From Branchiostoma floridae (taxonomy: Eukaryota > Chordata > Leptocardii > Amphioxiformes > Branchiostomatidae), in NCBI RefSeq assembly GCF_000003815.2, contig NC_049989.1, forward strand, positions 15,968,522 to 16,032,521: a stretch of 64,000 nucleotides of DNA, in the 5' to 3' direction. Below are positions 1 through 64,000 of the stretch, one piece after another; position 1 is the first letter of the stretch; each line of letters begins with the position of its first letter. Under the pieces are notes generated by a model, which made no database searches, was not told the origin of the DNA, and worked only from the letters and a program-made list of their open reading frames with translations. The translations under genes were made by a program, and so were the position numbers.

Positions 1-1
1 C

Positions 2-148
2 ACCCCATATACAGTTATCTTTCTTCATGATAATTCCCTGGAAGAGATGGTCGCTAGACTTGAGGGTGTGCCGCCTCCATTTGAACCCCCAAATAAAGTG
101 GTGTGTGCCCCCTTATACATTCCCGTGGTTCCCAGGCCACGATGACGT
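2..148 (+). other. Open frame at left window edge, possibly the end of an exon
   Basis: Frame 2 is open from the window edge to a TGA at about 148. The first 37 codons precede the satellite array and read like protein, with the segments DNSLEEMVARLEG and PPPFEPPNK. The frame then runs into the first 366-bp repeat and stops. An AATAAA followed by GT-rich sequence lies near 100, so this could equally be the 3' end of an upstream transcript. The family is not recognised. Confidence 0.2.
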
Positions 149-1910
149 CATAGGCCTGGACAGGTGAACACCCGTTATCAGCGCCTCAGGCGCACAGAGG
201 GCTGCAGAGGCCGGGTCTTTCGCACCAGGTCGACGCGGACGGCCGACGGGCATGTCTTGGTGCTAAAGGCCGGCGGCACTTCCTTGGCATATAGAAAATA
301 GGCGCAAATTACCCTGGCGTAATGCATTCCAATGGGGGCCAGGGTAATTTAAGAGCCCTTAAGAGCGGCGACGCCATGAGCGACTGCCATGTGTCCCCGG
401 CCATGCTCCTGGCCAAGGCGCTCGTGATAGGCACCCTAGTTTGGGGGATAGACGTCTCTTTCTGGCCATATCTTGCGATTATACATTCCCGTGGTTCCCA
501 GGCCACGATGACGTCATAGGCCTGGACAGGTGAACACCCGTTATCAGCGCCTCAGGCGCACAGAGGGCTGCAGAGGCCGGGTCTTTCGCACCAGGTCGAC
601 GCGGACGGCCGACGGGCATGTCTTGGTGCTAAAGGCCGGCGGCACTTCCTTGGCATATAGAAAATAGGCGCAAATTACCCTGGCGTAATGCATTCCAATG
701 GGGGCCAGGGTAATTTAAGAGCCCTTAAGAGCGGCGACGCCATGAGCGACTGCCATGTGTCCCCGGCCATACTCCTGGCCAAGGCGCTCGTGATAGGCAC
801 CCTAGTTTGGGGGATAGACGTCTCTTTCTGGCCATATCTTGCGATTATACATTCCCGTGGTTCCCAGGCCACGATGACGTCATAGGCCTGGACAGGTGAA
901 CACCCGTTATCAGCGCCTCAGGCGCACAGAGGGCTGCAGAGGCCGGGTCTTTCGCACCAGGTCGACGCGGACGGCCGACGGGCATGTCTTGGTGCTAAAG
1001 GCCGGCGGCACTTCCTTGGCATATGAAAAATAGGCGCAAATTACCCTGGCGTAATGCATTCCAATGGGGGCCAGGGTAATTTAAGAGCCCTTAAGAGCGG
1101 CGACGCCATGAGCGACTGCCATGTGTCCCCGGCCATGCTCCTGGCCAAGGCGCTCGTGATAGGCACCCTAGTTTGGGGGATAGACGTCTCTTTCTGGCCA
1201 TATCTTGCGAGTATACATTCCCGTGGTTCCCAGGCCACGATGACGTCATAGGCCTGGACAGGTGAACACCCGTTATCAGCGCCTCAGGCGCACAGAGGGC
1301 TGCAGAGGCCGGGTCTTTCGCACCAGGTCGACGCGGACGGCCGACGGGCATGTCTTGGTGCTAAAGGCTGGCGGCACTTCCTTGGCATATAAAAAATAGG
1401 CGCAAATTACCCTGGCGTAATGCATTCCAATGGGGGCCAGGGTAATTTAAGAGCCCTTAAGAGCGGCGACGCCATGAGCGACTGCCATGTGTCCCCGGCC
1501 ATGCTCCTGGCCAAGGCGCTCGTGATAGGCACCCTAGTTTGGGGGATAGACGTCTCTTTCTGGCCATATCTTGCGAGTATACATTCCCGTGGTTCCCAGG
1601 CCACGATGACGTCATAGGCCTGGACAGGTGAACACCCGTTATCAGCGCCTCAGGCGCACAGAGGGCTGCAGAGGCCGGGTCTTTCGCACCAGGTCGACGC
1701 GGACGGCCGACGGGCATGTCTTGGTGCTAAAGGCCGGCGGCACTTCCTTGGCATATAAAAAATAGGCGCAAATTACCCTGGCGTAATGCATTCCAATGGG
1801 GGCCAGGGTAATTTAAGAGCCCTTAAGAGCGGCGACGCCATGAGCGACTGCCATGTGTCCCCGGCCATGCTCCTGGCCAAGGCGCTCGTGATAGGCACCC
1901 TAGTTTGGGG
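113..1910. repeat. Tandem satellite, 366-bp unit, about 4.9 copies
   Basis: The same 366-bp GC-rich unit recurs with starts at 113, 479, 845, 1211 and 1577, with very few differences. The last copy breaks off at 1910. Each unit carries a perfect CRE-type palindrome TGACGTCA, an A/T block of TATA type (ATATAAAAAATA or variants), a CCAAT box inside the inverted repeat ATTACCCTGG / CCAGGGTAAT, and a doubled CCTTAAGAGC-like word. Conserved 65-codon open frames on both strands follow from sequence identity and are not taken as genes. No tRNA, 5S or snRNA signature was recognised. Confidence 0.95.
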
Positions 1911-3640
1911 CCATTTTGTACAGGTCGCTACACGGCAAAAATGAGTTTCCTGGGATAATGACTAATATGGTAATGAAGGTCAAGACTTGTTCTGTATATT
2001 GAATAAAAAGGAAAAAAAAGTTACCCGATACGTTTTCCGCGAGCTCCGATGGCGCTAAAACACCCAAAATGCACATAGAACGCACGATCCGGGTAATCAG
2101 GCGACGAAACGCTTTACCGCTATCGCGCGCACTAATACCAGGAAGTGTTCGCCGCACGATCAAATCTCCGACACCATAAAACGGTACGAACATCAAGCAT
2201 TTGGAGAGGTATAAAAGATTATACATTGCTTAAGCGATAGCCGGAAAATCGAGAGCCAAAACTATAGAGACAACCTCTGATTTGCGTCTTATTCTTAGGG
2301 ACTATTTACATATCTGGACACTTGAAATTCCGAACCGGAACCTCAAGTAAACTATTGCTTTTGCCGTTCCACGATCTCATCTTTCCCCACGTCTTTTCTT
2401 GGAACACAATTTAGGAATCCTACATCAGGTAGCCACTTACAGCTTCAATTTTCTCAAGCAAACATTTCGTCAGTATTAGTTTACCCCCAGGGAATGAATT
2501 GGTTTGATAAAGCTCTTTATGATTGATATGTTTCCTCTCTGAATTGACAGAAGGCAAAGGTGGGGGTAACCGGGCCTTGGATTTTGTCAGAACTGATTTC
2601 TCTTGGGCGTGCTAGAGTCTTACATTTCAGACAAACATTCGGCCTGACACACTCTATCATTTCATTCATCATACATATTGTGTATAGGTTATGCGATATA
2701 GTATTTCAACCTGGTGTATGTGTTAGCAAATACACTGGCATTCTGCGTGAGGTTGAAACCAGAGTATAAATCGAGTCTGTGAAGATTGAAGTAAATTTGC
2801 AGATGGCAAAACAATCAAACGACGTTCCTGCTTTCCCACATTTGCAGCCACGTCAATCATACACACTGTACATGATTGGTTATGGTCCTATTTATAACAT
2901 GATTACAAGGGCCACCTGTTAAGTATATTGCTTTATAAGGCCACAGCAAGTACATTGTATGGATGACATCCTACGCAGAGTGCAAAACAAAAACAAGATG
3001 GCTAAATTGTCAAAATAGACACCATAAACGTCATAACAAGATTTGAAGTGACAAAACATGGCATCACAACTAACAAGGCATTTATTCCTGTATTAAAGAA
3101 ATGAACTAGTGTAGTAAAAGTGACACTAGTGTGGTATACGGGTATCACTTGCCAAGCTGGCAACTACAGTCATGACTTCCATATTGGTGGCACTTTTACA
3201 ACTATCCAACAAGTCTCACTTCTGCAACTTTAGTCATGGCTACCTCCATGCTTCTACAACCTAGTACAAGTATGACTATTGGGCAACAACACAACATGTT
3301 TGCCTATTTTGGTCTATCTGACCATCCCCGAAGAGGAAAAAAAATCTTGTTTTCTATTCTGAAATCAGGCGGAAATTATTGAGCGCGCTGATGCCATCCA
3401 CAAAATTTACTTGCTGTTGCCTTAGTGTATTTCTCGGTGGACCCGATCCTTGCCGCCAGACAACTGTTGAGTGATCGTATTCCCTTTGAGATCAGACAGG
3501 AAGAATTTTAATCATCTGGATGGAAACCATTACTGTCGTCTGGCATTAGTCACATGTCGTCAGGACTTTGCGTGCGCTGCTAGGAGCTGTTACAAGTTCG
3601 TATTCCAGGGCAGTTTCCTGGCAAGTTCAGAGGAAACAAT
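1911..3640. other. Non-coding stretch between satellite and GPCR
   Basis: No supported gene. A minus-strand frame of 108 codons (2226 to 1900) has a protein-like first half up to a possible donor near 2020 (GGGTAACT), but matches no family I know. A TATA-like GGTATAAAAG lies at 2208-2217 on the plus strand. The last roughly 250 bases before 3641 are the probable 5' UTR of the receptor; an in-frame stop sits at 3581. Confidence 0.5.
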
Positions 3641-4585
3641 ATGGCCAGTCCAGGGACAATCGTTCTAAACACGTTCTTCGGTTGTATCAGCGCAGTTACA
3701 ATCGTAGGAAACCTTCTTGCCATCGCTGTCTTCGTCAAAGACGGAAAACTTCGATCCACGGGCGATGTCTACATCCTCAACTTGGCCGTGGCAGACCTTA
3801 TGGTAGGGGCGATCTCCATGCCTTTTACTATAGCGGAGAACGTGATAGGGTACTGGCCACTGTCGCAGACGTTCTGTAAGGCGTGGCTACTTGTGGACTT
3901 CACGGCTTGCTCGGAGTCGGTACTGTCCATGGTGCTGATTAGCTTTGACAGATACCTGCAGATTGTGAAGCCACACAAGCATCGCGCAAAGACTTTCCGA
4001 ATGAAGGTGGTTTTGCTGGCTATCACGTGGATCCTCGCGTTTCTGATGTACGGTCCTGCTATCATACTCTGGGACGTTCTAACTGGAGTTAGCCCTATCA
4101 AGGTGAATCGCTGTGAAGCGGACTTTCCCCTACGAAGTGCCGCATACACCTTTGCCATGTCTTTCACGGAATTTGTCGTCCCGTTCGGTCTGCTATCGTA
4201 CCTGTACGCACAAGTGTACTGGCACGCCATTCGCTGGTTCCGACGCCGCCCGAGTTCCTCAGACGGCGGCCGAGGAATCCCGACGGAGCTCGGAAAGATG
4301 TTTCACCGACGACTGGCCGTCAATTTGACGATTCTTCTGTTGGTGTTCTTCGTCTGCTGGTGCCCCTACATGGTTGGAACGATGGTTCTGTCCCAGTGTA
4401 CCTCATGTATAGACTATCACTCTATCGCCTTTGTAGCATTGGATTGGTTATTGTGGACCAACTCTGCTATAAACCCGTTCTTGTATGCTTACTGCTCTCC
4501 GCGATTTAGAGAAGGAGCCTCTCGTCTGTTACCCAAATGCTGCAGGACACAAACGACGGGACACATCTCACCGCAGCCTGTCTAA
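3641..4585 (+). CDS. Histamine H3/H4-type aminergic GPCR, intronless
   Basis: Class A G-protein-coupled receptor of 314 residues on one exon, acting at the plasma membrane. Seen: GN in TM1, LAVAD in TM2 (D52), disulphide cysteines C79 and C158, D86 at position 3.32 (the amine-binding aspartate), DRY 103-105, W130, E177 at 5.46, CWCP at 239-242, NPFLY after N278, and a CC palmitoylation pair at 300-301. D3.32 with E5.46, W7.43 (W272) and the TM7 core LLWTNSAINP is the pattern of vertebrate histamine H3/H4 receptors; LVVD/LLVD in TM3 also agrees. Intracellular loop 3 is short, about 25 residues. The extracellular N-terminus before TM1 is only a few residues, so an upstream coding exon joined between 3584 and 3640 cannot be excluded. 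The ligand is inferred, not shown; another biogenic amine is possible. Confidence 0.88.
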   Translation: MASPGTIVLNTFFGCISAVTIVGNLLAIAVFVKDGKLRSTGDVYILNLAVADLMVGAISMPFTIAENVIGYWPLSQTFCKAWLLVDFTACSESVLSMVLISFDRYLQIVKPHKHRAKTFRMKVVLLAITWILAFLMYGPAIILWDVLTGVSPIKVNRCEADFPLRSAAYTFAMSFTEFVVPFGLLSYLYAQVYWHAIRWFRRRPSSSDGGRGIPTELGKMFHRRLAVNLTILLLVFFVCWCPYMVGTMVLSQCTSCIDYHSIAFVALDWLLWTNSAINPFLYAYCSPRFREGASRLLPKCCRTQTTGHISPQPV

Positions 4586-4597
4586 GGATATAACACG

Positions 4598-4811
4598 GTA
4601 GTTCACCTTTATCCGTTATGTAACCTATATCCGTTGCTTTTGAAAACAGGGTATTTGGGGATATCACGTCGACGGACATTACTAGTAGTTCAAATTGCAA
4701 TATTTTCAGGATATTGCATTTTGAAACTACCACCTGTTTACTTTATGTCCCTAAATACCCTGTTTTGAACAACAACAGATATAGGTTACCCCACGGATAA
4801 AAGTGAACTAT
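4598..4811. repeat. Palindromic foldback element, copy 1
   Basis: Long inverted repeat starting 13 bases after the receptor stop. Outer arms AGTTCACCTTTATCCGT and ACGGATAAAAGTGAACT, then GTAACCTATATCCGTTG against CAACAGATATAGGTTAC, then an AACAGGGTATTTGGGGAT block matched on the other side. The centre is A/T-rich. It looks like a non-autonomous foldback or MITE. Confidence 0.85.
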
Positions 4812-5043
4812 CTTTACAACCAAACCTTGCAAAATGAACCTAACCATGATCAACAACTATGGGAATGATTATTTGACGTAAATAGTGTACTAGAAACTTA
4901 AGGTAACATTTGTATATCTACATGTACGTATAGCATCTGAACCCTCATAATAATGTATCCCTCCGGATGCCATGATATTGTCACGAGAAATTTTAAGTTA
5001 TTTAGGGATGTACCAATGCAGCATCAGTAATCCTGAGGTATAT

Positions 5044-5264
5044 AATGCAAGTTCGCCTTTATCCGTTCGGTAACCTATACCCGTTGCTTTTAAAAACAAG
5101 GTATTTGGGGATATCACGTCGAAGGACGTTGGTTTCAAATTGCAATATTTTCATTATATCGTAGTTTAAAACTACCACCCGTCGACTTGATCGATGTGCC
5201 TAAATGCCCTGTTTTGAAAAACAACGGATATAGGTTACCCCACGGATAAAGGTGAACTTGCGTT
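5044..5264. repeat. Palindromic foldback element, copy 2
   Basis: Same family and orientation as the element at 4598. The arms are GCAAGTTCGCCTTTATCCGT and ACGGATAAAGGTGAACTTGC, with the same GGTATTTGGGGATATCACG core and CAAATTGCAATATTTTCA centre. It differs from copy 1 by scattered substitutions. Confidence 0.85.
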
Positions 5265-6146
5265 ACACTTCGGATATCTAGGTCCTCAAAACAATCTTGA
5301 GAAGGCCTCTATGCCATTTTTTTATTGATCTTTATGGTGTGGTGATATTGTGGCACCTGGAGAGTTGATGTTCATCAAACTATCAAACCACGTGCATTTT
5401 ATTGAATTTTTTCAAGTCATTCTATTCCTTATATTAATAACAATCTTCATTGCAAATTCATGCCCGAGGGCTAATTGCATACAAAGTAAAGCAGAAGTGG
5501 TATACATAATCATACTTAAAAAGAGGGAAAATGATATTCATAGATAAACCAAAAGGGAAATAACGTCTAATCTAAATCTATTTCTACTCAAGCTATTTGA
5601 TGGGTTTGACTTCTTTTCTGTGTACAGTAGATGAATTGCCCAACATTTTCATATATAAACAAAATGTCCAACATTTTCTTATATGTATTGATGTATGGGA
5701 AGTGTGTATTTGGCATTATTGACAGAGTTATGTTAAATGTTTATGACATGTCAAATGACACATAAGTTTCAACTTGTAGTGTAGTGTCACTAAGTTCTTG
5801 TCTTTGTGCTGTCTACTCAATGAAAATGAGAACCTTTGCAAGAGAATACATACTGTTTACCTTTACATAGTCTGGTCTGTTTGTTCTTACTCTCATTCAT
5901 ACATATGGTATCCAGCCCCTCCAGCTGTCCTGACACTTGCTACATAATCTAATTGACCACCACAGGGTGTCTGCTACTTTACCAGTAACCATGGTGACAG
6001 CTGTCTGGGCGAGGGTATTTGCCTCATTTGTTTGGTACATAAGAAGAGGGTTCAAGAAGAGAAGTTCAAGAAGTCGACCAAGGAGACTACCTTCACTTGT
6101 CCTTAAATTGTTCTTTCAACTTGCCTAATTTCTTTAATTTTTCTAC

Positions 6147-6354
6147 GTACTGTAAATGCATTTAAGTTTGCGGGGATTCAATTTTGTGGTAGCGGGTAAA
6201 AGGACTTTTACCCGCTGGTGGATTTAAGTTCGCTGTAACACCATAGACTGCAGTCTAATACAATAATGGAAAAATGTTCGCGGTGGTTTAAGTTTGCAGA
6301 GAAGTGGTCACCGCGAACATTAATCCACTGCGAACATTTCTGCATTTACAGTAC
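6147..6354. repeat. Palindromic MITE-like foldback, second family
   Basis: Terminal inverted repeat GTACTGTAAATGCATTTA / AATGCAGAAATG-type right arm closing with TGCATTTACAGTAC. Internal blocks (GCGGGTAAAAGG... and TTCGCGGTGG.../CCACTGCGAAC) also fold on each other. Unrelated to the elements at 4598 and 5044. Confidence 0.8.
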
Positions 6355-7046
6355 CAATTTTGTCAACTTCGACCATTGATCCTTCCTTCATCACTTATCA
6401 CCATTTCATATCATGTCTGTTTAATAACTGCTTAATATTTTATTCAAATACAAAAATATGAAATTACAGCATATATTACAAATTAAACAATCTTGTCAAG
6501 ATGGGTTAACGGGTTACAATGTGGAATATGTATACCTCTTTTTCCTTTTAATTTTTTCAATTTCTTTGTCACACTGATTAAAAGTCTGAAAGGTCTGACC
6601 ATTTCCAAATTTTATGCAGTCGATTGATCTTATAATAGCTGGATGTCTATTATATAAATCTTCAATGACACTATCACACTGTAGTAATTCTTGTTATACC
6701 TGGAGAATCATACATTCTGATATGTGTGTGGCTCATAATTATATGCATTTGTTTTCTCATTCAAAAGCTTTCAATGTAGATATCTTGATAATAAATTGCA
6801 AAGAATCACATATAAGAGTGGTACTTCACTTTTACAACTCTTGTAAGGCACTTTGTAATTAGTTACCTATTCCATATTTCAATGAAACAATGAAATCAAC
6901 ATTCATGAATTACATCACAGCATCCTAGATTACATGTAGTAACATTATAAATGCTATATACATCTTGCTGCACTTTTACATCATAATGCAGTATGTGGAG
7001 AATATCCATTAAATATAATTCCTGATTATACATGACTGTACATGTA

Positions 7047-7203
7047 ATGCGACTTCATCTTTATCTGCAGGGTATTACTTATATCTGTTACTGTTAAAAC
7101 AGGGCATTAAGACTAATAAGAGATATCAAGGCGATGGACAGTAGTTTCAAATTGCATTATATATTTTCAAAATAGTGCAGTTTGAAACCACTGGATTAAG
7201 GTT
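7047..7203. repeat. Degenerate third copy of the 4598-type foldback element
   Basis: Shares the CATCTTTATC start, the AAACAGGGCATTAAG block, GATATCAAGGCGATGGAC and the TTTCAAATTGCA centre with the copies at 4598 and 5044, but its right arm is truncated. Confidence 0.6.
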
Positions 7204-7453
7204 AACTACCATTATAAAAAATTTAGTCCTTTACATATTACAAACTACATGCAAGGACATTTAATACATGTCATGCATTTCTGATTGCCAGAGCATTTCA
7301 CCTTTTTTAAAAGACTTTCTTTCCCTTCTTTTCTGCACTATTAAAAAGGCACAAAACAGTCAAACAATAATAACTGATGATTGAAATTATGGCAAAGGTC
7401 TGCAGACAGTTGGAAAGTATGTCCTGCTGATGGTGTAGTCATCCTCCATGTGT

Positions 7454-10400
7454 TTATTTCCTGATGGAAGCAAGGATGGTCTGCCACAGCAGCGCCACCA
7501 TGCTCACAAACAGGACACGGTACTGCAGGGGGAGAGAGTAGAGAGAAAGTCATACTGTGTGTAGTAATAAGACTAATTAGTCGTAGTTGTACGTTTGGCA
7601 TGATACATTCCCATTATAAAGTTAAGGGTAACACAAATTTGATTTAGAACGCAGCAACGCCACCAACCTGTCACAGTTTCAATGGGATACCTCCTTTACT
7701 CTTTTCTTACAGTTTGGAAGCTTGATAAGGAGATGACAGTATTTGGTAGATTAACATGATACAAACGTACTTTCCCTGTAGGCTGTACGCTAGAGATATG
7801 AATTTGTAATCACAGTCAGTAATTCTAGCATTTGGGGGAAAGGCAGCAGCTCATGGCATTTACTAATAGTCTTAGCAGTAGGAACATAATGTTCTAGCTG
7901 GCCTCAGCACAGTGATCAAATAATTGCGATGATAAAATTTTAGTGGTTGAATAGTCTCCTGTTGCTAAAATTAGGTCAGCTACCGTTAATAAATAGATAA
8001 TTACAGCAGTCCAATTAAACATACTTGTCTTTTTTTGTTGAAACGGTAGTCCCAAACTTCAAACTTTCTAGTTTAAAAGCTTAGCTACAGATATGGGCAA
8101 TTGTTAGCACCAAAATAAATCACCAACAGAGGAGCGTCCTTAGTCCTTACCTGCACAGGTACATAGTTGATGTTGATGAACATGAAGACAGTCCAGACCT
8201 TCCAGTTCATCTTCAGCGTGGTCCAGTACATTTCCTTCATCTTCATCTGGAACACGGAAAGGTTCTGACCCTACAGGTGAAAAAAAAACAATAGTTTGTC
8301 GCTGCATAACAGTGGGGTTCATGGCTTAGCCACCAAATCAAAACCGGGCTACAACTGTAGATCCTAACCGCTAGAGTGGGGTTCAAACACCACCAAACCA
8401 AGGAGGTGCACTGCAAAACTGACTAAGCCAAGCATAGTGGTTAGCACATTGGGTTTGTGAGCTGGTGGCCTGGGTTTGAATCCCAGGAGCCAGGAGACTG
8501 TTTCTACTCAGTTCCTACGGTAGTTGTTCTTGGTGCAATGACCTCCATGGACCCTTGCAATAAGATTTGTCAACAATACTCAATGCTGATGCAAGTGCAC
8601 TTGGACTATAATACATGTAGTATGAAAAAGTATCATTCTATTATATTCTAAGTAAGAAGATACGTCATGCATTTCAAACAAAGATTCATATTCTTCATTT
8701 TTACTAATGAAATTTTACTGATGGAATATGCTAGCCTGGGTACTGTCTTCCATAGTAAACATTGACTCATATTCTCCAAGCAGAGGTTTGGCTGACCGTC
8801 CGTTTTTTTCCTTTTTTAGGCATTTTTATTGCCTTTCTATTTTGTACCATTTTCTTTATTATTTCTCCATTTTTATGCATTAATTTTCTCCCTATTGCCC
8901 CTAATAACACAACTTCTTTCCATATAAATTTATTCACTAACATGATTCCCAGACCTGAAACTGTGATAGTTTACCTCCAAGGCATTCATGACAAGGAAGA
9001 AGAGAAAAATCAGTGGAGGTGCAAAGAGTATCCGATCAGCAAGGAGGCGCTTCAGTGCAGCATACTCCTTGTCTGGTGGGATGGTCCTCTCCAGCCAGCG
9101 GTGGAAGAAGTGGGCACAGGGTGCTGTCACAAAGGATCTGTCAGAGGGTAGAAAAATAAGAGTCATTTGATTATTTTTTAGGGGACTTTTTGGGAGAAGT
9201 GGAAAGAAGATTTCAAGCAGGGTTGTAGCCAGCCTGAAATAATTTTCCATCCCCTTGATTTTGAATCCTATTGAGCACCTAAGGCGCAAGACGTCGAGCC
9301 GAAGGCACAACGTTCCTAGGGGGTACGGGGATGTGCTTCCTGGGAAATTTTTGAATTCTAGACCCTCTCAAATTCTATTTTCTGCCTTTTTAGGTGTAGA
9401 CTTTCTGGTAGACTAAGCTGTTAATCTGTTTTAGTGAAACATTACACAAGGGAGACAGTTTTTTTTATATCTTTACTGACTTAACATTTAGATTTTTGTC
9501 CATCACAGAGGATGGAATGGGCAAAAAGTTTTTCCGTCCCAAGCTGCAAAATTCCATATTGCAGTCCAATATGAAAACAGAGATTTATGTGACACTTGAA
9601 CAGTTACTGTAAAAAATTTTTCACATGGATGTTAGACTCTTCATGCATTTACCATTTACTCATCCATGGCTAAATCTGACCAACTTGGCCCAACACCCTG
9701 GTCAACTTGACACAACACCCTAACAGGAAACAAAGCCCTTAGGCTGACATTAACCATAACATTGACCCTAACCCTAAGCCAAACATTAACACTAAACATA
9801 ACACTGACATTAACTCTAATCCTAACAGAATACTCCCTAATTCTGACCGAAAGGGTGTTGGGCCGACTCCTTGACCATGAGGGTATTGGGACATGTTGAC
9901 CATTGAAGGTGTTGGGCCAAGTTGACCAGGATGTTGGGCCAAGTTGACCAGGGTGTTGGGCCAAGTTGACCAGGGTGTTGGGCCAAGTTGACCAGGGTGT
10001 TGGGCCGTGTTAACCAGGGTGTTGTTGGGCTGAGTTGTGTTTGGTAGAATTGCCCTGATTCCATTTTTACAGGTTAACTACTTGATGAACAGTTATTAGC
10101 TCTACTGGACATACAATATAACTTGCAGAAGTGAACTACATGTAGATGTACTTACCCCACAGCTGAATATCTGAGTACAGACAGCCATTCTATAGGAGCT
10201 GGCTTCCCACCGCGATAGCTGACGATCTTCTGGGACAAGATGTTCCCAAGTGCTGACACCAAACCACTGAAACAAGACATTACTAGTAAACATTTTATAA
10301 ATATAGAATACAACACGGTGTATTCCGTATCACCCGAGGTACCAGCCCGACCGCTGAAGTGAGACATTAAACATTTGTAAATTATAGCTTCATCAGGTTG

Positions 10401-11561
10401 GAGGGTTCAATAATTGTAATGTTCTTACTTCATATTCAAAATGTGAACTAATACCAACGTTTTGACAGTTTGCCTGTATGCTGTCTTCCTAAATTTCATT
10501 TACCCTGAGGAGGACAGCAGATGAGCTGTTGAAACGTTGATGTAGGTTAGACATCCAGGTAATAAGATATGCCAAAAAGTACTAGTAGTTATCTAAGCAA
10601 CTGGATATGGTTTTGGAAACTGTCAACCTACAAAATATCTGAAAATGAGCATAACGTTAGATTTGCCTGCTCGTTTTTCTATAAAAGACACTTTCATTTG
10701 ACCCCCAGCGGAGGTCATGGAACTGCAGGCGGCAAACAGGAAGTGCCGGTAACACTAACAGTATCAAGGCATAAATTCCCTCCGGCCGAAGAAGCAACGT
10801 AATCCAACTTATACAGTATCAACATCGATCTATTCCTCTACCATTCACCACAGTTTCCACCTCGCTGTTGTACACGGAAGAATAACTACGTCCTTTGCAA
10901 GTACTGGGGTGTACTATTTTAACCCAAACTTCTTTTGAGGACGGGGGTTGCGGATAAATAAGTTGTGTTCTGACCTAGAGGTCGTTGACCTCGGCCATTT
11001 TGAAGTGATTCATACCAAATATTATACATGGATCTTTTGAATAAGTATCTAGGGCTGAAATATAATGACAATCACACAATTTCACATACACATATAATTC
11101 ATACATCATACATGCAAAACACAAACATGATGTACACACGCACACACACAAGTTTTAAGTGTAACACATACATACATGCATGCAAACACATGCACACACA
11201 CACAAAAAAACCCTAACCACAAATACACCAAGCAACCAACCAAATTATGAAAGAGTCAATCAAACAATCTAAGCAATTGACCTGTCAATCAATCATATTA
11301 TCAGTCATAATTTGCTACCAGCTGTTGAACGATTGCAATAATCTTAGCTGTCCACACTTATAAGCAATCTGCGTGTGGTCAAGCAATCTCTTTGGGTCAA
11401 GGAATCGATTTTTGCTACATATGGAACCAAATTAATAACGTTAGTCCCGCCCACAAATACCTTGTTATGGCCTTTGTGACGATGGGGTTTCTCCTCAACA
11501 GCAGAATGTACTGTTTGAAAGCCCTCTGCACCAGATTCTTCTCGTCTTTACTCTTTTCCAT
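7454..11561 (-). CDS. PXMP2: PXMP2, peroxisomal membrane protein 2 (five exons, complete)
   Basis: Coding exons in transcript order: 11561-11461, 10266-10156, 9137-8975, 8270-8151, 7522-7454. They join with consistent phases and GT-AG signals to 187 residues (human PXMP2 is about 195). Mpv17/PMP22 family: four-helix peroxisomal membrane protein, described in mammals as a channel for small solutes. Diagnostic segments: QYILLLRRNPIVTKAITSG at the N-terminus, GLVSALGN, IPPDKEYAALKRLLADR, FFLVMNALEG, and the C-terminal signature MNWKVW...FININYVPVQ followed by YRVLF and LASIRK. The last exon ends in TAA, which overlaps an AATAAA word. Start ATG at 11561 is the only Met in the first exon that fits the family. 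The gene is divergent from DGCR2. Introns carry a SINE, a hAT-like MITE copy and a minisatellite. Confidence 0.93.
8415..8492 (+). repeat. tRNA-derived SINE fragment
   Basis: Contains an A-box-like TAGTGGTTAGCA and a B-box-like GGTTTGAATCC with flanking GCCTGG / CCAGGAGCC pairing. The acceptor stem and cloverleaf are not intact, so it is read as a SINE head rather than a tRNA gene. It lies in the PXMP2 intron between exons 3 and 4. Confidence 0.5.
9218..9556. mobile_element. hAT-like MITE, truncated copy
   Basis: Begins with CAGGGTTGTAGCCAGCCTGA and follows the element at 39632-39984 across its length (CTAGACCCTCT, GGTAGACTAAGCTGTT, GCTGCAAAATTCC), but stops before the right terminal repeat. 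In PXMP2 intron 2, transcript sense. Confidence 0.8.
9676..10045. repeat. 22-bp minisatellite with inverted copies and TAACCC-like spacer
   Basis: From about 9907 to 10030 the unit GTTGGGCCAAGTTGACCAGG repeats about five times. At 9679-9722 the reverse complement occurs about twice (CCAACACCCTGGTCAACTTG). Between them lies degenerate sequence rich in CCTAACCCTAA and ACATTAAC words. The whole block can fold on itself. In PXMP2 intron 2. Confidence 0.85.
10301..10352. repeat. Short copy of an ACACGGTGTATTCC repeat end
   Basis: ATATAGAATACAACACGGTG followed by TATTCCGTATCACCC and AGCCCGACC matches the arms of the hairpin at 54938-55059 and the block at 29117. In PXMP2 intron 1. Confidence 0.7.
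10505..10550 (+). ncRNA. Hammerhead-ribozyme-like core
   Basis: CTGAGGA (10505-10511, CUGANGA consensus) is followed by a small hairpin GACAGC...GCTGTT and by GAAAC (10531-10535). These are two conserved boxes around a stem II as in hammerhead ribozymes. Stems I and III and the cleavage site are not clear. Penelope-like retroelements are known to carry such motifs. Antisense within PXMP2 intron 1. Confidence 0.3.
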
Positions 11562-12295
11562 CTTAGAAAAGAGTGGTTCTACGTCTTAACGTTCGCTCAA
11601 GTTCGCAGATACTCATACCCTGCACTGAACTTTGTCCAGAAAGGAGGGACAAAGGTCACTGACCGTAAGAACAAAACAACCTTCTTCGGGATTCGGTTCG
11701 CTGCACTTGTCGGGTTCCGTCGGCTACCGAAAAATACCGACTACTTCCGAAGGTCTAAGTGACTGGTTTGCAATAAGATATACTGCATTTGTCATTATGG
11801 TACCATTATGCCGCTCTATCTACAACAGAAAAATATGATGAACAATCTACCGTCTTTTTCTCTCGGATTATGATTTATCAACAAGGACTTTTCTGAATAT
11901 GGTGATTTCTAGACTAGTCTATTTTATTCTTGGCAAACACTGCTTTATGTTTGTTGGCTACTAATAATGATAAAAAAGAATAATAAAGTTAAAAAATGAA
12001 AACGAAAACATGATTATATTTTAAAAGCCTATTAACAATGTTTTTGAAATGAATTGAGTAGCGTAATTGATGCGTTCTATAAATTTGTTTTGTACCATAA
12101 CCCCCTTACTCTTCACTAATGGTCTAGTCCATCGAAAAGTCCGCCATTTTGTTTGCTGAACAAAGTGGGGTGGGAGGCGGTCGTTTCTTCAGCCCTTCTT
12201 TTTGACGGAGGATTTCACCCCGTACAACTTGTTCTGTCCACACAGCACCACCAAAATATCTTCTCCTACGTTGCGACGATTTTCTTCGACCAAAA
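11562..12295. promoter_or_regulatory. Divergent promoter region of PXMP2 and DGCR2
   Basis: The 734 bases between the PXMP2 start (11561, -) and the DGCR2 start (12296, +) hold no other gene. The DGCR2-proximal part (12120-12295) is G/C-richer and contains GTCCGCCATTTTG, a YY1-like CCAT word. No TATA box is obvious. A shared bidirectional promoter is inferred from spacing. Confidence 0.5.
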
Positions 12296-15200
12296 ATGTC
12301 GTCAGCGTCGAGGAATTTAGGATATTTGTGTGTCTTTTTTTACGGTGAGTACTGTGCGTTTTGCCCTTTGCAGCTTGGGGGGAGGAACCTATATATCCCA
12401 CTAGGATAGCGGGGTATTTGCAATGCATCTGTTTACTCAGTTTGCTTACTGGGCGTTTCTCGTGTCAGAATCTTGACTTCTTGAGGAATTTATGTGAATT
12501 CTAGAAGTTTTAGAAGCACATGATGATGTGAATTTTGCACACACTGTCTTTGTTCTTTGATCTGAAAGGCACCTTGGTCAAAACTACACCGCTCGTTTGA
12601 AAATTAGGTCAGATCGTTTGCTTGGTAGCTAACAGATTCCGTGCTTTGTCCTGGCACCACATGTGATGAAACAAACAAGGAATATATTTCACTGAAGAAC
12701 CCTAATTGAATTGCCAAGAAACATTATGATTTGAGGTCGTTTCAAGTATGTATATGACTATGGAAGTTTTAGACTGAAACACATGTATTGAATTCAATCA
12801 AATTCAATTCAGTGTTGCAAGTTGGAGCAAATCATTTGCTAGTGTTTAATTTCTGCATATGTTGAGTTCAATAGTTTTTTTTAATAATTTTACCATACCA
12901 AGGTTTACTTGCTCAATATTTTGTGGTTGAGTTGTACCATAAATAATACAACATGATATGAGTATATTTTTTGTAGGATTTATGTAGGAAGTCATTTACA
13001 AATGTACTTTTTTTTTAAAACCTCAACCCTCAAAGCTTTCCAAGCATCGAAAGATCAGTATACAATTGAACCAATTATTCATGCCTTTTAACAGCTTATA
13101 TAAAAGACAGAGGTAATTATCACCAAATCCTAACCCATTAGTTTAGCACATTTCTCAGTAGGTGTGATCAACATTGGAAAAACAATAGCTGTTTTGTATT
13201 GTCACATCTGTTGCAGTGATAGTCCCAGAGTTGCTCAATTTGGTTCCTTGAAAGATTGCAAAGAGGACAAGGATAATAGGATGTAATGAAATGGTTTGCA
13301 AAAGTGAATCCTATCAGAAGTGTCTGTTTTTCCAAAATGGATCATATTTTTATGTGTTGTCTTCCTCTGTACTCTATCTATGCTATGATTGTAGCATGCA
13401 GTTTTAATGCATTGAAGATTGGTCAAAATTTTGTTCACACATTTCCGTATTTGTTGCCCATTGTTAAAAACGGCTCCCTGAAGTCCAACTCCCTGAAATA
13501 TAGTCATGCATATTAGGTTTTGTTTGTTAAGCCACTCCCAATGCAAATACAGTATGTTTGCTTATTGTAAAAACATATTTCTGATGCGTTGTACCTCAGT
13601 GAAAAGCAACAGCCACTAAAACAAAAAAGGCTAAAAAATGTCAGTGGAGATTTGTGTAAAAGCCCATGATGCATATTTACTTACGATGCATATTTACTTA
13701 CAAACGAGTGACTGTTGACTGTGACAAATGAGATGCTTCTATAATTTTATGGAAATTCCTGTTTCATATTCTTCAGGTGTTACAGTTGTATTAGCAGCTC
13801 CACAAGAGACAGGTGAGGACAGTTTATTATATTCTAATGTTTTTGTATGATGGGAAAAGATACATGTACTTGTAGTAACACTAACACACTTGTTGTTGCT
13901 GTGGATAGTAAATTTGACACAAAGCATGAAACTGTAAAGTTGATCTCTGTTGGTAAATAACATTATGAAATTCAGAACGAAGCCTAAACTTTACCTAACC
14001 AACACTTGAAATAAATTGAGACCTTTGACTTACTCTGTCAGCCTTGTTCACGGAATTTTGACACATCTTTTGTTATTTTGAGGGGAAGCCCACAGTTTAA
14101 AAACTTAAATGCTTTTTGCGCCATGTACTCTACCCAAGAAAAGCTTGTATGTTGTGTTGTACAGAACGAGCCAAATATTGAATGCAATGAATTACTCAAG
14201 CAACTGGATATGATTGTAGAAACAGTCCGACATTTCAGGTAGAATCCTCTACCTTTCGTCAGTGACTGATTAATGTTCAATGTTGGTTTTGGAGATGTTT
14301 TCTGATGGAAATTACTGGTAGAGACATGTTGTAGAATTTAAACCAGCTTATCTAAAAGCAGAAGAAAACAATGTCTGGGGGATTAGACAAGCCATGACTG
14401 TGTTTCATCTAGTTCCTTGCGAGCAAAATTAGACCAATTAATGTCTTATCCGAGGCCTTTCCTACTTAGGAATAAACAAACACACAGTGAAAACAACAGG
14501 CTTTGAGCTGTTTACTCTAGACGTCTATCCTACCGCCAGACTAGATGTTTGTAAGGGCGAGAGACAAAGGATTTTGTCACGGCCCCCCAGAATGTACCAA
14601 GCGCTTAGCACGTAAAGCTGGAGCGGCGCCCGGACCAATCAGAACGTGCGGCGACTCCGTTGTAAAAGCCCTCGCCGATCCTATTCACTTATTTATGCTT
14701 GAAACCTGAAACGGCATGACTGAGCACTCTATTCAGGAAGGTGTTTACCCACATCTTAACCAGGGCCGAGACAGCGTTCTCCTTACCTAAGGACCCATTG
14801 TGGTAAACCAGGTGAAAATACCCTGACCAAGTCTGAATAAAGAAATTTAGGGTCTGCTGTTTTTAATCTTCCTTGATGGGTCGATTTATCCTCTGTCTTG
14901 AAAACATTAAAAACTGAGGTTGATAAAACTTTTATGCTTCTTGACAATGGTACCGAGATGGAAATACATGTGCAGTTTGTTTTCATAGTCAGCGTTAGCA
15001 TATGCCCCCCCACAATTTTTGCTCCAACATTTGACATGGTGTAAGCAGCAGTGCCAGATTGGTGTGTTATCCCTGTTGAGCCCCTGAGTTGCATTTGTAT
15101 GTAGAGTTTATCTAGTGGTGGGTAACACCGTATCGCGTTACGTTTGCAGGGCAAGGAAGGTCATGGTAAAGCAAAGACAGGAAGGAGTGTTTGGCCTCCT

Positions 15201-18200
15201 AATCAAGCACACAGCATTTAAGAAACTATAAACAGAAGAAGATGCAGCGTTCCAAGGGCAAAAGATACTCTTAAGATTTCTTTGGTACTCAAGTGTTATA
15301 AGTCATTTACGAAGTACAAAGGATCAGTATACCAAATGTGTTTTTCACACTTACAGATTCATTGAAAGGTTGGAAATGAGGATCTATTAGCTCATATATT
15401 GTCTGATGTTCAAATTCAGGCTACCTTGGAAATGTTGCCTTTGTTCTATTGTTAAGACCTGACTTTGACCCTGAAAAAAATGTAGCAATTCGGTTTGAGC
15501 CATGATAGGCTGAAGAATGGAAAAACTATTTGTAACCAGTATTTTCACAACAGTCTAATTTAAATGTTGTTGGCATTTGTAATACTGCCTGAAAACACTT
15601 GTGATTTAAGTGTCTTCACTTTTTTAATTGTTATGTTATTTCTAAACATGAACAAACCTTGGTGTCAAGCAAATTTGTGTTTTAACGCTGTATAACTAGA
15701 AGAAAATGCTCAGCTGTGTAATACCTGTATTGGCCGATGACAGGGCAGAAAATTGAGTGTGAATACTAATGATTCAGGTACCAGTGCTTAAGATTAGAAG
15801 TGCAGTTTTGATGTGAAGAGATCACTTGACATGTGTTTCAGGTGGTTTGGATTTCCCTGCCTTGTTGTTTAGCTCTCAGTGGCATTTCACTAGCAGAGCA
15901 GGATACAAAACTAGATCCTGTTGCATGGGGGGCCAATTCAAAGTTCCTGTATTTCCCTTGTAAAAATCTGTCCATCTCCTTTAAATCAAGTCAGTTCTTT
16001 GATTTGACCTTTTGGTTTGGTTGTACAGGGCTCGAAATAGTTTTTCTGCAAACCTGCACTGGTGCAGGTGGCATTGAAAATTACCTGCACCAGACAAATT
16101 TTATCTGCACCACTCTGAATTTAGGAAACATGGATGATACTAAAATCATTCAGGAACCATCATTTTATACTAAATATTAATAATAGTTGGTAACAGTCAG
16201 TGCAGCTTATAACAATCCACATGCACCTACACCACAGGATATTTATGTATAAAACCCAATACATGGACCAGTGCAGGTTAGGTGCAGGTAGACACCAGAA
16301 ATACCGGTGCACCACTCTGAATTTAGGAAGTATGGATCATACTAAATTTGTTCATAAACCATTGTTATTTTTTTCTTTCATACTACATAGGTGGTAACAG
16401 TCAATCACTCAATGCAGCTGAAAACAATCCATATACACTTATACATCATAGGACATTTATGTATAAAACCCAGTACATGGACCAGTGCAGGTTAGGTGCA
16501 GGTAGACACCAGAAATACTTGCACAGCTTCAATTTTACCTGCACTAACCTGCATATGCAGGTGGTATTTCGAGCCCTGCAAGTGAAAAGTTGATTTGGGT
16601 AAAAGAATCTTTAATGTACTTACCTGATATGACAAGTTAATTTTAGTAATTTAGAAAACTTATCCAACGCTGAAAATGTATACATCCTGAGACTCTTGTA
16701 CGAGATAATATTCATCATAATGATGTTCGTCTTTCAGATGCGAATACAGCCCATCATGCTGAAGATCCGGCTCATCAGAACAAGGTGAAGTTGGCGGACG
16801 GTTACCACCCCGGCACATCCTTCGGATATATCCAGCTTGGTCAGCCAGGGTTTGGCAAGGAGGAGGCAACAGCCAGTTTGTTACAGGGAGATTCTCCCAG
16901 TAAGTATACTGTATAGAGCTGTAAGGCCACACCAATTTTATTTGTTGCTTCTCGGATTCGCCTGTCCATTTTTCTTACATTTCCCCCCAAAAAACTAAGT
17001 CCTGAGAAAAATATTACCATTCACAGCCTCCTCACCTCACCGGTCCCATAGCCTCACCGGCCGTATACACATACACATATAACTTTAGTCTAAAAACGAT
17101 GCCTTTTATTCAGAACATTAGTAACAAATCAGAGGGGACTCCTTGTATAAAAAGTGCAACTAAACTGCTCAGACTGTTTTTGTGTTGTTTATTGCCATAT
17201 ATCTTCACCTCAGACCTTTTGAATTATTTATTTTTATGAATTTTGTTTAGTAACCTGTCCAACTTTTCTGAAAATACTGAAAAAGTGACATTTGAGTTTT
17301 GGGCAAGTGAAAAATTGGATTGGGCAAGTAAATATTTTATGTGCTTGGCCGATAGGACAAGTGAATTTCAGAAAACGACTAACCCTGCTGGCACTGACAT
17401 TTAGCATATTCCTTGCTTTTTCCAAAGATACCTGTCCAGAAGGATGGCACTTCCACGCTCGAGTAGGCAGCTGTTACAAGGCCTTCCAAACCAAGATGAC
17501 CTACAGCCAAGCCCAGGAGACCTGCCAGCGTTTGGGCAGTTACCTAGCAACCATCTCCAGCGACAGTGAGCTGAGGTTCATCATCGAGCACAAGTGGGAG
17601 GACTCGGCGGTGCAGTCGCTGATACTGGACGGGATCTACCAGAAGTTCTGGATGGGGTACCACTACGTCACACAGAACAACGTTTCTTTCTGGAGAGTCA
17701 CCAACAACCAAGCAGGTTAGTTAGCGGTGCTTTCATGAAATGATACATGTGCATGAGTGTTTGCCATGCAGTCGGTAGGTTTTGAGTTCAATCTTTGTCT
17801 GAGTCATACCAAAGACTTTTTAAAAAATGGTACATGCTGCTAGAATGGGTACCATCTGGGTAGTCGTTTGCTCCTATGACCTGCACATTCAAACTGTTTG
17901 GTGGTGATGTCACCCATACCTTAATTCGCTGATGTGCAGGGACCAATCAGCGCCCTCGTCCAAAATTTGGACGATTCCAGACGTTAACATGGTCAAAGAT
18001 CCCAGACAGAACAGCAGAGAAGCAACTGTAGTCTGTATAATGAATGTCGGAGCTAGAACCGACTGTATATAGTGTATAGTAAACAGCGAAGCGAACTACT
18101 TTCCGGATAGTACCCAGGCTAACATGCTGCTGTTTTCTCTTCTTAGCACTCAGCATTGGGGCATGAGTATAGTAGTTCAACACCAGTAGACTAGCTCCCT

Positions 18201-21200
18201 GCTGTAGTGATTTTTTTTTACAAAGTTGTGTGGCCCAGGGCTAGTGAAACAGATATGAATCTGCCTGAACGGATTCTTTGACAAGAATAAAATTCAGATT
18301 GACCAGGGATGCTCACATGTGGTCAGCTTTCAGTTTTGACCCATCTGAAAAGACAGGATAAATGCCATCTCTTTCCGATAAGTTTGGTCTGTAACGTCCT
18401 TGATGTATGGCTATCCTCTAACACCTGATCCCCCATTTAACGTCCTATCCAAGGGACTTCGCTTAAGCTAAGGGCACAACCCGCCGTATGTGCAATTTGT
18501 CTGTATGTCTTTTCTTGAGGCCATGCCCGCCACATATTTCTGAAAATGTTCAGTCTGTACAGGGCAGGCGTGTCACCCGTAATAGCACGAACGGGGGGCG
18601 AATTCGCAGCCCGATGGCACACAAAGTTTTGCCTGCAGGTAAAGTTCTACGGCGTGTCTGCATGCTCCAAAATCCATTGGATCCCCTACGATTTCATACG
18701 GATCCCAAAAGATTGCCCACGTTTTGGCACATAGACAGCACATATTTGCACGTATGGTGGTTTGTGCCCTAAGCTTATCCGAAGCTATTTTCTGAGTGAG
18801 CTATCGTTCAGGTATATTTCTTATTGACTACATGTTTCTTCCCATTTTTCAGAAGCCAACAGTGACTTCAACTTCATCCAGAGCTTCAACCCAGTGCTGA
18901 TGACTAACCAGCACGGGGACATGCTGTGTGGACAGCTGCAGTACCTCAGGAACGAGCTGTTTGGTGACCCCCTCCTGTGGAGCTGGTACGCCATCAACTG
19001 TGAAAACAAGTCAGCCTTTCTGTGTAAAAAAGGTGAGTATGGCTCAAAGAAAAAGTCTTGATCTTTACTGCTAGTAGTATTAATTGAATGCCAATTACCT
19101 TTGAAACTGTAATTTACAAGTTTTCCTGTATATGTGGTGACATAAGAGTTGAGCTTTCAAATTAAAGCAAGATCAATTTCCTTTGTTCTCAGACTGTTTA
19201 AGGTCATTGTATAGCAAGTGGACATCATAAAAATAGAGGTCAGGGAGGAAGAGTTCTGGTATATGACTGTATTCATGGCATAAAACTTAGTGGTCCTAGG
19301 TATAGACCTGGTCTTGATCAGGTTTTTCCAGATAAATTTGTTTAAAAACAATCTGAGAACCAACAAATCGAATTGCTGTGGCCTAAGTGCACAAATATTG
19401 CTTATCGATTTGTGTAGATGGAGATTTTGAAGCTCATTGCTTGTGTTTTTTCTCTGATGATTTTGTCAAAATTCAAACAAAGCACATTTTAAAGAAAAAT
19501 TACAGCATCTGCATAGTCTAGTAGATGTTGGTTTGTTACAGGGGAACTACATTAACAGTATCATCGGCAAATGGTCAGCTAGAATGAAATATAGCATGCT
19601 TATGTGAGGTTTTTGTTACTGCCCGATCTTGCAGATCTTGCCAAGATGAAGTGCATCAATAGCAAAGGAGAGAAGGTAGCGGATGGACAGGTGTTCACGC
19701 CCCAGGGCCACGACGCCTGCATGACGTGCACCTGTCACATGGGTGAGGCACAGATGTGCATCACGGCGCAGTGCGACCGGCCCAAGAAATGCACCAGCTA
19801 CCAGATGTCCCCTGACAAGTGCTGTGAGTTCACCTGTTTGGATCCCAACGAGAACAACAACAGCAATAATTGTAAGTAGCACAGTAGCATATAAGGCAAC
19901 AAGTTTCCTTACTGTTTCAGTAGCAGGCAGGCTTTTAGCCAGGCATGCGTCAACGCGTCCAGAAAACGCCCTTTTCTTAGAATAACAAGAAATTTGACGC
20001 TCTGGATGCTCTTGCACTGGGGAGTAAATCCTCTCACAAGCATGAAATTCTGATTGACCAGGGATGCCAAAAGGTCATCTGTGGTCACAGTCTTCTACTG
20101 TGGCCTCTGTAACTGTGTTTTTGCCTTTTAGGATACCTTAGAATGCACTACTTTTAATTTAAAATCATCAAAAACTCTGCACCATGGAAGGTGGATGCCC
20201 CCGGACCCCCCTACAATAGTCACTTGCCGCGACTCACCAATAAATTTGGACTCCCCTTAATAAAATCCTAGCTAAAAGCCTGGTAGCAGGGTTTATTTTT
20301 ACAGGGAGGGGTTGTCAAGAAGACCTTTCCCCTTTAACTTCTAGGATGAATTTACAGGAAAATTGTATTTGTATGTGTATATGTTTTATATTCTTTTTCT
20401 TGGATGTCACGAAAAAGGTTCGAAATACCACCTGCATATGCAGGTTAGTGCAAGTAAAATTGGAGCTGTGCAGGTATTTCTGGTGTCAACCTGCACCTAA
20501 CCTGCACTGGTCCCTGTACTAGGTTTTATACATAGTCCTATGATGTTGGTATATGTGGATTGTTATCAGCTGCACTGACTGTTACCACCTATTAAGTATA
20601 AAAGAAAAAATAGCAATGGTTCCTCAACAGTTTTAGTATGATCCATACTTCCTAATTTCAGAGTGGTGCAGGTAAAAGTTGTCTGGTGCAGGTAATTTTC
20701 AGTGCTACCTGCACCTTGACGAAATCTTCAGAGTGTACTGGCGATTCTATATGAATGTGTTGTGACACCTCTGAATTTGACTACCATCACAGGTGAACTT
20801 ACATTCATGAGATGCTTCTTTGTTGTTTTTTCAGACAATGGTTCGGAGCTGAGCATGACCCACGGGATGCGGCTGGTGGTCAGCTGTCTCTCGTCCTTCC
20901 TAATCCTGTCCCTGCTCCTCTTCATGGTGTACCGACTCCGCCAGCGCAGACTGGAGGCCATCTATGGCGGAAATCACTGTGAGTGGCAAGGCTGTTGTTG
21001 TCGTTCACCTGGTAGTGCTTAGTGGTACATGGGTCAACAAGTTTCTTTGCTGTTGCTGTAGCAGGGCAAATTTTTAGAGGGAGGGGTTAAGACACCTCCT
21101 TTGACCACAGGACCACCCCTTTACATCCCTATCACAAGATGGGTACATACATGATGGGTGGGCCCCAAACAAGATGCCATCCCCTGGATTTGTACTTGGG

Positions 21201-22013
21201 TGTTCCAGTTACAAACTAATTGGACTGAGGAACTCAACTATGTTGATACTAGTACCAGTGGAGCTACATCCCTTAGTGTCAGGATTTTCACCTAGACAAT
21301 TTTGGATGTCACAATCCGAGTGTGAAAGACAAAGTCACTGTAGGGATCCTACATAATATAAGAGTAGAGGGTCATCATTTGTTTTGTACAACCATTTGAC
21401 ATTTAGTATTGCTTTTTTTTCAGACCGGAGGAACAGAGGGTCTCGCCACGTACGCAGAACGAGAACCAACATCATCCCAGCCCACCTCTTCCGCCCTCCC
21501 CCACTCTCACCTTCAGGTGATCTGCATGTTACTCTTCCTCCCTACGACGATCCACCCCCACCATACAGTGCTATCAAGCCAGGCCCGCCCGTCACCCCTG
21601 GGGACAAACCCCCACCCCCGTACGACATGGCCATCATGTTCGACTCGGAGTACGCTGGGCCGCCTCCGAGGAACACCCCGGACAACCCCATGGGAGAAAT
21701 CCAGAGCCCGCAGAGCGATACCAGCCCGCAGGCCGACAGCGAGACCCAGCAGCTCGTCAGACAGCAGGAGCGCGAGTCTCGGAGATCCGCCAGCCACCAC
21801 GACATCGCGTCTCAGCGGTCCAGTCGGTGTAGCTCGCACAGAAATTCCGCAACCTCGCAGACATCCGCGGGAGAAGATAGTGCAAACAGAGCAACGAGAT
21901 CGGCGAGTCGGCGATCTTCTCCGAGACACTCTGCTGCAAGTAACAGGAGTTCTCAAACGAGCACTGAGGGTGCACTGCCAACAGACAATACCACAGAATC
22001 CACATTTGTCTAA
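12296..22013 (+). CDS. DGCR2: DGCR2-like single-pass adhesion receptor (C-type lectin, VWC), eight exons, complete
   Basis: Coding exons: 12296-12344, 13777-13812, 16738-16899, 17428-17715, 18853-19032, 19635-19871, 20835-20978, 21424-22013. All introns are phase 1; the sum is 561 residues (human DGCR2 is 550). Type I membrane protein. Exons 1-2 give a signal peptide ending near VVLAAP; exon 3 is a linker; exons 4-5 are a C-type lectin domain (about 84-237; [31 protein letters not shown]) without EPN/WND sugar-binding motifs; exon 6 is a ten-cysteine VWC domain; exon 7 is the membrane segment (about 329-349, [11 protein letters not shown]) followed by YRLRQRR; exon 8 is the tail with two PPPPY motifs, as in the vertebrate protein, for WW-domain binding. 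The LDL-receptor A domain before the lectin domain in vertebrates was not found in introns 1 or 2. A stop at 12203 with no ATG in between supports the start. Confidence 0.93.
14198..14275 (-). ncRNA. Hammerhead-like motif, second copy, in DGCR2 intron 2
   Basis: Read on the minus strand: CTGACGA (14262-14256), stem II AGGTAGA / TCTACCT (14254-14248 with 14243-14237) around a four-base loop, then GAAA (14236-14233). CAGTCA before the first box can pair with GGACTG after the second, as stem I. A proper stem III is lacking. The neighbouring word AGCAACTGGATATG also occurs at about 10597, so both sit in related retroelement tails. Confidence 0.35.
16027..16577. mobile_element. MITE with AGGGCTCGAAATA terminal repeats and internal duplication
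   Basis: Starts AGGGCTCGAAATA and ends TATTTCGAGCCCT. Most of its interior is repeated in tandem with a period near 200 bp (GCACCACTCTGAATTTAGGA at about 16107 and 16309). Many GTGCAGGT/ACCTGCAC words allow extra folding. It lies in DGCR2 intron 2. Confidence 0.85.
17280..17392. mobile_element. Fragment of the GTTGGACAAG MITE next to a DGCR2 exon
   Basis: Reverse complement of the left end of the elements at 26985 and 62199 (GGGCAAGTGAAAAATTGG, GGCAAGTAAATATTTTATG, GGACAAGTGAATTTCAG). It ends about 35 bases before the acceptor of the first lectin-domain exon, so part of the intron reads open into the exon. Confidence 0.75.
17764..17875. repeat. SINE-like repeat, copy in DGCR2 intron 4
   Basis: CTGAGTCATACCAAAGACTT followed by ATGGTACATGCTGCT is shared with 62990-63035. 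The upstream part (GTAGGTTTTGAGTTCAATC) resembles a decayed B box. Confidence 0.55.
18464..18776. mobile_element. MITE with AAGGGCACAA termini
   Basis: AAGCTAAGGGCACAACCCGCC at the left matches GGTGGTTTGTGCCCTAAGCT at the right; the next block CGTATGTGCAA pairs with TTGCACGTATG. GC-richer than the surrounding intron 4 of DGCR2. No coding capacity. Confidence 0.75.
20416..20715. mobile_element. Inverted copy of the 16027 MITE, in DGCR2 intron 6
   Basis: Carries the reverse complement of the 16027 element (TTCGAAATACCACCTGCATA, GGTGTCAACCTGCACCTAAC, CCTAATTTCAGAGTGGTGCA) in a single, non-duplicated unit with a decayed right end. Opposite orientation to the intron 2 copy within the same transcript. 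Confidence 0.8.
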
Positions 22014-22088
22014 AGGCATCATCTATGTTCTCTGTTTGCAGACCAGGTTGTTACTATACCATCGTACCTTCCTCTTCAAGCTCTGTTA

Positions 22089-22278
22089 TACCCCCCTCAC
22101 ATGTAGTGAAAATCGATCGAACGACGAGTCTGCGAGCTCTAAATTACGAGGAGGCATGACCATCATGCCGACGAAGAAATGGCAGAGTTCCCCCCTTCCC
22201 GTCAGGGTCATGCCTCCTCGTAATTTAGAGATCGCAGACTCGCCGTCCGATCGATTTTCACTACATGTGAGGGGGGTA
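22089..22278. repeat. Near-perfect 73-bp hairpin in the DGCR2 3' UTR
   Basis: Left arm 22089-22161 and right arm 22206-22278 are reverse complements at about 70 of 73 positions (outer end TACCCCCCTCACATGTAG, inner end GAGGAGGCATGACC). The loop is about 44 bases. It may be a foldback element or a functional RNA hairpin. Confidence 0.9.
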
Positions 22279-23302
22279 CTACCAGCCTTGTTACTTATTT
22301 CGCTGTTGGCTTGCCTTTTCTACGTTGTATCGTGAGAGGAAACTGTCAGATTGTAAATCTTTACTACCTTACTTTCATTTGCTTACTGTCCTCGTAGTTT
22401 GATCTTTCTGTGAATATGAGTTATCATGGACTATAATATACCACTAGTGTCATTTTTAAAATTGTGTCATGACCACGAAGCTCAGGAAATTTTGCAGCTA
22501 TTGTTTAGGTAAGTAGCAAGCAATAGAAAAATGTTTTTTTACCACTCTATAGTTTTGTAGGAATACCAACTCACTGCCACTAAATGGTAACTACCAGAAC
22601 TGTAGTGTTGTTGATAATGTATAGTTGTAACCAGCCAAGCAAAGATACTTACAAGTTATCTGTCTTCAATATAGAACAAGAAAATGTAACGATCGCACAT
22701 GTAAATATCAACTATGCTAGAATTGTAAATAAGGAAGTAAAACAAGAACTTGATTAGGTACATAGTATTTCTTGTTTGTGTACCTAGTATTCTATTTCTT
22801 GTAATACTTGTGTCAAACATTAAGTAAATTGACTTGCAAAAATTGTCAGCTACCGTAAGATAATAAAACCTTATTAACCATAAGCTGCTTTGTAAATGTT
22901 AATAGCAAATGGTAATATCAAGTTAATGATTATACATGTATAAAAATACAAATCAGACTCATTCAGACAGTAGCAAGGTACTTAGTAGGTAGTAATGGAA
23001 TACATGTACTGTACTTTTTAAAGTCAAACATAAACCTAGGTAATGTGATAATGTATGTTTAAGTAATAACAGGACTTCATATGCTGATTTTGTTTGCTTT
23101 CAAAAATATGTTTGGCAATCTTGTGCATAAAAGCAGACAGTCATGACAAACTGTTTAGGAGTTGACGTTAAAGTTGAACTGAGTGTTACTTAGATCAAGG
23201 ATAGTATACTTCTTTAGCACCAAAAGTAAGCTGTTCTGAACAGTCGCATTACCTCCATATCATTAGTATTCGTCGTTGAATTCATCTGTGGATTTTTCGA
23301 CA

Positions 23303-23530
23303 GATGAGCAGGCAAACAGGCCCTTGCCGGTGGGTTTGGCAACCTGTTTGCCTGACCTGCACATGACTTTTTAAGGTGAAGGAGGGATGTGCAAATCCTT
23401 CTCCACTCAATGGTCTAGTGATGCTGAAAGTCCCACAGGTGCAGGAACTGCCACATGTAAGATGGCCCAAGCAGATGCAGCTTTGTTGTTTGGAGTTTCC
23501 GTCTCCTAGGAGGACTTTGTCCCAAGGATA
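23303..23530. repeat. Dispersed repeat, copy 1
   Basis: About 228 bases shared in direct orientation with 26303-26532: GATGAGCAGGCA, CAACCTGTTTGCCTGACCTG, CTTCTCCAC, GAGTTTCCGTCTCCTAGGAG. Not recognised; no terminal repeats seen. Confidence 0.8.
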
Positions 23531-24810
23531 CAATTGTACAAGGGGTTCCCCGGACCCCTGACTTGTGTAAATCATGTGTTAAACAGTAGGTGATTACCAT
23601 ACCTAATATAGTGTACAGTCAACAGTGTTTGAAATGTACTATAATAAAGCTACTTGACAAAATAGTTACCGGTACAGCAACAATTCGTCCCTACAGATAG
23701 GTACAATATCACAGATTGTTACAGTTGAGAAAAAAAATCTGACAAATTATTTACATCCAGTTCTCAGTTTTTCATGAATACCACATACAGTCACATTTTG
23801 GTGTGCTTTTCAGATGATTTGCTGGTACCTACCCTTTATCTAAGAAGGAGCAGCTCTGAAGTATGAAAGAAGTTTTTGGTTGCAAACCTGCTACAGTTAC
23901 TGTGTTTACTGTTATTTCTGGTATACTGGTATCCAGCAATGCACATTCAGAAAGTCTAATGCACCCATTGTAAATATTGTACAGCTGCTACACATTGTAT
24001 GTAGGAAAAACAAATAAATTACAAAATGTACTACAATGTCGGTTGTGTTGTGTCTGAATGTATGCCTCCCTTTTTATAACGTTGAAGGTTCTCATATATT
24101 GACAGCGCTAAAAACAGGAAAAGTGTGAATGCAAGGATGAAATTGTGTACCAAAATGTAAGAACTCCAGTTAAGTTTAGTGTTAAAACTGCATAGATCCA
24201 TCGTGAAAGAATCTAAAAGCGTACCTAAAACAACACCAAAAGTCACTTAATTCTAAGACATCAGTAAGCAACCATTTGAAAATGTAGCTTTGGTTCCAAT
24301 AAGAATGAGTATGCATGTTTACAATAGTAATGTCCAAGGTACTGAATCGCCATCAGGTGTTTTCTTTTTAAACCTCTGGTTGTAGTATAGCCAATATGTA
24401 CCCATTTGAGTAATGAGGCCGTTTTTTTGCCTTTGGTCGATCCGTCTATTCGGACAAATTAATAATTTAGGTAAATTTAAAGATAGAGAGAATGAGGATG
24501 ATTCAAGCTTGTGGGAGCAGCAGTCGGGGATATCCCCCGGGATTGGAGTGACGTCATTCATCCAGCTGTGGAACCCGTGGAATAGTCCATCATTCGAAGC
24601 CGGGGTAACTAAGAAAACAGCCAAACTAATATCTCTAATTTCATATCATGATTAAGATTCTGAGTACTTATATTTCAGCTATTGGGGGAATATAATAGAA
24701 GTAAGCTGAAAAAAATTTTGATGCTTAAGGGAAGTTTTGAAAGGTTGTTATAAGCAAAGATTTTACCAAAGTCCTCCCGCTGTCAGAATAGAAGCGTCCA
24801 AAGGAGTCAA

Positions 24811-24948
24811 CATGGCGGCGGGCGACTCGAATGAAGAAAACTCTCGAGGAAAAATGAAAATTGACGGCTGAGAGTTGGTTATCTAGAGTGACATCTTGCA
24901 GAGGTATTTCTCATCAAGGTTATCACAGAATATGAGTGACTGGTGTCG
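24811..24948 (+). promoter_or_regulatory. Probable promoter-proximal first exon of the calpain gene
   Basis: CAACATGGCGGCGGGCGACT is a YY1-like element in a CpG-rich patch typical of metazoan start regions. The ATG in it opens a 19-codon upstream frame ending at TGA before the proposed calpain start (24932). The exon ends at a strong donor, TGTCG|GTAAGA, at 24948/24949. Confidence 0.45.
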
Positions 24949-27900
24949 GTAAGAACGTCTGTAGGAGACGGGGATGCGAGGACTTGGAGGTGGGAGGGGG
25001 GCGGTTGCCTTTCCGCAGTCCTTTTCTATTTTCCTACGCCTGGACTTGTCCCGAGATGTTGTCACATGTACACTGGGCAAATTTTGGGCAATATTTGGTC
25101 TAAACTGTGTACCATATAACTGGCCGTGTGAAACTGTAATAGTGTTACATAGCCAGTCTTCTTAATCTTATACACATTCAGACCAGTGCCACCAGATGGA
25201 CGACTGAACTGAACTGAGACCAGCTTCCTATCAATTGGCCTTGTCCAAATCCCACCCAGTGTCAAATACCAAGGAATTTAAATTAGGCCATGTTGATTCG
25301 ATTCTATAGATGACATCCTCTGAGCACCCCAAGGCTGAATTCAAGTGTGCAACAAAAATAAACGTTGGACCAAAAGAAAGTTATTTTCATGATTATGAAA
25401 TCTAGTTGGTCAGGAATGTTGGACAGATGATTAGTGTTACACACAAAATATAGTCATGTTATTGTATAACAGACAGTAGTTAGTTAATAGGATTTTTTCA
25501 TCAATCAGTGACTGTATTAAAGGTAAGTACACGTACCTCCAAATTTTCGATGGCTATCAGTCCATCTTGATCACGGAGTGACCTAGTTCTCGCGAGATTT
25601 GGGAGAACTAGGTCAAGACTTGCGTGGATCTTCCGCCCCTCACCCCGCCTCCTTGCGGAGTAGAGGTAAGTAGGACTTGGGCAGCTCCCAGCCATCATTG
25701 CTGTCAGCCATCATAAGACAGTAGTTAATTTTTGTTCTTTCATGCCTTCTTCCTTGTCTTGTATTTGACTTGTGCATTTCCAATATTTTTTTTGCAATGC
25801 ACATGGCATATATTTGCACATTTTGCAGTAGCAGGAGCCTAATCCAACAGTCGCTCTGTGGCTAATTTTGCAGTTGCTTTTTCAACTTACAGTTTGGTAG
25901 AAAACTTTTTTGGAAGCGGACGGAAATTCATGCACCCACGGATGTCATCCATATATCAAATCAACATTACCTTATGCGATGTACTGAGTTGAAATGGTTT
26001 GATCTTATCACAAACTGACTGATGGTATAAAGGCAAACACAACTGTACTTTCAGTTCAACTTTGATGGGTATATTTTTCACACATACAGATCAGTGCTTC
26101 CATCACGAGTGTCTTCCATACCAGAGAACAAGATGCTATTCGAGGACCCAGACTTCCCAGCGAGTGACTCAGCACTGTATTACAAAGGCAGCTCGGAGAA
26201 TGTTGGACAGATAGTCTGGAAAAGACCACAGGTTTTCAACAGTTGATAATTCTAGGGTAGATGTGTTGATGTTTTTTTTTAAATTCTCCTGTTGATTCAA
26301 AAGATGAGCAGGCAGACAGGCATTTTGCCGGTGGGTTCAGCAACCTGTTTGCCTGACCTGCACATGACTTTTTATGGTGAAAGGGGGGTGTGCAATTCCT
26401 TCTCCACCCTATTGTCCACTGGTGCACTAAGTCCTACAGGGGCAACTGTATGCAACGTGTAAGACGGCCCCAGCAGATGCAGGTTTGATGTTTTGAGTTT
26501 CCGTCTCCTAGGAGGACTTCGGACCAAGGATGCAAGGTGTTGATGTACACGACAGGCAATCTTACTCAAATGTACAGTTGGTCTTGTTCCTCGGGTTATA
26601 CGAAATACCGTACACTGTGTTGTATACTATATTTATCACCTTATTTGCAGAGTTAATGTGCTAAAACTAAACAAGACAAACGAGAAACAAGGAGATCTTC
26701 GAATCAAACTCTAGTTTGGTGGTGTTAATACAATATTCTTCAAACAGTGACGTTTTTTTAAAGGCTTAGTTTAATAGAGACATACCTCCAAAGTTTCAAT
26801 GTCTTGTAGCACATGTCGTTCACAGTACGACTACATGTCTGAACCTAGTCTCATGCACGAGACTCTCTCGCAAGACTAGGTCACTCCATGAACAAGATGT
26901 GCTGCAAGATATCGAAAATGTCTCTATGCCTTTAAAAAAAGTCACTGAATGAAGAATATTGTATTAACTGTACTCATGTGTGCTGGGTTGGACAAAAAAA
27001 TTCACTTGTCCTATCGGGCAAGCACATAAAAATTTACTTGCCCAAACCAATTTTTTCCTTGCCCAAAATTCAAATGTTTGTTACTACAGTCAAATTTGTC
27101 TAAGAAGACTACCCTGGGGACCGATGTAAAGTGGTCTTTTTAGACAAGTGGTCTTCTTAAGCAAAGGAAGTAAAAACGACAAGATAGGACAGACACAATG
27201 ATTTCCGTCAATGGTCTTTTATTATTCCTCATACCTGCACATTTGTACATGATAAACAACACAGTATCACAGTTCCTGTATCGTTTATATCCCAAGTGAA
27301 CTACAGTTTACATACAATGTAAATTGTACTTGGATAACATTCATCACTTCTATCAAAGGTAAACCATGTCTACTGTACAGTACATCATTTGCTCTTGAAA
27401 AACTGGTCAATGGTAGTTTGTTTTCCAGCCAATCTTCTCTGATTCCAAACAGTGCTTAACATGTCGTCTGCCTGGTCAAAAACATTCAGCAGCTCTCCTA
27501 GCCCTTCTTCAGCACACAGAATCTTAATGTCCTTCATAAGACTCACAAGAGAGTTCAGGTTAGGATATGCACCTACATGTAGTATATGCATTTTCACTTC
27601 CAGCAATGGAATTCTTTGACCATTGCTTGATGTCATGACTGTAAAAAGTAACAAGTATGTCAAAATTGCACTCAATCAATGGAAAAATCTTAGTTGCCCA
27701 ATCGGGCAAGTGGGGTAGGTCATGCACTTGCCCGAACAGCACTTTCACTTGCCCTGGACAATAGGGCTAGTGGACTTGTCCAACCCTTATGTGACTAATG
27801 TATCTCTTCAATGATTGTTTGTTGTTGTTTTCAGGAGCTTGTTGCAGACCCCGTGCTGCTCCCAGCTGAAGGTGACCTGTGTGTACAGGATGTGGTGCAG

Positions 27901-30900
27901 GGCAGGCTGGGAGACTGCTGGTTCCTGTGTGCCTGCGCTGCCATTGCACCACATAGACAACTCATACAGAAGGTAGCACCAAGTTTCAACTCTAACATAC
28001 GATGTACATCCAGCAAATGTTCTTTGTGTTGTTGCCTTTTTATTTTAACTAAACATAATTATGCACGGTATGATCATCAAACTCTGTGCAAGAAATGGTC
28101 TAATCAATGCATATGGTTTGATTCAGTTTGGGAGAAAAGCTTTTCAAGACTTTGTATGTCAGCAGTTGGCCTAAACTATATTCTATGGGGTACAGGGTTT
28201 GCAAGGCATTTGGAAAGTTGGGAGTTGAAACTACTGTGTTACAGTATACCAAAAATTGTGTACATACTGCTTTCCCTACATTATTAACAATCTGCACTTT
28301 CAGGAAAGAGTCTGGGAATTGAATACTCAGCACTACTACTACCAGTAGTAGCCCCCTGCCTTGCTGAAGTGGCCTGTGTGTCCCAAGGGCTTTAGAGCCA
28401 GAGATTTGCACTGCTCCATATGCACTGAAAGTTGTCGGAAGAAAAGCATCTTTTGATTACTATGGATTCCTACCAGTTAATCTATGTGAGGCAGTTTGGA
28501 GTAAATTCTTGTGTCATTATTATAGTCTGCTGATAGAATTAATCATATCTGAAAAGGCATTCAATTCAAATCTTTATTTTGACAACTTCTGGGCAAAACA
28601 ACCTCTACAACAAACAAGCCCTCGCACACTGTATGGGCTATATACATGTACATGTACGTGCAGAGGAGCATCTGCAATATGTATAATCTGTATGAATACA
28701 GGTCAGGTATTCTGATCCCTATTTGGAGAATTGTGAAGGTTGTGAATGGTTTAGTCAGCCTTAAACTATGTGTTATGCATAATGGTGCATATTTGAGCTG
28801 TTCTATCACATTTGTTCATCATGAGTATCCAGACACATACATGCATAATATGTACTTTTTACTACAAGACTAAGTATATAAGTCAATACACCTTAACTTG
28901 ATACATGTATCATTACATTATGATCCATTTTGCTTATTTTTATATATGACTACAAAGTGCTAAACATATCAAGATCTGCAAACAGCTTGAGGCTTGATGA
29001 TTAAAAGCAATGAATAATTGTGAATTACACAATAGTCAAATGTAAAAAGCCTTTGATAAATATGATCTTACTACAGTAACTAAATTCTACCTACCGACTT
29101 CACCTGTAAGCATTTAAATATAGAATACAACACGGCAGCTGCAACACGGTGTATTCCGTATCACCCGAATACAACACGGTGTATTCCATGTCACCTTCAC
29201 AGGGATACTTATTTATGTCATACCCACCTGAAATAAACCTTGTTTTGATGCGAAATGCGCCAGAAGTTGAACAAATTTGGTGCCCTCGAACAAAAAGTGT
29301 TACAATAGCAATGTTCCAACGTCTGAATCAGGTATTCGAATTGCCAACCATGCCGCACTCGGCCCGCTCGAAATGGTTTGATTTACTTGAAGGAAGTCTG
29401 TGTGATACGGAAAGTTATCACACGGTCCGGAACACCCGTATCGAACGTTTTCGTGTCACCGGTATGACATGATAATAGTATTTACAATGTTGGTGCCAAA
29501 AGGTGCAAACAGGGAGACATGTTTTTCTTCATTTCACAACAAAGCAGCAAATGCATTCAATTTGATAGCCAAAAATTGTATGATTAATACAAAATTATCA
29601 TCTGAAGTCTGGAAGACAACAAATGTGATTTTGATTGCCAGATGTCATTATACTATAGCATGACCTTTACCCCCTATAGTGCCACACTAACCCTGTGTCC
29701 AGACTGATACAGTTTTCATGTTGATATCAGTCACCACCACATCTCCACCTGGTGACACAGCAACACCACAGGGATACTCCATACTTGCCATACCACTTCC
29801 AATGTGAGACAGAAATCTGCCCTGACTGTCAAACATTTTCACACAACCATTTTTAGTCTCAGCCACAATGATGTTTCCCATCCCATCAACACAAATGCCC
29901 TGAGGTGCTTTCAACTGGCTTTCACCAGATCCCTCACTCCCAAACTTAAACTTGAAGTTCCCCTCTCTGTCCAAGACATGGACACAGTGATTGTTGTGAT
30001 CAGCGACCAGAATGTTCCCCTCCCCATCCACAGTGACATCTATTGGCCACCAAGGCTTTGGGGACCTATGGCTTGAACCATATGTACTCATGGCTCTACC
30101 CATGTCAGAGCCATCTTGCTTAAATACTCGAAGTCGTCCGTTCTTCCCATCATACTCTGTGACAATCACCTGGTTTGTTGCCATAGCTACAGTTATGCCA
30201 TGGCTGTATTCAACATATGGAAGATCTATTTTGGCCAAACTTGTGCCTTCCCTCGAATACTGCACTACATGAGAATTACTCACCACCCACAGGTTGCCAT
30301 TTCTATCTACAGCAACTTCCTCAGGTTTTAGCTTTTTATCAGTTTCCCCAGGCAGAGATGTTGTGAACTGTCTGATATAAACACCATCCATTGTGAACAC
30401 CTGGATTCTTTTGTTACCGTATATTCTCGAATAAAGTACGCACTTTTTTAACTTTTCAAAATTGAAAAGGTGCTACAAGTTGTTGTCAAAGTTGGGGTCA
30501 ACAATGTAAAGCTCATTGTCCTGTGATACAGCTACTCCATAAGGCCATTGAAATTTCCCCCTACCTGATCCCCTTCCCCCAAATCTGACTTTACTCACCC
30601 ATGGTCGTTCCACCATGGTTGACCTGACATTCGTACCTACATCTTTCTTTTGGGGCTGAACCACAGACCGTTTGACTTGTCGTGTCTTTGTTGCCTTTGA
30701 CTTATCCATGTAAATGTCTGGCATGATTTGTAACAGATGTTTCCGCTGATTCAAACTCCCCACCGGTTGCTTGGCTGTCATCAGCTCCTCTATTCTAGCC
30801 TCCATGTTCTTGTCGGTCTCCTGAAGTTGATGGATTTTCTTGTTCTGTTCTTGGATGATTTTCTCCAATTTCTCATTTTTTTCTTTCAGCTTCTTTACCT

Positions 30901-33900
30901 CTTCCCTTATGGCATCAGTGTTCCCAGCCTGTTCCCTCGCTGTTGGTTGCAGGAGAACTGGAAGTAAAAATGCAGCCAGGGTTAAATAATAATATAATAT
31001 CTGGTGTAAAAGAGATATTTTATCTGTCAGCTTTGACTTTGATGAGTAAAAATCCAGTGCAGGAAAAAATCGGTATTTGCTAGCAAATGTGTTTTTTTTT
31101 TCAACTGAATCATTTCATGTAAGACTGATACAGATGTACCTTGAAATAATTCACCCCCTGCAAAAATGGACTGTTCCAAAGTCACACCTGAGCAAAATTG
31201 AAATATTCAATATCGGCTTCTGCCCAAAAGTAGTCTATTGCAAAGTCATGCCAGTCCAAAAGGAAATTTTCCAACACAATATATATTATGGTCACATAAG
31301 ATAGATAAATAGCAACATGTCACCAAAAAAATCCCCAATAAGTCGTTTTTAAGTGTATTTCAATATGAATGGAGTCCTTGGAAAATTTGTTCAATTCATC
31401 CCTACACCAAATTTCAGGTCATTTGGCTGCAATACCAGGTCAGAGGAGGCCCAAATATACTGTTTTGGTCTAAAAATGGCCCCCAAACGTCAGTTAATCA
31501 TTTTAAAGGCATACATTGAAAAAATTTCAGGTCATTTGGCCCCCCAAAAATAAAGATGAATCAATTTGACAGGAGATGAAGAAGAAAGAAGAGACATCAC
31601 GAACAATATATTTCAACTGATTTTTTTTTATATTGGTGAAATATAATGATTATGGTTTAAACCAGCTGATAAAGAAGGCAGTTTTTCCTTATTTCTGACT
31701 TACCTGGGTTGGTCTGGAAGCGTTTTCTTGGACTGTCAGCTGCATCATCTTGGAGAGCTTTCCTTTTGTTCTCTTGGAGGAGCAATTGATGTTCTGTGAG
31801 TTGGACAAAGTCAAATTCATCTGTACATTGATAAGAAACAAAAAAACAACAACAACTTTGTATCAAGCATCTCTCCAATCAAAGGAATCTCTAAATTTCC
31901 TCAACCATTCGAGCTATTTCCAGAGACCATGGATTGTTGAATTCGGTGTAATTCATCACTATACTGATGAAATCTATGTCGCTTCTGTCACTAATACTAA
32001 GCACTTGGACGCAGATTTCATCACTATACAGATTTCATCACTACATCGCTTCGGATGCTAATACTAGCATTTGGACTTGCATCTTACATCTTCTCCAGGT
32101 AGGCCAAAGGCCTGTCAGCTGAGAGTCTCTTTCACTCTTCCTGATCATGGAAGATCCCCTCCTCTTCAAGTCTAACTAGTCTGCCCAGTCTGTACTAGAT
32201 GTCAGTATCTCCTGTATGTTGTCCCTCCATCTCTTTCTGGGTCTGCCTAAGGGGCGCTTGCCCTTTGGTTTGTACTGGAGAGCTATCTTTGGAATTCTTC
32301 CCTCATCCATTCTTTCTAGTTGAATGGCCAATGCTCTAGAACACGCTTATTTTCTAAAACAGTGAAAACGACGCAGCGCGCCTCTCCCGTGAAACTACCC
32401 TCTACTTTAATGCTCATAACAGAAAATTGGTTGACTGTAGGTCCATGAAATTTGGCATGCTTAAAGATTAAGCTTTGATGCGTCCGACAATTGTCGAATT
32501 ATTGGTGTTGGTTGAATAATATTGGACGAAGTTACCCACTGAACATTGCGTATTTTACGCAATGTTCATTGGCTTATAGCAAACATGTAGCTTTCATGAA
32601 TATCATCAAAATCTCTGTGCTAATTTCCAGAAACCTTTCATTTGATATATAGTTTATTGTCAGTGGAGCGCAGTACCCGAATAGAGAATGTTTATTCTGT
32701 TGAAGACAAGGCGCGGCGCCTCGCACGTTCCGAACACAATTGGAACGCGTCGGCGGGACAGAAACCATGGGACTTGCTGTCCATCTTTGTCACGTCGACG
32801 TAAGCACGTAAAGTTCACTAACCCTCTTAAAATTTATATGCTAATCCCCCCAAACCTTACCTTTCAATTGATACGTAGTTTAATGGCGATTCGAATGGTT
32901 GATTACACAACAACAGAATGCTGAAAATGTTCACTCCGATATGAAGACGTGGCACGTCGCTCTCCGGGCAACCATGGAATTTCGAGATGAAATTTGTAAC
33001 GGCGTTGTAAGCACGTAGAGTTAATGAAAAATCATGAAAATTTGTGAGCTGATTTTTAGAAACCATGCATGGTTTTCATTTCAAATATAGCTTGTGTACA
33101 GGGGAACGCAGTACCCGAATAGAGATTATTAACGTCCTTTACAGAGACAAGGCTCCTCCCGCGTTCTACTTGGTGAAACGGTCTCCAGGCAAGTAACCAT
33201 GGGACTTTACCATCATCTTTGAAACGGCGTTGCATTCATGAAGAATGTTCTATCTCTCTTGAAATCTATGTGTTGGTTCCCAGAAACCTTAGCTTTACTT
33301 TGATATATAGCTTATTGTCGACTTTGGTTACAAGCATAACACTGGCATAGAAAATGTTCACTCTGTGCCAACCCTTCGCCCCGTATGTTCTACCGTGGAA
33401 CGAGGTCGCTCCATGTGCTGTCATAGATTTGTCAGTGCGGTTGTAAATTAAACTCCTTGCTCCTCAAATCAACCGGGCAACTTTGGTATCATTGCAAAGG
33501 CGATTAAATAGACTATCGCATTGTGGAATTAGATAATTAAATCTAGGTGAACTGTAAAACAGACAAGCACAAAGAAACTGGACAAAAAATGCTAATGTTT
33601 CAAAAGCCATAGTGCCAGATGTAATTTTGCAACACACAAAATGTGTACATGGTTGTGCTGGAAAAATCCTGTAGATATGAAAAAGTATAAACATTATGCA
33701 AGTCTAAGGTCTTTTTGTTGCACCACAGGCAATTGTTTACACCCATGCAAGGGGTTCAAGCCGACTGACCCGGCGTGCGCCTCGTCTAAGAGAATAACGC
33801 GTTCTATATGATCTGTGCCGTTTTAGAAAACCCCGGAAGTAGAACCGAATATTTGATGCTTGGCCATTCGACTATTCCACATGTCCTATCCATCTGAGGG

Positions 33901-36900
33901 CTGCTCTTTCTATGTCTAATGTTCTATAGAACATATGTTATGCCTAAAGTTTCTCTGAGGTACGTGTTTCTCAGTCTGTCAGCCCTCGTTTTGCCTAGCA
34001 TGATACGGACGACTTTCATTTCTGCAGCTTGTAGTCTGTTAATGTCTTAGTTTTGTTTGTTTTATCTGTTTAGAGTAATTTAAAACTAAATTAAACTTTA
34101 TTCAGTGATGAACATGTACAAGTACCATCCTGATGAAACTATTCACGGATGTTTCAAAACTAAGTAGCATGCAACTTAGAATATTGAAAGCACTGCAATC
34201 TGGGAGATTGTTCCTGGATCAACCAATCAATAAACTATTAATCCTAAATTTTCAAAGTCAAGTTTATCATTTGTTGTAAAAGGTTCGTACCAGGATGTTT
34301 GTCCTTCAGACTGTCCACCACATGTTGTAGCTCTGCATCTTGTAGGGCCTCCATCAGCACATGTATGGTGGCAGCGTTTCCCTCCCGCTTGTACCATTGC
34401 TGTAACAGGTCCATACAGCGAGACTTGTCATCCCGGTGTTTGGTGTCAATGTTGTCTATGTCTGGTGTCTCAAACCCAAGACACCAAGCCAGGTCCTTCC
34501 AGTCTGAGCTCACCTTGTTCTTTATGAAGCAAAAATACCTCCCGACACCTGCAAAAAAACATTGAGTATCATCATGGTGAAACATTAACAGAGTGTCCCT
34601 TATATACTATTATCATGATAATATCTATGCACATACAATATAAGACAATTTTGTCAGAAAAGATGTGAGCCAATATCCATTATGAAGCATTCCAAGAACA
34701 TTATTTATAGAAACAACACGCTAAATGTTGCATCATGTTTTTCAAATAGTATGATTGATTGTGCAAGGCGAGTGGCAAGTTTCTGATCTGCTAAAATCTT
34801 GTTTTTATATTTCAGCCATACATAGTATGGTGAAATATATTGTATTCGTAATGTTTCTTTCTTTCTTTCTTTCTTTCTTTCTCCTGTCAAATCTTCAAAG
34901 TGATTCATCTCCGCCGTTCCTGGACCGAATGATCTGAAATTTGGCACAGGGGTAGAATGGGCCAATACCTTGATGCTTTTTTCTCAGTTTTTTCATATCT
35001 GCCTCTAAAATGATTTTATTGAGATTTTTTGGTCAATTTTAGACCAAAACTGCATATTTTGGCCCCTGTACCCTGGTATTACAACCAAATGAGCTGAAAT
35101 TTGACAGAGATGTGCCTTAATAATGCCCCCATATAAATTCGATAACACTTTTGGTGTACAGTACAACAAAATGCTTATTTTTGCGATTTTTTGACCAATT
35201 TTCTACCAAAAAAGGACACTTTTGGTCCCTGTACCCTGGTATTACAACCAAATGAGCTGAAATTTGACAGAGATGTGCCTTGATAATTCCTTCATATAAA
35301 GTCAATAACACTTTTGGTGTACAGTACAACAAAATGCTTATTTTTGCGATTTTTTGACCAATTTTTGACCAAAAAAGGACACTTTTGGCTCCTGTACCTT
35401 GGTATTGCAACCGAATGAGCTGAAATTTGACACAGATGTGCCTTGATAATCCCTTCATATAAATTCAATAACACTTTTGGTGTACAGTGCAACAAAATGC
35501 TTATTTTTGCGATTTTTGGCCAATTTTTGACCAAAAAAGGACACTTTTGGCTCCTGTACCCTGGTATTAGAATTAAATGACCTGAAATTTGGTATAGATA
35601 GGCATTAGATACTTGGTAACAAGATTCAAGTAAAATGTTTGACATAAACAACTTTAAAATGATTAATTTTGGCACTTTTCTGAGGGGAAATTTGTTTTCT
35701 TTGGGCCTCCTGACGCGACCTTCCGTGACCCCGCACAGAGCCACACCTGTGCGCGTCAGCCGGAGAGTTAATTGAATCAAAGACCTAGCCAATCAGCGAA
35801 GAGGAGGCCAAAGGCTAATTAATATTCATAAGCTGGGCCTCATGATCCCGTATATAGCAGTGTTCCCGCCAGGGGGAGCGAAGCCCGCCTAAGGCTCTCG
35901 CATTTTAGACTATTCAGAAGGCTTTACATTGTATCAGTTCTTAGGGGCATATCTATGATAATCGCAGCAGTCACTTAACTTCTCTTCAGGAGTTTAGCGT
36001 AACACTATTTCAGGTCAAACCGTCAAAGGCAACTAAAAACAAACTTTAACGTTACTGAGCTCAACAGTACTTATAACTTGTTATCCGAAGTTGAAACGCT
36101 AGCGATGGTATTTTCGGGTCAAAGCTTCAAAGACAACTAAAACCTCATAAACAACAAACTTAACTTAGCTCAGCAGATACAAAAATATTGTACGGGTTGC
36201 CATCCTTAGTTGAAGCGCTTATTTATAGCGCTAGTATCTTCGCTGCGCCGTTAGCCGCCGTGCGACTTTTGTTGACGGTCTGATATCCCTACGTCGCCGC
36301 CTCGCTGATATTCCCACGGACATGTTTCAAGAAAAATACCCAGCAAAAACACTGTTCTGCGTCAAATTCTATTCTATAAAACATGTGGGACTCAGTGTTA
36401 CAGTCTAAATATTTTGTAGAAGCACCGCTGTAGGAAAGAAGGTCCAAGCAATGTAAAACATCACGTAGCATGAAGTTTGCTGTCAACTGGCACACAGCAC
36501 ATGACTGTTTGAAACTCTAAGTCTAATCAACAGCCGTGTTTGATTGGTAGCCGGCGGTCCTTTGATGAAGTCGGCGAAAGATGCGTTAGTTAGAAAATCT
36601 GCGTTTAGTTTTGATACGTAATTATAAGTTAGACAGTGGCGAGAATGATTATTTTCTCATCAATATTTCTCTTCAGAATTATTTGAACTTAATTGTACAT
36701 CTAAACAATTGGCTTACCTGTGCAATGTTTATATGATTAATGATCAGTGTACTGAAATCATGTGTAACGTATGGCTCCTAGTCAATAGATCAGCATTTTC
36801 TCTATAGTGACCACCTGTCTATAGTGGCCCCATTTCCTAGTGCTGTTGTTGTTTGACATAAACTTTGAACATTTAAATTGTAAGTAACTTTAAACTGCCA

Positions 36901-38569
36901 GAGTTTCAGCCCAATAAAACACTCTCAGCGCCAGGGTATGAACAGACTGACCAGACAGACGAAAATAAAATCCTCGAACAAGGTTCAATCGTATCTTCCG
37001 GGTCTGGCAGGAAGTTGTTAAACTAAAATAAGAATAGGCTCGATGGCTGATTGCATACAAAGTAAAACAGTTTAACAGTTTTACAGCTTGAAGAAAACAA
37101 ACGCTCCTACAGTACCTGCACCTGCTTGATAATTATCAAATCGTTTGCCCTACTTGAATAAAAAAAGTTCACTGCAATAATAAATGTACCCACATCACAA
37201 GGAGCTTATACTTTTTTAAACTTACACCAAGTTATCGTACTGAAAATTGTTAATGACATTACATGAAGTCATTCAACAATTTTCAGTCATGATGAAAATT
37301 TTCTGAATGGAATGTGATTATTGTCATTTTCTGAAAAATAGAAGCAAGCTCTGTTTTTACCTGGAATCAATTCACAATACCAGTCCCCTTTGGGGAATAA
37401 TGTACTGTTAATATGATGTTCCATTTTTGCGCGGGGTGATTTGGAACAGTCCAATGTTGCGTGGGAAGGGGTATGGCTGAAATATGCTGTATTTGCTCTT
37501 AAGCAAATGTCGGCCTTTCTAGTTTTGGAGATGGGAGGGGGTGATAAACCAGGGTAACCACAGCAGCTGCTGTGAAACCAGGGATGTCCCTGTAGCTTTA
37601 TTGGTAGCAACTTCATCAGTGCTATTATTGTTAAGCTACTGGTTCCAAATATGCAGTAACTGGGAGACCCCGGGTTTAAATTCTGGGAAGGGCATCTTTG
37701 TTGCAGTTGCAGAAAAGACATATAGATGGGGTTCTGTGTTCAAGGTGGTGCCTCAAGCATGTTAAACGGCATGGGTGAGCAATCCCTCCCTGTAAGAATA
37801 TATCTTGCTGCAGAAACAGCAAAGAAACGTGTTGACCTTAGCCCTATGTGCCATGTACTATTATGGCACTACAAGGCAACAACTTAACAGCAACAATGGC
37901 TGCCAAACCATCAGCTGTGACAGTGGGACTTGAACAACCGTTTCTATTAATAGTGGTTAATCTTTGTTGAGCTTAAAATTTGAGCTACTAGTATATTGTA
38001 CAATGTATGAACTCACCTCGTTGAGACATGTTGTTACAAACACATTTCTCACCACTCAGATTCAAAGCTTACATCAAATTTCTCTGAAAAAAAACAACAA
38101 CAAAATTTTTGACTTATCAATATTTAATGGTGAGCAAAGCATTGAATGTGTTGACAGCACAATCAGGCACTGGGAGTGGCCAAACAGTACAAAGCCATTC
38201 AGCACCAGGAAATGAAACTAAAATGTAGATTTTATAAGTCACAAACAAAGTCAAGCTTTGTAACTTTGTACTGAAAGATTTTAATGACTTTTTAGTTTTC
38301 AGACACACTAACATCAGACTGATGAAAAGATAACTGATAGCTTACCTTTCCTCACGATAAAGAACTGTTGCCTTGACTGTGCAGGATCTGTTACACCTGA
38401 ATGCACCTGTAAGCCCCTCAAGGTGAGGCAGGGTCAAGGTTCACACTGTCAGGTGACTGCCTCTGTCATTGTTTTGGCTCAACCATGGTCATAAGATTTG
38501 TATTTAAACAGAGTTTTTGTCACCCTTCCTTTAACTGTATTTTGACTAATTAGTACTTAAGCCCCACTC

Positions 38570-38615
<46 letters not shown>

Positions 38616-40980
38616 AGATATATTCTTTAGTCCAATCAGCTTAAGGCTAGTGTGTTTTGCTTTTGTCCATGTAATTCCTGTTCTATCAGAAAGGTGGCAC
38701 TTAATAGCTCAATCCTCAAAGTCATGGGAATGACAGTGTAATACAAATCTTAGGGTAGCCTATACTAGGCAAGACTAGCTATGAGCTGTTAAACATACGT
38801 ATACATATTGTTACAGAATGGCAGAAGGTTATGTTTTGAGCGTGTTTGTCTGTGTGTGTGTCTGATATCAGCATAACTCAAGAAGCCTTGGATGGATACT
38901 GATGATATTTGGTAGGTGGGTAGGGGTCAAGAAAACGAAGGTCAAGTTAGATAATGGGCCCCCTAGCGGCTTGCTAAAGTACTGCAGCGGAACTTCCATT
39001 TTTGATATCTCATGTTCTGGACGTGCTGTGGTCGTGATTTTTAAGTGGTAGATAGCCCTTGGGGCAGAGAGTAAGTGCTGGGAGTTTGGACCCCCTAGCA
39101 GCTTTTTTGGAACTGCAGGCGCCAATTTCCTTTCAAACTTAAGACGAAAATAACTTGAGAACGTGTTGACGGATCCTCATAATTTTTGGTATGTAGATGG
39201 CCTAAGTGATAACTTACATTATGGAATACTAATTATGTAAATCAACAGCTAATTTACATAATTAATGAGGAAAGTAAATGAATCCACTGCATTCCATGAT
39301 AGGACTTTCAAACTTGTCCTGGTGTGCTTCTATCCAAACCTATCTTGCTATTTCAGGTTATACCAGTCCAGCAGAAAACCTGGGGTGACCAGGAGTACAA
39401 CGGGAGGTTCCGCTTTGCGTTCTGGAAGTTTGGGAAGTGGACAGAAGTGACCGTTGATGATAGACTTCCCTGTAGAGACGGCAGGCTGGTCTACTCCAGA
39501 TGTGCCAACAGATGTCACTTCTGGCTCCCCCTGCTGGAGAAAGCCTATGCCAAGTAACAGTCACATATTTGTTTGAATGAATTAATGGTTTTATTCGATC
39601 AACATGATCAGGCAAAAAGTATATAGCAGCCCAGGGTTGTAGCCAGCCTGAAATCATTTTCCGTCCCCTCGATTTTGCGCAAAGGCGCAACATTCCTTGG
39701 GGGATCCTAAAGCATACTCCCCCGCAAATTTTAAAATCTAGACCCTCTGAAATGCTTTTTCCTGCATTTTCAGGTGTAAACTTTGCTGGTAGACTAAGCT
39801 GTTCAATGGAATCTGTTTTGGTAAAATATTATAGTATGAAATTATACAAGGAAGGCCGTTTTTTGATATTGTTACATATTGATTATTTAGTCCGTCACAG
39901 AGGACAAAATGGGCAAATTTTTTTCCGTCCCCAGCTGCAAAATTCCGTCAAAGGACGGAAGGACGGGTGCTGGCTACAACCCTGTAGCAGCCACAGGCTG
40001 AATTGCATACTTTTACACTTAAAACTTTGGCTTAGGCACATTACAGCTAAACACACTGATGACGAGATTTGTATTCTTAAAATCAACAATAAATGCTATC
40101 TTAAAACAGATAGGTTTAAATCGATAAGTTAGTTTCCACAATGCGTGGTCTCTCACAAGTAGCTTACAACAGCTTTGAATGAATTCATTCCGGAGGTGTG
40201 CACCTAATTTTTGTCAGGGTGCACCGGTTTTCAAATTCAAAAACGATGTGCTTAACTTAAAAAATAGAAAGAAAACAAAGCCAGAGGAACAGATTTATAC
40301 CTCGGTGTACTCAGTTTTATAGAGTGAATACGGTCATATTCAAGTTTTCCTCCCTGCCCCATACTTTTATGATTTCTGCAAATGCTATATTTTTATGCAA
40401 AGAATATGAGAACTAGAACCAAGATTGTAAATCAATTGGTGTGGTCTAAGTAAAGGAGCTATTGTGCAGTTACGTACAGCATATTCTTGATATTCAAGTG
40501 TCAGAAAAAAAAGCCTTTTTTTGCTTGTTGGCTCAACCCTTAGCTCACTCCATGGTTAGCAAGCTAAAGGATTGAGCCAGCGGTCACTACGGAGGATTGT
40601 ACTTAGGCTAGAATTTCAGATTCAAGTTTTGAAGAGAGCAAGGTGGAGATTCAGTAAACTTTGTCATTAGGTTTTACTGACATTCTACTTTAAATTATAT
40701 TTTGAAGTCAAAATGTTTGCTGTGCACATAATTGTCTAGGTTAGATGCACCAGTGCAGCTACGTTCTTATGAATGAATTTTGGGCCTTGATGTTGAACTT
40801 TCCTCCCCCAGATTGCACGGATGTTATGAGGCTATAGTTGCAGGACAGGTGTGCGATGCACTAGTGGATCTGACAGGGGGCGTTGCTGTGAAGATCCCCC
40901 TGAAAATCCCACCATCACAGTTGGCCGATCGACTTCTCAGGGTCCATAGAAAAGGGATGTTGCTGACATGTTCAACAAAC
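24932..40980 (+). CDS. Calpain-10-like cysteine protease, first five coding exons only
   Basis: Exons 24932-24948, 26090-26231, 27835-27972, 39357-39553 and 40812-40980 join in phase to 221 codons. Calpains are Ca-linked intracellular cysteine proteases. [16 protein letters not shown] and [11 protein letters not shown] form the N-terminal part; [14 protein letters not shown] holds the catalytic cysteine; [37 protein letters not shown] and [12 protein letters not shown] follow; then [14 protein letters not shown]. The spacing and wording match human calpain-10 best, notably FLCACAA and [14 protein letters not shown]. The last exon ends at TCSTN with a good donor (GTGAGT). The exons with the catalytic His and Asn and the C-terminal domains were not found up to 64000. 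Either the gene continues beyond the window through a very long intron or it is 3'-truncated. The first exon (17 coding bases) is the weakest call. Confidence 0.8.
26303..26532. repeat. Dispersed repeat, copy 2
   Basis: Direct-orientation copy of 23303-23530, in the calpain intron after exon 2. Confidence 0.8.
26724..26968. repeat. Foldback MITE in calpain intron 2
   Basis: GTTAATACAATATTCTTCAA...CAGTGACGTTTTTTTAAAGGC on the left pairs with GCCTTTAAAAAAAGTCACTG...GAAGAATATTGTATTAAC on the right. The interior also folds (CCTAGTCTCATGC / CTCTCGCAAGACTAGG). A partial relative may lie at 25500-25700. Confidence 0.8.
26985..27786. mobile_element. GTTGGACAAG MITE split by a pogo-like insertion
   Basis: Outer ends GGGTTGGACAA and TTGTCCAACCC. 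The left 100 and right 170 bases match the uninterrupted element at 62199-62550; between them lies a foreign insert starting at 27087. Confidence 0.85.
27087..27610 (-). pseudogene. Truncated pogo/Tigger-type transposon, transposase C-terminus
   Basis: The left end CAGTCAAATTTGTCTAAGAA follows a TA dinucleotide, the usual Tc1/mariner-pogo target. On the minus strand an open frame ends with [16 protein letters not shown] at 27385, the C-terminal signature of Tigger/CENP-B-type transposases; [17 protein letters not shown] before it also fits. The DDE core and the other terminus are missing. The right boundary near 27600 is approximate. Confidence 0.65.
27973..29214. other. Calpain intron 3, 5' part
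   Basis: No exon seen on either strand. At 29117-29195 a block with AATACAACACGG and CGGTGTATTCCGTATCACCC repeats related to the hairpin at 54938. Confidence 0.6.
29215..29472 (+). mobile_element. Mini-element with ATGTCATACC termini and an 85-codon open frame
   Basis: Ends ATGTCATACC and GGTATGACAT. The frame opens at the ATG inside the left terminus and closes with a TGA overlapping the right terminus. It reads MSYPPE..., then [24 protein letters not shown] and [11 protein letters not shown]. An inverted relative is at 54661-54929 with the same central peptide. No family recognised. Confidence 0.6.
29687..34548 (-). CDS. Death domain / coiled coil / NHL-repeat protein, nested in calpain intron 3
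   Basis: Exons in transcript order: 34548-34291, 31820-31704, then 30957 to about 30486 and about 30424 to 29687. The first three join in phase. Exon 1 is a Death domain (86 residues: [35 protein letters not shown]). Exon 2 is a linker; exon 3 starts a coiled coil ([19 protein letters not shown]) and then the first NHL blade ([20 protein letters not shown]). The 29687-30424 part holds five more blades ([55 protein letters not shown]) and a TAG stop. About 60 bases with a stop interrupt blade 1 (see 30425). An upstream 42-base exon at 38387-38346 (phase-compatible, QQFFIVRKG) is possible; no start codon was identified. A scaffold or recognition role is inferred from NHL and Death families. It may be a pseudogene if the interruption is not spliced out. 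Confidence 0.7.
30425..30480 (-). repeat. Insertion interrupting the NHL coding region
   Basis: Between YIVDPN and NKRIQVF, where one blade should continue, lie about 60 extra bases with a TAG. The sequence includes GTACTTTATTCGAGAATATA, which looks like a MITE terminus, and a small inverted repeat. A 51-base GT-AG segment (GTAGCACC...ATTCGAG) would restore the frame but is very short for an intron. Confidence 0.5.
32105..32345 (-). pseudogene. LINE reverse-transcriptase C-terminal fragment (RTE-like)
   Basis: Minus-strand frame reads [19 protein letters not shown] and then [19 protein letters not shown], the usual C-terminal tail of RTE/CR1-type LINE proteins, with a stop soon after. It continues the fragment at 33830-34035. 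Confidence 0.75.
32480..33480. repeat. Degenerate tandem repeat, period about 220 bp
   Basis: Four or more diverged units share ATATAGTTTATTGT-like, GAACGCAGTACCCGAATAGAG, AAACCATGGGACTT and GGCGTTGTAAGCACGTA-like blocks (for example near 32646, 32870, 33088 and 33307). The block separates the two LINE fragments. Confidence 0.75.
33830..34035 (-). pseudogene. LINE fragment, part just upstream of the 32105 tail
   Basis: Minus-strand reading gives [31 protein letters not shown] and, after a frame change, [13 protein letters not shown], which normally directly precede the GRIPK tail. Frame breaks show it is dead. Confidence 0.7.
34851..34883. repeat. (CTTT)n microsatellite
   Basis: About eight CTTT units in a row within non-coding sequence of the large calpain intron. 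Confidence 0.95.
34900..35640. repeat. Tandem repeat, period 162-163 bp
   Basis: CCTGTACCCTGGTATTA-type blocks begin at 35065, 35228, 35391 and 35553. Each unit also has GAGCTGAAATTTGACA, ATAACACTTTTGGTGTACAG and CAAAAAAGGACACTTTTGG. A diverged unit precedes them, and a related sequence is at 31350-31560. Confidence 0.9.
35641..38571. other. Calpain intron 3, central part
   Basis: No supported gene apart from the possible 42-base exon at 38387-38346 (-). A GC-richer patch lies at 35690-36300. A SINE-like B box (GGGTTTAAATTCTGGG) is at about 37670. Confidence 0.5.
38572..38622. repeat. (TA)n(TG)n microsatellite
   Basis: About 14 TA units followed by about seven TG units. Confidence 0.95.
39632..39984. 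mobile_element. Complete hAT-type MITE with 8-bp target duplication
   Basis: Terminal repeats CAGGGTTGTAGCCAGC and GCTGGCTACAACCCTG, flanked on both sides by TAGCAGCC (39624-39631 and 39985-39992). The CAG start and the 8-bp duplication are hAT hallmarks. No coding capacity. It lies in the calpain intron between exons 4 and 5; a truncated relative is at 9218. Confidence 0.92.
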
Positions 40981-42430
40981 GTGAGTAGAGTTACATGTTT
41001 TCAGAACAAAGCTGTATTTCATGGATTGTCTATATCATATAGTATTTTCTGTATGTTATGCTTTAACTTTTTACATCTAAATTTTGCTGGGGGGAGAGTT
41101 GCTCAGAGATGCCAATAAGTTGAAATGCTGCCCTAGCAGCACTCTTGCAATATCTGTATCTGTATATAGCCGGTATAACCGTCTTTCAGTGTAGCTTTTG
41201 GGCAGGCTTGGGTCATAGCAGTAGCATCTGGTTATATTACACTGAACGACATGTCACACCTAACTGTTACACATATCAAACTGTAAGTGTTGTTGTTGAA
41301 GAGGTTCATCAGTCACGTATGTTTACAGTTACTATCAATTTTTCCTCTAACAGTGATTGTTTATTTAAAAGGTATATACAGAACGTACCTGCAAATATTC
41401 CATGTCTACCAGTACATCTTGGACGTGGAGAATGGTCTAGTCTCGATCTGGCGAGAGAATATGAGACTAGACCAGGCTTCTAAGTGTTGTTGAATTTAGA
41501 TGAGGATGCCTCTTCTGTACTTGGTGGCCATGAGTTTTATGATCTATGATACTTCTGGAGAATAATGAATTTTGTAATAACTCAATCCTGGTTGATAACT
41601 CTGGCACTTGAATGCTGACTAAAGGTAATGCACTAAATGCCAAAGAAACAAGGGGTTACAAGGGGTTATCTCTGCCACAGTATTAGAACTTACATATAAG
41701 TTAAGCGCAATGAATAAAATATCTTGAGTATAGAGGTACAACATAGTTTTAATCTTTGATAGATATATAAACATAATGCAGCAGATACATTTTTTATCTT
41801 TGTCATATTACACATACATGTATGTACAGTAACAGTGTTCTCCACAGATCACTTGTTTCTTAGATTTATTATCTCTGTACATTTTACCATTATCGTTGAA
41901 ATAAGTTGTCTTCATATAGTATAAATACACAAACATGCTACATTGTATGTTTGCCAGACATATGTAATACATTGTGTGATCATCTGCTTTTTCTCGGAAA
42001 TAGTATTGATATTCTCTGTACACCAGATTTCAAAACTTTTCTCATTACATAGAATACAGCATAATTTCTCAGTGGATAAAAGGTAGTACTACTTACATCA
42101 GGAACAAAAAATCAACAACCAAAACATCTTTGTACATTTAGGCAATAATGTCGCATGATTTGCATGGGACAAATGGAGTCATGATAATTCAAACTTTGTG
42201 ATTAGAGTCAAGATAATAAATAGGAGTGTCTCTATGCAGGGAATGAAAATGTACTCGTGTTGGACAAAAATTGTATGATCCCATACATCCCCTAAAATTT
42301 GTTAACAACATGGACTTCCAAGCTGTGAGTTGGACGGAAGAAAAATTAAAGCTGGACACAGCCCTATATCCAAACCTGACTTAAGATGCAGCATACTATT
42401 TACAATAAAATAAAGGAAAGGAATCTGTTA
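40981..42430. other. Non-coding stretch after the last calpain exon seen
   Basis: Searched for the next calpain exon (His/Asn part of the protease core) on the plus strand and found none. A minus-strand AATAAA at 41880-41875 may serve the CARD gene that ends at 42431. Confidence 0.5.
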
Positions 42431-43999
42431 TTATCCCTCTGCTTCTGTACTTTGTGAATCTACAGACTGTGACTCGTTAGCAATTTCATACTCAATACTT
42501 ATGGGACCTCTCAGGTCCGGAGAAGGTACCTGTATCTTAACCTTAGTTGTTGAATGTCTTCCACTTGAACCTGAGGACCTTCTCGTTGAAACTCTGTTAG
42601 GAGATGCCTTGTCTCTTCTAGAAAGCAGTCCCTGTCTTGTCGTAGACCTTGTGTCTTCCGACGCGTCTTCGGTATCGTGTGTCCGAGTCGTGCTTCTGGA
42701 CTCAGAGCGATACCCGCTGGAGCCGGTAGGGGGCCTGCTTGGTGACAGTTTTGTAGGGGAGAATTGCAGCCCACTTTGTGTAGCTTGAGTAGCAAGTTTC
42801 TGCATTTTTTCCGTACCCAATTGTGTAGTCACAGTGCTTTTCACTGTAGATTTGATCTTTACTTGCTTAGGAGGAGTTTCTTCAGTTCCTCTTTGTGAAA
42901 GAGTCGGTGAACGCGTGGAAGCATTCACTCCTTTCGGACTTAATGTTGAAGAGTCTCCGACTTTCGCCACTGGCTTTCTACTTTGTGCAATTGTTTGTTT
43001 TTCTTTGGAGACTTCATTCCACGAGGGTACGACAATAGTTTTAGTAACTGGTTTGGATACCGTGTTTTGGCCAGTAGCTTGGACTTTGTCTCTCACTGGC
43101 GCGGTGTTACATCTCGTGCCCTCTTGACTCACTCTACCGGGAGACCCGACAGCGTACATAGTCTGCGTCCTCTGAAGACCACGCCCTCCCTTTCCTCCAT
43201 CTTTCATGGAAGACGTGACCACACCCGTGCCTTTGATCACCTGAGGTTTTTCAGGATTCTGAACCAACTTGTTGCTCCCTAAATGGATGATTTTCCTCCC
43301 ATGGTTCTTCTTACATTCCTCCACCTTCCTTCTCAACCCTTCGTATCCCTTACAGATATCTCTCAACTTCTTGCTCATTTCCTCTTTCTCTTTAAGGAAT
43401 GTTTCTTTCTGTTTTCTTTCTTTTTCAAGGTCTCGTAGAAGTTTGTCTGTAGTCACAGAGGACATGATTCTTACTTTCTCTTTGTAAGTCTTTAACTCTT
43501 CCTGCACTTTCTTTGTCTTTTCATTCTGCACGTGTTCCTTCAAAACCCGAGAATCGTTCTGTCTCTTCAAGCTGTCAATATTCTTCTGTTTCTGGGCGTT
43601 CTCTGCTCTAAGAGACTTCAGTTCTGCTTTCAGCTTTGAATTCTCCTCTGTCAGACTCTTCAAAGAGTTCACTAGACTTTCTGGGATCATTTTATGCCTT
43701 TCTGTGTATTGAGCTTTGCCATCTGGTTCTCCCTTTTCAAGTAGAGAATCCAGGAAGGAATAGTTACACTGCCTTAAAGCTTTGCGGAAGACTTGGAACG
43801 CTTTTGGTCCTCGTGTTGGAAGAAGATCGAGCAACTCTTCCGCTCTGTGTCTACGTGTCGTTTGCCGAGTGATCTGCTGAAACTGATCGCTTGTGAAAAC
43901 CTCCTTTTCTATCAGGAATGCCCGGACGTCTTCCACGATCAAGGATTCGATGATGGCAACACGATTACGCACAAGTTTCTTCCTGTCTTCTTCATCCAT
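42431..43999 (-). CDS. CARD / coiled-coil protein A, intronless
   Basis: 522 residues on one exon. Residues about 1-88 form a CARD of the caspase-2/RAIDD type: KKLVRNRVAIIESL, EDVRAFLIEKEVFT, HRAEELLDLLPTRGPKAFQV, FRKAL. A charged coiled coil follows (about 105-235; LTEENSKLKAELKSLRAE, DLEKERKQKETFLKEKEEMS). Then comes a long Ser/Thr/Lys-rich, probably disordered region and a short hydrophobic C-terminal motif, KVKIQVPSPDLRGPISIEYE, before an acidic end. CARDs assemble by CARD-CARD contacts into signalling filaments for apoptosis or innate immunity, so a cytosolic adaptor role is inferred. No enzyme domain is visible. It is the first of three paralogues on this strand. Confidence 0.85.
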   Translation of the reverse strand: MDEEDRKKLVRNRVAIIESLIVEDVRAFLIEKEVFTSDQFQQITRQTTRRHRAEELLDLLPTRGPKAFQVFRKALRQCNYSFLDSLLEKGEPDGKAQYTERHKMIPESLVNSLKSLTEENSKLKAELKSLRAENAQKQKNIDSLKRQNDSRVLKEHVQNEKTKKVQEELKTYKEKVRIMSSVTTDKLLRDLEKERKQKETFLKEKEEMSKKLRDICKGYEGLRRKVEECKKNHGRKIIHLGSNKLVQNPEKPQVIKGTGVVTSSMKDGGKGGRGLQRTQTMYAVGSPGRVSQEGTRCNTAPVRDKVQATGQNTVSKPVTKTIVVPSWNEVSKEKQTIAQSRKPVAKVGDSSTLSPKGVNASTRSPTLSQRGTEETPPKQVKIKSTVKSTVTTQLGTEKMQKLATQATQSGLQFSPTKLSPSRPPTGSSGYRSESRSTTRTHDTEDASEDTRSTTRQGLLSRRDKASPNRVSTRRSSGSSGRHSTTKVKIQVPSPDLRGPISIEYEIANESQSVDSQSTEAEG

Positions 44000-46287
44000 A
44001 CTTCTTAAGAGCTGTTTATGTTGTCAAGGCGATGAATGTTGTTCCTGTTAGATCCAAATGAGAAGGTTGCTATTTCAAATTGTGTCATATAGTTAAAGAG
44101 AAAGATCTGTAATGGTGATATGTAGATTCGATCAAATTTCATGTTCCGACACGAAAGCATGCATGTCAAATCATCGAAGTTTGTTTGAATTGTAGATGCC
44201 ACAAGGTCAAAGAATCAAGAGTAATTTCTTAACGTTTACTGAGTCTGATATGTAAAGTCACTTAAAGACTCAGAGATTGTACAAACATTAGACTAAGTAC
44301 AACGTAGTTAAGCTACGTCAGGCTCTGCCCTGCTCTAACTTGTACTATAAAGCCGATACACGAGACAAAGTTGTTGACTCACCGCAGTGTATATCCCACC
44401 AACTGTAAGGTCCTGTTTTCAGGTGACATGTCCAAACTCACTGTAATGCTCCATGTTTCTTCTAGCAACAGCTCACTGCTATACCCAACAAGCAAGTTTA
44501 CACTAAAAACCAAACTTTTCAGGTACCGTGCACCACAAAAGGTAACCACGGTTTTCCCCTGGCTAGCTATTCTTCGTTGCAGTGACCAGATGACCACATA
44601 GCCTATTTTCGGTCTTCAGGTCTTAAACCTAACACGGTAGTAGTGAAATCTAGTCTGGTGGCATTGTCTATAAAGTTGTATGCTGTCTGTTTAGAGCTGT
44701 TCTTTGAGCATAATGTAGAGCGGTAACTTTATCAGCTGATGGTAAAGGATACTGAAGAGAACAATGTGTATGTGAAACTGTAGCAGGGGAGGTATAAGGT
44801 ACAGATGCAAGTCATTCTTCTTGGTTCAAACTCATCAAGAAATGCTGTGCTTGGTCAATGTGTAGTTAATGCTATTACAATTGTGAATGCAGGTGGGCAA
44901 GTTAGTGTAATTATGCAGTGGAGGATAACAAGCATATTGCAATCACAGCGGTGAAGTTTTGACCTGTCTTTGCTGTCGAAAATTAGTCCAAGCTGGGTGC
45001 AGGCCATTTTATAGCTGTGTGAAGACATATCTTTGAACTGTATACGTAGGTCCCTCTGCAATGCTTGCAGAATGTGTGTACAGTGTATGATCTAAGAAGA
45101 TAATTTTTTCTTTCTATCTACATGTACATGTAACTTAAATCTCATCCAAGAGAGACAATGATAGTTTGATTACTGTTATGCTGTCAAGTTTCTATTCGGT
45201 AGAAAATTAAAAAGAATGTACTTGATCTTTGTACCTTTACAAAGCAGTAATTCTTTTGGCTTTCTGTTACAATTTTAAGACCAATTTTATTTTTAAGACC
45301 ATAATTTTAAGACCAAAAGTTTGTTTGTGATGTCTGCAGTTTGAAAGTAAAATAGTAGATGTCCTTCCTGCACAAGACAAGACCTAGTGCTGATACAACG
45401 TACTATATGTTTGGTGACCGTCATGCAATGCGCCTATTGTAAACTGCTGCTATCTTGATACCATGGGTACGGGGATTCCCCTTTGCACTAATTGCTATTG
45501 GCTCTCTTTCTGCACACCTCTTTCAACCAGACCATTCCGTTCTGCTCTATTCATGGCCATTTATTGACACATCGGCATGCCTGAACATGCCACAATGGAG
45601 TATACATGTGCTATTTGTGTAACAGGTGCCATTTAAACAGGTGTCAAAAGTGCGGGTCCTAGTTGTTTGTTAACACAGCCATTGGCTTTACAGCATGTAC
45701 CTGCAATTTCTTACCTGACTGTTTCCTGCTAAATGCATTTTTTTCTGGTCATATTGCATACCCAGTAAACCACATCATGGATAACACACCAGGTTTGTAC
45801 TGAAGAGTACAAGCTACATGTCCAGACAGATTTATTTTATCCATACACACCAGGAAGGACCCCTACTCTTTTTGATAAGTGTGATGAGATCTTTTAGGAC
45901 GTGTTCATATTGTGTCTCTCCTCGAACTTGGGATCTCCATTTTGTAATACCCTATCCATGTGCATTATATCAAGTTGAGTCAAAACACGCTATAAATTAC
46001 TGCATGGTAGGATTTATTGAAATAAGTGTTATCTTATATAATTTATTTATAACAATGTACACAAGATAATTTTCATACTTGAAAGGTAATTGAAGGTTAC
46101 ATGTCTGACTCAATAATTATTCTTAAAGTAATCTCTGTCAGCTTTCAGTACAATAGATAAAATTATGTTGATACACATACATACAAAAGTTGTCAATATC
46201 AAAAATAGACATCAAAATGTAAAACAATGCTCTTGTTGAAAATAAAACTTTTTAGGAACTTGAACTAGTGTGCCTTGCAAAATCAAA
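44000..46287. other. Intergenic, between CARD genes A and B
   Basis: No exon supported on either strand. A minus-strand AATAAA at 46047-46042 may end gene B. Confidence 0.55.
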
Positions 46288-48168
46288 TCATTGACTACCT
46301 GTTGCACTTCCACTGTCTGTATCATCATTGTCTTCCCTTATGTCTACTCTGGACAGGCGACCCTCCTCAAATCTTATCTTTATAACACTCCCCCTTCTCT
46401 TGGAAGACTGTTGTGTGGTCTGCGACTGTTTCTCAGTGGCCTTCTGCATTTCTGTCACATTTCTCAGTGTAGGGGGTGCCTGTTTTGGTCTTGCGTTGAG
46501 AAGTTTTGTAACAGGTTTGTCCTCACATGCATTTCTAATGGCGTTTCTCTCTCCTACCGTATTTGTTTGAGTTCTTGGCAGTGCAGAATTCGAAGGAGTG
46601 TTTTGTCTTTTTGTTGCATCTGGAGTTTTTGTAGAACTACCAGAGCTTCCGCTCACAGTGACTTTGCTTGGACTGTATGTAGTCTTGACTATAGCCTGAT
46701 TTCTGTTACCCTGTGCTGTACTAGTAGCTGTCACAAGCTGTTGATTGGTAGATTGTCTATTAACTCCTGCTGTTCCCGATACTCTCACGCCTCCAGTAAT
46801 TGTTGGACTGTCATGTTTACTACTGTTATTATGGGTAGGTACTGTTTTAGTCCCTTGCGTATTAGTGGACGATTTCTGAGTAGAACACTGGTCTTCTTGA
46901 TGCATGACTGTCATGCCATGCCTTGCCTTTTGTAGCAAATCTTCTTCAAAAGTTCCTGCCACATTTTTAGATTTCTTACAAGGAGTCTTTTGTGCTGATT
47001 TCTGTAGAACACCTTCTTCTGTTCTAGGTGGCTCAGTTTTTACCACACTTCCTCCTCTTGAAGCAGATTGTAAGGGCATTGTGCGGTCTTTTTGCGGCCT
47101 AGTTTCTTTCAGTGCTGTCTCACTTTTTGACATTCCATTATCTGCATCCTCTGTGTCGACTAGATGTTGATCAATGCTGTGAGTTCTGGTATACCCTGGA
47201 CTCTCACTGTTTTCATCAACATCAATTTGTTTAGGCGTTGTTGCCTCAGACAGTAGAGAGTATGATAACGTAACTGTAGGAGCTTCTTGTTCCTCTTCTA
47301 TTGGACATTTTGTAGGATTTGTATTCAATTTTGCCTTTGTTGTATTTACACATGATTTGGTTGTTGTTGATTTTGTTCTTTCTGTAGCAGACGTACCACT
47401 TGTAGATTTGTGACTCTCTTTGACTACAGGTTTGGCTGTGGCGACCTTGGTTGTTGAGGTTTTTGAAAGCGGTGCTGACTTACTTCCACTTGAGCTTTCA
47501 CCGCTGTTGTCTTGCTGAACTTGCAGAGCTCCTTCTGATTTTGGTCTTACCATTTCTTCTCCTGTCGACTGTATTGTCCTAGCCTTTGCAGTCTCTACTC
47601 TTGGAGCTGGTCCTTCTTTTGACTTTTTTATTACTGTCTGTTGTTTCTGTGTGCTGACAACTTTACTACTGATGGTCTTCTGCCCTTTTGTTTGATTCTT
47701 GGGAGCCTTTGCTGGATAAAGCAGTTTCTTCAGGTTTTCTTTTTCCCTGTGTATGGCAGACATGAGTGAAGCCGTTGTGCAGGGTCTTGACAGCAAGCCT
47801 TCAAAGACACGATACATCTTGTGCAGATACTGCCTCAGGGTTTTATTCTCGTCCTTAAGAACTTTGTTTTCGTCGACAAGATCCAGCTCTCTCTCTGTCC
47901 CCTTTCCCATCAACGTGTCGTACAAGAAGGAATAGTCGCATCTTAGAGCTCGGGTAAAAGCCTTGAAGGCGTTCGGTCCTCGAGTGACGAGGATGTCAAG
48001 AAACTCCTCTGCTCGCTCCTTCCTTGTGGGTTTTGCAGTGATGGACTGGAAGTGAGAGATGGTGAGAATGTTGTCTTGTATCATGTGTGAACGGATGTCC
48101 TCCACCCTTAAGGACTCCACGATAGCCACACGGTTCTTCCGAAGGACTTCTCTGTGTTTGGCATTCAT
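46288..48168 (-). CDS. CARD / coiled-coil protein B, intronless
   Basis: 626 residues from the ATG at 48168. The frame extends 36 codons further up, but those residues are unlike the paralogues and are read as 5' UTR. CARD at about 5-92: VLRKNRVAIVESLRVEDIRS, RAEEFLDILVTRGPNAFKA. A shorter coiled coil (LVDENKVLKDENKTLRQYL) follows, then about 450 residues rich in Ser, Thr, Lys and Gln with no recognised domain. The C-terminus RGSVIKIRFEEGRLSRVDIR with a following acidic stretch resembles the end of protein A. Role inferred as for A: a death-fold adaptor. Confidence 0.85.
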   Translation of the reverse strand: MNAKHREVLRKNRVAIVESLRVEDIRSHMIQDNILTISHFQSITAKPTRKERAEEFLDILVTRGPNAFKAFTRALRCDYSFLYDTLMGKGTERELDLVDENKVLKDENKTLRQYLHKMYRVFEGLLSRPCTTASLMSAIHREKENLKKLLYPAKAPKNQTKGQKTISSKVVSTQKQQTVIKKSKEGPAPRVETAKARTIQSTGEEMVRPKSEGALQVQQDNSGESSSGSKSAPLSKTSTTKVATAKPVVKESHKSTSGTSATERTKSTTTKSCVNTTKAKLNTNPTKCPIEEEQEAPTVTLSYSLLSEATTPKQIDVDENSESPGYTRTHSIDQHLVDTEDADNGMSKSETALKETRPQKDRTMPLQSASRGGSVVKTEPPRTEEGVLQKSAQKTPCKKSKNVAGTFEEDLLQKARHGMTVMHQEDQCSTQKSSTNTQGTKTVPTHNNSSKHDSPTITGGVRVSGTAGVNRQSTNQQLVTATSTAQGNRNQAIVKTTYSPSKVTVSGSSGSSTKTPDATKRQNTPSNSALPRTQTNTVGERNAIRNACEDKPVTKLLNARPKQAPPTLRNVTEMQKATEKQSQTTQQSSKRRGSVIKIRFEEGRLSRVDIREDNDDTDSGSATGSQ

Positions 48169-50468
48169 CTTGGTTTGTTTATGCTTAAAGAAGTATGAAC
48201 ATTTGACAAAAAAGGCTTTAGAAAACTGTTCTGAGTGATATAGATTTAAGTATAAACTTTCACATTTTATGAACATGCAAATGTTTCACACTTTGATTTT
48301 GCAGAAAAGTTTTTTCCTCCATATGCCTACAACCCATAAAAGCAATACCAGGTAGTTGTTTAGACTCATGATCATTTGTACTACTGTAACAGATATTTTT
48401 TTACAATTACATGTCATCTTTAAATTTATACAAATTTCATTGCAATAGGAAGGCAGTCTTTGAAGGAAATATACTGTGTGAAAGAAAGAAGTCAGAAAGA
48501 AAACTATGGGAGCTAGGAAAGCTAGCGATAAACAGGACTAATAAGTGGAAGAGTTGAAGAAAGACTGACTGCACGCTGCTGCAAGATATTCAGAATACAG
48601 CAGGAGCAGAACACAGTAAACTACTACTGTGACAGTTGGCTGTTTCTGACAGCTTGCAAAGGATGTAAAAATGCTGGAAAGGGAAATATATAGCTGGAGC
48701 CAAACAAATAGCAAGACTTAGTGTTCTAGAGAGACCATCCTTTTTATACCACATCCAGAGATGTACATGTATGATTTACAAGCACATGATCAATCAGTTA
48801 ATCATCCAGGGATAAATCTTACCTTAAAGTTTCCTGTGAACTGGAGATCAAACTTTGTGCAATCCGGCAGCAAACATCGTACTTATCTGTACTTCTGCGT
48901 TGCCAGAAACAAATGCGAGTTTGTGGGACACAAACGCTACAGTCCTGTACAAACACGCACAATGCATTCCTACACCTGTCCGTAGGTACCGCTGGCAATG
49001 CTAACACAACCATTATAACCTGTGCGGCAGTTTCTATGCCTTACCCACCACTTTGTACAGGAGCTATTAATCGTGTGGTTGGCAAATAACAGCAAACTGT
49101 TCCTTTGGAAATGTTTGATAGCTTCAATGTCCACTCTTGTTACCAAGGTAAATAGTATGTCTTTTCAGTACAGTCTGTATTATGCTATTTTTAATTAGGA
49201 AGAAAAAAAGGTGTCAAGACCCTGACTTTTTTAATACGTCAAAATTGGTATACTCAGCCACGAGTTTTTGTTCACTTAGTTTGCGAGTTTGTCAGCATGT
49301 TGACATGTTGTGTTTTTTTAAGAATCTGGATTTGACCGTTGTTTATGTTGCTTAATCGTGAACAAATATTTGTCAATGGTCAGAGCTACCACCACCATAT
49401 GGTTACTCAATCACCAGAATCACAATTGTACTTATTTATAGAGTCTGACTTCATCGAAGGGGAATAACATGGATTAGTTGTTGTGTAGAGTGCTTGGATG
49501 TGTTAAGGATGCTGTTATACAATAAAAAATAACTTACAGCGATTTCTATAATACGTTTGTTGTGACTTGAGGCTTTTTATCTATGTAACTTTGTTTTTTT
49601 CAAATACAAATACTAGTATGCTTGAACTAATGTAAAAGGCTATGTACATGTACATGTATGTCCTTGAAAAAGTTTGTACGTAGTTGGTGGGGCAAGAAGC
49701 TTTTGGCCCAGGTTGCACACTGTGCAAACTTGTTCAGAAAATTATTTTGCTGACTGAATACTAATAGTCCCTTGAAAGTATTCCAGACCTCCAAATTATT
49801 TCCAAGGCCTACTCACCCAAACATGATTCAAATCCATTCATTTATAAGATTTTGTTAATTATAAAACCATAAAACAATCAACCAACAACAAAAACATGAT
49901 GAAAGAAAATACAATGAACTTTAATTAATAAGATTCAAGAATGCTGTCTTGGAGTCAATCGTGAGAAATGAATCATACCTGCTGACTATAGGATTTGTAT
50001 GTTACACTTATTGACTGTTGAATGTTGATTGGTAATGTGTGTATTTACTCAAGTTAAAGCTGAAGTTCATTCTGCTCACAATTCAGGAAGACAAAAAATG
50101 TATACAACTGTACATTCGAATGTTACAGTTAGTACATTTTCTGACGAGTCTTTTCAAATGGATCTGAAGTGTTCACTTGAATATTTTCCTTTGGTGAAAC
50201 TGAAAGAGAAAGCCTTATTGATCTCGGTAAAGTTTAGCTTGTGAAGAGCCATTCTTCCACTGGTCGTGACACAAAAGACAGAGTCTGACATGTATGCTAT
50301 TTACAGGTTCATTGTGCCAGGGAAATTCCTCTAGCTCTTTTCAACAAGTAGTGTACAATGAACAGTGGGCTGCAAGCCTTTGGTTCGGGTGAACGACACA
50401 GCCGGAACAAAACTCATGGCCTCTAGTTCCTTCGGCAGGGCTGCTAACCACTGTACTACATACACATG
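48169..50468. other. Intergenic, between CARD genes B and C
   Basis: No gene seen. A SINE-like block on the minus strand occurs at about 50370-50465 (AGTACAGTGGTTAGCAG). ACATGTA words cluster near 49640-49660. Confidence 0.55.
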
Positions 50469-51638
50469 CTACCTATCTGGTGTTCTCCAACCACTCTTTG
50501 GTTGCCTTGTTGTACTTGGCTGCTGTACCTGTACCCGTGCTGCATATTTTGGTCCAGATGGATATACCCCAGGAGCTGTTGCCGGTCTCTTATGAAACCA
50601 TTCAGTATCTTTTGAGGTTTTTCTAGGTGGTTCTTTTTTGTTGTCTGTTTGTACAGTACTGCCTTCCATTGACTGCTTTGGAGAGCATTGACCTTTCAAG
50701 GGAAAAGTGCCTGTAACTTCTGATGTTTGCATGTTAGACTGTAACTTTGGTTTCTGGAGTTGCTCCCTTAGAGGTAGATGGTTGGCAGGATGGTCAATAT
50801 GTTTTTCAGGTTGTGTTGTAGGTCTCGTTTGCTCTTTTTGTACCCCTAGGCTCTTCTCAGCAGCCTTCTTAATTGGACAGGAGTCTTTCTTATCAGCTTT
50901 GACAGCCTTCCTCCCACCCTTACATTGTCCCATGTTTGTCTTGGCTTTGGTGCTTTCTTTGTCAAGTTTCTTGTTGGCCATCTTGATGTACAAATCTTTT
51001 TGTTGGATATTCAAGTCTTTTTGTTGGTCCAATTTTTCTTTTAACCTTTTTTCATTAGCTATTAAGCGATCTACTTCTTTGTTTCTTTTCTTTAAGAGAG
51101 CTTCTAGAGACTTGATTTTCCCTTTCAATTTATCTATCTGAGCACGGGTATTCTCATGCTGAAGATCTTTTTTCTCCATTTGGCCTTTCAATCTTTTGAT
51201 TTCTTCATGAGCATTCACTATCTGTGCATCCTTTTCTTGCATTTGCCCTTTCAGCCTATTGATCTCAACATTGGCATTATCTAGCTTTACGTCTAAGGAC
51301 AACTTCTTGATGAGATCAGCACACGATGTACATGTACATACATGTATGTATGAGGGAGAGGGAGTTTGATCATGATCTGAAAAAAGATCAGCTAAGTGAG
51401 AGTCAATCCCTTTTAGTGCTGTCTTGAACACTTGAAATGCTCTTGGTCCTGCAGTCTCAAGAATTTTCAGAAATCTTCTTGCTTTCTTTTCTGTCGTCTT
51501 CTCAGAGTTTATCATTTCCCAATTATCTTTGCTTAAGATGCCCTCTTGCCACAGGTGGTCCTCAATGTCACCAACCGACAAGTCTCGTACAAGAGCCACA
51601 TGGTTCCTCCTAAGTTTTGCTATGTCTGCTGGGTCCAT
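50469..51638 (-). CDS. CARD / coiled-coil protein C
   Basis: 389 residues from the ATG at 51638 (A at -3, G at +4; an in-frame ATG four codons upstream has a poorer context). CARD at about 1-85: IAKLRRNHVALVRDLSVGDI, FLKILETAGPRAFQVFKTAL. The link to the coiled coil contains SYIHVCTCTSC, encoded by an ACATGTA-type repeat. The coiled coil (about 115-230) has an internal repeat (INRLKGQMQEKDAQI, IKRLKGQMEKKDLQ, IDKLKGKIKSLE). The tail is basic and Ser/Thr/Pro-rich. A splice acceptor (CATGCAG) lies just before the start, so an upstream exon may add residues (see 52263). The most diverged of the three paralogues. Confidence 0.82.
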   Translation of the reverse strand: MDPADIAKLRRNHVALVRDLSVGDIEDHLWQEGILSKDNWEMINSEKTTEKKARRFLKILETAGPRAFQVFKTALKGIDSHLADLFSDHDQTPSPSYIHVCTCTSCADLIKKLSLDVKLDNANVEINRLKGQMQEKDAQIVNAHEEIKRLKGQMEKKDLQHENTRAQIDKLKGKIKSLEALLKKRNKEVDRLIANEKRLKEKLDQQKDLNIQQKDLYIKMANKKLDKESTKAKTNMGQCKGGRKAVKADKKDSCPIKKAAEKSLGVQKEQTRPTTQPEKHIDHPANHLPLREQLQKPKLQSNMQTSEVTGTFPLKGQCSPKQSMEGSTVQTDNKKEPPRKTSKDTEWFHKRPATAPGVYPSGPKYAARVQVQQPSTTRQPKSGWRTPDR

Positions 51639-51939
51639 CTTTAGCTGCATGCATGGAAAAGGTCGTCACAAAAATATAATGAAGAAAGGAAAAGATTATT
51701 GACTCTACATGTAACAACAAAACAACATTACCTGAAACAAGCAGAGGAATATTCAACTTCTATCTTGTCCTGACTCCATATCTGTATACATTAAAAAAAA
51801 ATCTGTTTTCTAATGAATTTTTGCATGCTAACAGGAATGAAAGGAACAACTGAGGATTCATAATTTTGAAAGGTAACAATGGCAGTTAATTGTGCCATGT
51901 TTCTTCCTGGTGGTATTGTGAAACCTCCTCCCAACCTAG

Positions 51940-52610
51940 CCTCTATAGCAGGCTCTCTATGGACTTTTTTGGCACTTTTGCTGGCCATTTCTTTTTGTAC
52001 TGGGTCGCTGATTGCTGGCCTCTCTCATAGCCGTCCATTTTAGAGCCTGCATTTTTTCGGCGGTACAAAGTCATATTATAGAACGATTAGGGCGATTATC
52101 AAGGAGGTGCGAATTCCCTGCCTGCCGTGGACGGCTAATAAACTGCACGTATCTCCGCCGGACGCGGACAGTGCGCTGTCACGCCCCGTGTGCACTGACC
52201 CGACAATTCTCTAACGGTTTCGGGGTCAAACTGCTTTTTAAAAACACAGAAGTGAAACTTACCAGTTCGACGTTCTTTCGGTATGTCCGACGCCTTTGCT
52301 CGGGCGGAGCGCGTTTCGCGTGACATATGGGGGTTTCCCCATCTGAAGGATGGCCAAGCTCGGGCCCGAGTTGTAAAATGCTTGCAGCCGACATGCGAAT
52401 TGCCTCTCACGGAGTTGTGAATTATTCCTAACGTATGTGTTAATAGGGCAGATGAATGGCTAATCGTTTTATAATATGACTTTGTACCGCCGAAAAAATG
52501 CAGGCTCTAAAATGGACGGCTATGAGAGAGGCCAGCAATCAGCGACCCAGTACAAAAAGAAATGGCCAGCAAAAGTGCCAAAAAAGTCCATAGAGAGCCT
52601 GCTATGGAGG
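51940..52610. repeat. Large foldback: 150-bp arms around a 370-bp CpG-rich loop
   Basis: Left arm 51940-52089 and right arm 52461-52610 are almost perfect reverse complements (GCAGGCTCTCTATGGACTTT against AAAGTCCATAGAGAGCCTGC; TTTTTTCGGCGGTACAAAG against CTTTGTACCGCCGAAAAAA). The loop is GC- and CpG-rich, unlike the A/T-rich surroundings. Confidence 0.93.
52263..52394 (-). CDS. Possible 5' coding exon of CARD gene C, inside the foldback loop
   Basis: On the minus strand an ATG at 52394 opens 44 codons (MSAASILQLGPELGHPS at the start, RTYRKNVEL at the end) followed by a strong donor GTAAGT at 52262. It ends in phase 0, and the acceptor before CARD gene C (exon from 51644) is also phase 0, so the two would join in frame. 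The sequence is not recognised. Inference from splice signals only. Confidence 0.3.
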
Positions 52611-54660
52611 CCACTCCCAACCACGCACTGAGTTAAACAAAATTAAACCTTAGTCTCATCAGAGTATAAAAATTAAGTCTGCCAGGGTAAGAAAAGGGGA
52701 AGTAGTCTATACTGCGGGTACAAATATGCAAATACTTACATGTACTTTGCTGTATGAGCTTCCACAAATCCAGTTCTGAATAAGTTGTTATTCACCACCA
52801 ATGCAAGTACACATGTACTTTTAAACCGTAAATTACATTCTGAAGCTTCTGGTAAGTTCGGATAAGTAGTTTGACGCGTTGCCATATGTTAGGGGTACAT
52901 GCTAACTTACTTTCTGTACGTAGGGTAGAGGTGGGGTTTTCCAGAAGTCTAGATAAAATTTACAAAGCAAATAGTGAATAGCTATGATTCTTCTTGCTTC
53001 AAATAGTTCAAATAGACATTCAGTTAATGTTCCCATAGCTCTCTGCCCCCAGGTATTTACAAATGTTGTATGTAAATGTGCCCTACGGGTTCCGGGTCAA
53101 ATATATGGGGGCGCAGCAATATGACAGAAGTGCATGGTTGTCTCCCTAACCTTTGCCCCCTATCGCTTGATAATTTCCTCCATGCAAAATGGAGGAAGAG
53201 TAGAGTTTTTGGCCTGTCTGTGCGCGTGCGTGTGTGTGTGTGTGTGTGTGTGAAAAGTGAACTTTTTTTAGTATGCTGCTCCCAAAGTATTATATAGTAT
53301 TACCTGTTTTTAGCTCCAATGTAATATGCCGTCTAAAATAAAAACGTACCGTGCAGATTTTGAGGCTGAAAAAATAAACGTGCTGGTGTGTTTATTTGAG
53401 AGGTAAGAGTACATGATTGTACAGTAAATTAATGTAGTTACTCATAATAGAACAATTTTGATGACAGTATGCTCTTTATTCATTTACTATCATGAATCTT
53501 ATACTTTAACTAATTATCTGCCCCTAAAGTTTCTAAATATTATATGAAAACCATGATGATACAAAAACATTGCAGCAACTGTAGAGAAATACAAGAGATA
53601 ACTCATTAACTGTTTTTGATAGCAAAGATCAATAAATCAATACACTGGCAAATAGATACAGCTGTTGATACATTTCACATTGTGGAATAATTATACAGTT
53701 GAGAGAAAAGCTCACTTCAAGAGTGAAATACTAAATGCTAAATGTAGTGCTGCATACCTAAACTTATGTTCAGGATCAGGTCCAGACTTCAGAGGTTCAT
53801 GTTCGTATGTGTTCTAGACAATCATACATTTGTACTTTTTTCCAGATACGTGACATAAAATATAAGTTGCAATTTGAAAAAAAAAGATACATGCAAAATG
53901 ATAATATCAATTTAGCAATATTCTATTTTTCACATGACTACATGCTTTCCTAGACTTTTAATTCATAAATTATCTAAGTCCATTTTTTTACCATTTCATG
54001 ATCTATTGCTCAACAATGTATATTGCAAGTAATCATGCTACCTAAAACTCTACTTTAAATTTACAGGTCTTGATTTAACCTGTAATTATTGTTTGTACCA
54101 TTGGATATTTTGCCATCAATGACTTGCATGTACATAGTCTAAAGAATTCCTTGTTGTTTTTGTTAATTGCAGAATATACAATTTGAACCTTTTGGAAGTA
54201 ATATAATTTGATAGATTCCTATAGTTACCTGACACTATATATACAATTATATGTAATACTCATTAGTAAGACTACATAGAACTGTGTAACTGCTTCTCAT
54301 AGTAATACGTAGTTTGTACACCCAATCTATAAGGTGCACTGTCTTACATTATGTACATGCACACATTGTACACTCAGTATAGCCTCCTTTGCAGACTTCT
54401 AGCTGTGGTAGCTTTTATTTCTCGAAGGGGGGGGGCTGATTTGCAATTTTTAAAATGTTGAAGTTCTCTAATACTGGGTGAGGTCTGATAGAAATCTGCA
54501 ATGAAGACTACATCATTTACAATGTGTACATGCAAAATATAGAATACATCCAGTGTTACATGTATTACATGCAGTTTCTATAGTATGTACATTCTGATGA
54601 TAGATTATCTTACAAGTTACAGTCAAGTCTCTACTAGTAAGGCCTTCTATATTAGGCCTT
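52611..54660. other. A/T-rich non-coding stretch
   Basis: No gene seen. A (TG)n microsatellite lies at about 53224-53252. Confidence 0.6.
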
Positions 54661-54929
54661 ATGTCATACCTGTGACGCGAAAACGTTCGATACGGTTGTT
54701 CCGGACCGGATGGTAACTTTCCGTACGGCCCGGGGTTATCACACGGGCTCCATTCGAATAAATCGAACTGTTTCGAGTGGGCCGAGTACGGCGCCATCGA
54801 AAGTTCGAATACCTGATTTGGACGTTGGAACATTACTGGTGCAACGCTGTTTTGTCGAGGGCACCAAATTTGTTCAACTTCTGGCGCATTTCGCATCAAA
54901 ACAGTGGTTTTCTCAGGTGGGTATGACAT
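54661..54929 (-). mobile_element. ATGTCATACC mini-element, inverted copy
   Basis: Ends ATGTCATACC and GGTATGACAT; minus-strand reading gives [30 protein letters not shown] as in the copy at 29215. The frame departs from that copy in the last third through an indel. Confidence 0.65.
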
Positions 54930-54937
54930 AAATAAAA

Positions 54938-55059
54938 TGCAACACGGTGTATTCCGCATCACCCTCGGTCTCAGCCCTCCCGCGGGTCGGATCACCCGAC
55001 CCGCGGTCGGGCTGATACCTTGGGTGATACGGAATACACCGTGTTGTATTCTATATTTA
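54938..55059. repeat. Palindrome with ACACGGTGTATTCCG arms
   Basis: AACACGGTGTATTCCGCATC on the left pairs with GATACGGAATACACCGTGTT on the right; the centre (CCCGCGGGTCGGATCACCCG...) forms a second GC-rich stem. It abuts the element at 54661, as a related block abuts the copy at 29215. Confidence 0.85.
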
Positions 55060-55561
55060 TGAGAATCACAAGCATTACAACACATGAGTTTCAGAAGGTC
55101 ACAGAATATGGCATTGTTTTACTTGGTTGTTGTGTAAATATTGTGACACTTTAGGATTCATTCATTGGAAAAATGGTAAACATACTCTCTAGTTTAAAGT
55201 AAAGGAGGAAGTGAACTTGAAAAAAACTCTTATTTCAAAGCACAGTATCCTCTTAAGGTTGCTAAATGACATGTTTATGGTTACTTCAAATAATTCCTGT
55301 GTCTGTCGAAATCTAAACCCAGATCCTTATGTCAATAATCAGCCATATGCCAAGAAGCGGAGATTTAGTATTATAATGATAACCCCTTGACCTTGTAAAG
55401 AAATTCTATTACAAATTTATGACAGTGGCCTTCTGCGCTATGATAGGACTTTCATACTTCAGACATATTTAATTTCGGTCAAGAAGATTGTCAACAGATT
55501 TGACGTCACTGGGCTTGAGAACTCAAAGAAGCCATGCCCTGAAATAGTCTGCAAATTGTAT
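55060..55561. other. Non-coding, 3' of the potassium channel
   Basis: Expected 3' UTR and flank of terminal exon 2 of the channel; nothing else seen. Confidence 0.5.
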
Positions 55562-56221
55562 TCAGATAATAGTTTCTTTGATTCCCTTTTCTCTATTGTC
55601 TTCAGACGGTATTCCGTCTTCGTTATCATCTCCCAAAGAGTTCACTGCCGAGTTAGAATCAACAGGACTCTCGGTTTTGGAGCCTCGTTTTTTCTTCAAA
55701 GACTTCAGCGAGATGTTGCGCCCAGGAAACTTGTCTAGATTGACGGCGGCGTCAAGTTCGTCTTTCATTTTCTCTTTGACCGTTTGGAGTCCATCTTGCA
55801 CAAGATCGATGACCATGGACAAGAAAGTCAGACCGGTCATGATCCAAACAATCACAGCCACCTTGTACAAGTAATCGTAAAATACGTCTACTCCCTCTAG
55901 CTCATTCACAGTGGTTACCATATCCCCGAATCCTATCGTACTTAGAGTTATAAACACATAGTAAATCGCATCCAGATAATTCCACTTCTCTACAAGGGTA
56001 AAGATATACGCAGGGACAAAAAAGAAGGTTCCGAAACCTATTAATAGAGTAATGAGAAGAGTGGCTATACGGATGACGCCGGGGTTTCTCGCCAGTTTGC
56101 TGACAGCAGTCTTGACTTTCTTCTCGACCCAACGGTTTGCGTCTCCCAGCTTTATGCCGATCCCCGCCAAGAAGAAAACCGTGATGGGAATCCCGATGAG
56201 GGCATAGGCAATGCAGAAAAG
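55562..56221 (-). CDS. Two-pore potassium channel, alternative terminal exon 2 (TM3, pore 2, TM4, tail)
   Basis: Exon of 219 codons behind a pyrimidine-rich acceptor (CTCTCAG). It begins LFCIAYALIGIPITVFFLAG, continues the TM2 region of K2P channels, then TM3, the loop WNYLDAIYYVFITL, the second selectivity filter TIGFGD, TM4 (VWIMTGLTFLSMVIDL), and a cytosolic tail with VNLDKF and a basic LKSLKKKRGSK. It starts in phase 0, matching the donor of the pore-1 exon at 60157. Closest in wording to TREK/TALK-type channels in the second half. It is homologous to the exon at 57615-58286 but diverged in the tail; no separate pore-1 exon lies between the two. Two alternative 3' ends of one gene is the simplest reading. 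Confidence 0.85.
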   Translation of the reverse strand, partial: LFCIAYALIGIPITVFFLAGIGIKLGDANRWVEKKVKTAVSKLARNPGVIRIATLLITLLIGFGTFFFVPAYIFTLVEKWNYLDAIYYVFITLSTIGFGDMVTTVNELEGVDVFYDYLYKVAVIVWIMTGLTFLSMVIDLVQDGLQTVKEKMKDELDAAVNLDKFPGRNISLKSLKKKRGSKTESPVDSNSAVNSLGDDNEDGIPSEDNREKGIKETII

Positions 56222-56410
56222 CTGAGAGAAGAGAGAAGAGCAGAGAAGTTGGTGGGGATCTAGTGTTTTGAAGTATAGGATATGGAACATAGTGCTGCAA
56301 GGATTGCTGAAGAAGAGATTGAGACAATATAAGAGATTAGCTTTGGATTAGTACAGGGCTGAGTGTAGAAAAGGTTTATGGACATGAGAGGATTAAAGCA
56401 ATATCAGCTT

Positions 56411-56674
56411 AAGGTGCACTCTCACCGCACCATGCTTGTGCCACGTTTGCGCCACGCTTGTGCCACACTTGCGCCACGTTCACGTCACGCTCGCGTCACT
56501 GCGGGGTTTGAAAGATAAAGAACTAATTTTCTTACTTCTTGTGTATTTTGTCATCTTCTAATTCATACTTTTATGTATTATGCAATGTCTAAATTTAATA
56601 TAACAAAATAGTGACGCAGTGAACGAACCCCGCAGTGACACAAGCTCCACGCAAGTGCGGTGAAATTTCACCTT
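56411..56674. mobile_element. MITE with internal 12-bp repeats between the two channel exons
   Basis: Ends AAGGTGCACTCTCACCGCAC and GTGCGGTGAAATTTCACCTT. The left part holds repeated GCTTGTGCCACG/GTTTGCGCCACG-type units; CACTGCGGGGTT pairs with AACCCCGCAGTG. A minus-strand AATAAA at 56710-56705, close to its right side, could end transcripts that use the upstream terminal exon. Confidence 0.75.
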
Positions 56675-57614
56675 TAGGAAGAGAGTAGGTTGAGTATGAG
56701 TGCTTTTATTTGCATTCAATCTATACTCTCACAGTACATTGTAGGTTGCTTTCTAACTAGTAGAGAGATAGCAATTCTGGCTACTAACGTATGATACTAC
56801 ATCAGGTAAGAGTTTTGATGCAGATTGTTTTGTATGCCTGCAGGGAGGATAAGCATGTCACTACCAAGCTTAAGCAATGTTGCATCAGAGGACTGAGAAT
56901 ATTAAAAGTGCAGCTACGTTATAATGACTGTTGGTAAAAGGCACAGTTTACAACACAGGATATTAGACTAAGTGTAGCAGCATTTGCATTGCACATCAAA
57001 GGAGTATTCAAGTTGCGGCGACAGCAAGGAGTTGTACATAGAGCGACATGGAATGACAGAAGGGATATTCTACTGATATTAAGAAGTTAAAATTCTAGTC
57101 TAAAGGCACTAGACAATATATCTAATGTCAGATCTAACTTAACTGTTATGTAGCTGTTCCATATATCTATGTAATACTAAGATCATTCAAATTGTTCTAT
57201 TTAGTTATAAAAGTTGTACTTATTTCTCTCTAGAGACTAATTTTCATACATAATAGCTTATGATATCATGAAAGGCAATTCTTTAAGGCACGTTCTGCAT
57301 ACACAAGTTGCCATGCTGATGACTGCTATACATGTATAAACAATGCAAATTTTGTGCACAGATATAAGCCAAAATGACAGATTATCATAATTCATAATCA
57401 TGACAGCATTCAATTCTACTGAGAAGGAAGTGTTGCTATCCAGTAAACTTAGTACATCCCACAGAATTGGTCAGTCAGTCAAGGACATCATCATATGCCA
57501 ACACGACAATGCAAATGCGACTCAAGCAACTGTAAAACTTATCTTAGTTGCTGGAGTAAGTTTTGCATTGGCTATCCCATCACCTGGATGTCTAACCTTC
57601 ATCTTCGACGTATC

Positions 57615-58286
57615 CTACAGAATAGTTTCCCTGTCTGGCCCCCACGCCATCCCCCTCTCCTTCTCCATGGTGTCGTAACCCGAGCTTATGTCTGGCGCAC
57701 TCTCCGCCTTCCCCTTCTTTCCTTTCCCCTTTCTCTTCAGCATCTGCGGCGTACTCAGCCCCTTAACGCTACCGGCCAGACTGTTCCCGAACTTATCTAG
57801 ATTGACTCCGGTCGCGACGTTTTTCAGGTTCTCCTGCATTTGCTGCTGCACCTGTTTCATGGCGTCGGAAATCAGATCGATGATGGTCGCTAAGAAGCTC
57901 AGTCCCGTCATTATCCAAACGATGACGGCGATTTTGTAGGCGTAGTCGTAGTAGATGTTTTCGATGTCTTGTAAGGTCGTCACCATGTCCCCAAACCCTA
58001 TGGTACTGAGCGTTATGAACACATAGTAAATGGCGTCCAGATAGGTCCAGCCCTCGACTATCATGAAAAGGTACGCGGGCGCGAAGAAGAAGATGCCAAA
58101 TCCGATGACCGTGATTAGGAAGAGGGTGAACGAACGTAGAACCCCCGGCCACCGCTCTAACACCTTCAGGGCCCGCTTGATTTTCTTCTCGCCCCAGCGA
58201 TTGGCATCGCCGAGTTTGATGCCGATCGCTGCCAACAAGAAGAAGGTGACGGGGATGCCAATGAGTGCATAGGCTATACAGAAGAG
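57615..58286 (-). CDS. Two-pore potassium channel, alternative terminal exon 1 (TM3, pore 2, TM4, tail)
   Basis: Exon of 223 codons behind acceptor GTCACAG. It starts LFCIAYALIGIPVTFFLLAA, then GIKLGDANRWGEKK, TM3 (IGFGIFFFAPAYLFMIV), WTYLDAIYYVFITL, filter TIGFGD, TM4 (VWIMTGLSFLATIIDL), and a tail with QVQQQMQENL, VNLDKF and LKRKGKGKKGK. Phase 0 with the pore-1 exon at 60157. K2P channels pass background potassium current at the plasma membrane as dimers; each subunit needs both pores, so this exon must be joined to the upstream one. Tail differences from the 55562 exon suggest isoforms with different regulation. Confidence 0.87.
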   Translation of the reverse strand, partial: LFCIAYALIGIPVTFFLLAAIGIKLGDANRWGEKKIKRALKVLERWPGVLRSFTLFLITVIGFGIFFFAPAYLFMIVEGWTYLDAIYYVFITLSTIGFGDMVTTLQDIENIYYDYAYKIAVIVWIMTGLSFLATIIDLISDAMKQVQQQMQENLKNVATGVNLDKFGNSLAGSVKGLSTPQMLKRKGKGKKGKAESAPDISSGYDTMEKERGMAWGPDRETIL

Positions 58287-60156
58287 CTGTGACACACAAA
58301 GACAGGACAAAATGGAGGTTAACATACAATGAGAAATGGTGCTGTCCTTAAGAGAGCATCTCACTGGAACTGTGGCACGTTGGCAGCCATTTCACAGAGC
58401 GCTAAATGAATTTGAGACTTTATTTGAAAATCCATTAGTGACGTGCCCTAGGGATACAAAGGAATTCCACGGATAAAAAGGAATCCTTTACCCCTTGTGT
58501 GTGTATCTGTCTATTTTAGTCATACATGTACGTTTTGCAAGATATTTCTGTTACAAAGTCAAGAGTAACACATCAAGTTACTAGGCACAATGATGCCAGC
58601 GTACCACAGTACAGTGAAATATCCCCTTTGAAGTGTTCATTGCAGCAAGTGAGCAGCACATACTTGATGTACTTTCAAATTAATTCATTGTACATGATTA
58701 TTCAATGTATCAACTGTTAGGGTTTCTGACCAAATCTTGAAAGGAAACTGGATTAAGTCTAAAGGCAGACAAAACTACACCTAGGCTCGGTACTGTGTAT
58801 TACTAATAATTTGGAGAAACCTCACAGAGAGGGTTCCTAGCCTAGGCACTTATAGGCAGTTGGGAAGTTTGCATCTATTTTTGTAATGCCTGGCACAATC
58901 TGATGCAGTCCTGTGAGATACCCTCTTCAGCAACTGAAGTAGTCGCTTGGCTACCGATTCTCTTAATGGTTACAGGGCTAGTCCGCAGAGATAGGTCAGG
59001 TGTCAACTTTCAGGGCCATAAGAAAGTTTAATGATTACCAGTTGCTCTAAGCCTCAGCTAGAAAAACTATTCTTAGATTCTAATTTGTTACTTTGAATGT
59101 ACTGAAATTATAGCTTAACTTTTAAATATGTACTATACACTTTTGTATGTCTTGTGTGGAGGTGCTTGAATTGCATGCAAACACATGCACAACTTTGAAT
59201 ACACTCAAGCAAAAAAAGCCACATGAAAAAGCCACAGTAAAAGAAGTAAACAACACCAGAGCACAATGTATAATCATGGCAACATGGCATGAGTCCACAT
59301 CGTGTGCATCTATGTCTAGCCTGTTGGGTCTGTCAGTGCCTTTTGTTAATGTAAATTCAACTGTAAATCATTTTACTTAATGCATGGGTCAGAAGGGCAA
59401 TAAAAAACACATGACTGGCAACATAGCTCATCAATAATAGATCTATCAACTGTCCTTACACATGGTAAAAGATTATTCTTAAAAGTCAACTGAATACTAG
59501 TCTACTCAAAGTAACAGTTATAATGAAGTCGTAATGAAGTACATTTTTTGTATTTGCAAAATTCGCGCCACATTCAGGGCCATTCAGATTGGGAATTCCA
59601 AATGGACCTTATATCCCCTTCACACAAGAAGGAATGAGCCAAAATGCCGTCAGAATGAAAATTCTTTTCTATTCCTGGGAATTCGTAGTGTATTCTAGAA
59701 ATTCTCACTGCATTCCAGATATTCTTTTGGCCACATGTATTCGGGCTGGATTCGAAGTGGCTTGCTGTTTCGGTTCTCCATCGAATGAGATAAGACTGTT
59801 TCGAATGATGTTGGAATGCCGTAGAATGCAGTCATACTGCAGTTAGAATAGTTAGAATACTCTTAGATCCACTTTGAATGCCATTCGATATTTCTCCACT
59901 TCGAATGCATCTCGACAGTTTAACATGTGGAAAGCTTTCGGGCCAGCCAAAAGAACGGGTACAAATACATTTTGTAGCTGGAATGCTGTGAGAATTTCTG
60001 AAACACACAACAAATTGCCAGGAATTGCTAGGAATAGAAAAGAATTTTCATTCCGACAGCATTCCGGCTGGTTCTTGCTCTTGTGTGAAGGGGGCTTAAA
60101 CAATGTTAGTCCAAGATCATTCGACCCATCCAGGCACTGTTAAACAAGCACCTTAC
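58287..60156. other. Channel intron
   Basis: No exon seen other than the foldback element at 59614. Confidence 0.6.
59614..60095. mobile_element. Foldback MITE with CCCCTTCACACAAG termini
   Basis: CCCCTTCACACAAG at the left and CTTGTGTGAAGGGG at the right. Inner arms also match: TGAAAATTCTTTTCTATTCC against GGAATAGAAAAGAATTTTCA. The interior is packed with GGAATG/CATTCC words, so it is highly self-complementary. Confidence 0.88.
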
Positions 60157-60278
60157 CTTTCCAGGATCGGTCTTTGGTGTGATGTGGCCATACCCTATAG
60201 TGGTGATGATGGTTCCACAGAAGAACAGGGAGTCAAAAAAGTCAATGTAGAACTTTGTTGTTGTGTTCACCGACTCAG
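60157..60278 (-). CDS. Two-pore potassium channel, pore-1 exon
   Basis: Exon of 122 bases between acceptor CTTGCAG and donor GGAAAG|GTAAGG. It reads ESVNTTTKFYIDFFDSLFFC, GTIITTIGYGHITPKTDPGK: an N-glycosylation site in the TM1-P1 loop, then pore helix 1 with the TIGYG filter. It joins in phase 0 to either terminal exon (57615 or 55562). The exon(s) with the start and TM1 were not found up to 64000 and should lie beyond the window on this strand. The TIGYGH and TD.GK wording recalls TASK channels, while the second half recalls TREK/TALK, so no subfamily is assigned. Confidence 0.88.
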
Positions 60279-60472
60279 CTGCAAGGATAGAGAAAGTCAA
60301 GGCAATCAAGAAAACATTAATAATGTTACGTCGATGAAGATTAAACATCAGAGAAGGATAGTTGAAGATTAGAGTATGAAAGACCAGTTGCTCCCAGATC
60401 ACTTCAGTGTCACTGACAAAAAACAATAGATGTTTGAAATCAAAATCATGTCCAGTTGCTTGTGCAATGAGT

Positions 60473-61902
60473 AAGGGACCGTACGGCATTTAGCGAGGGG
60501 GGAGGGCCGGTCGCCAGGGGGGGAGGGCCTAGCAAAAAAATATTTTGCCAGGGGGAGGGCCTAGCAAAAAAATTTTGACTTGGGGGGAGGGCCAAGCAAA
60601 AAAAAATAGCTTGGTCTCGAGCAAAATTTGTCCCTTAAAATCCAAGAAACTGCATTTCAGAGGGTCAAGATTTCAAAATTTTTCTGGACCTCCGCAAGGA
60701 ATCACCCAAGGTCGGCGCTCGGGACACAGTGAAAATGCGAAAGGGAGGGGGCGGGGCTTATGTATCGCCCTCGAAAACCTTTTTCACTTACAGAAATATT
60801 AAACTCTAGATTAGTCTGCCAGCAAAATTTACCCCTGGCGTATTGCCCTCAAAATGTAAGAAATGGCTTTACAGAGCTCGAGGGTAAAGATTTGCAAATT
60901 TCCCTGGATCCCTTGACGTGACCAGCCTCGCGCCTTTGGTGACCGACATCGTGATAATGTGTTCGTGGGGATTTAATTTTGTATTTCTAAATTGAAATGC
61001 CATTAGTTAGCTTTGTTTGCCAGCAAAATATTTCCCCCAAACTTCAGGAAATAGCTTTTAAGAGGGTCAAGATTTCAAAATTTCCCCCGGACCTACCTTG
61101 CGATTCTTCATGCCTTTGGCGCCAGACATGGTGTTCGGAACGTCGTTCTCAAAAACTTGAAAACCTCGTGTTTTGTTTTTTTCATAGAAATGTCATTTAA
61201 CCAGAAAATCGTGGCAAAAAAGCATCACGGTGGCATTTTTAAAAGATCTCCTGCAAGTCTGCGCTCTCACGCCCGCGGCGGCTTGAGAGAGGCGACCAGT
61301 CTACCCCGCCTACAGTTTTGGTTTTTTGAGTCGAGTCGTCATTTTTGTTGTTATTTTTTCCCCGATTTACCGTAAGTTATTACCCCCACAGAACCAAGAA
61401 AAAGTTCGAAATATACGTACATTGAAAATAGTTTCCGTCAAGCCGCTCTGGCCCACGAGCTTGCAATATGTAAATTAAGGGGGCGGGGCGCGCGCCGCTT
61501 CGTGGCGCAAATCTACTCGAAATCCAGGTACAAATGCTTTTTAGGTGTTGTTTGGCTATCAAAACAATAAAATAGCTTTTATAAAGCAAATATTTATGCC
61601 TCTATTAAGCAGATATTTTGAGCCATTCTGTTTTCCTTTTTACTGAGAGATCTGCTTCTCGATGAAAATCATGAAAAAGCATGACGCAAAGCACATTTCC
61701 AAATGGGAGCGCAGTGATTTATTGGCGTCTTGAATATTTTTTCAAAGTTGATAGGAGGGGGGAGGGCCTAGCAAAAAAATTTTGACTTGGGGGGAGGGCC
61801 TAGCAAAAAAATTTTGACCTGGGGGAGGGCCTAGCAAAAATTTTTTGACCCGACCCTCTGGCGACCGGCCCTCCCCCCTCACTAAACGCCGTACGGTCCC
61901 TT
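60473..61902. mobile_element. 1.4-kb non-autonomous DNA transposon with AAGGGACCGTACGGC termini
   Basis: Left AAGGGACCGTACGGC...GGGGGGAGGGCCGGTCGCC matches right GGCGACCGGCCCTCCCCCC...GCCGTACGGTCCCTT. Both ends carry repeated units of the type GGGAGGGCCTAGCAAAAAAA. The interior has about three diverged units of about 200 bp (CAGCAAAATTT... near 60620, 60822 and 61021). No transposase frame. Upstream of the channel pore-1 exon, probably in its intron. Confidence 0.88.
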
Positions 61903-62198
61903 TCTTTTTGGCACGTCAATAATCACTTCCACTAAATTAGGAATTATTGGACCAGGTGTTGTTTTCTGTCAAACCATATATTCACTTCATAAGGCTCCTG
62001 TACTACTATAGGGTGATTGCTGACTGACCATTGAGATTAGCCATTGAAAATTGGATTTGTATGATGGATTTTGTAACTAGAATATGTTGCATGATGAAAA
62101 ACTATTTTTTTCAAAAGACAGCAAAATATAAAAATTCTAGAAAGATTTGCTCTTCATCTATGAAATCCGTTGAGCAACCTGTCACTGATGATGCCAGT

Positions 62199-62550
62199 GT
62201 TGGACAAGTTTTCTAAAATTCACTTGTCCTATTGGGCAAGTACAATTAAGAAATCTACTTGGCCCAAACCAAATTTTCACTTGTCAATCTAAACTAACTA
62301 ATTAATGACATTTTTCTTCAGTTAGTGTAATGTATGTTCACTTCATCAGCAATGAAGTTCTTTTATCATTGGCTCAATTTTTCCATGTTGACCAATGCCT
62401 GATACCATGGCTGTGAAAAGTAACAAGTCTATGACAATCTCACTCATTGAAAAATCTTACTACCTCGATCGGGCAATTGGGGTAGGTCATTGCACTTGCA
62501 AGTCGGTACTTGCACTTGCCCTGGATCGGGCTAGTGAACTTGTCCAACCC
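62199..62550. mobile_element. GTTGGACAAG MITE, uninterrupted copy
   Basis: Starts GTTGGACAAG and ends CTTGTCCAACC. GATGCCAG occurs close to both ends and may be an 8-bp target duplication, which would suggest hAT. It is the reference for the interrupted copy at 26985 and the fragment at 17280. Confidence 0.85.
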
Positions 62551-62924
62551 TGGATGCCAGACAGTGTTTTTGATACTCTAATGCCTTGATATGACTGTCT
62601 GGCATGTTGACTATGCAGTGTCATACCGATGGATCTAAAGAGTGACAGTTCGGCTGATTAGGAAATTGTTGGGAGGTCAGAGGCTTCAGTGGCTACATCA
62701 ATTCTAAGAGACAGGGACTGTCATATTTTAAGATACAGCATATGCCAAACTATAGTTGTTGACAATCTGAACAATTTTACAAGCTCCCGGAGTATGAATG
62801 ATGATGATGATGATGGACTGTGTTTCAAATGACTGTTGGCATTTGCATTTGAAACAGACTCTGGGGAAAAATTTTTTTTCAGCAAGTATACAATCAAATG
62901 TTATATAATATTATGCTACTGATG

Positions 62925-63045
62925 AAATGGCCAAGTGGTAAGACTAGCAAGAGTGTTAGCCTTGCAGTTGATAGGTCATGAGTTTAATCCCCGGCTGAGT
63001 CATACCAAAGACTTTATATGGTAGATGCTGCTTTCTCCGATTAGC
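62925..63045 (+). repeat. SINE-like repeat with tRNA-like head
   Basis: ATGGCCAAGTGGTAAGAC and GTTAGCCTTGCAGTTGATAG resemble a tRNA 5' half with A box; GAGTTTAATCCCC resembles a B box. The following CTGAGTCATACCAAAGACTT is shared with 17800. Not an intact tRNA. Confidence 0.55.
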
Positions 63046-63356
63046 ATTCAGCATTTGGAAAAGAGTATCATGATAATGTTAGTTGAATACACACCGTAAT
63101 TTACCAGATAAAGCTACAGAGATGTACACTCAGCGGCCCAATGCACCATTTTGTGTGGGAAGGACTTTTCTTATTATGCAATAGCCATACTCTTATTATG
63201 GTACATTTCATGTCAATGCACATGTACTACATAACCCCAGCAATAGGATAATAGGAGAATTCTTTTTACGCATCCAGTAAGTACACAGTCATGTACTAAA
63301 TTTGCTTACGTTTCCTGATCTTCATCAGAGCTTCTAACTGAAGTTTTACTTCATAG

Positions 63357-63557
63357 ACATAAGGTCATACATGTAGACAGGGAAGACAACAGGTGGATCC
63401 GGTGGATCAAGGAAGCGATCTGGATAAAGAAGTTAACCTCAGTGATGAACCGGGACGAGGGGGGACACTTGCTTAGCCACATTTGGGATTGTTTTTTTGC
63501 TGCAAAAGCGCCACCTTCATCGGCTACATATAGCGGCAAGAAGCAAAACTCCAGTTA
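63357..63557 (+). pseudogene. Penelope-like retroelement fragment (GIY-YIG endonuclease tail)
   Basis: Plus-strand frame reads REDNRWIRWIKEAIWIKK then MNRDEGGHLLSHIWD, the usual C-terminal end of Penelope-like or related RT/GIY-YIG proteins. Flanking sequence 63303-63345 is partly the reverse complement of 63545-63600 (CTTCTAACTG / CAGTTAGAAG; CTTACGTTTC / GAAATGTAAG). Only this tail is present. Confidence 0.6.
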
Positions 63558-64000
63558 GAAGCTGTGAGGAAGATGTCTGAGAGATGTTGAAATGTAAGCA
63601 GAGTAAGTACTTACAGAATGTGTAAAAAGAATTCTCCTTTATCCTGCATTATACCAACCTGATGAAATTATTTTCAGAATCACAATCATATTATATTATG
63701 ATATTCTTGCTACTAAGAATTCTACTCAGGGCATGTTCATTGCTCCAACTTGATCTTGGTTAATGCTGAGGTTAGCATGCTAAGGGTTAAACCACAAGAT
63801 TCAGTAAACAGCCCAACCCATAGAGACATCTGTCCAACTTCATCATCTGTGCCATTACTATTTCTGTATTTACTGCAAAACCAGATGTCTGAGACTACGT
63901 ACTATAGGCCATGTTCATTTCATTGTATGGATGACATCCTCTGGGAACCCAAAAACTGATGCGAGCGTGCGAAGAAAAAAGTGTTTGGCACAAAAAAATT
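63558..64000. other. Right window edge, no gene seen
   Basis: Mostly A/T-rich sequence. No exon, terminal repeat or tandem array recognised. Confidence 0.5.

Follow-up and report, generated by a model that had tools for sequence, protein, structure and literature searches.

Three CARD genes adjoin an interrupted copy of a Death-NHL family, a candidate recognition repertoire of lancelets

Introduction

The lancelet genes described here resemble the shuffled death-fold genes of the reported lancelet expansions (PMC2575513). Death is also reported to be the most over-represented domain in the dispensable genes of two lancelets, as would be expected of a birth-and-death repertoire (PMC12373286), and the term NHL does not occur in the main text of either paper. 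A TRIM survey reports, in its account of lancelets, odd TRIMs with MATH domains and not Death-NHL proteins (PMC3503706). NHL proteins are reported to bind RNA by their top surface (PMC9070667, PMC5908797). In the Podospora protein HET-E, pairs of codons under selection are reported on either side of a constrained residue, both in the d-a loop and in the b-c turn, at the top of the propeller (PMC1805685). For CARD proteins, invertebrates with BCL10 are reported to have CARD-CC homologs as well (PMC5978004). In the open-licence literature (PubMed Central), amphioxus, NHL and death domain were not found together and no lancelet Death-NHL repertoire was found among the papers listed; papers on amphioxus TRIM/NHL expansion were unrelated, as judged by their titles.

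Here we analysed a window of 64,000 nucleotides of the Branchiostoma floridae genome (contig C11 of assembly G000, positions 15968522-16032521; the assembly has 513 Mb in 431 contigs). An initial annotation had described a cluster of four death-fold genes on one strand, one Death-NHL gene and three CARD/coiled-coil genes, which might form a local signalling module. Our analysis favours a different explanation, in which the CARD genes and the Death-NHL gene are probably unrelated neighbours: intact genes for probable CARD adaptors and a broken Death-CC-NHL copy that belongs to a putative recognition-repertoire family.

Results

Three CARD reading frames, a Death exon and an NHL region were found on the minus strand of the window, all within 23 kb. 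The Pfam cut-offs were 23.9 bits for CARD, 22.6 bits for Death and 20 bits for NHL. Rfam and tRNA scans of the window gave no matches, and NCBIfam gave coil and propeller matches only, all far under their cut-offs. Elsewhere in the window there is a tandem array at 113-1910 (366-bp unit, 4.9 copies, 99% alike). A plus-strand open reading frame at 3584-4585 resembles a rhodopsin-type receptor and two minus-strand frames at 55562-58391 resemble two-pore potassium channel genes, both by eye.

CARD genes C1 (42431-43999), C2 (46288-48168) and C3 (50469-51638) each consist of a single coding exon of 522, 626 and 389 codons, respectively, counted from the ATG. Their CARD domains, at about 43981-43733, 48153-47905 and 51617-51378, scored 59.8, 62.2 and 65.5 bits with the Pfam CARD profile, all above the cut-off, and the domains thus lie where the initial annotation had placed them. 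The ATG of C1 is closely preceded by an in-frame stop, and a plausible 3' splice site was seen by eye a little 5' of the ATG in each gene. In C1 the CARD is followed by a coiled-coil-like segment and a basic Ser/Thr-rich tail, in C2 by a weak coiled-coil signal and a long Ser/Thr-rich tail, and in C3 by a strong coiled-coil-like segment and a short tail. The tails are probably disordered, judging by their composition only. The heptad score exceeded the 95% shuffle value in C1 (windows at aa 107-150 and 181-246), in C3 (aa 109-209) and in a related locus, L036, but not in C2; of the three genes for which a coiled coil was proposed earlier, C1 and C3 thus have a heptad signal. A model of the C1 CARD, with C2 and C3 as the alignment, predicts a CARD fold with a split first helix. 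In codon comparisons of the CARDs, pS was 0.66-0.93, near saturation, and pN was lower (0.28-0.50); because the synonymous sites are near saturation, it is the long open frames and the lower pN that speak for coding constraint. No TRAF6-type motif was found beyond aa 90 in the four proteins scanned. A caspase-like cleavage pattern, DTEDA, occurs in the tails of both C1 (aa 442, at about 42676 of the window) and C2 (aa 338, at about 47157). Such patterns would be expected at a rate of 0.09-0.14 in each tail, and the two tails are otherwise hardly alignable; we take the shared pattern as a lead. Taken together, C1-C3 are intact, real genes of an ordinary kind.

C1 and C2 share 45.8% identity over 131 columns and are each other's best match. 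The next best match is L036, a fourth member 4.5 Mb away with a CARD, a heptad stretch and a similar tail, and no Death exon was found near it among the Death matches listed. The CARD tree has good support for one of its 23 inner branches. In it the shortest path from C1 leads to C2, yet the two do not form a supported pair, and C3 is unplaced. Compared with solved structures, the C1-C3 profile matched RAIDD with 54.8 bits, BCL10 with 27.9 bits and CARD11 with 21.5 bits. By this sequence comparison the profile is closer to RAIDD, caspase-9 and APAF1 than to CARD11, and it did not identify the CARDs of C1-C3 as the CARD9/11 type.

The Death exon (34291-34548, minus strand) is open, has phase 1-1 and is close to the corresponding exons of five relatives. 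It lies within a Pfam Death match of 61.4 bits (34244-34606), and by eye it is preceded by AG and followed by GT, in agreement with the initial annotation. A probable small linker exon of 117 nt follows at 31704-31820 (phase 1-1, with splice sites and frame assigned by eye), and it has a DNA match to a related copy on contig C2. The third exon starts, by eye, at 30957. Its first part (30473-30957) encodes a coiled-coil-like region and the first half-blade of the NHL propeller and ends at an in-frame TAG (30475-30473). The TAG falls in the first blade and is carried by a 75-nt insertion (30422-30496, edges accurate to a few bases) that is missing from all five aligned paralogs. The rest of the propeller (29687-30472) has a Pfam NHL score of 85.1 bits and lies in a 261-aa open frame behind the TAG. 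In a model of this NHL region, of low confidence (mean pLDDT 62.7), the predicted strands repeat as a-b-c-d. The Death-NHL gene described initially is therefore real in its domains but probably not intact, since the in-frame TAG interrupts the propeller. The copy still belongs to the Death-CC-NHL family, having a Death exon upstream of a matching NHL exon on the same strand.

The closest NHL relatives of the window copy are the copy on contig C2 (82%) and the members of an array on contig C16. In the contig C2 copy a TAA interrupts the same blade, without the insertion, and the open frame has 249 codons, compared with 261 in the window copy. DNA similarity between the two loci extends over introns, which argues against retrocopying of the window copy. 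The copy sits antisense in the 11.3-kb gap between two plus-strand calpain exons identified with Pfam, at 27835-27990 (profile positions 33-82) and 39324-39560 (66-142); a third calpain exon lies at 40804-41007 (138-206). The interval from the Death exon to the calpain exon includes a repeat with a 163-bp unit (3.6 copies, 35007-35591). Neither Pfam nor a motif scan showed a later calpain catalytic exon in the window. A fuller, inverted calpain paralog lies on contig C11 at 16115050-16118508, about 83 kb past the end of the window; its corresponding intron is about 0.7 kb long, and no counterpart of its exon with profile positions 226-254 was found in the window. Most likely, the Death-NHL copy arrived as a duplicated segment in the calpain intron and is dead or dying.

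The genomic setting of the CARD genes was compared with that of other loci in the assembly, using 149 CARD matches (150 candidates scored) and the 150 Death matches listed of 588 candidates. Grouping at 10 kb gave 113 CARD loci and, among the Death matches listed, 129 Death loci. Four of the 113 CARD loci, including that of the window, hold three or more CARDs. Eight of the 129 Death loci (among the matches listed) have a CARD no more than 10 kb away, where about 0.6 would be expected under uniform placement, which is a weak null since Death and CARD genes cluster. Three of these eight pairs are only 0.3-1.5 kb apart and may each be one gene with both domains. The CARD tandem is thus real, but the assembly has others like it, and a module cannot be proved from a single case of Death and CARD genes as neighbours.

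Among the matches listed, Death-NHL genes are found mainly in two arrays. Of the 150 Death exons listed, 20 have a same-strand NHL exon within 6 kb downstream; nine of these pairs are on contig C16, nine on contig C17, one on contig C2 and one in the window. Among NHL matches, for which 146 of 148 rows were used and two second pieces left out, 84 rows fall in contig C17 (16.8-19.0 Mb) and 16 in the contig C16 array (16.18-16.6 Mb). In the latter, 12 of the 16 NHL places are open over at least 369 codons with no stop in the match, and these therefore read through the first blade; in three others the match includes a stop, and one is a fragment. A further dispersed NHL match on contig C5 (61%) has an open frame of 634, and no Death exon was found near it among the Death matches listed. 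At L071 on contig C17, a Death frame, a further frame (592-1155 of L071) and a coil-NHL frame follow each other in this order. In another copy, L047 on contig C16, a RING and a B-box precede the same type of NHL, so this propeller type carries different heads. The best match of the NHL repeats among solved structures is TRIM3.

We aligned 11 NHL exons: the window copy, the contig C2 copy and nine contig C16 copies, i.e., the ten best NHL places and one more in L056, with one duplicate row dropped. Variable columns lay next to the proline that precedes strand a and past the acidic end of strand b. Loop classes were drawn after viewing the contig C16 alignment, with the d-a and b-c loops forming the top class; the predicted strands of the window NHL put the top columns in the d-a and b-c connections with modest confidence. 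The mean amino-acid difference was 0.523 at the 39 top columns, 0.154 at 49 other-loop columns and 0.173 at all 200 non-top columns, and the pN difference was reached by none of 5000 column permutations and none of 238 shifts. Because the classes had been made after looking, they were fixed and carried by alignment to 12 exons picked from the 84 on contig C17. There the amino-acid difference was 0.499 at top columns, 0.075 in the other two loops and 0.155 at all others, and again none of 5000 permutations and none of 238 shifts reached it. Columns with five or more residues lay in the top loops in 14 of 21 cases among the 11 copies and in 11 of 16 cases on contig C17; the remaining hypervariable columns (7 of 21 and 5 of 16) lay outside the top classes.

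In codon comparisons of the 11 copies, top-loop dN/dS was 0.93 (0.60-1.43), not clearly above 1, and 0.53 in the rest; on contig C17 the values were 1.11 and 0.62. The a-b loop, classed as conserved, had a dN/dS of 1.46 in the 11 copies on very few changes. In these copies pS was raised at the top loops (0.323 versus 0.155), which points to multiple hits, gene conversion or misalignment. We also chose columns in one array and evaluated them in the other. The 19 columns with at least five residues in the nine contig C16 copies (12 of them top columns) had a dN/dS of 2.57 (1.46-5.32) on contig C17, and the 33 columns with at least four residues 1.63 (0.93-3.05). The reverse choice, contig C17 columns on contig C16, gave 0.89 (0.46-1.53) and 0.93 (0.56-1.42). 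All of these intervals are too narrow, given the dependence among columns and the likelihood of gene conversion. Columns with at least four residues in both arrays numbered 16, compared with 3.7 expected. In nine contig C17 genes with both parts, five of which belong to the 12-exon sample, dN/dS was 0.30 in the Death exon, 1.08 in the top loops and 0.34 in the other loops, and the amino-acid difference was 0.159 in Death, 0.152 at non-top NHL columns and 0.503 in the top loops; by the latter measure Death resembles the non-top columns and differs from the top loops. The Death exons on contig C16 gave a dN/dS of 0.83 (four copies, few changes) and 0.55 (six copies), and they are too alike to judge. 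These sequence comparisons point to selection on contig C17 and not on contig C16.

Discussion

Most of the cluster in the window is ordinary, with three further lancelet CARD genes beside a dead or dying duplicate, which they probably adjoin by chance. C1-C3 most likely encode oligomerising adaptors, as suggested by their CARD domain and predicted fold. Their clustered CARDs would nucleate a CARD helix and could recruit apoptosome-type CARD partners. The adaptor role proposed earlier is consistent with the CARD profile and the fold; membership of a four-gene module is not supported. The broken, dispersed Death-CC-NHL copy would have no role in a CARD module. The part worth following is the family behind it. 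Its members look like recognition molecules, as had been suggested for the Death-NHL gene itself, although the window copy is broken and is unlikely to be part of a module. The arrays on contigs C16 and C17 most likely form a recognition repertoire, with d-a and b-c NHL loops that would have diversified to bind varying ligands, presumably in immunity, and with a Death domain under constraint, or a RING/B-box head in one sister gene, that would relay the signal.

A true local signalling module, with the Death-NHL protein as sensor and the CARD proteins as adaptors, is what the arrangement of the genes on one strand within 23 kb would suggest, and Death and CARD loci do adjoin beyond the uniform expectation (8 of 129 versus about 0.6, among the matches listed). 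We nevertheless reject this idea because of the breakage and the kinship of the Death-NHL copy, and regard it as very improbable. A TAG interrupts the propeller, in an insertion that five paralogs lack, the best NHL relatives are on contigs C2 and C16, and the copy sits in the intron of an opposite-strand calpain gene. The only other dispersed Death-NHL pair among the matches listed, on contig C2, is interrupted too, and L036, the relative of C1 and C2, has no Death exon nearby among the Death matches listed. The gene would be intact if a short new intron (about 30476-30408) removed the TAG. By eye this stretch of 69 nt is AT-rich with GT and AG at its ends, and the frame stays open for 261 codons after the TAG, but the donor context (TT-GTAGCA) is poor and the contig C2 copy stops in the same blade without any insertion; such an intron seems unlikely. 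It is slightly less probable still that C1-C3 are the lancelet members of the CARD9/10/11/14 (CARD-CC) group, feeding BCL10 and MALT1. They have the same order of CARD, coiled-coil-like stretch and tail, and CARD-CC homologs are reported in invertebrates having BCL10 (PMC5978004); a CARD11 match of only 21.5 bits against 54.8 bits for RAIDD, a single coding exon and a short coil speak against this assignment.

A more serious doubt concerns the family rather than the window, namely whether the NHL variation reflects relaxation of unneeded genes, as birth-and-death debris, instead of selection for recognition. At three of the 16 contig C16 NHL places the match is broken by a stop, pooled top-loop dN/dS is about 1, columns chosen on contig C17 give 0.89 on contig C16, and lancelet Death-domain genes are reported to be often dispensable (PMC12373286). 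Because the reverse choice and the four-residue columns gave the weaker figures, relaxation has to be kept in mind, on contig C16 most of all. Yet the other columns of the contig C17 exons are constrained (0.34-0.62), as is the Death exon (0.30), variation falls on the same columns in two diverged arrays (16 in common versus 3.7 expected at four or more residues), and dN/dS reaches 2.57 on contig C17 at columns chosen on contig C16. We consider relaxation possible but doubtful. A fuller reading is about as likely as not: a chordate germline repertoire of many NHL-propeller proteins in which the ligand face is diversified at repeat-equivalent positions, like that of fungal HET-E, with a Death or RING/B-box head and a death-fold or ubiquitin output for the one variable sensor, and of which the window copy is a broken outlier. 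Should the NHL face prove to be a diversified surface for recognition, lancelets would have a repertoire of receptors based on a six-bladed propeller and not on LRR, Ig or lectin domains. The loop analysis names the residues to test. Since the NHL top surface is reported to bind RNA in other proteins, a ligand face is plausible by analogy, and the ligand of the Death-NHL proteins could be RNA.

Among known CARD proteins, RAIDD (CRADD), caspase-9 and APAF1 are closest by profile, but the C1-C3 reading frames are without NB-ARC, caspase or Death domain and instead have a coiled-coil-like stretch and a tail. In this they are like CARD9/10/11/14, with a CARD followed by a coiled-coil-like stretch (weak in C2), and might likewise nucleate CARD filaments. 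They differ from these CARD-CC proteins in that their CARD profile is far from CARD11, they have a single coding exon and a shorter coil, and no MAGUK domain was found with them in the Pfam scan. The propellers recall TRIM-NHL proteins of the TRIM2/TRIM3/TRIM71 type, given the TRIM3 match of the repeats and the RING and B-box at L047. The head of the window copy, by contrast, is a Death domain, and the family occurs as arrays in which many close copies have hypervariable loops. The closest parallel in the pattern of variation is with the Podospora HET-D/HET-E (NWD) proteins, as far as they are described in the cited work: the same loops, d-a and b-c, vary in the NHL propellers. A NACHT-WD40 architecture was not found, the repeats being NHL and not WD40 and the head Death or RING/B-box and not NACHT. 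The likeness would be one of convergence and not of kinship, and by analogy the Death-NHL proteins may work like HET-E in putative recognition. If so, lancelets would possess a repertoire convergent with fungal incompatibility receptors, with exchangeable signalling heads.
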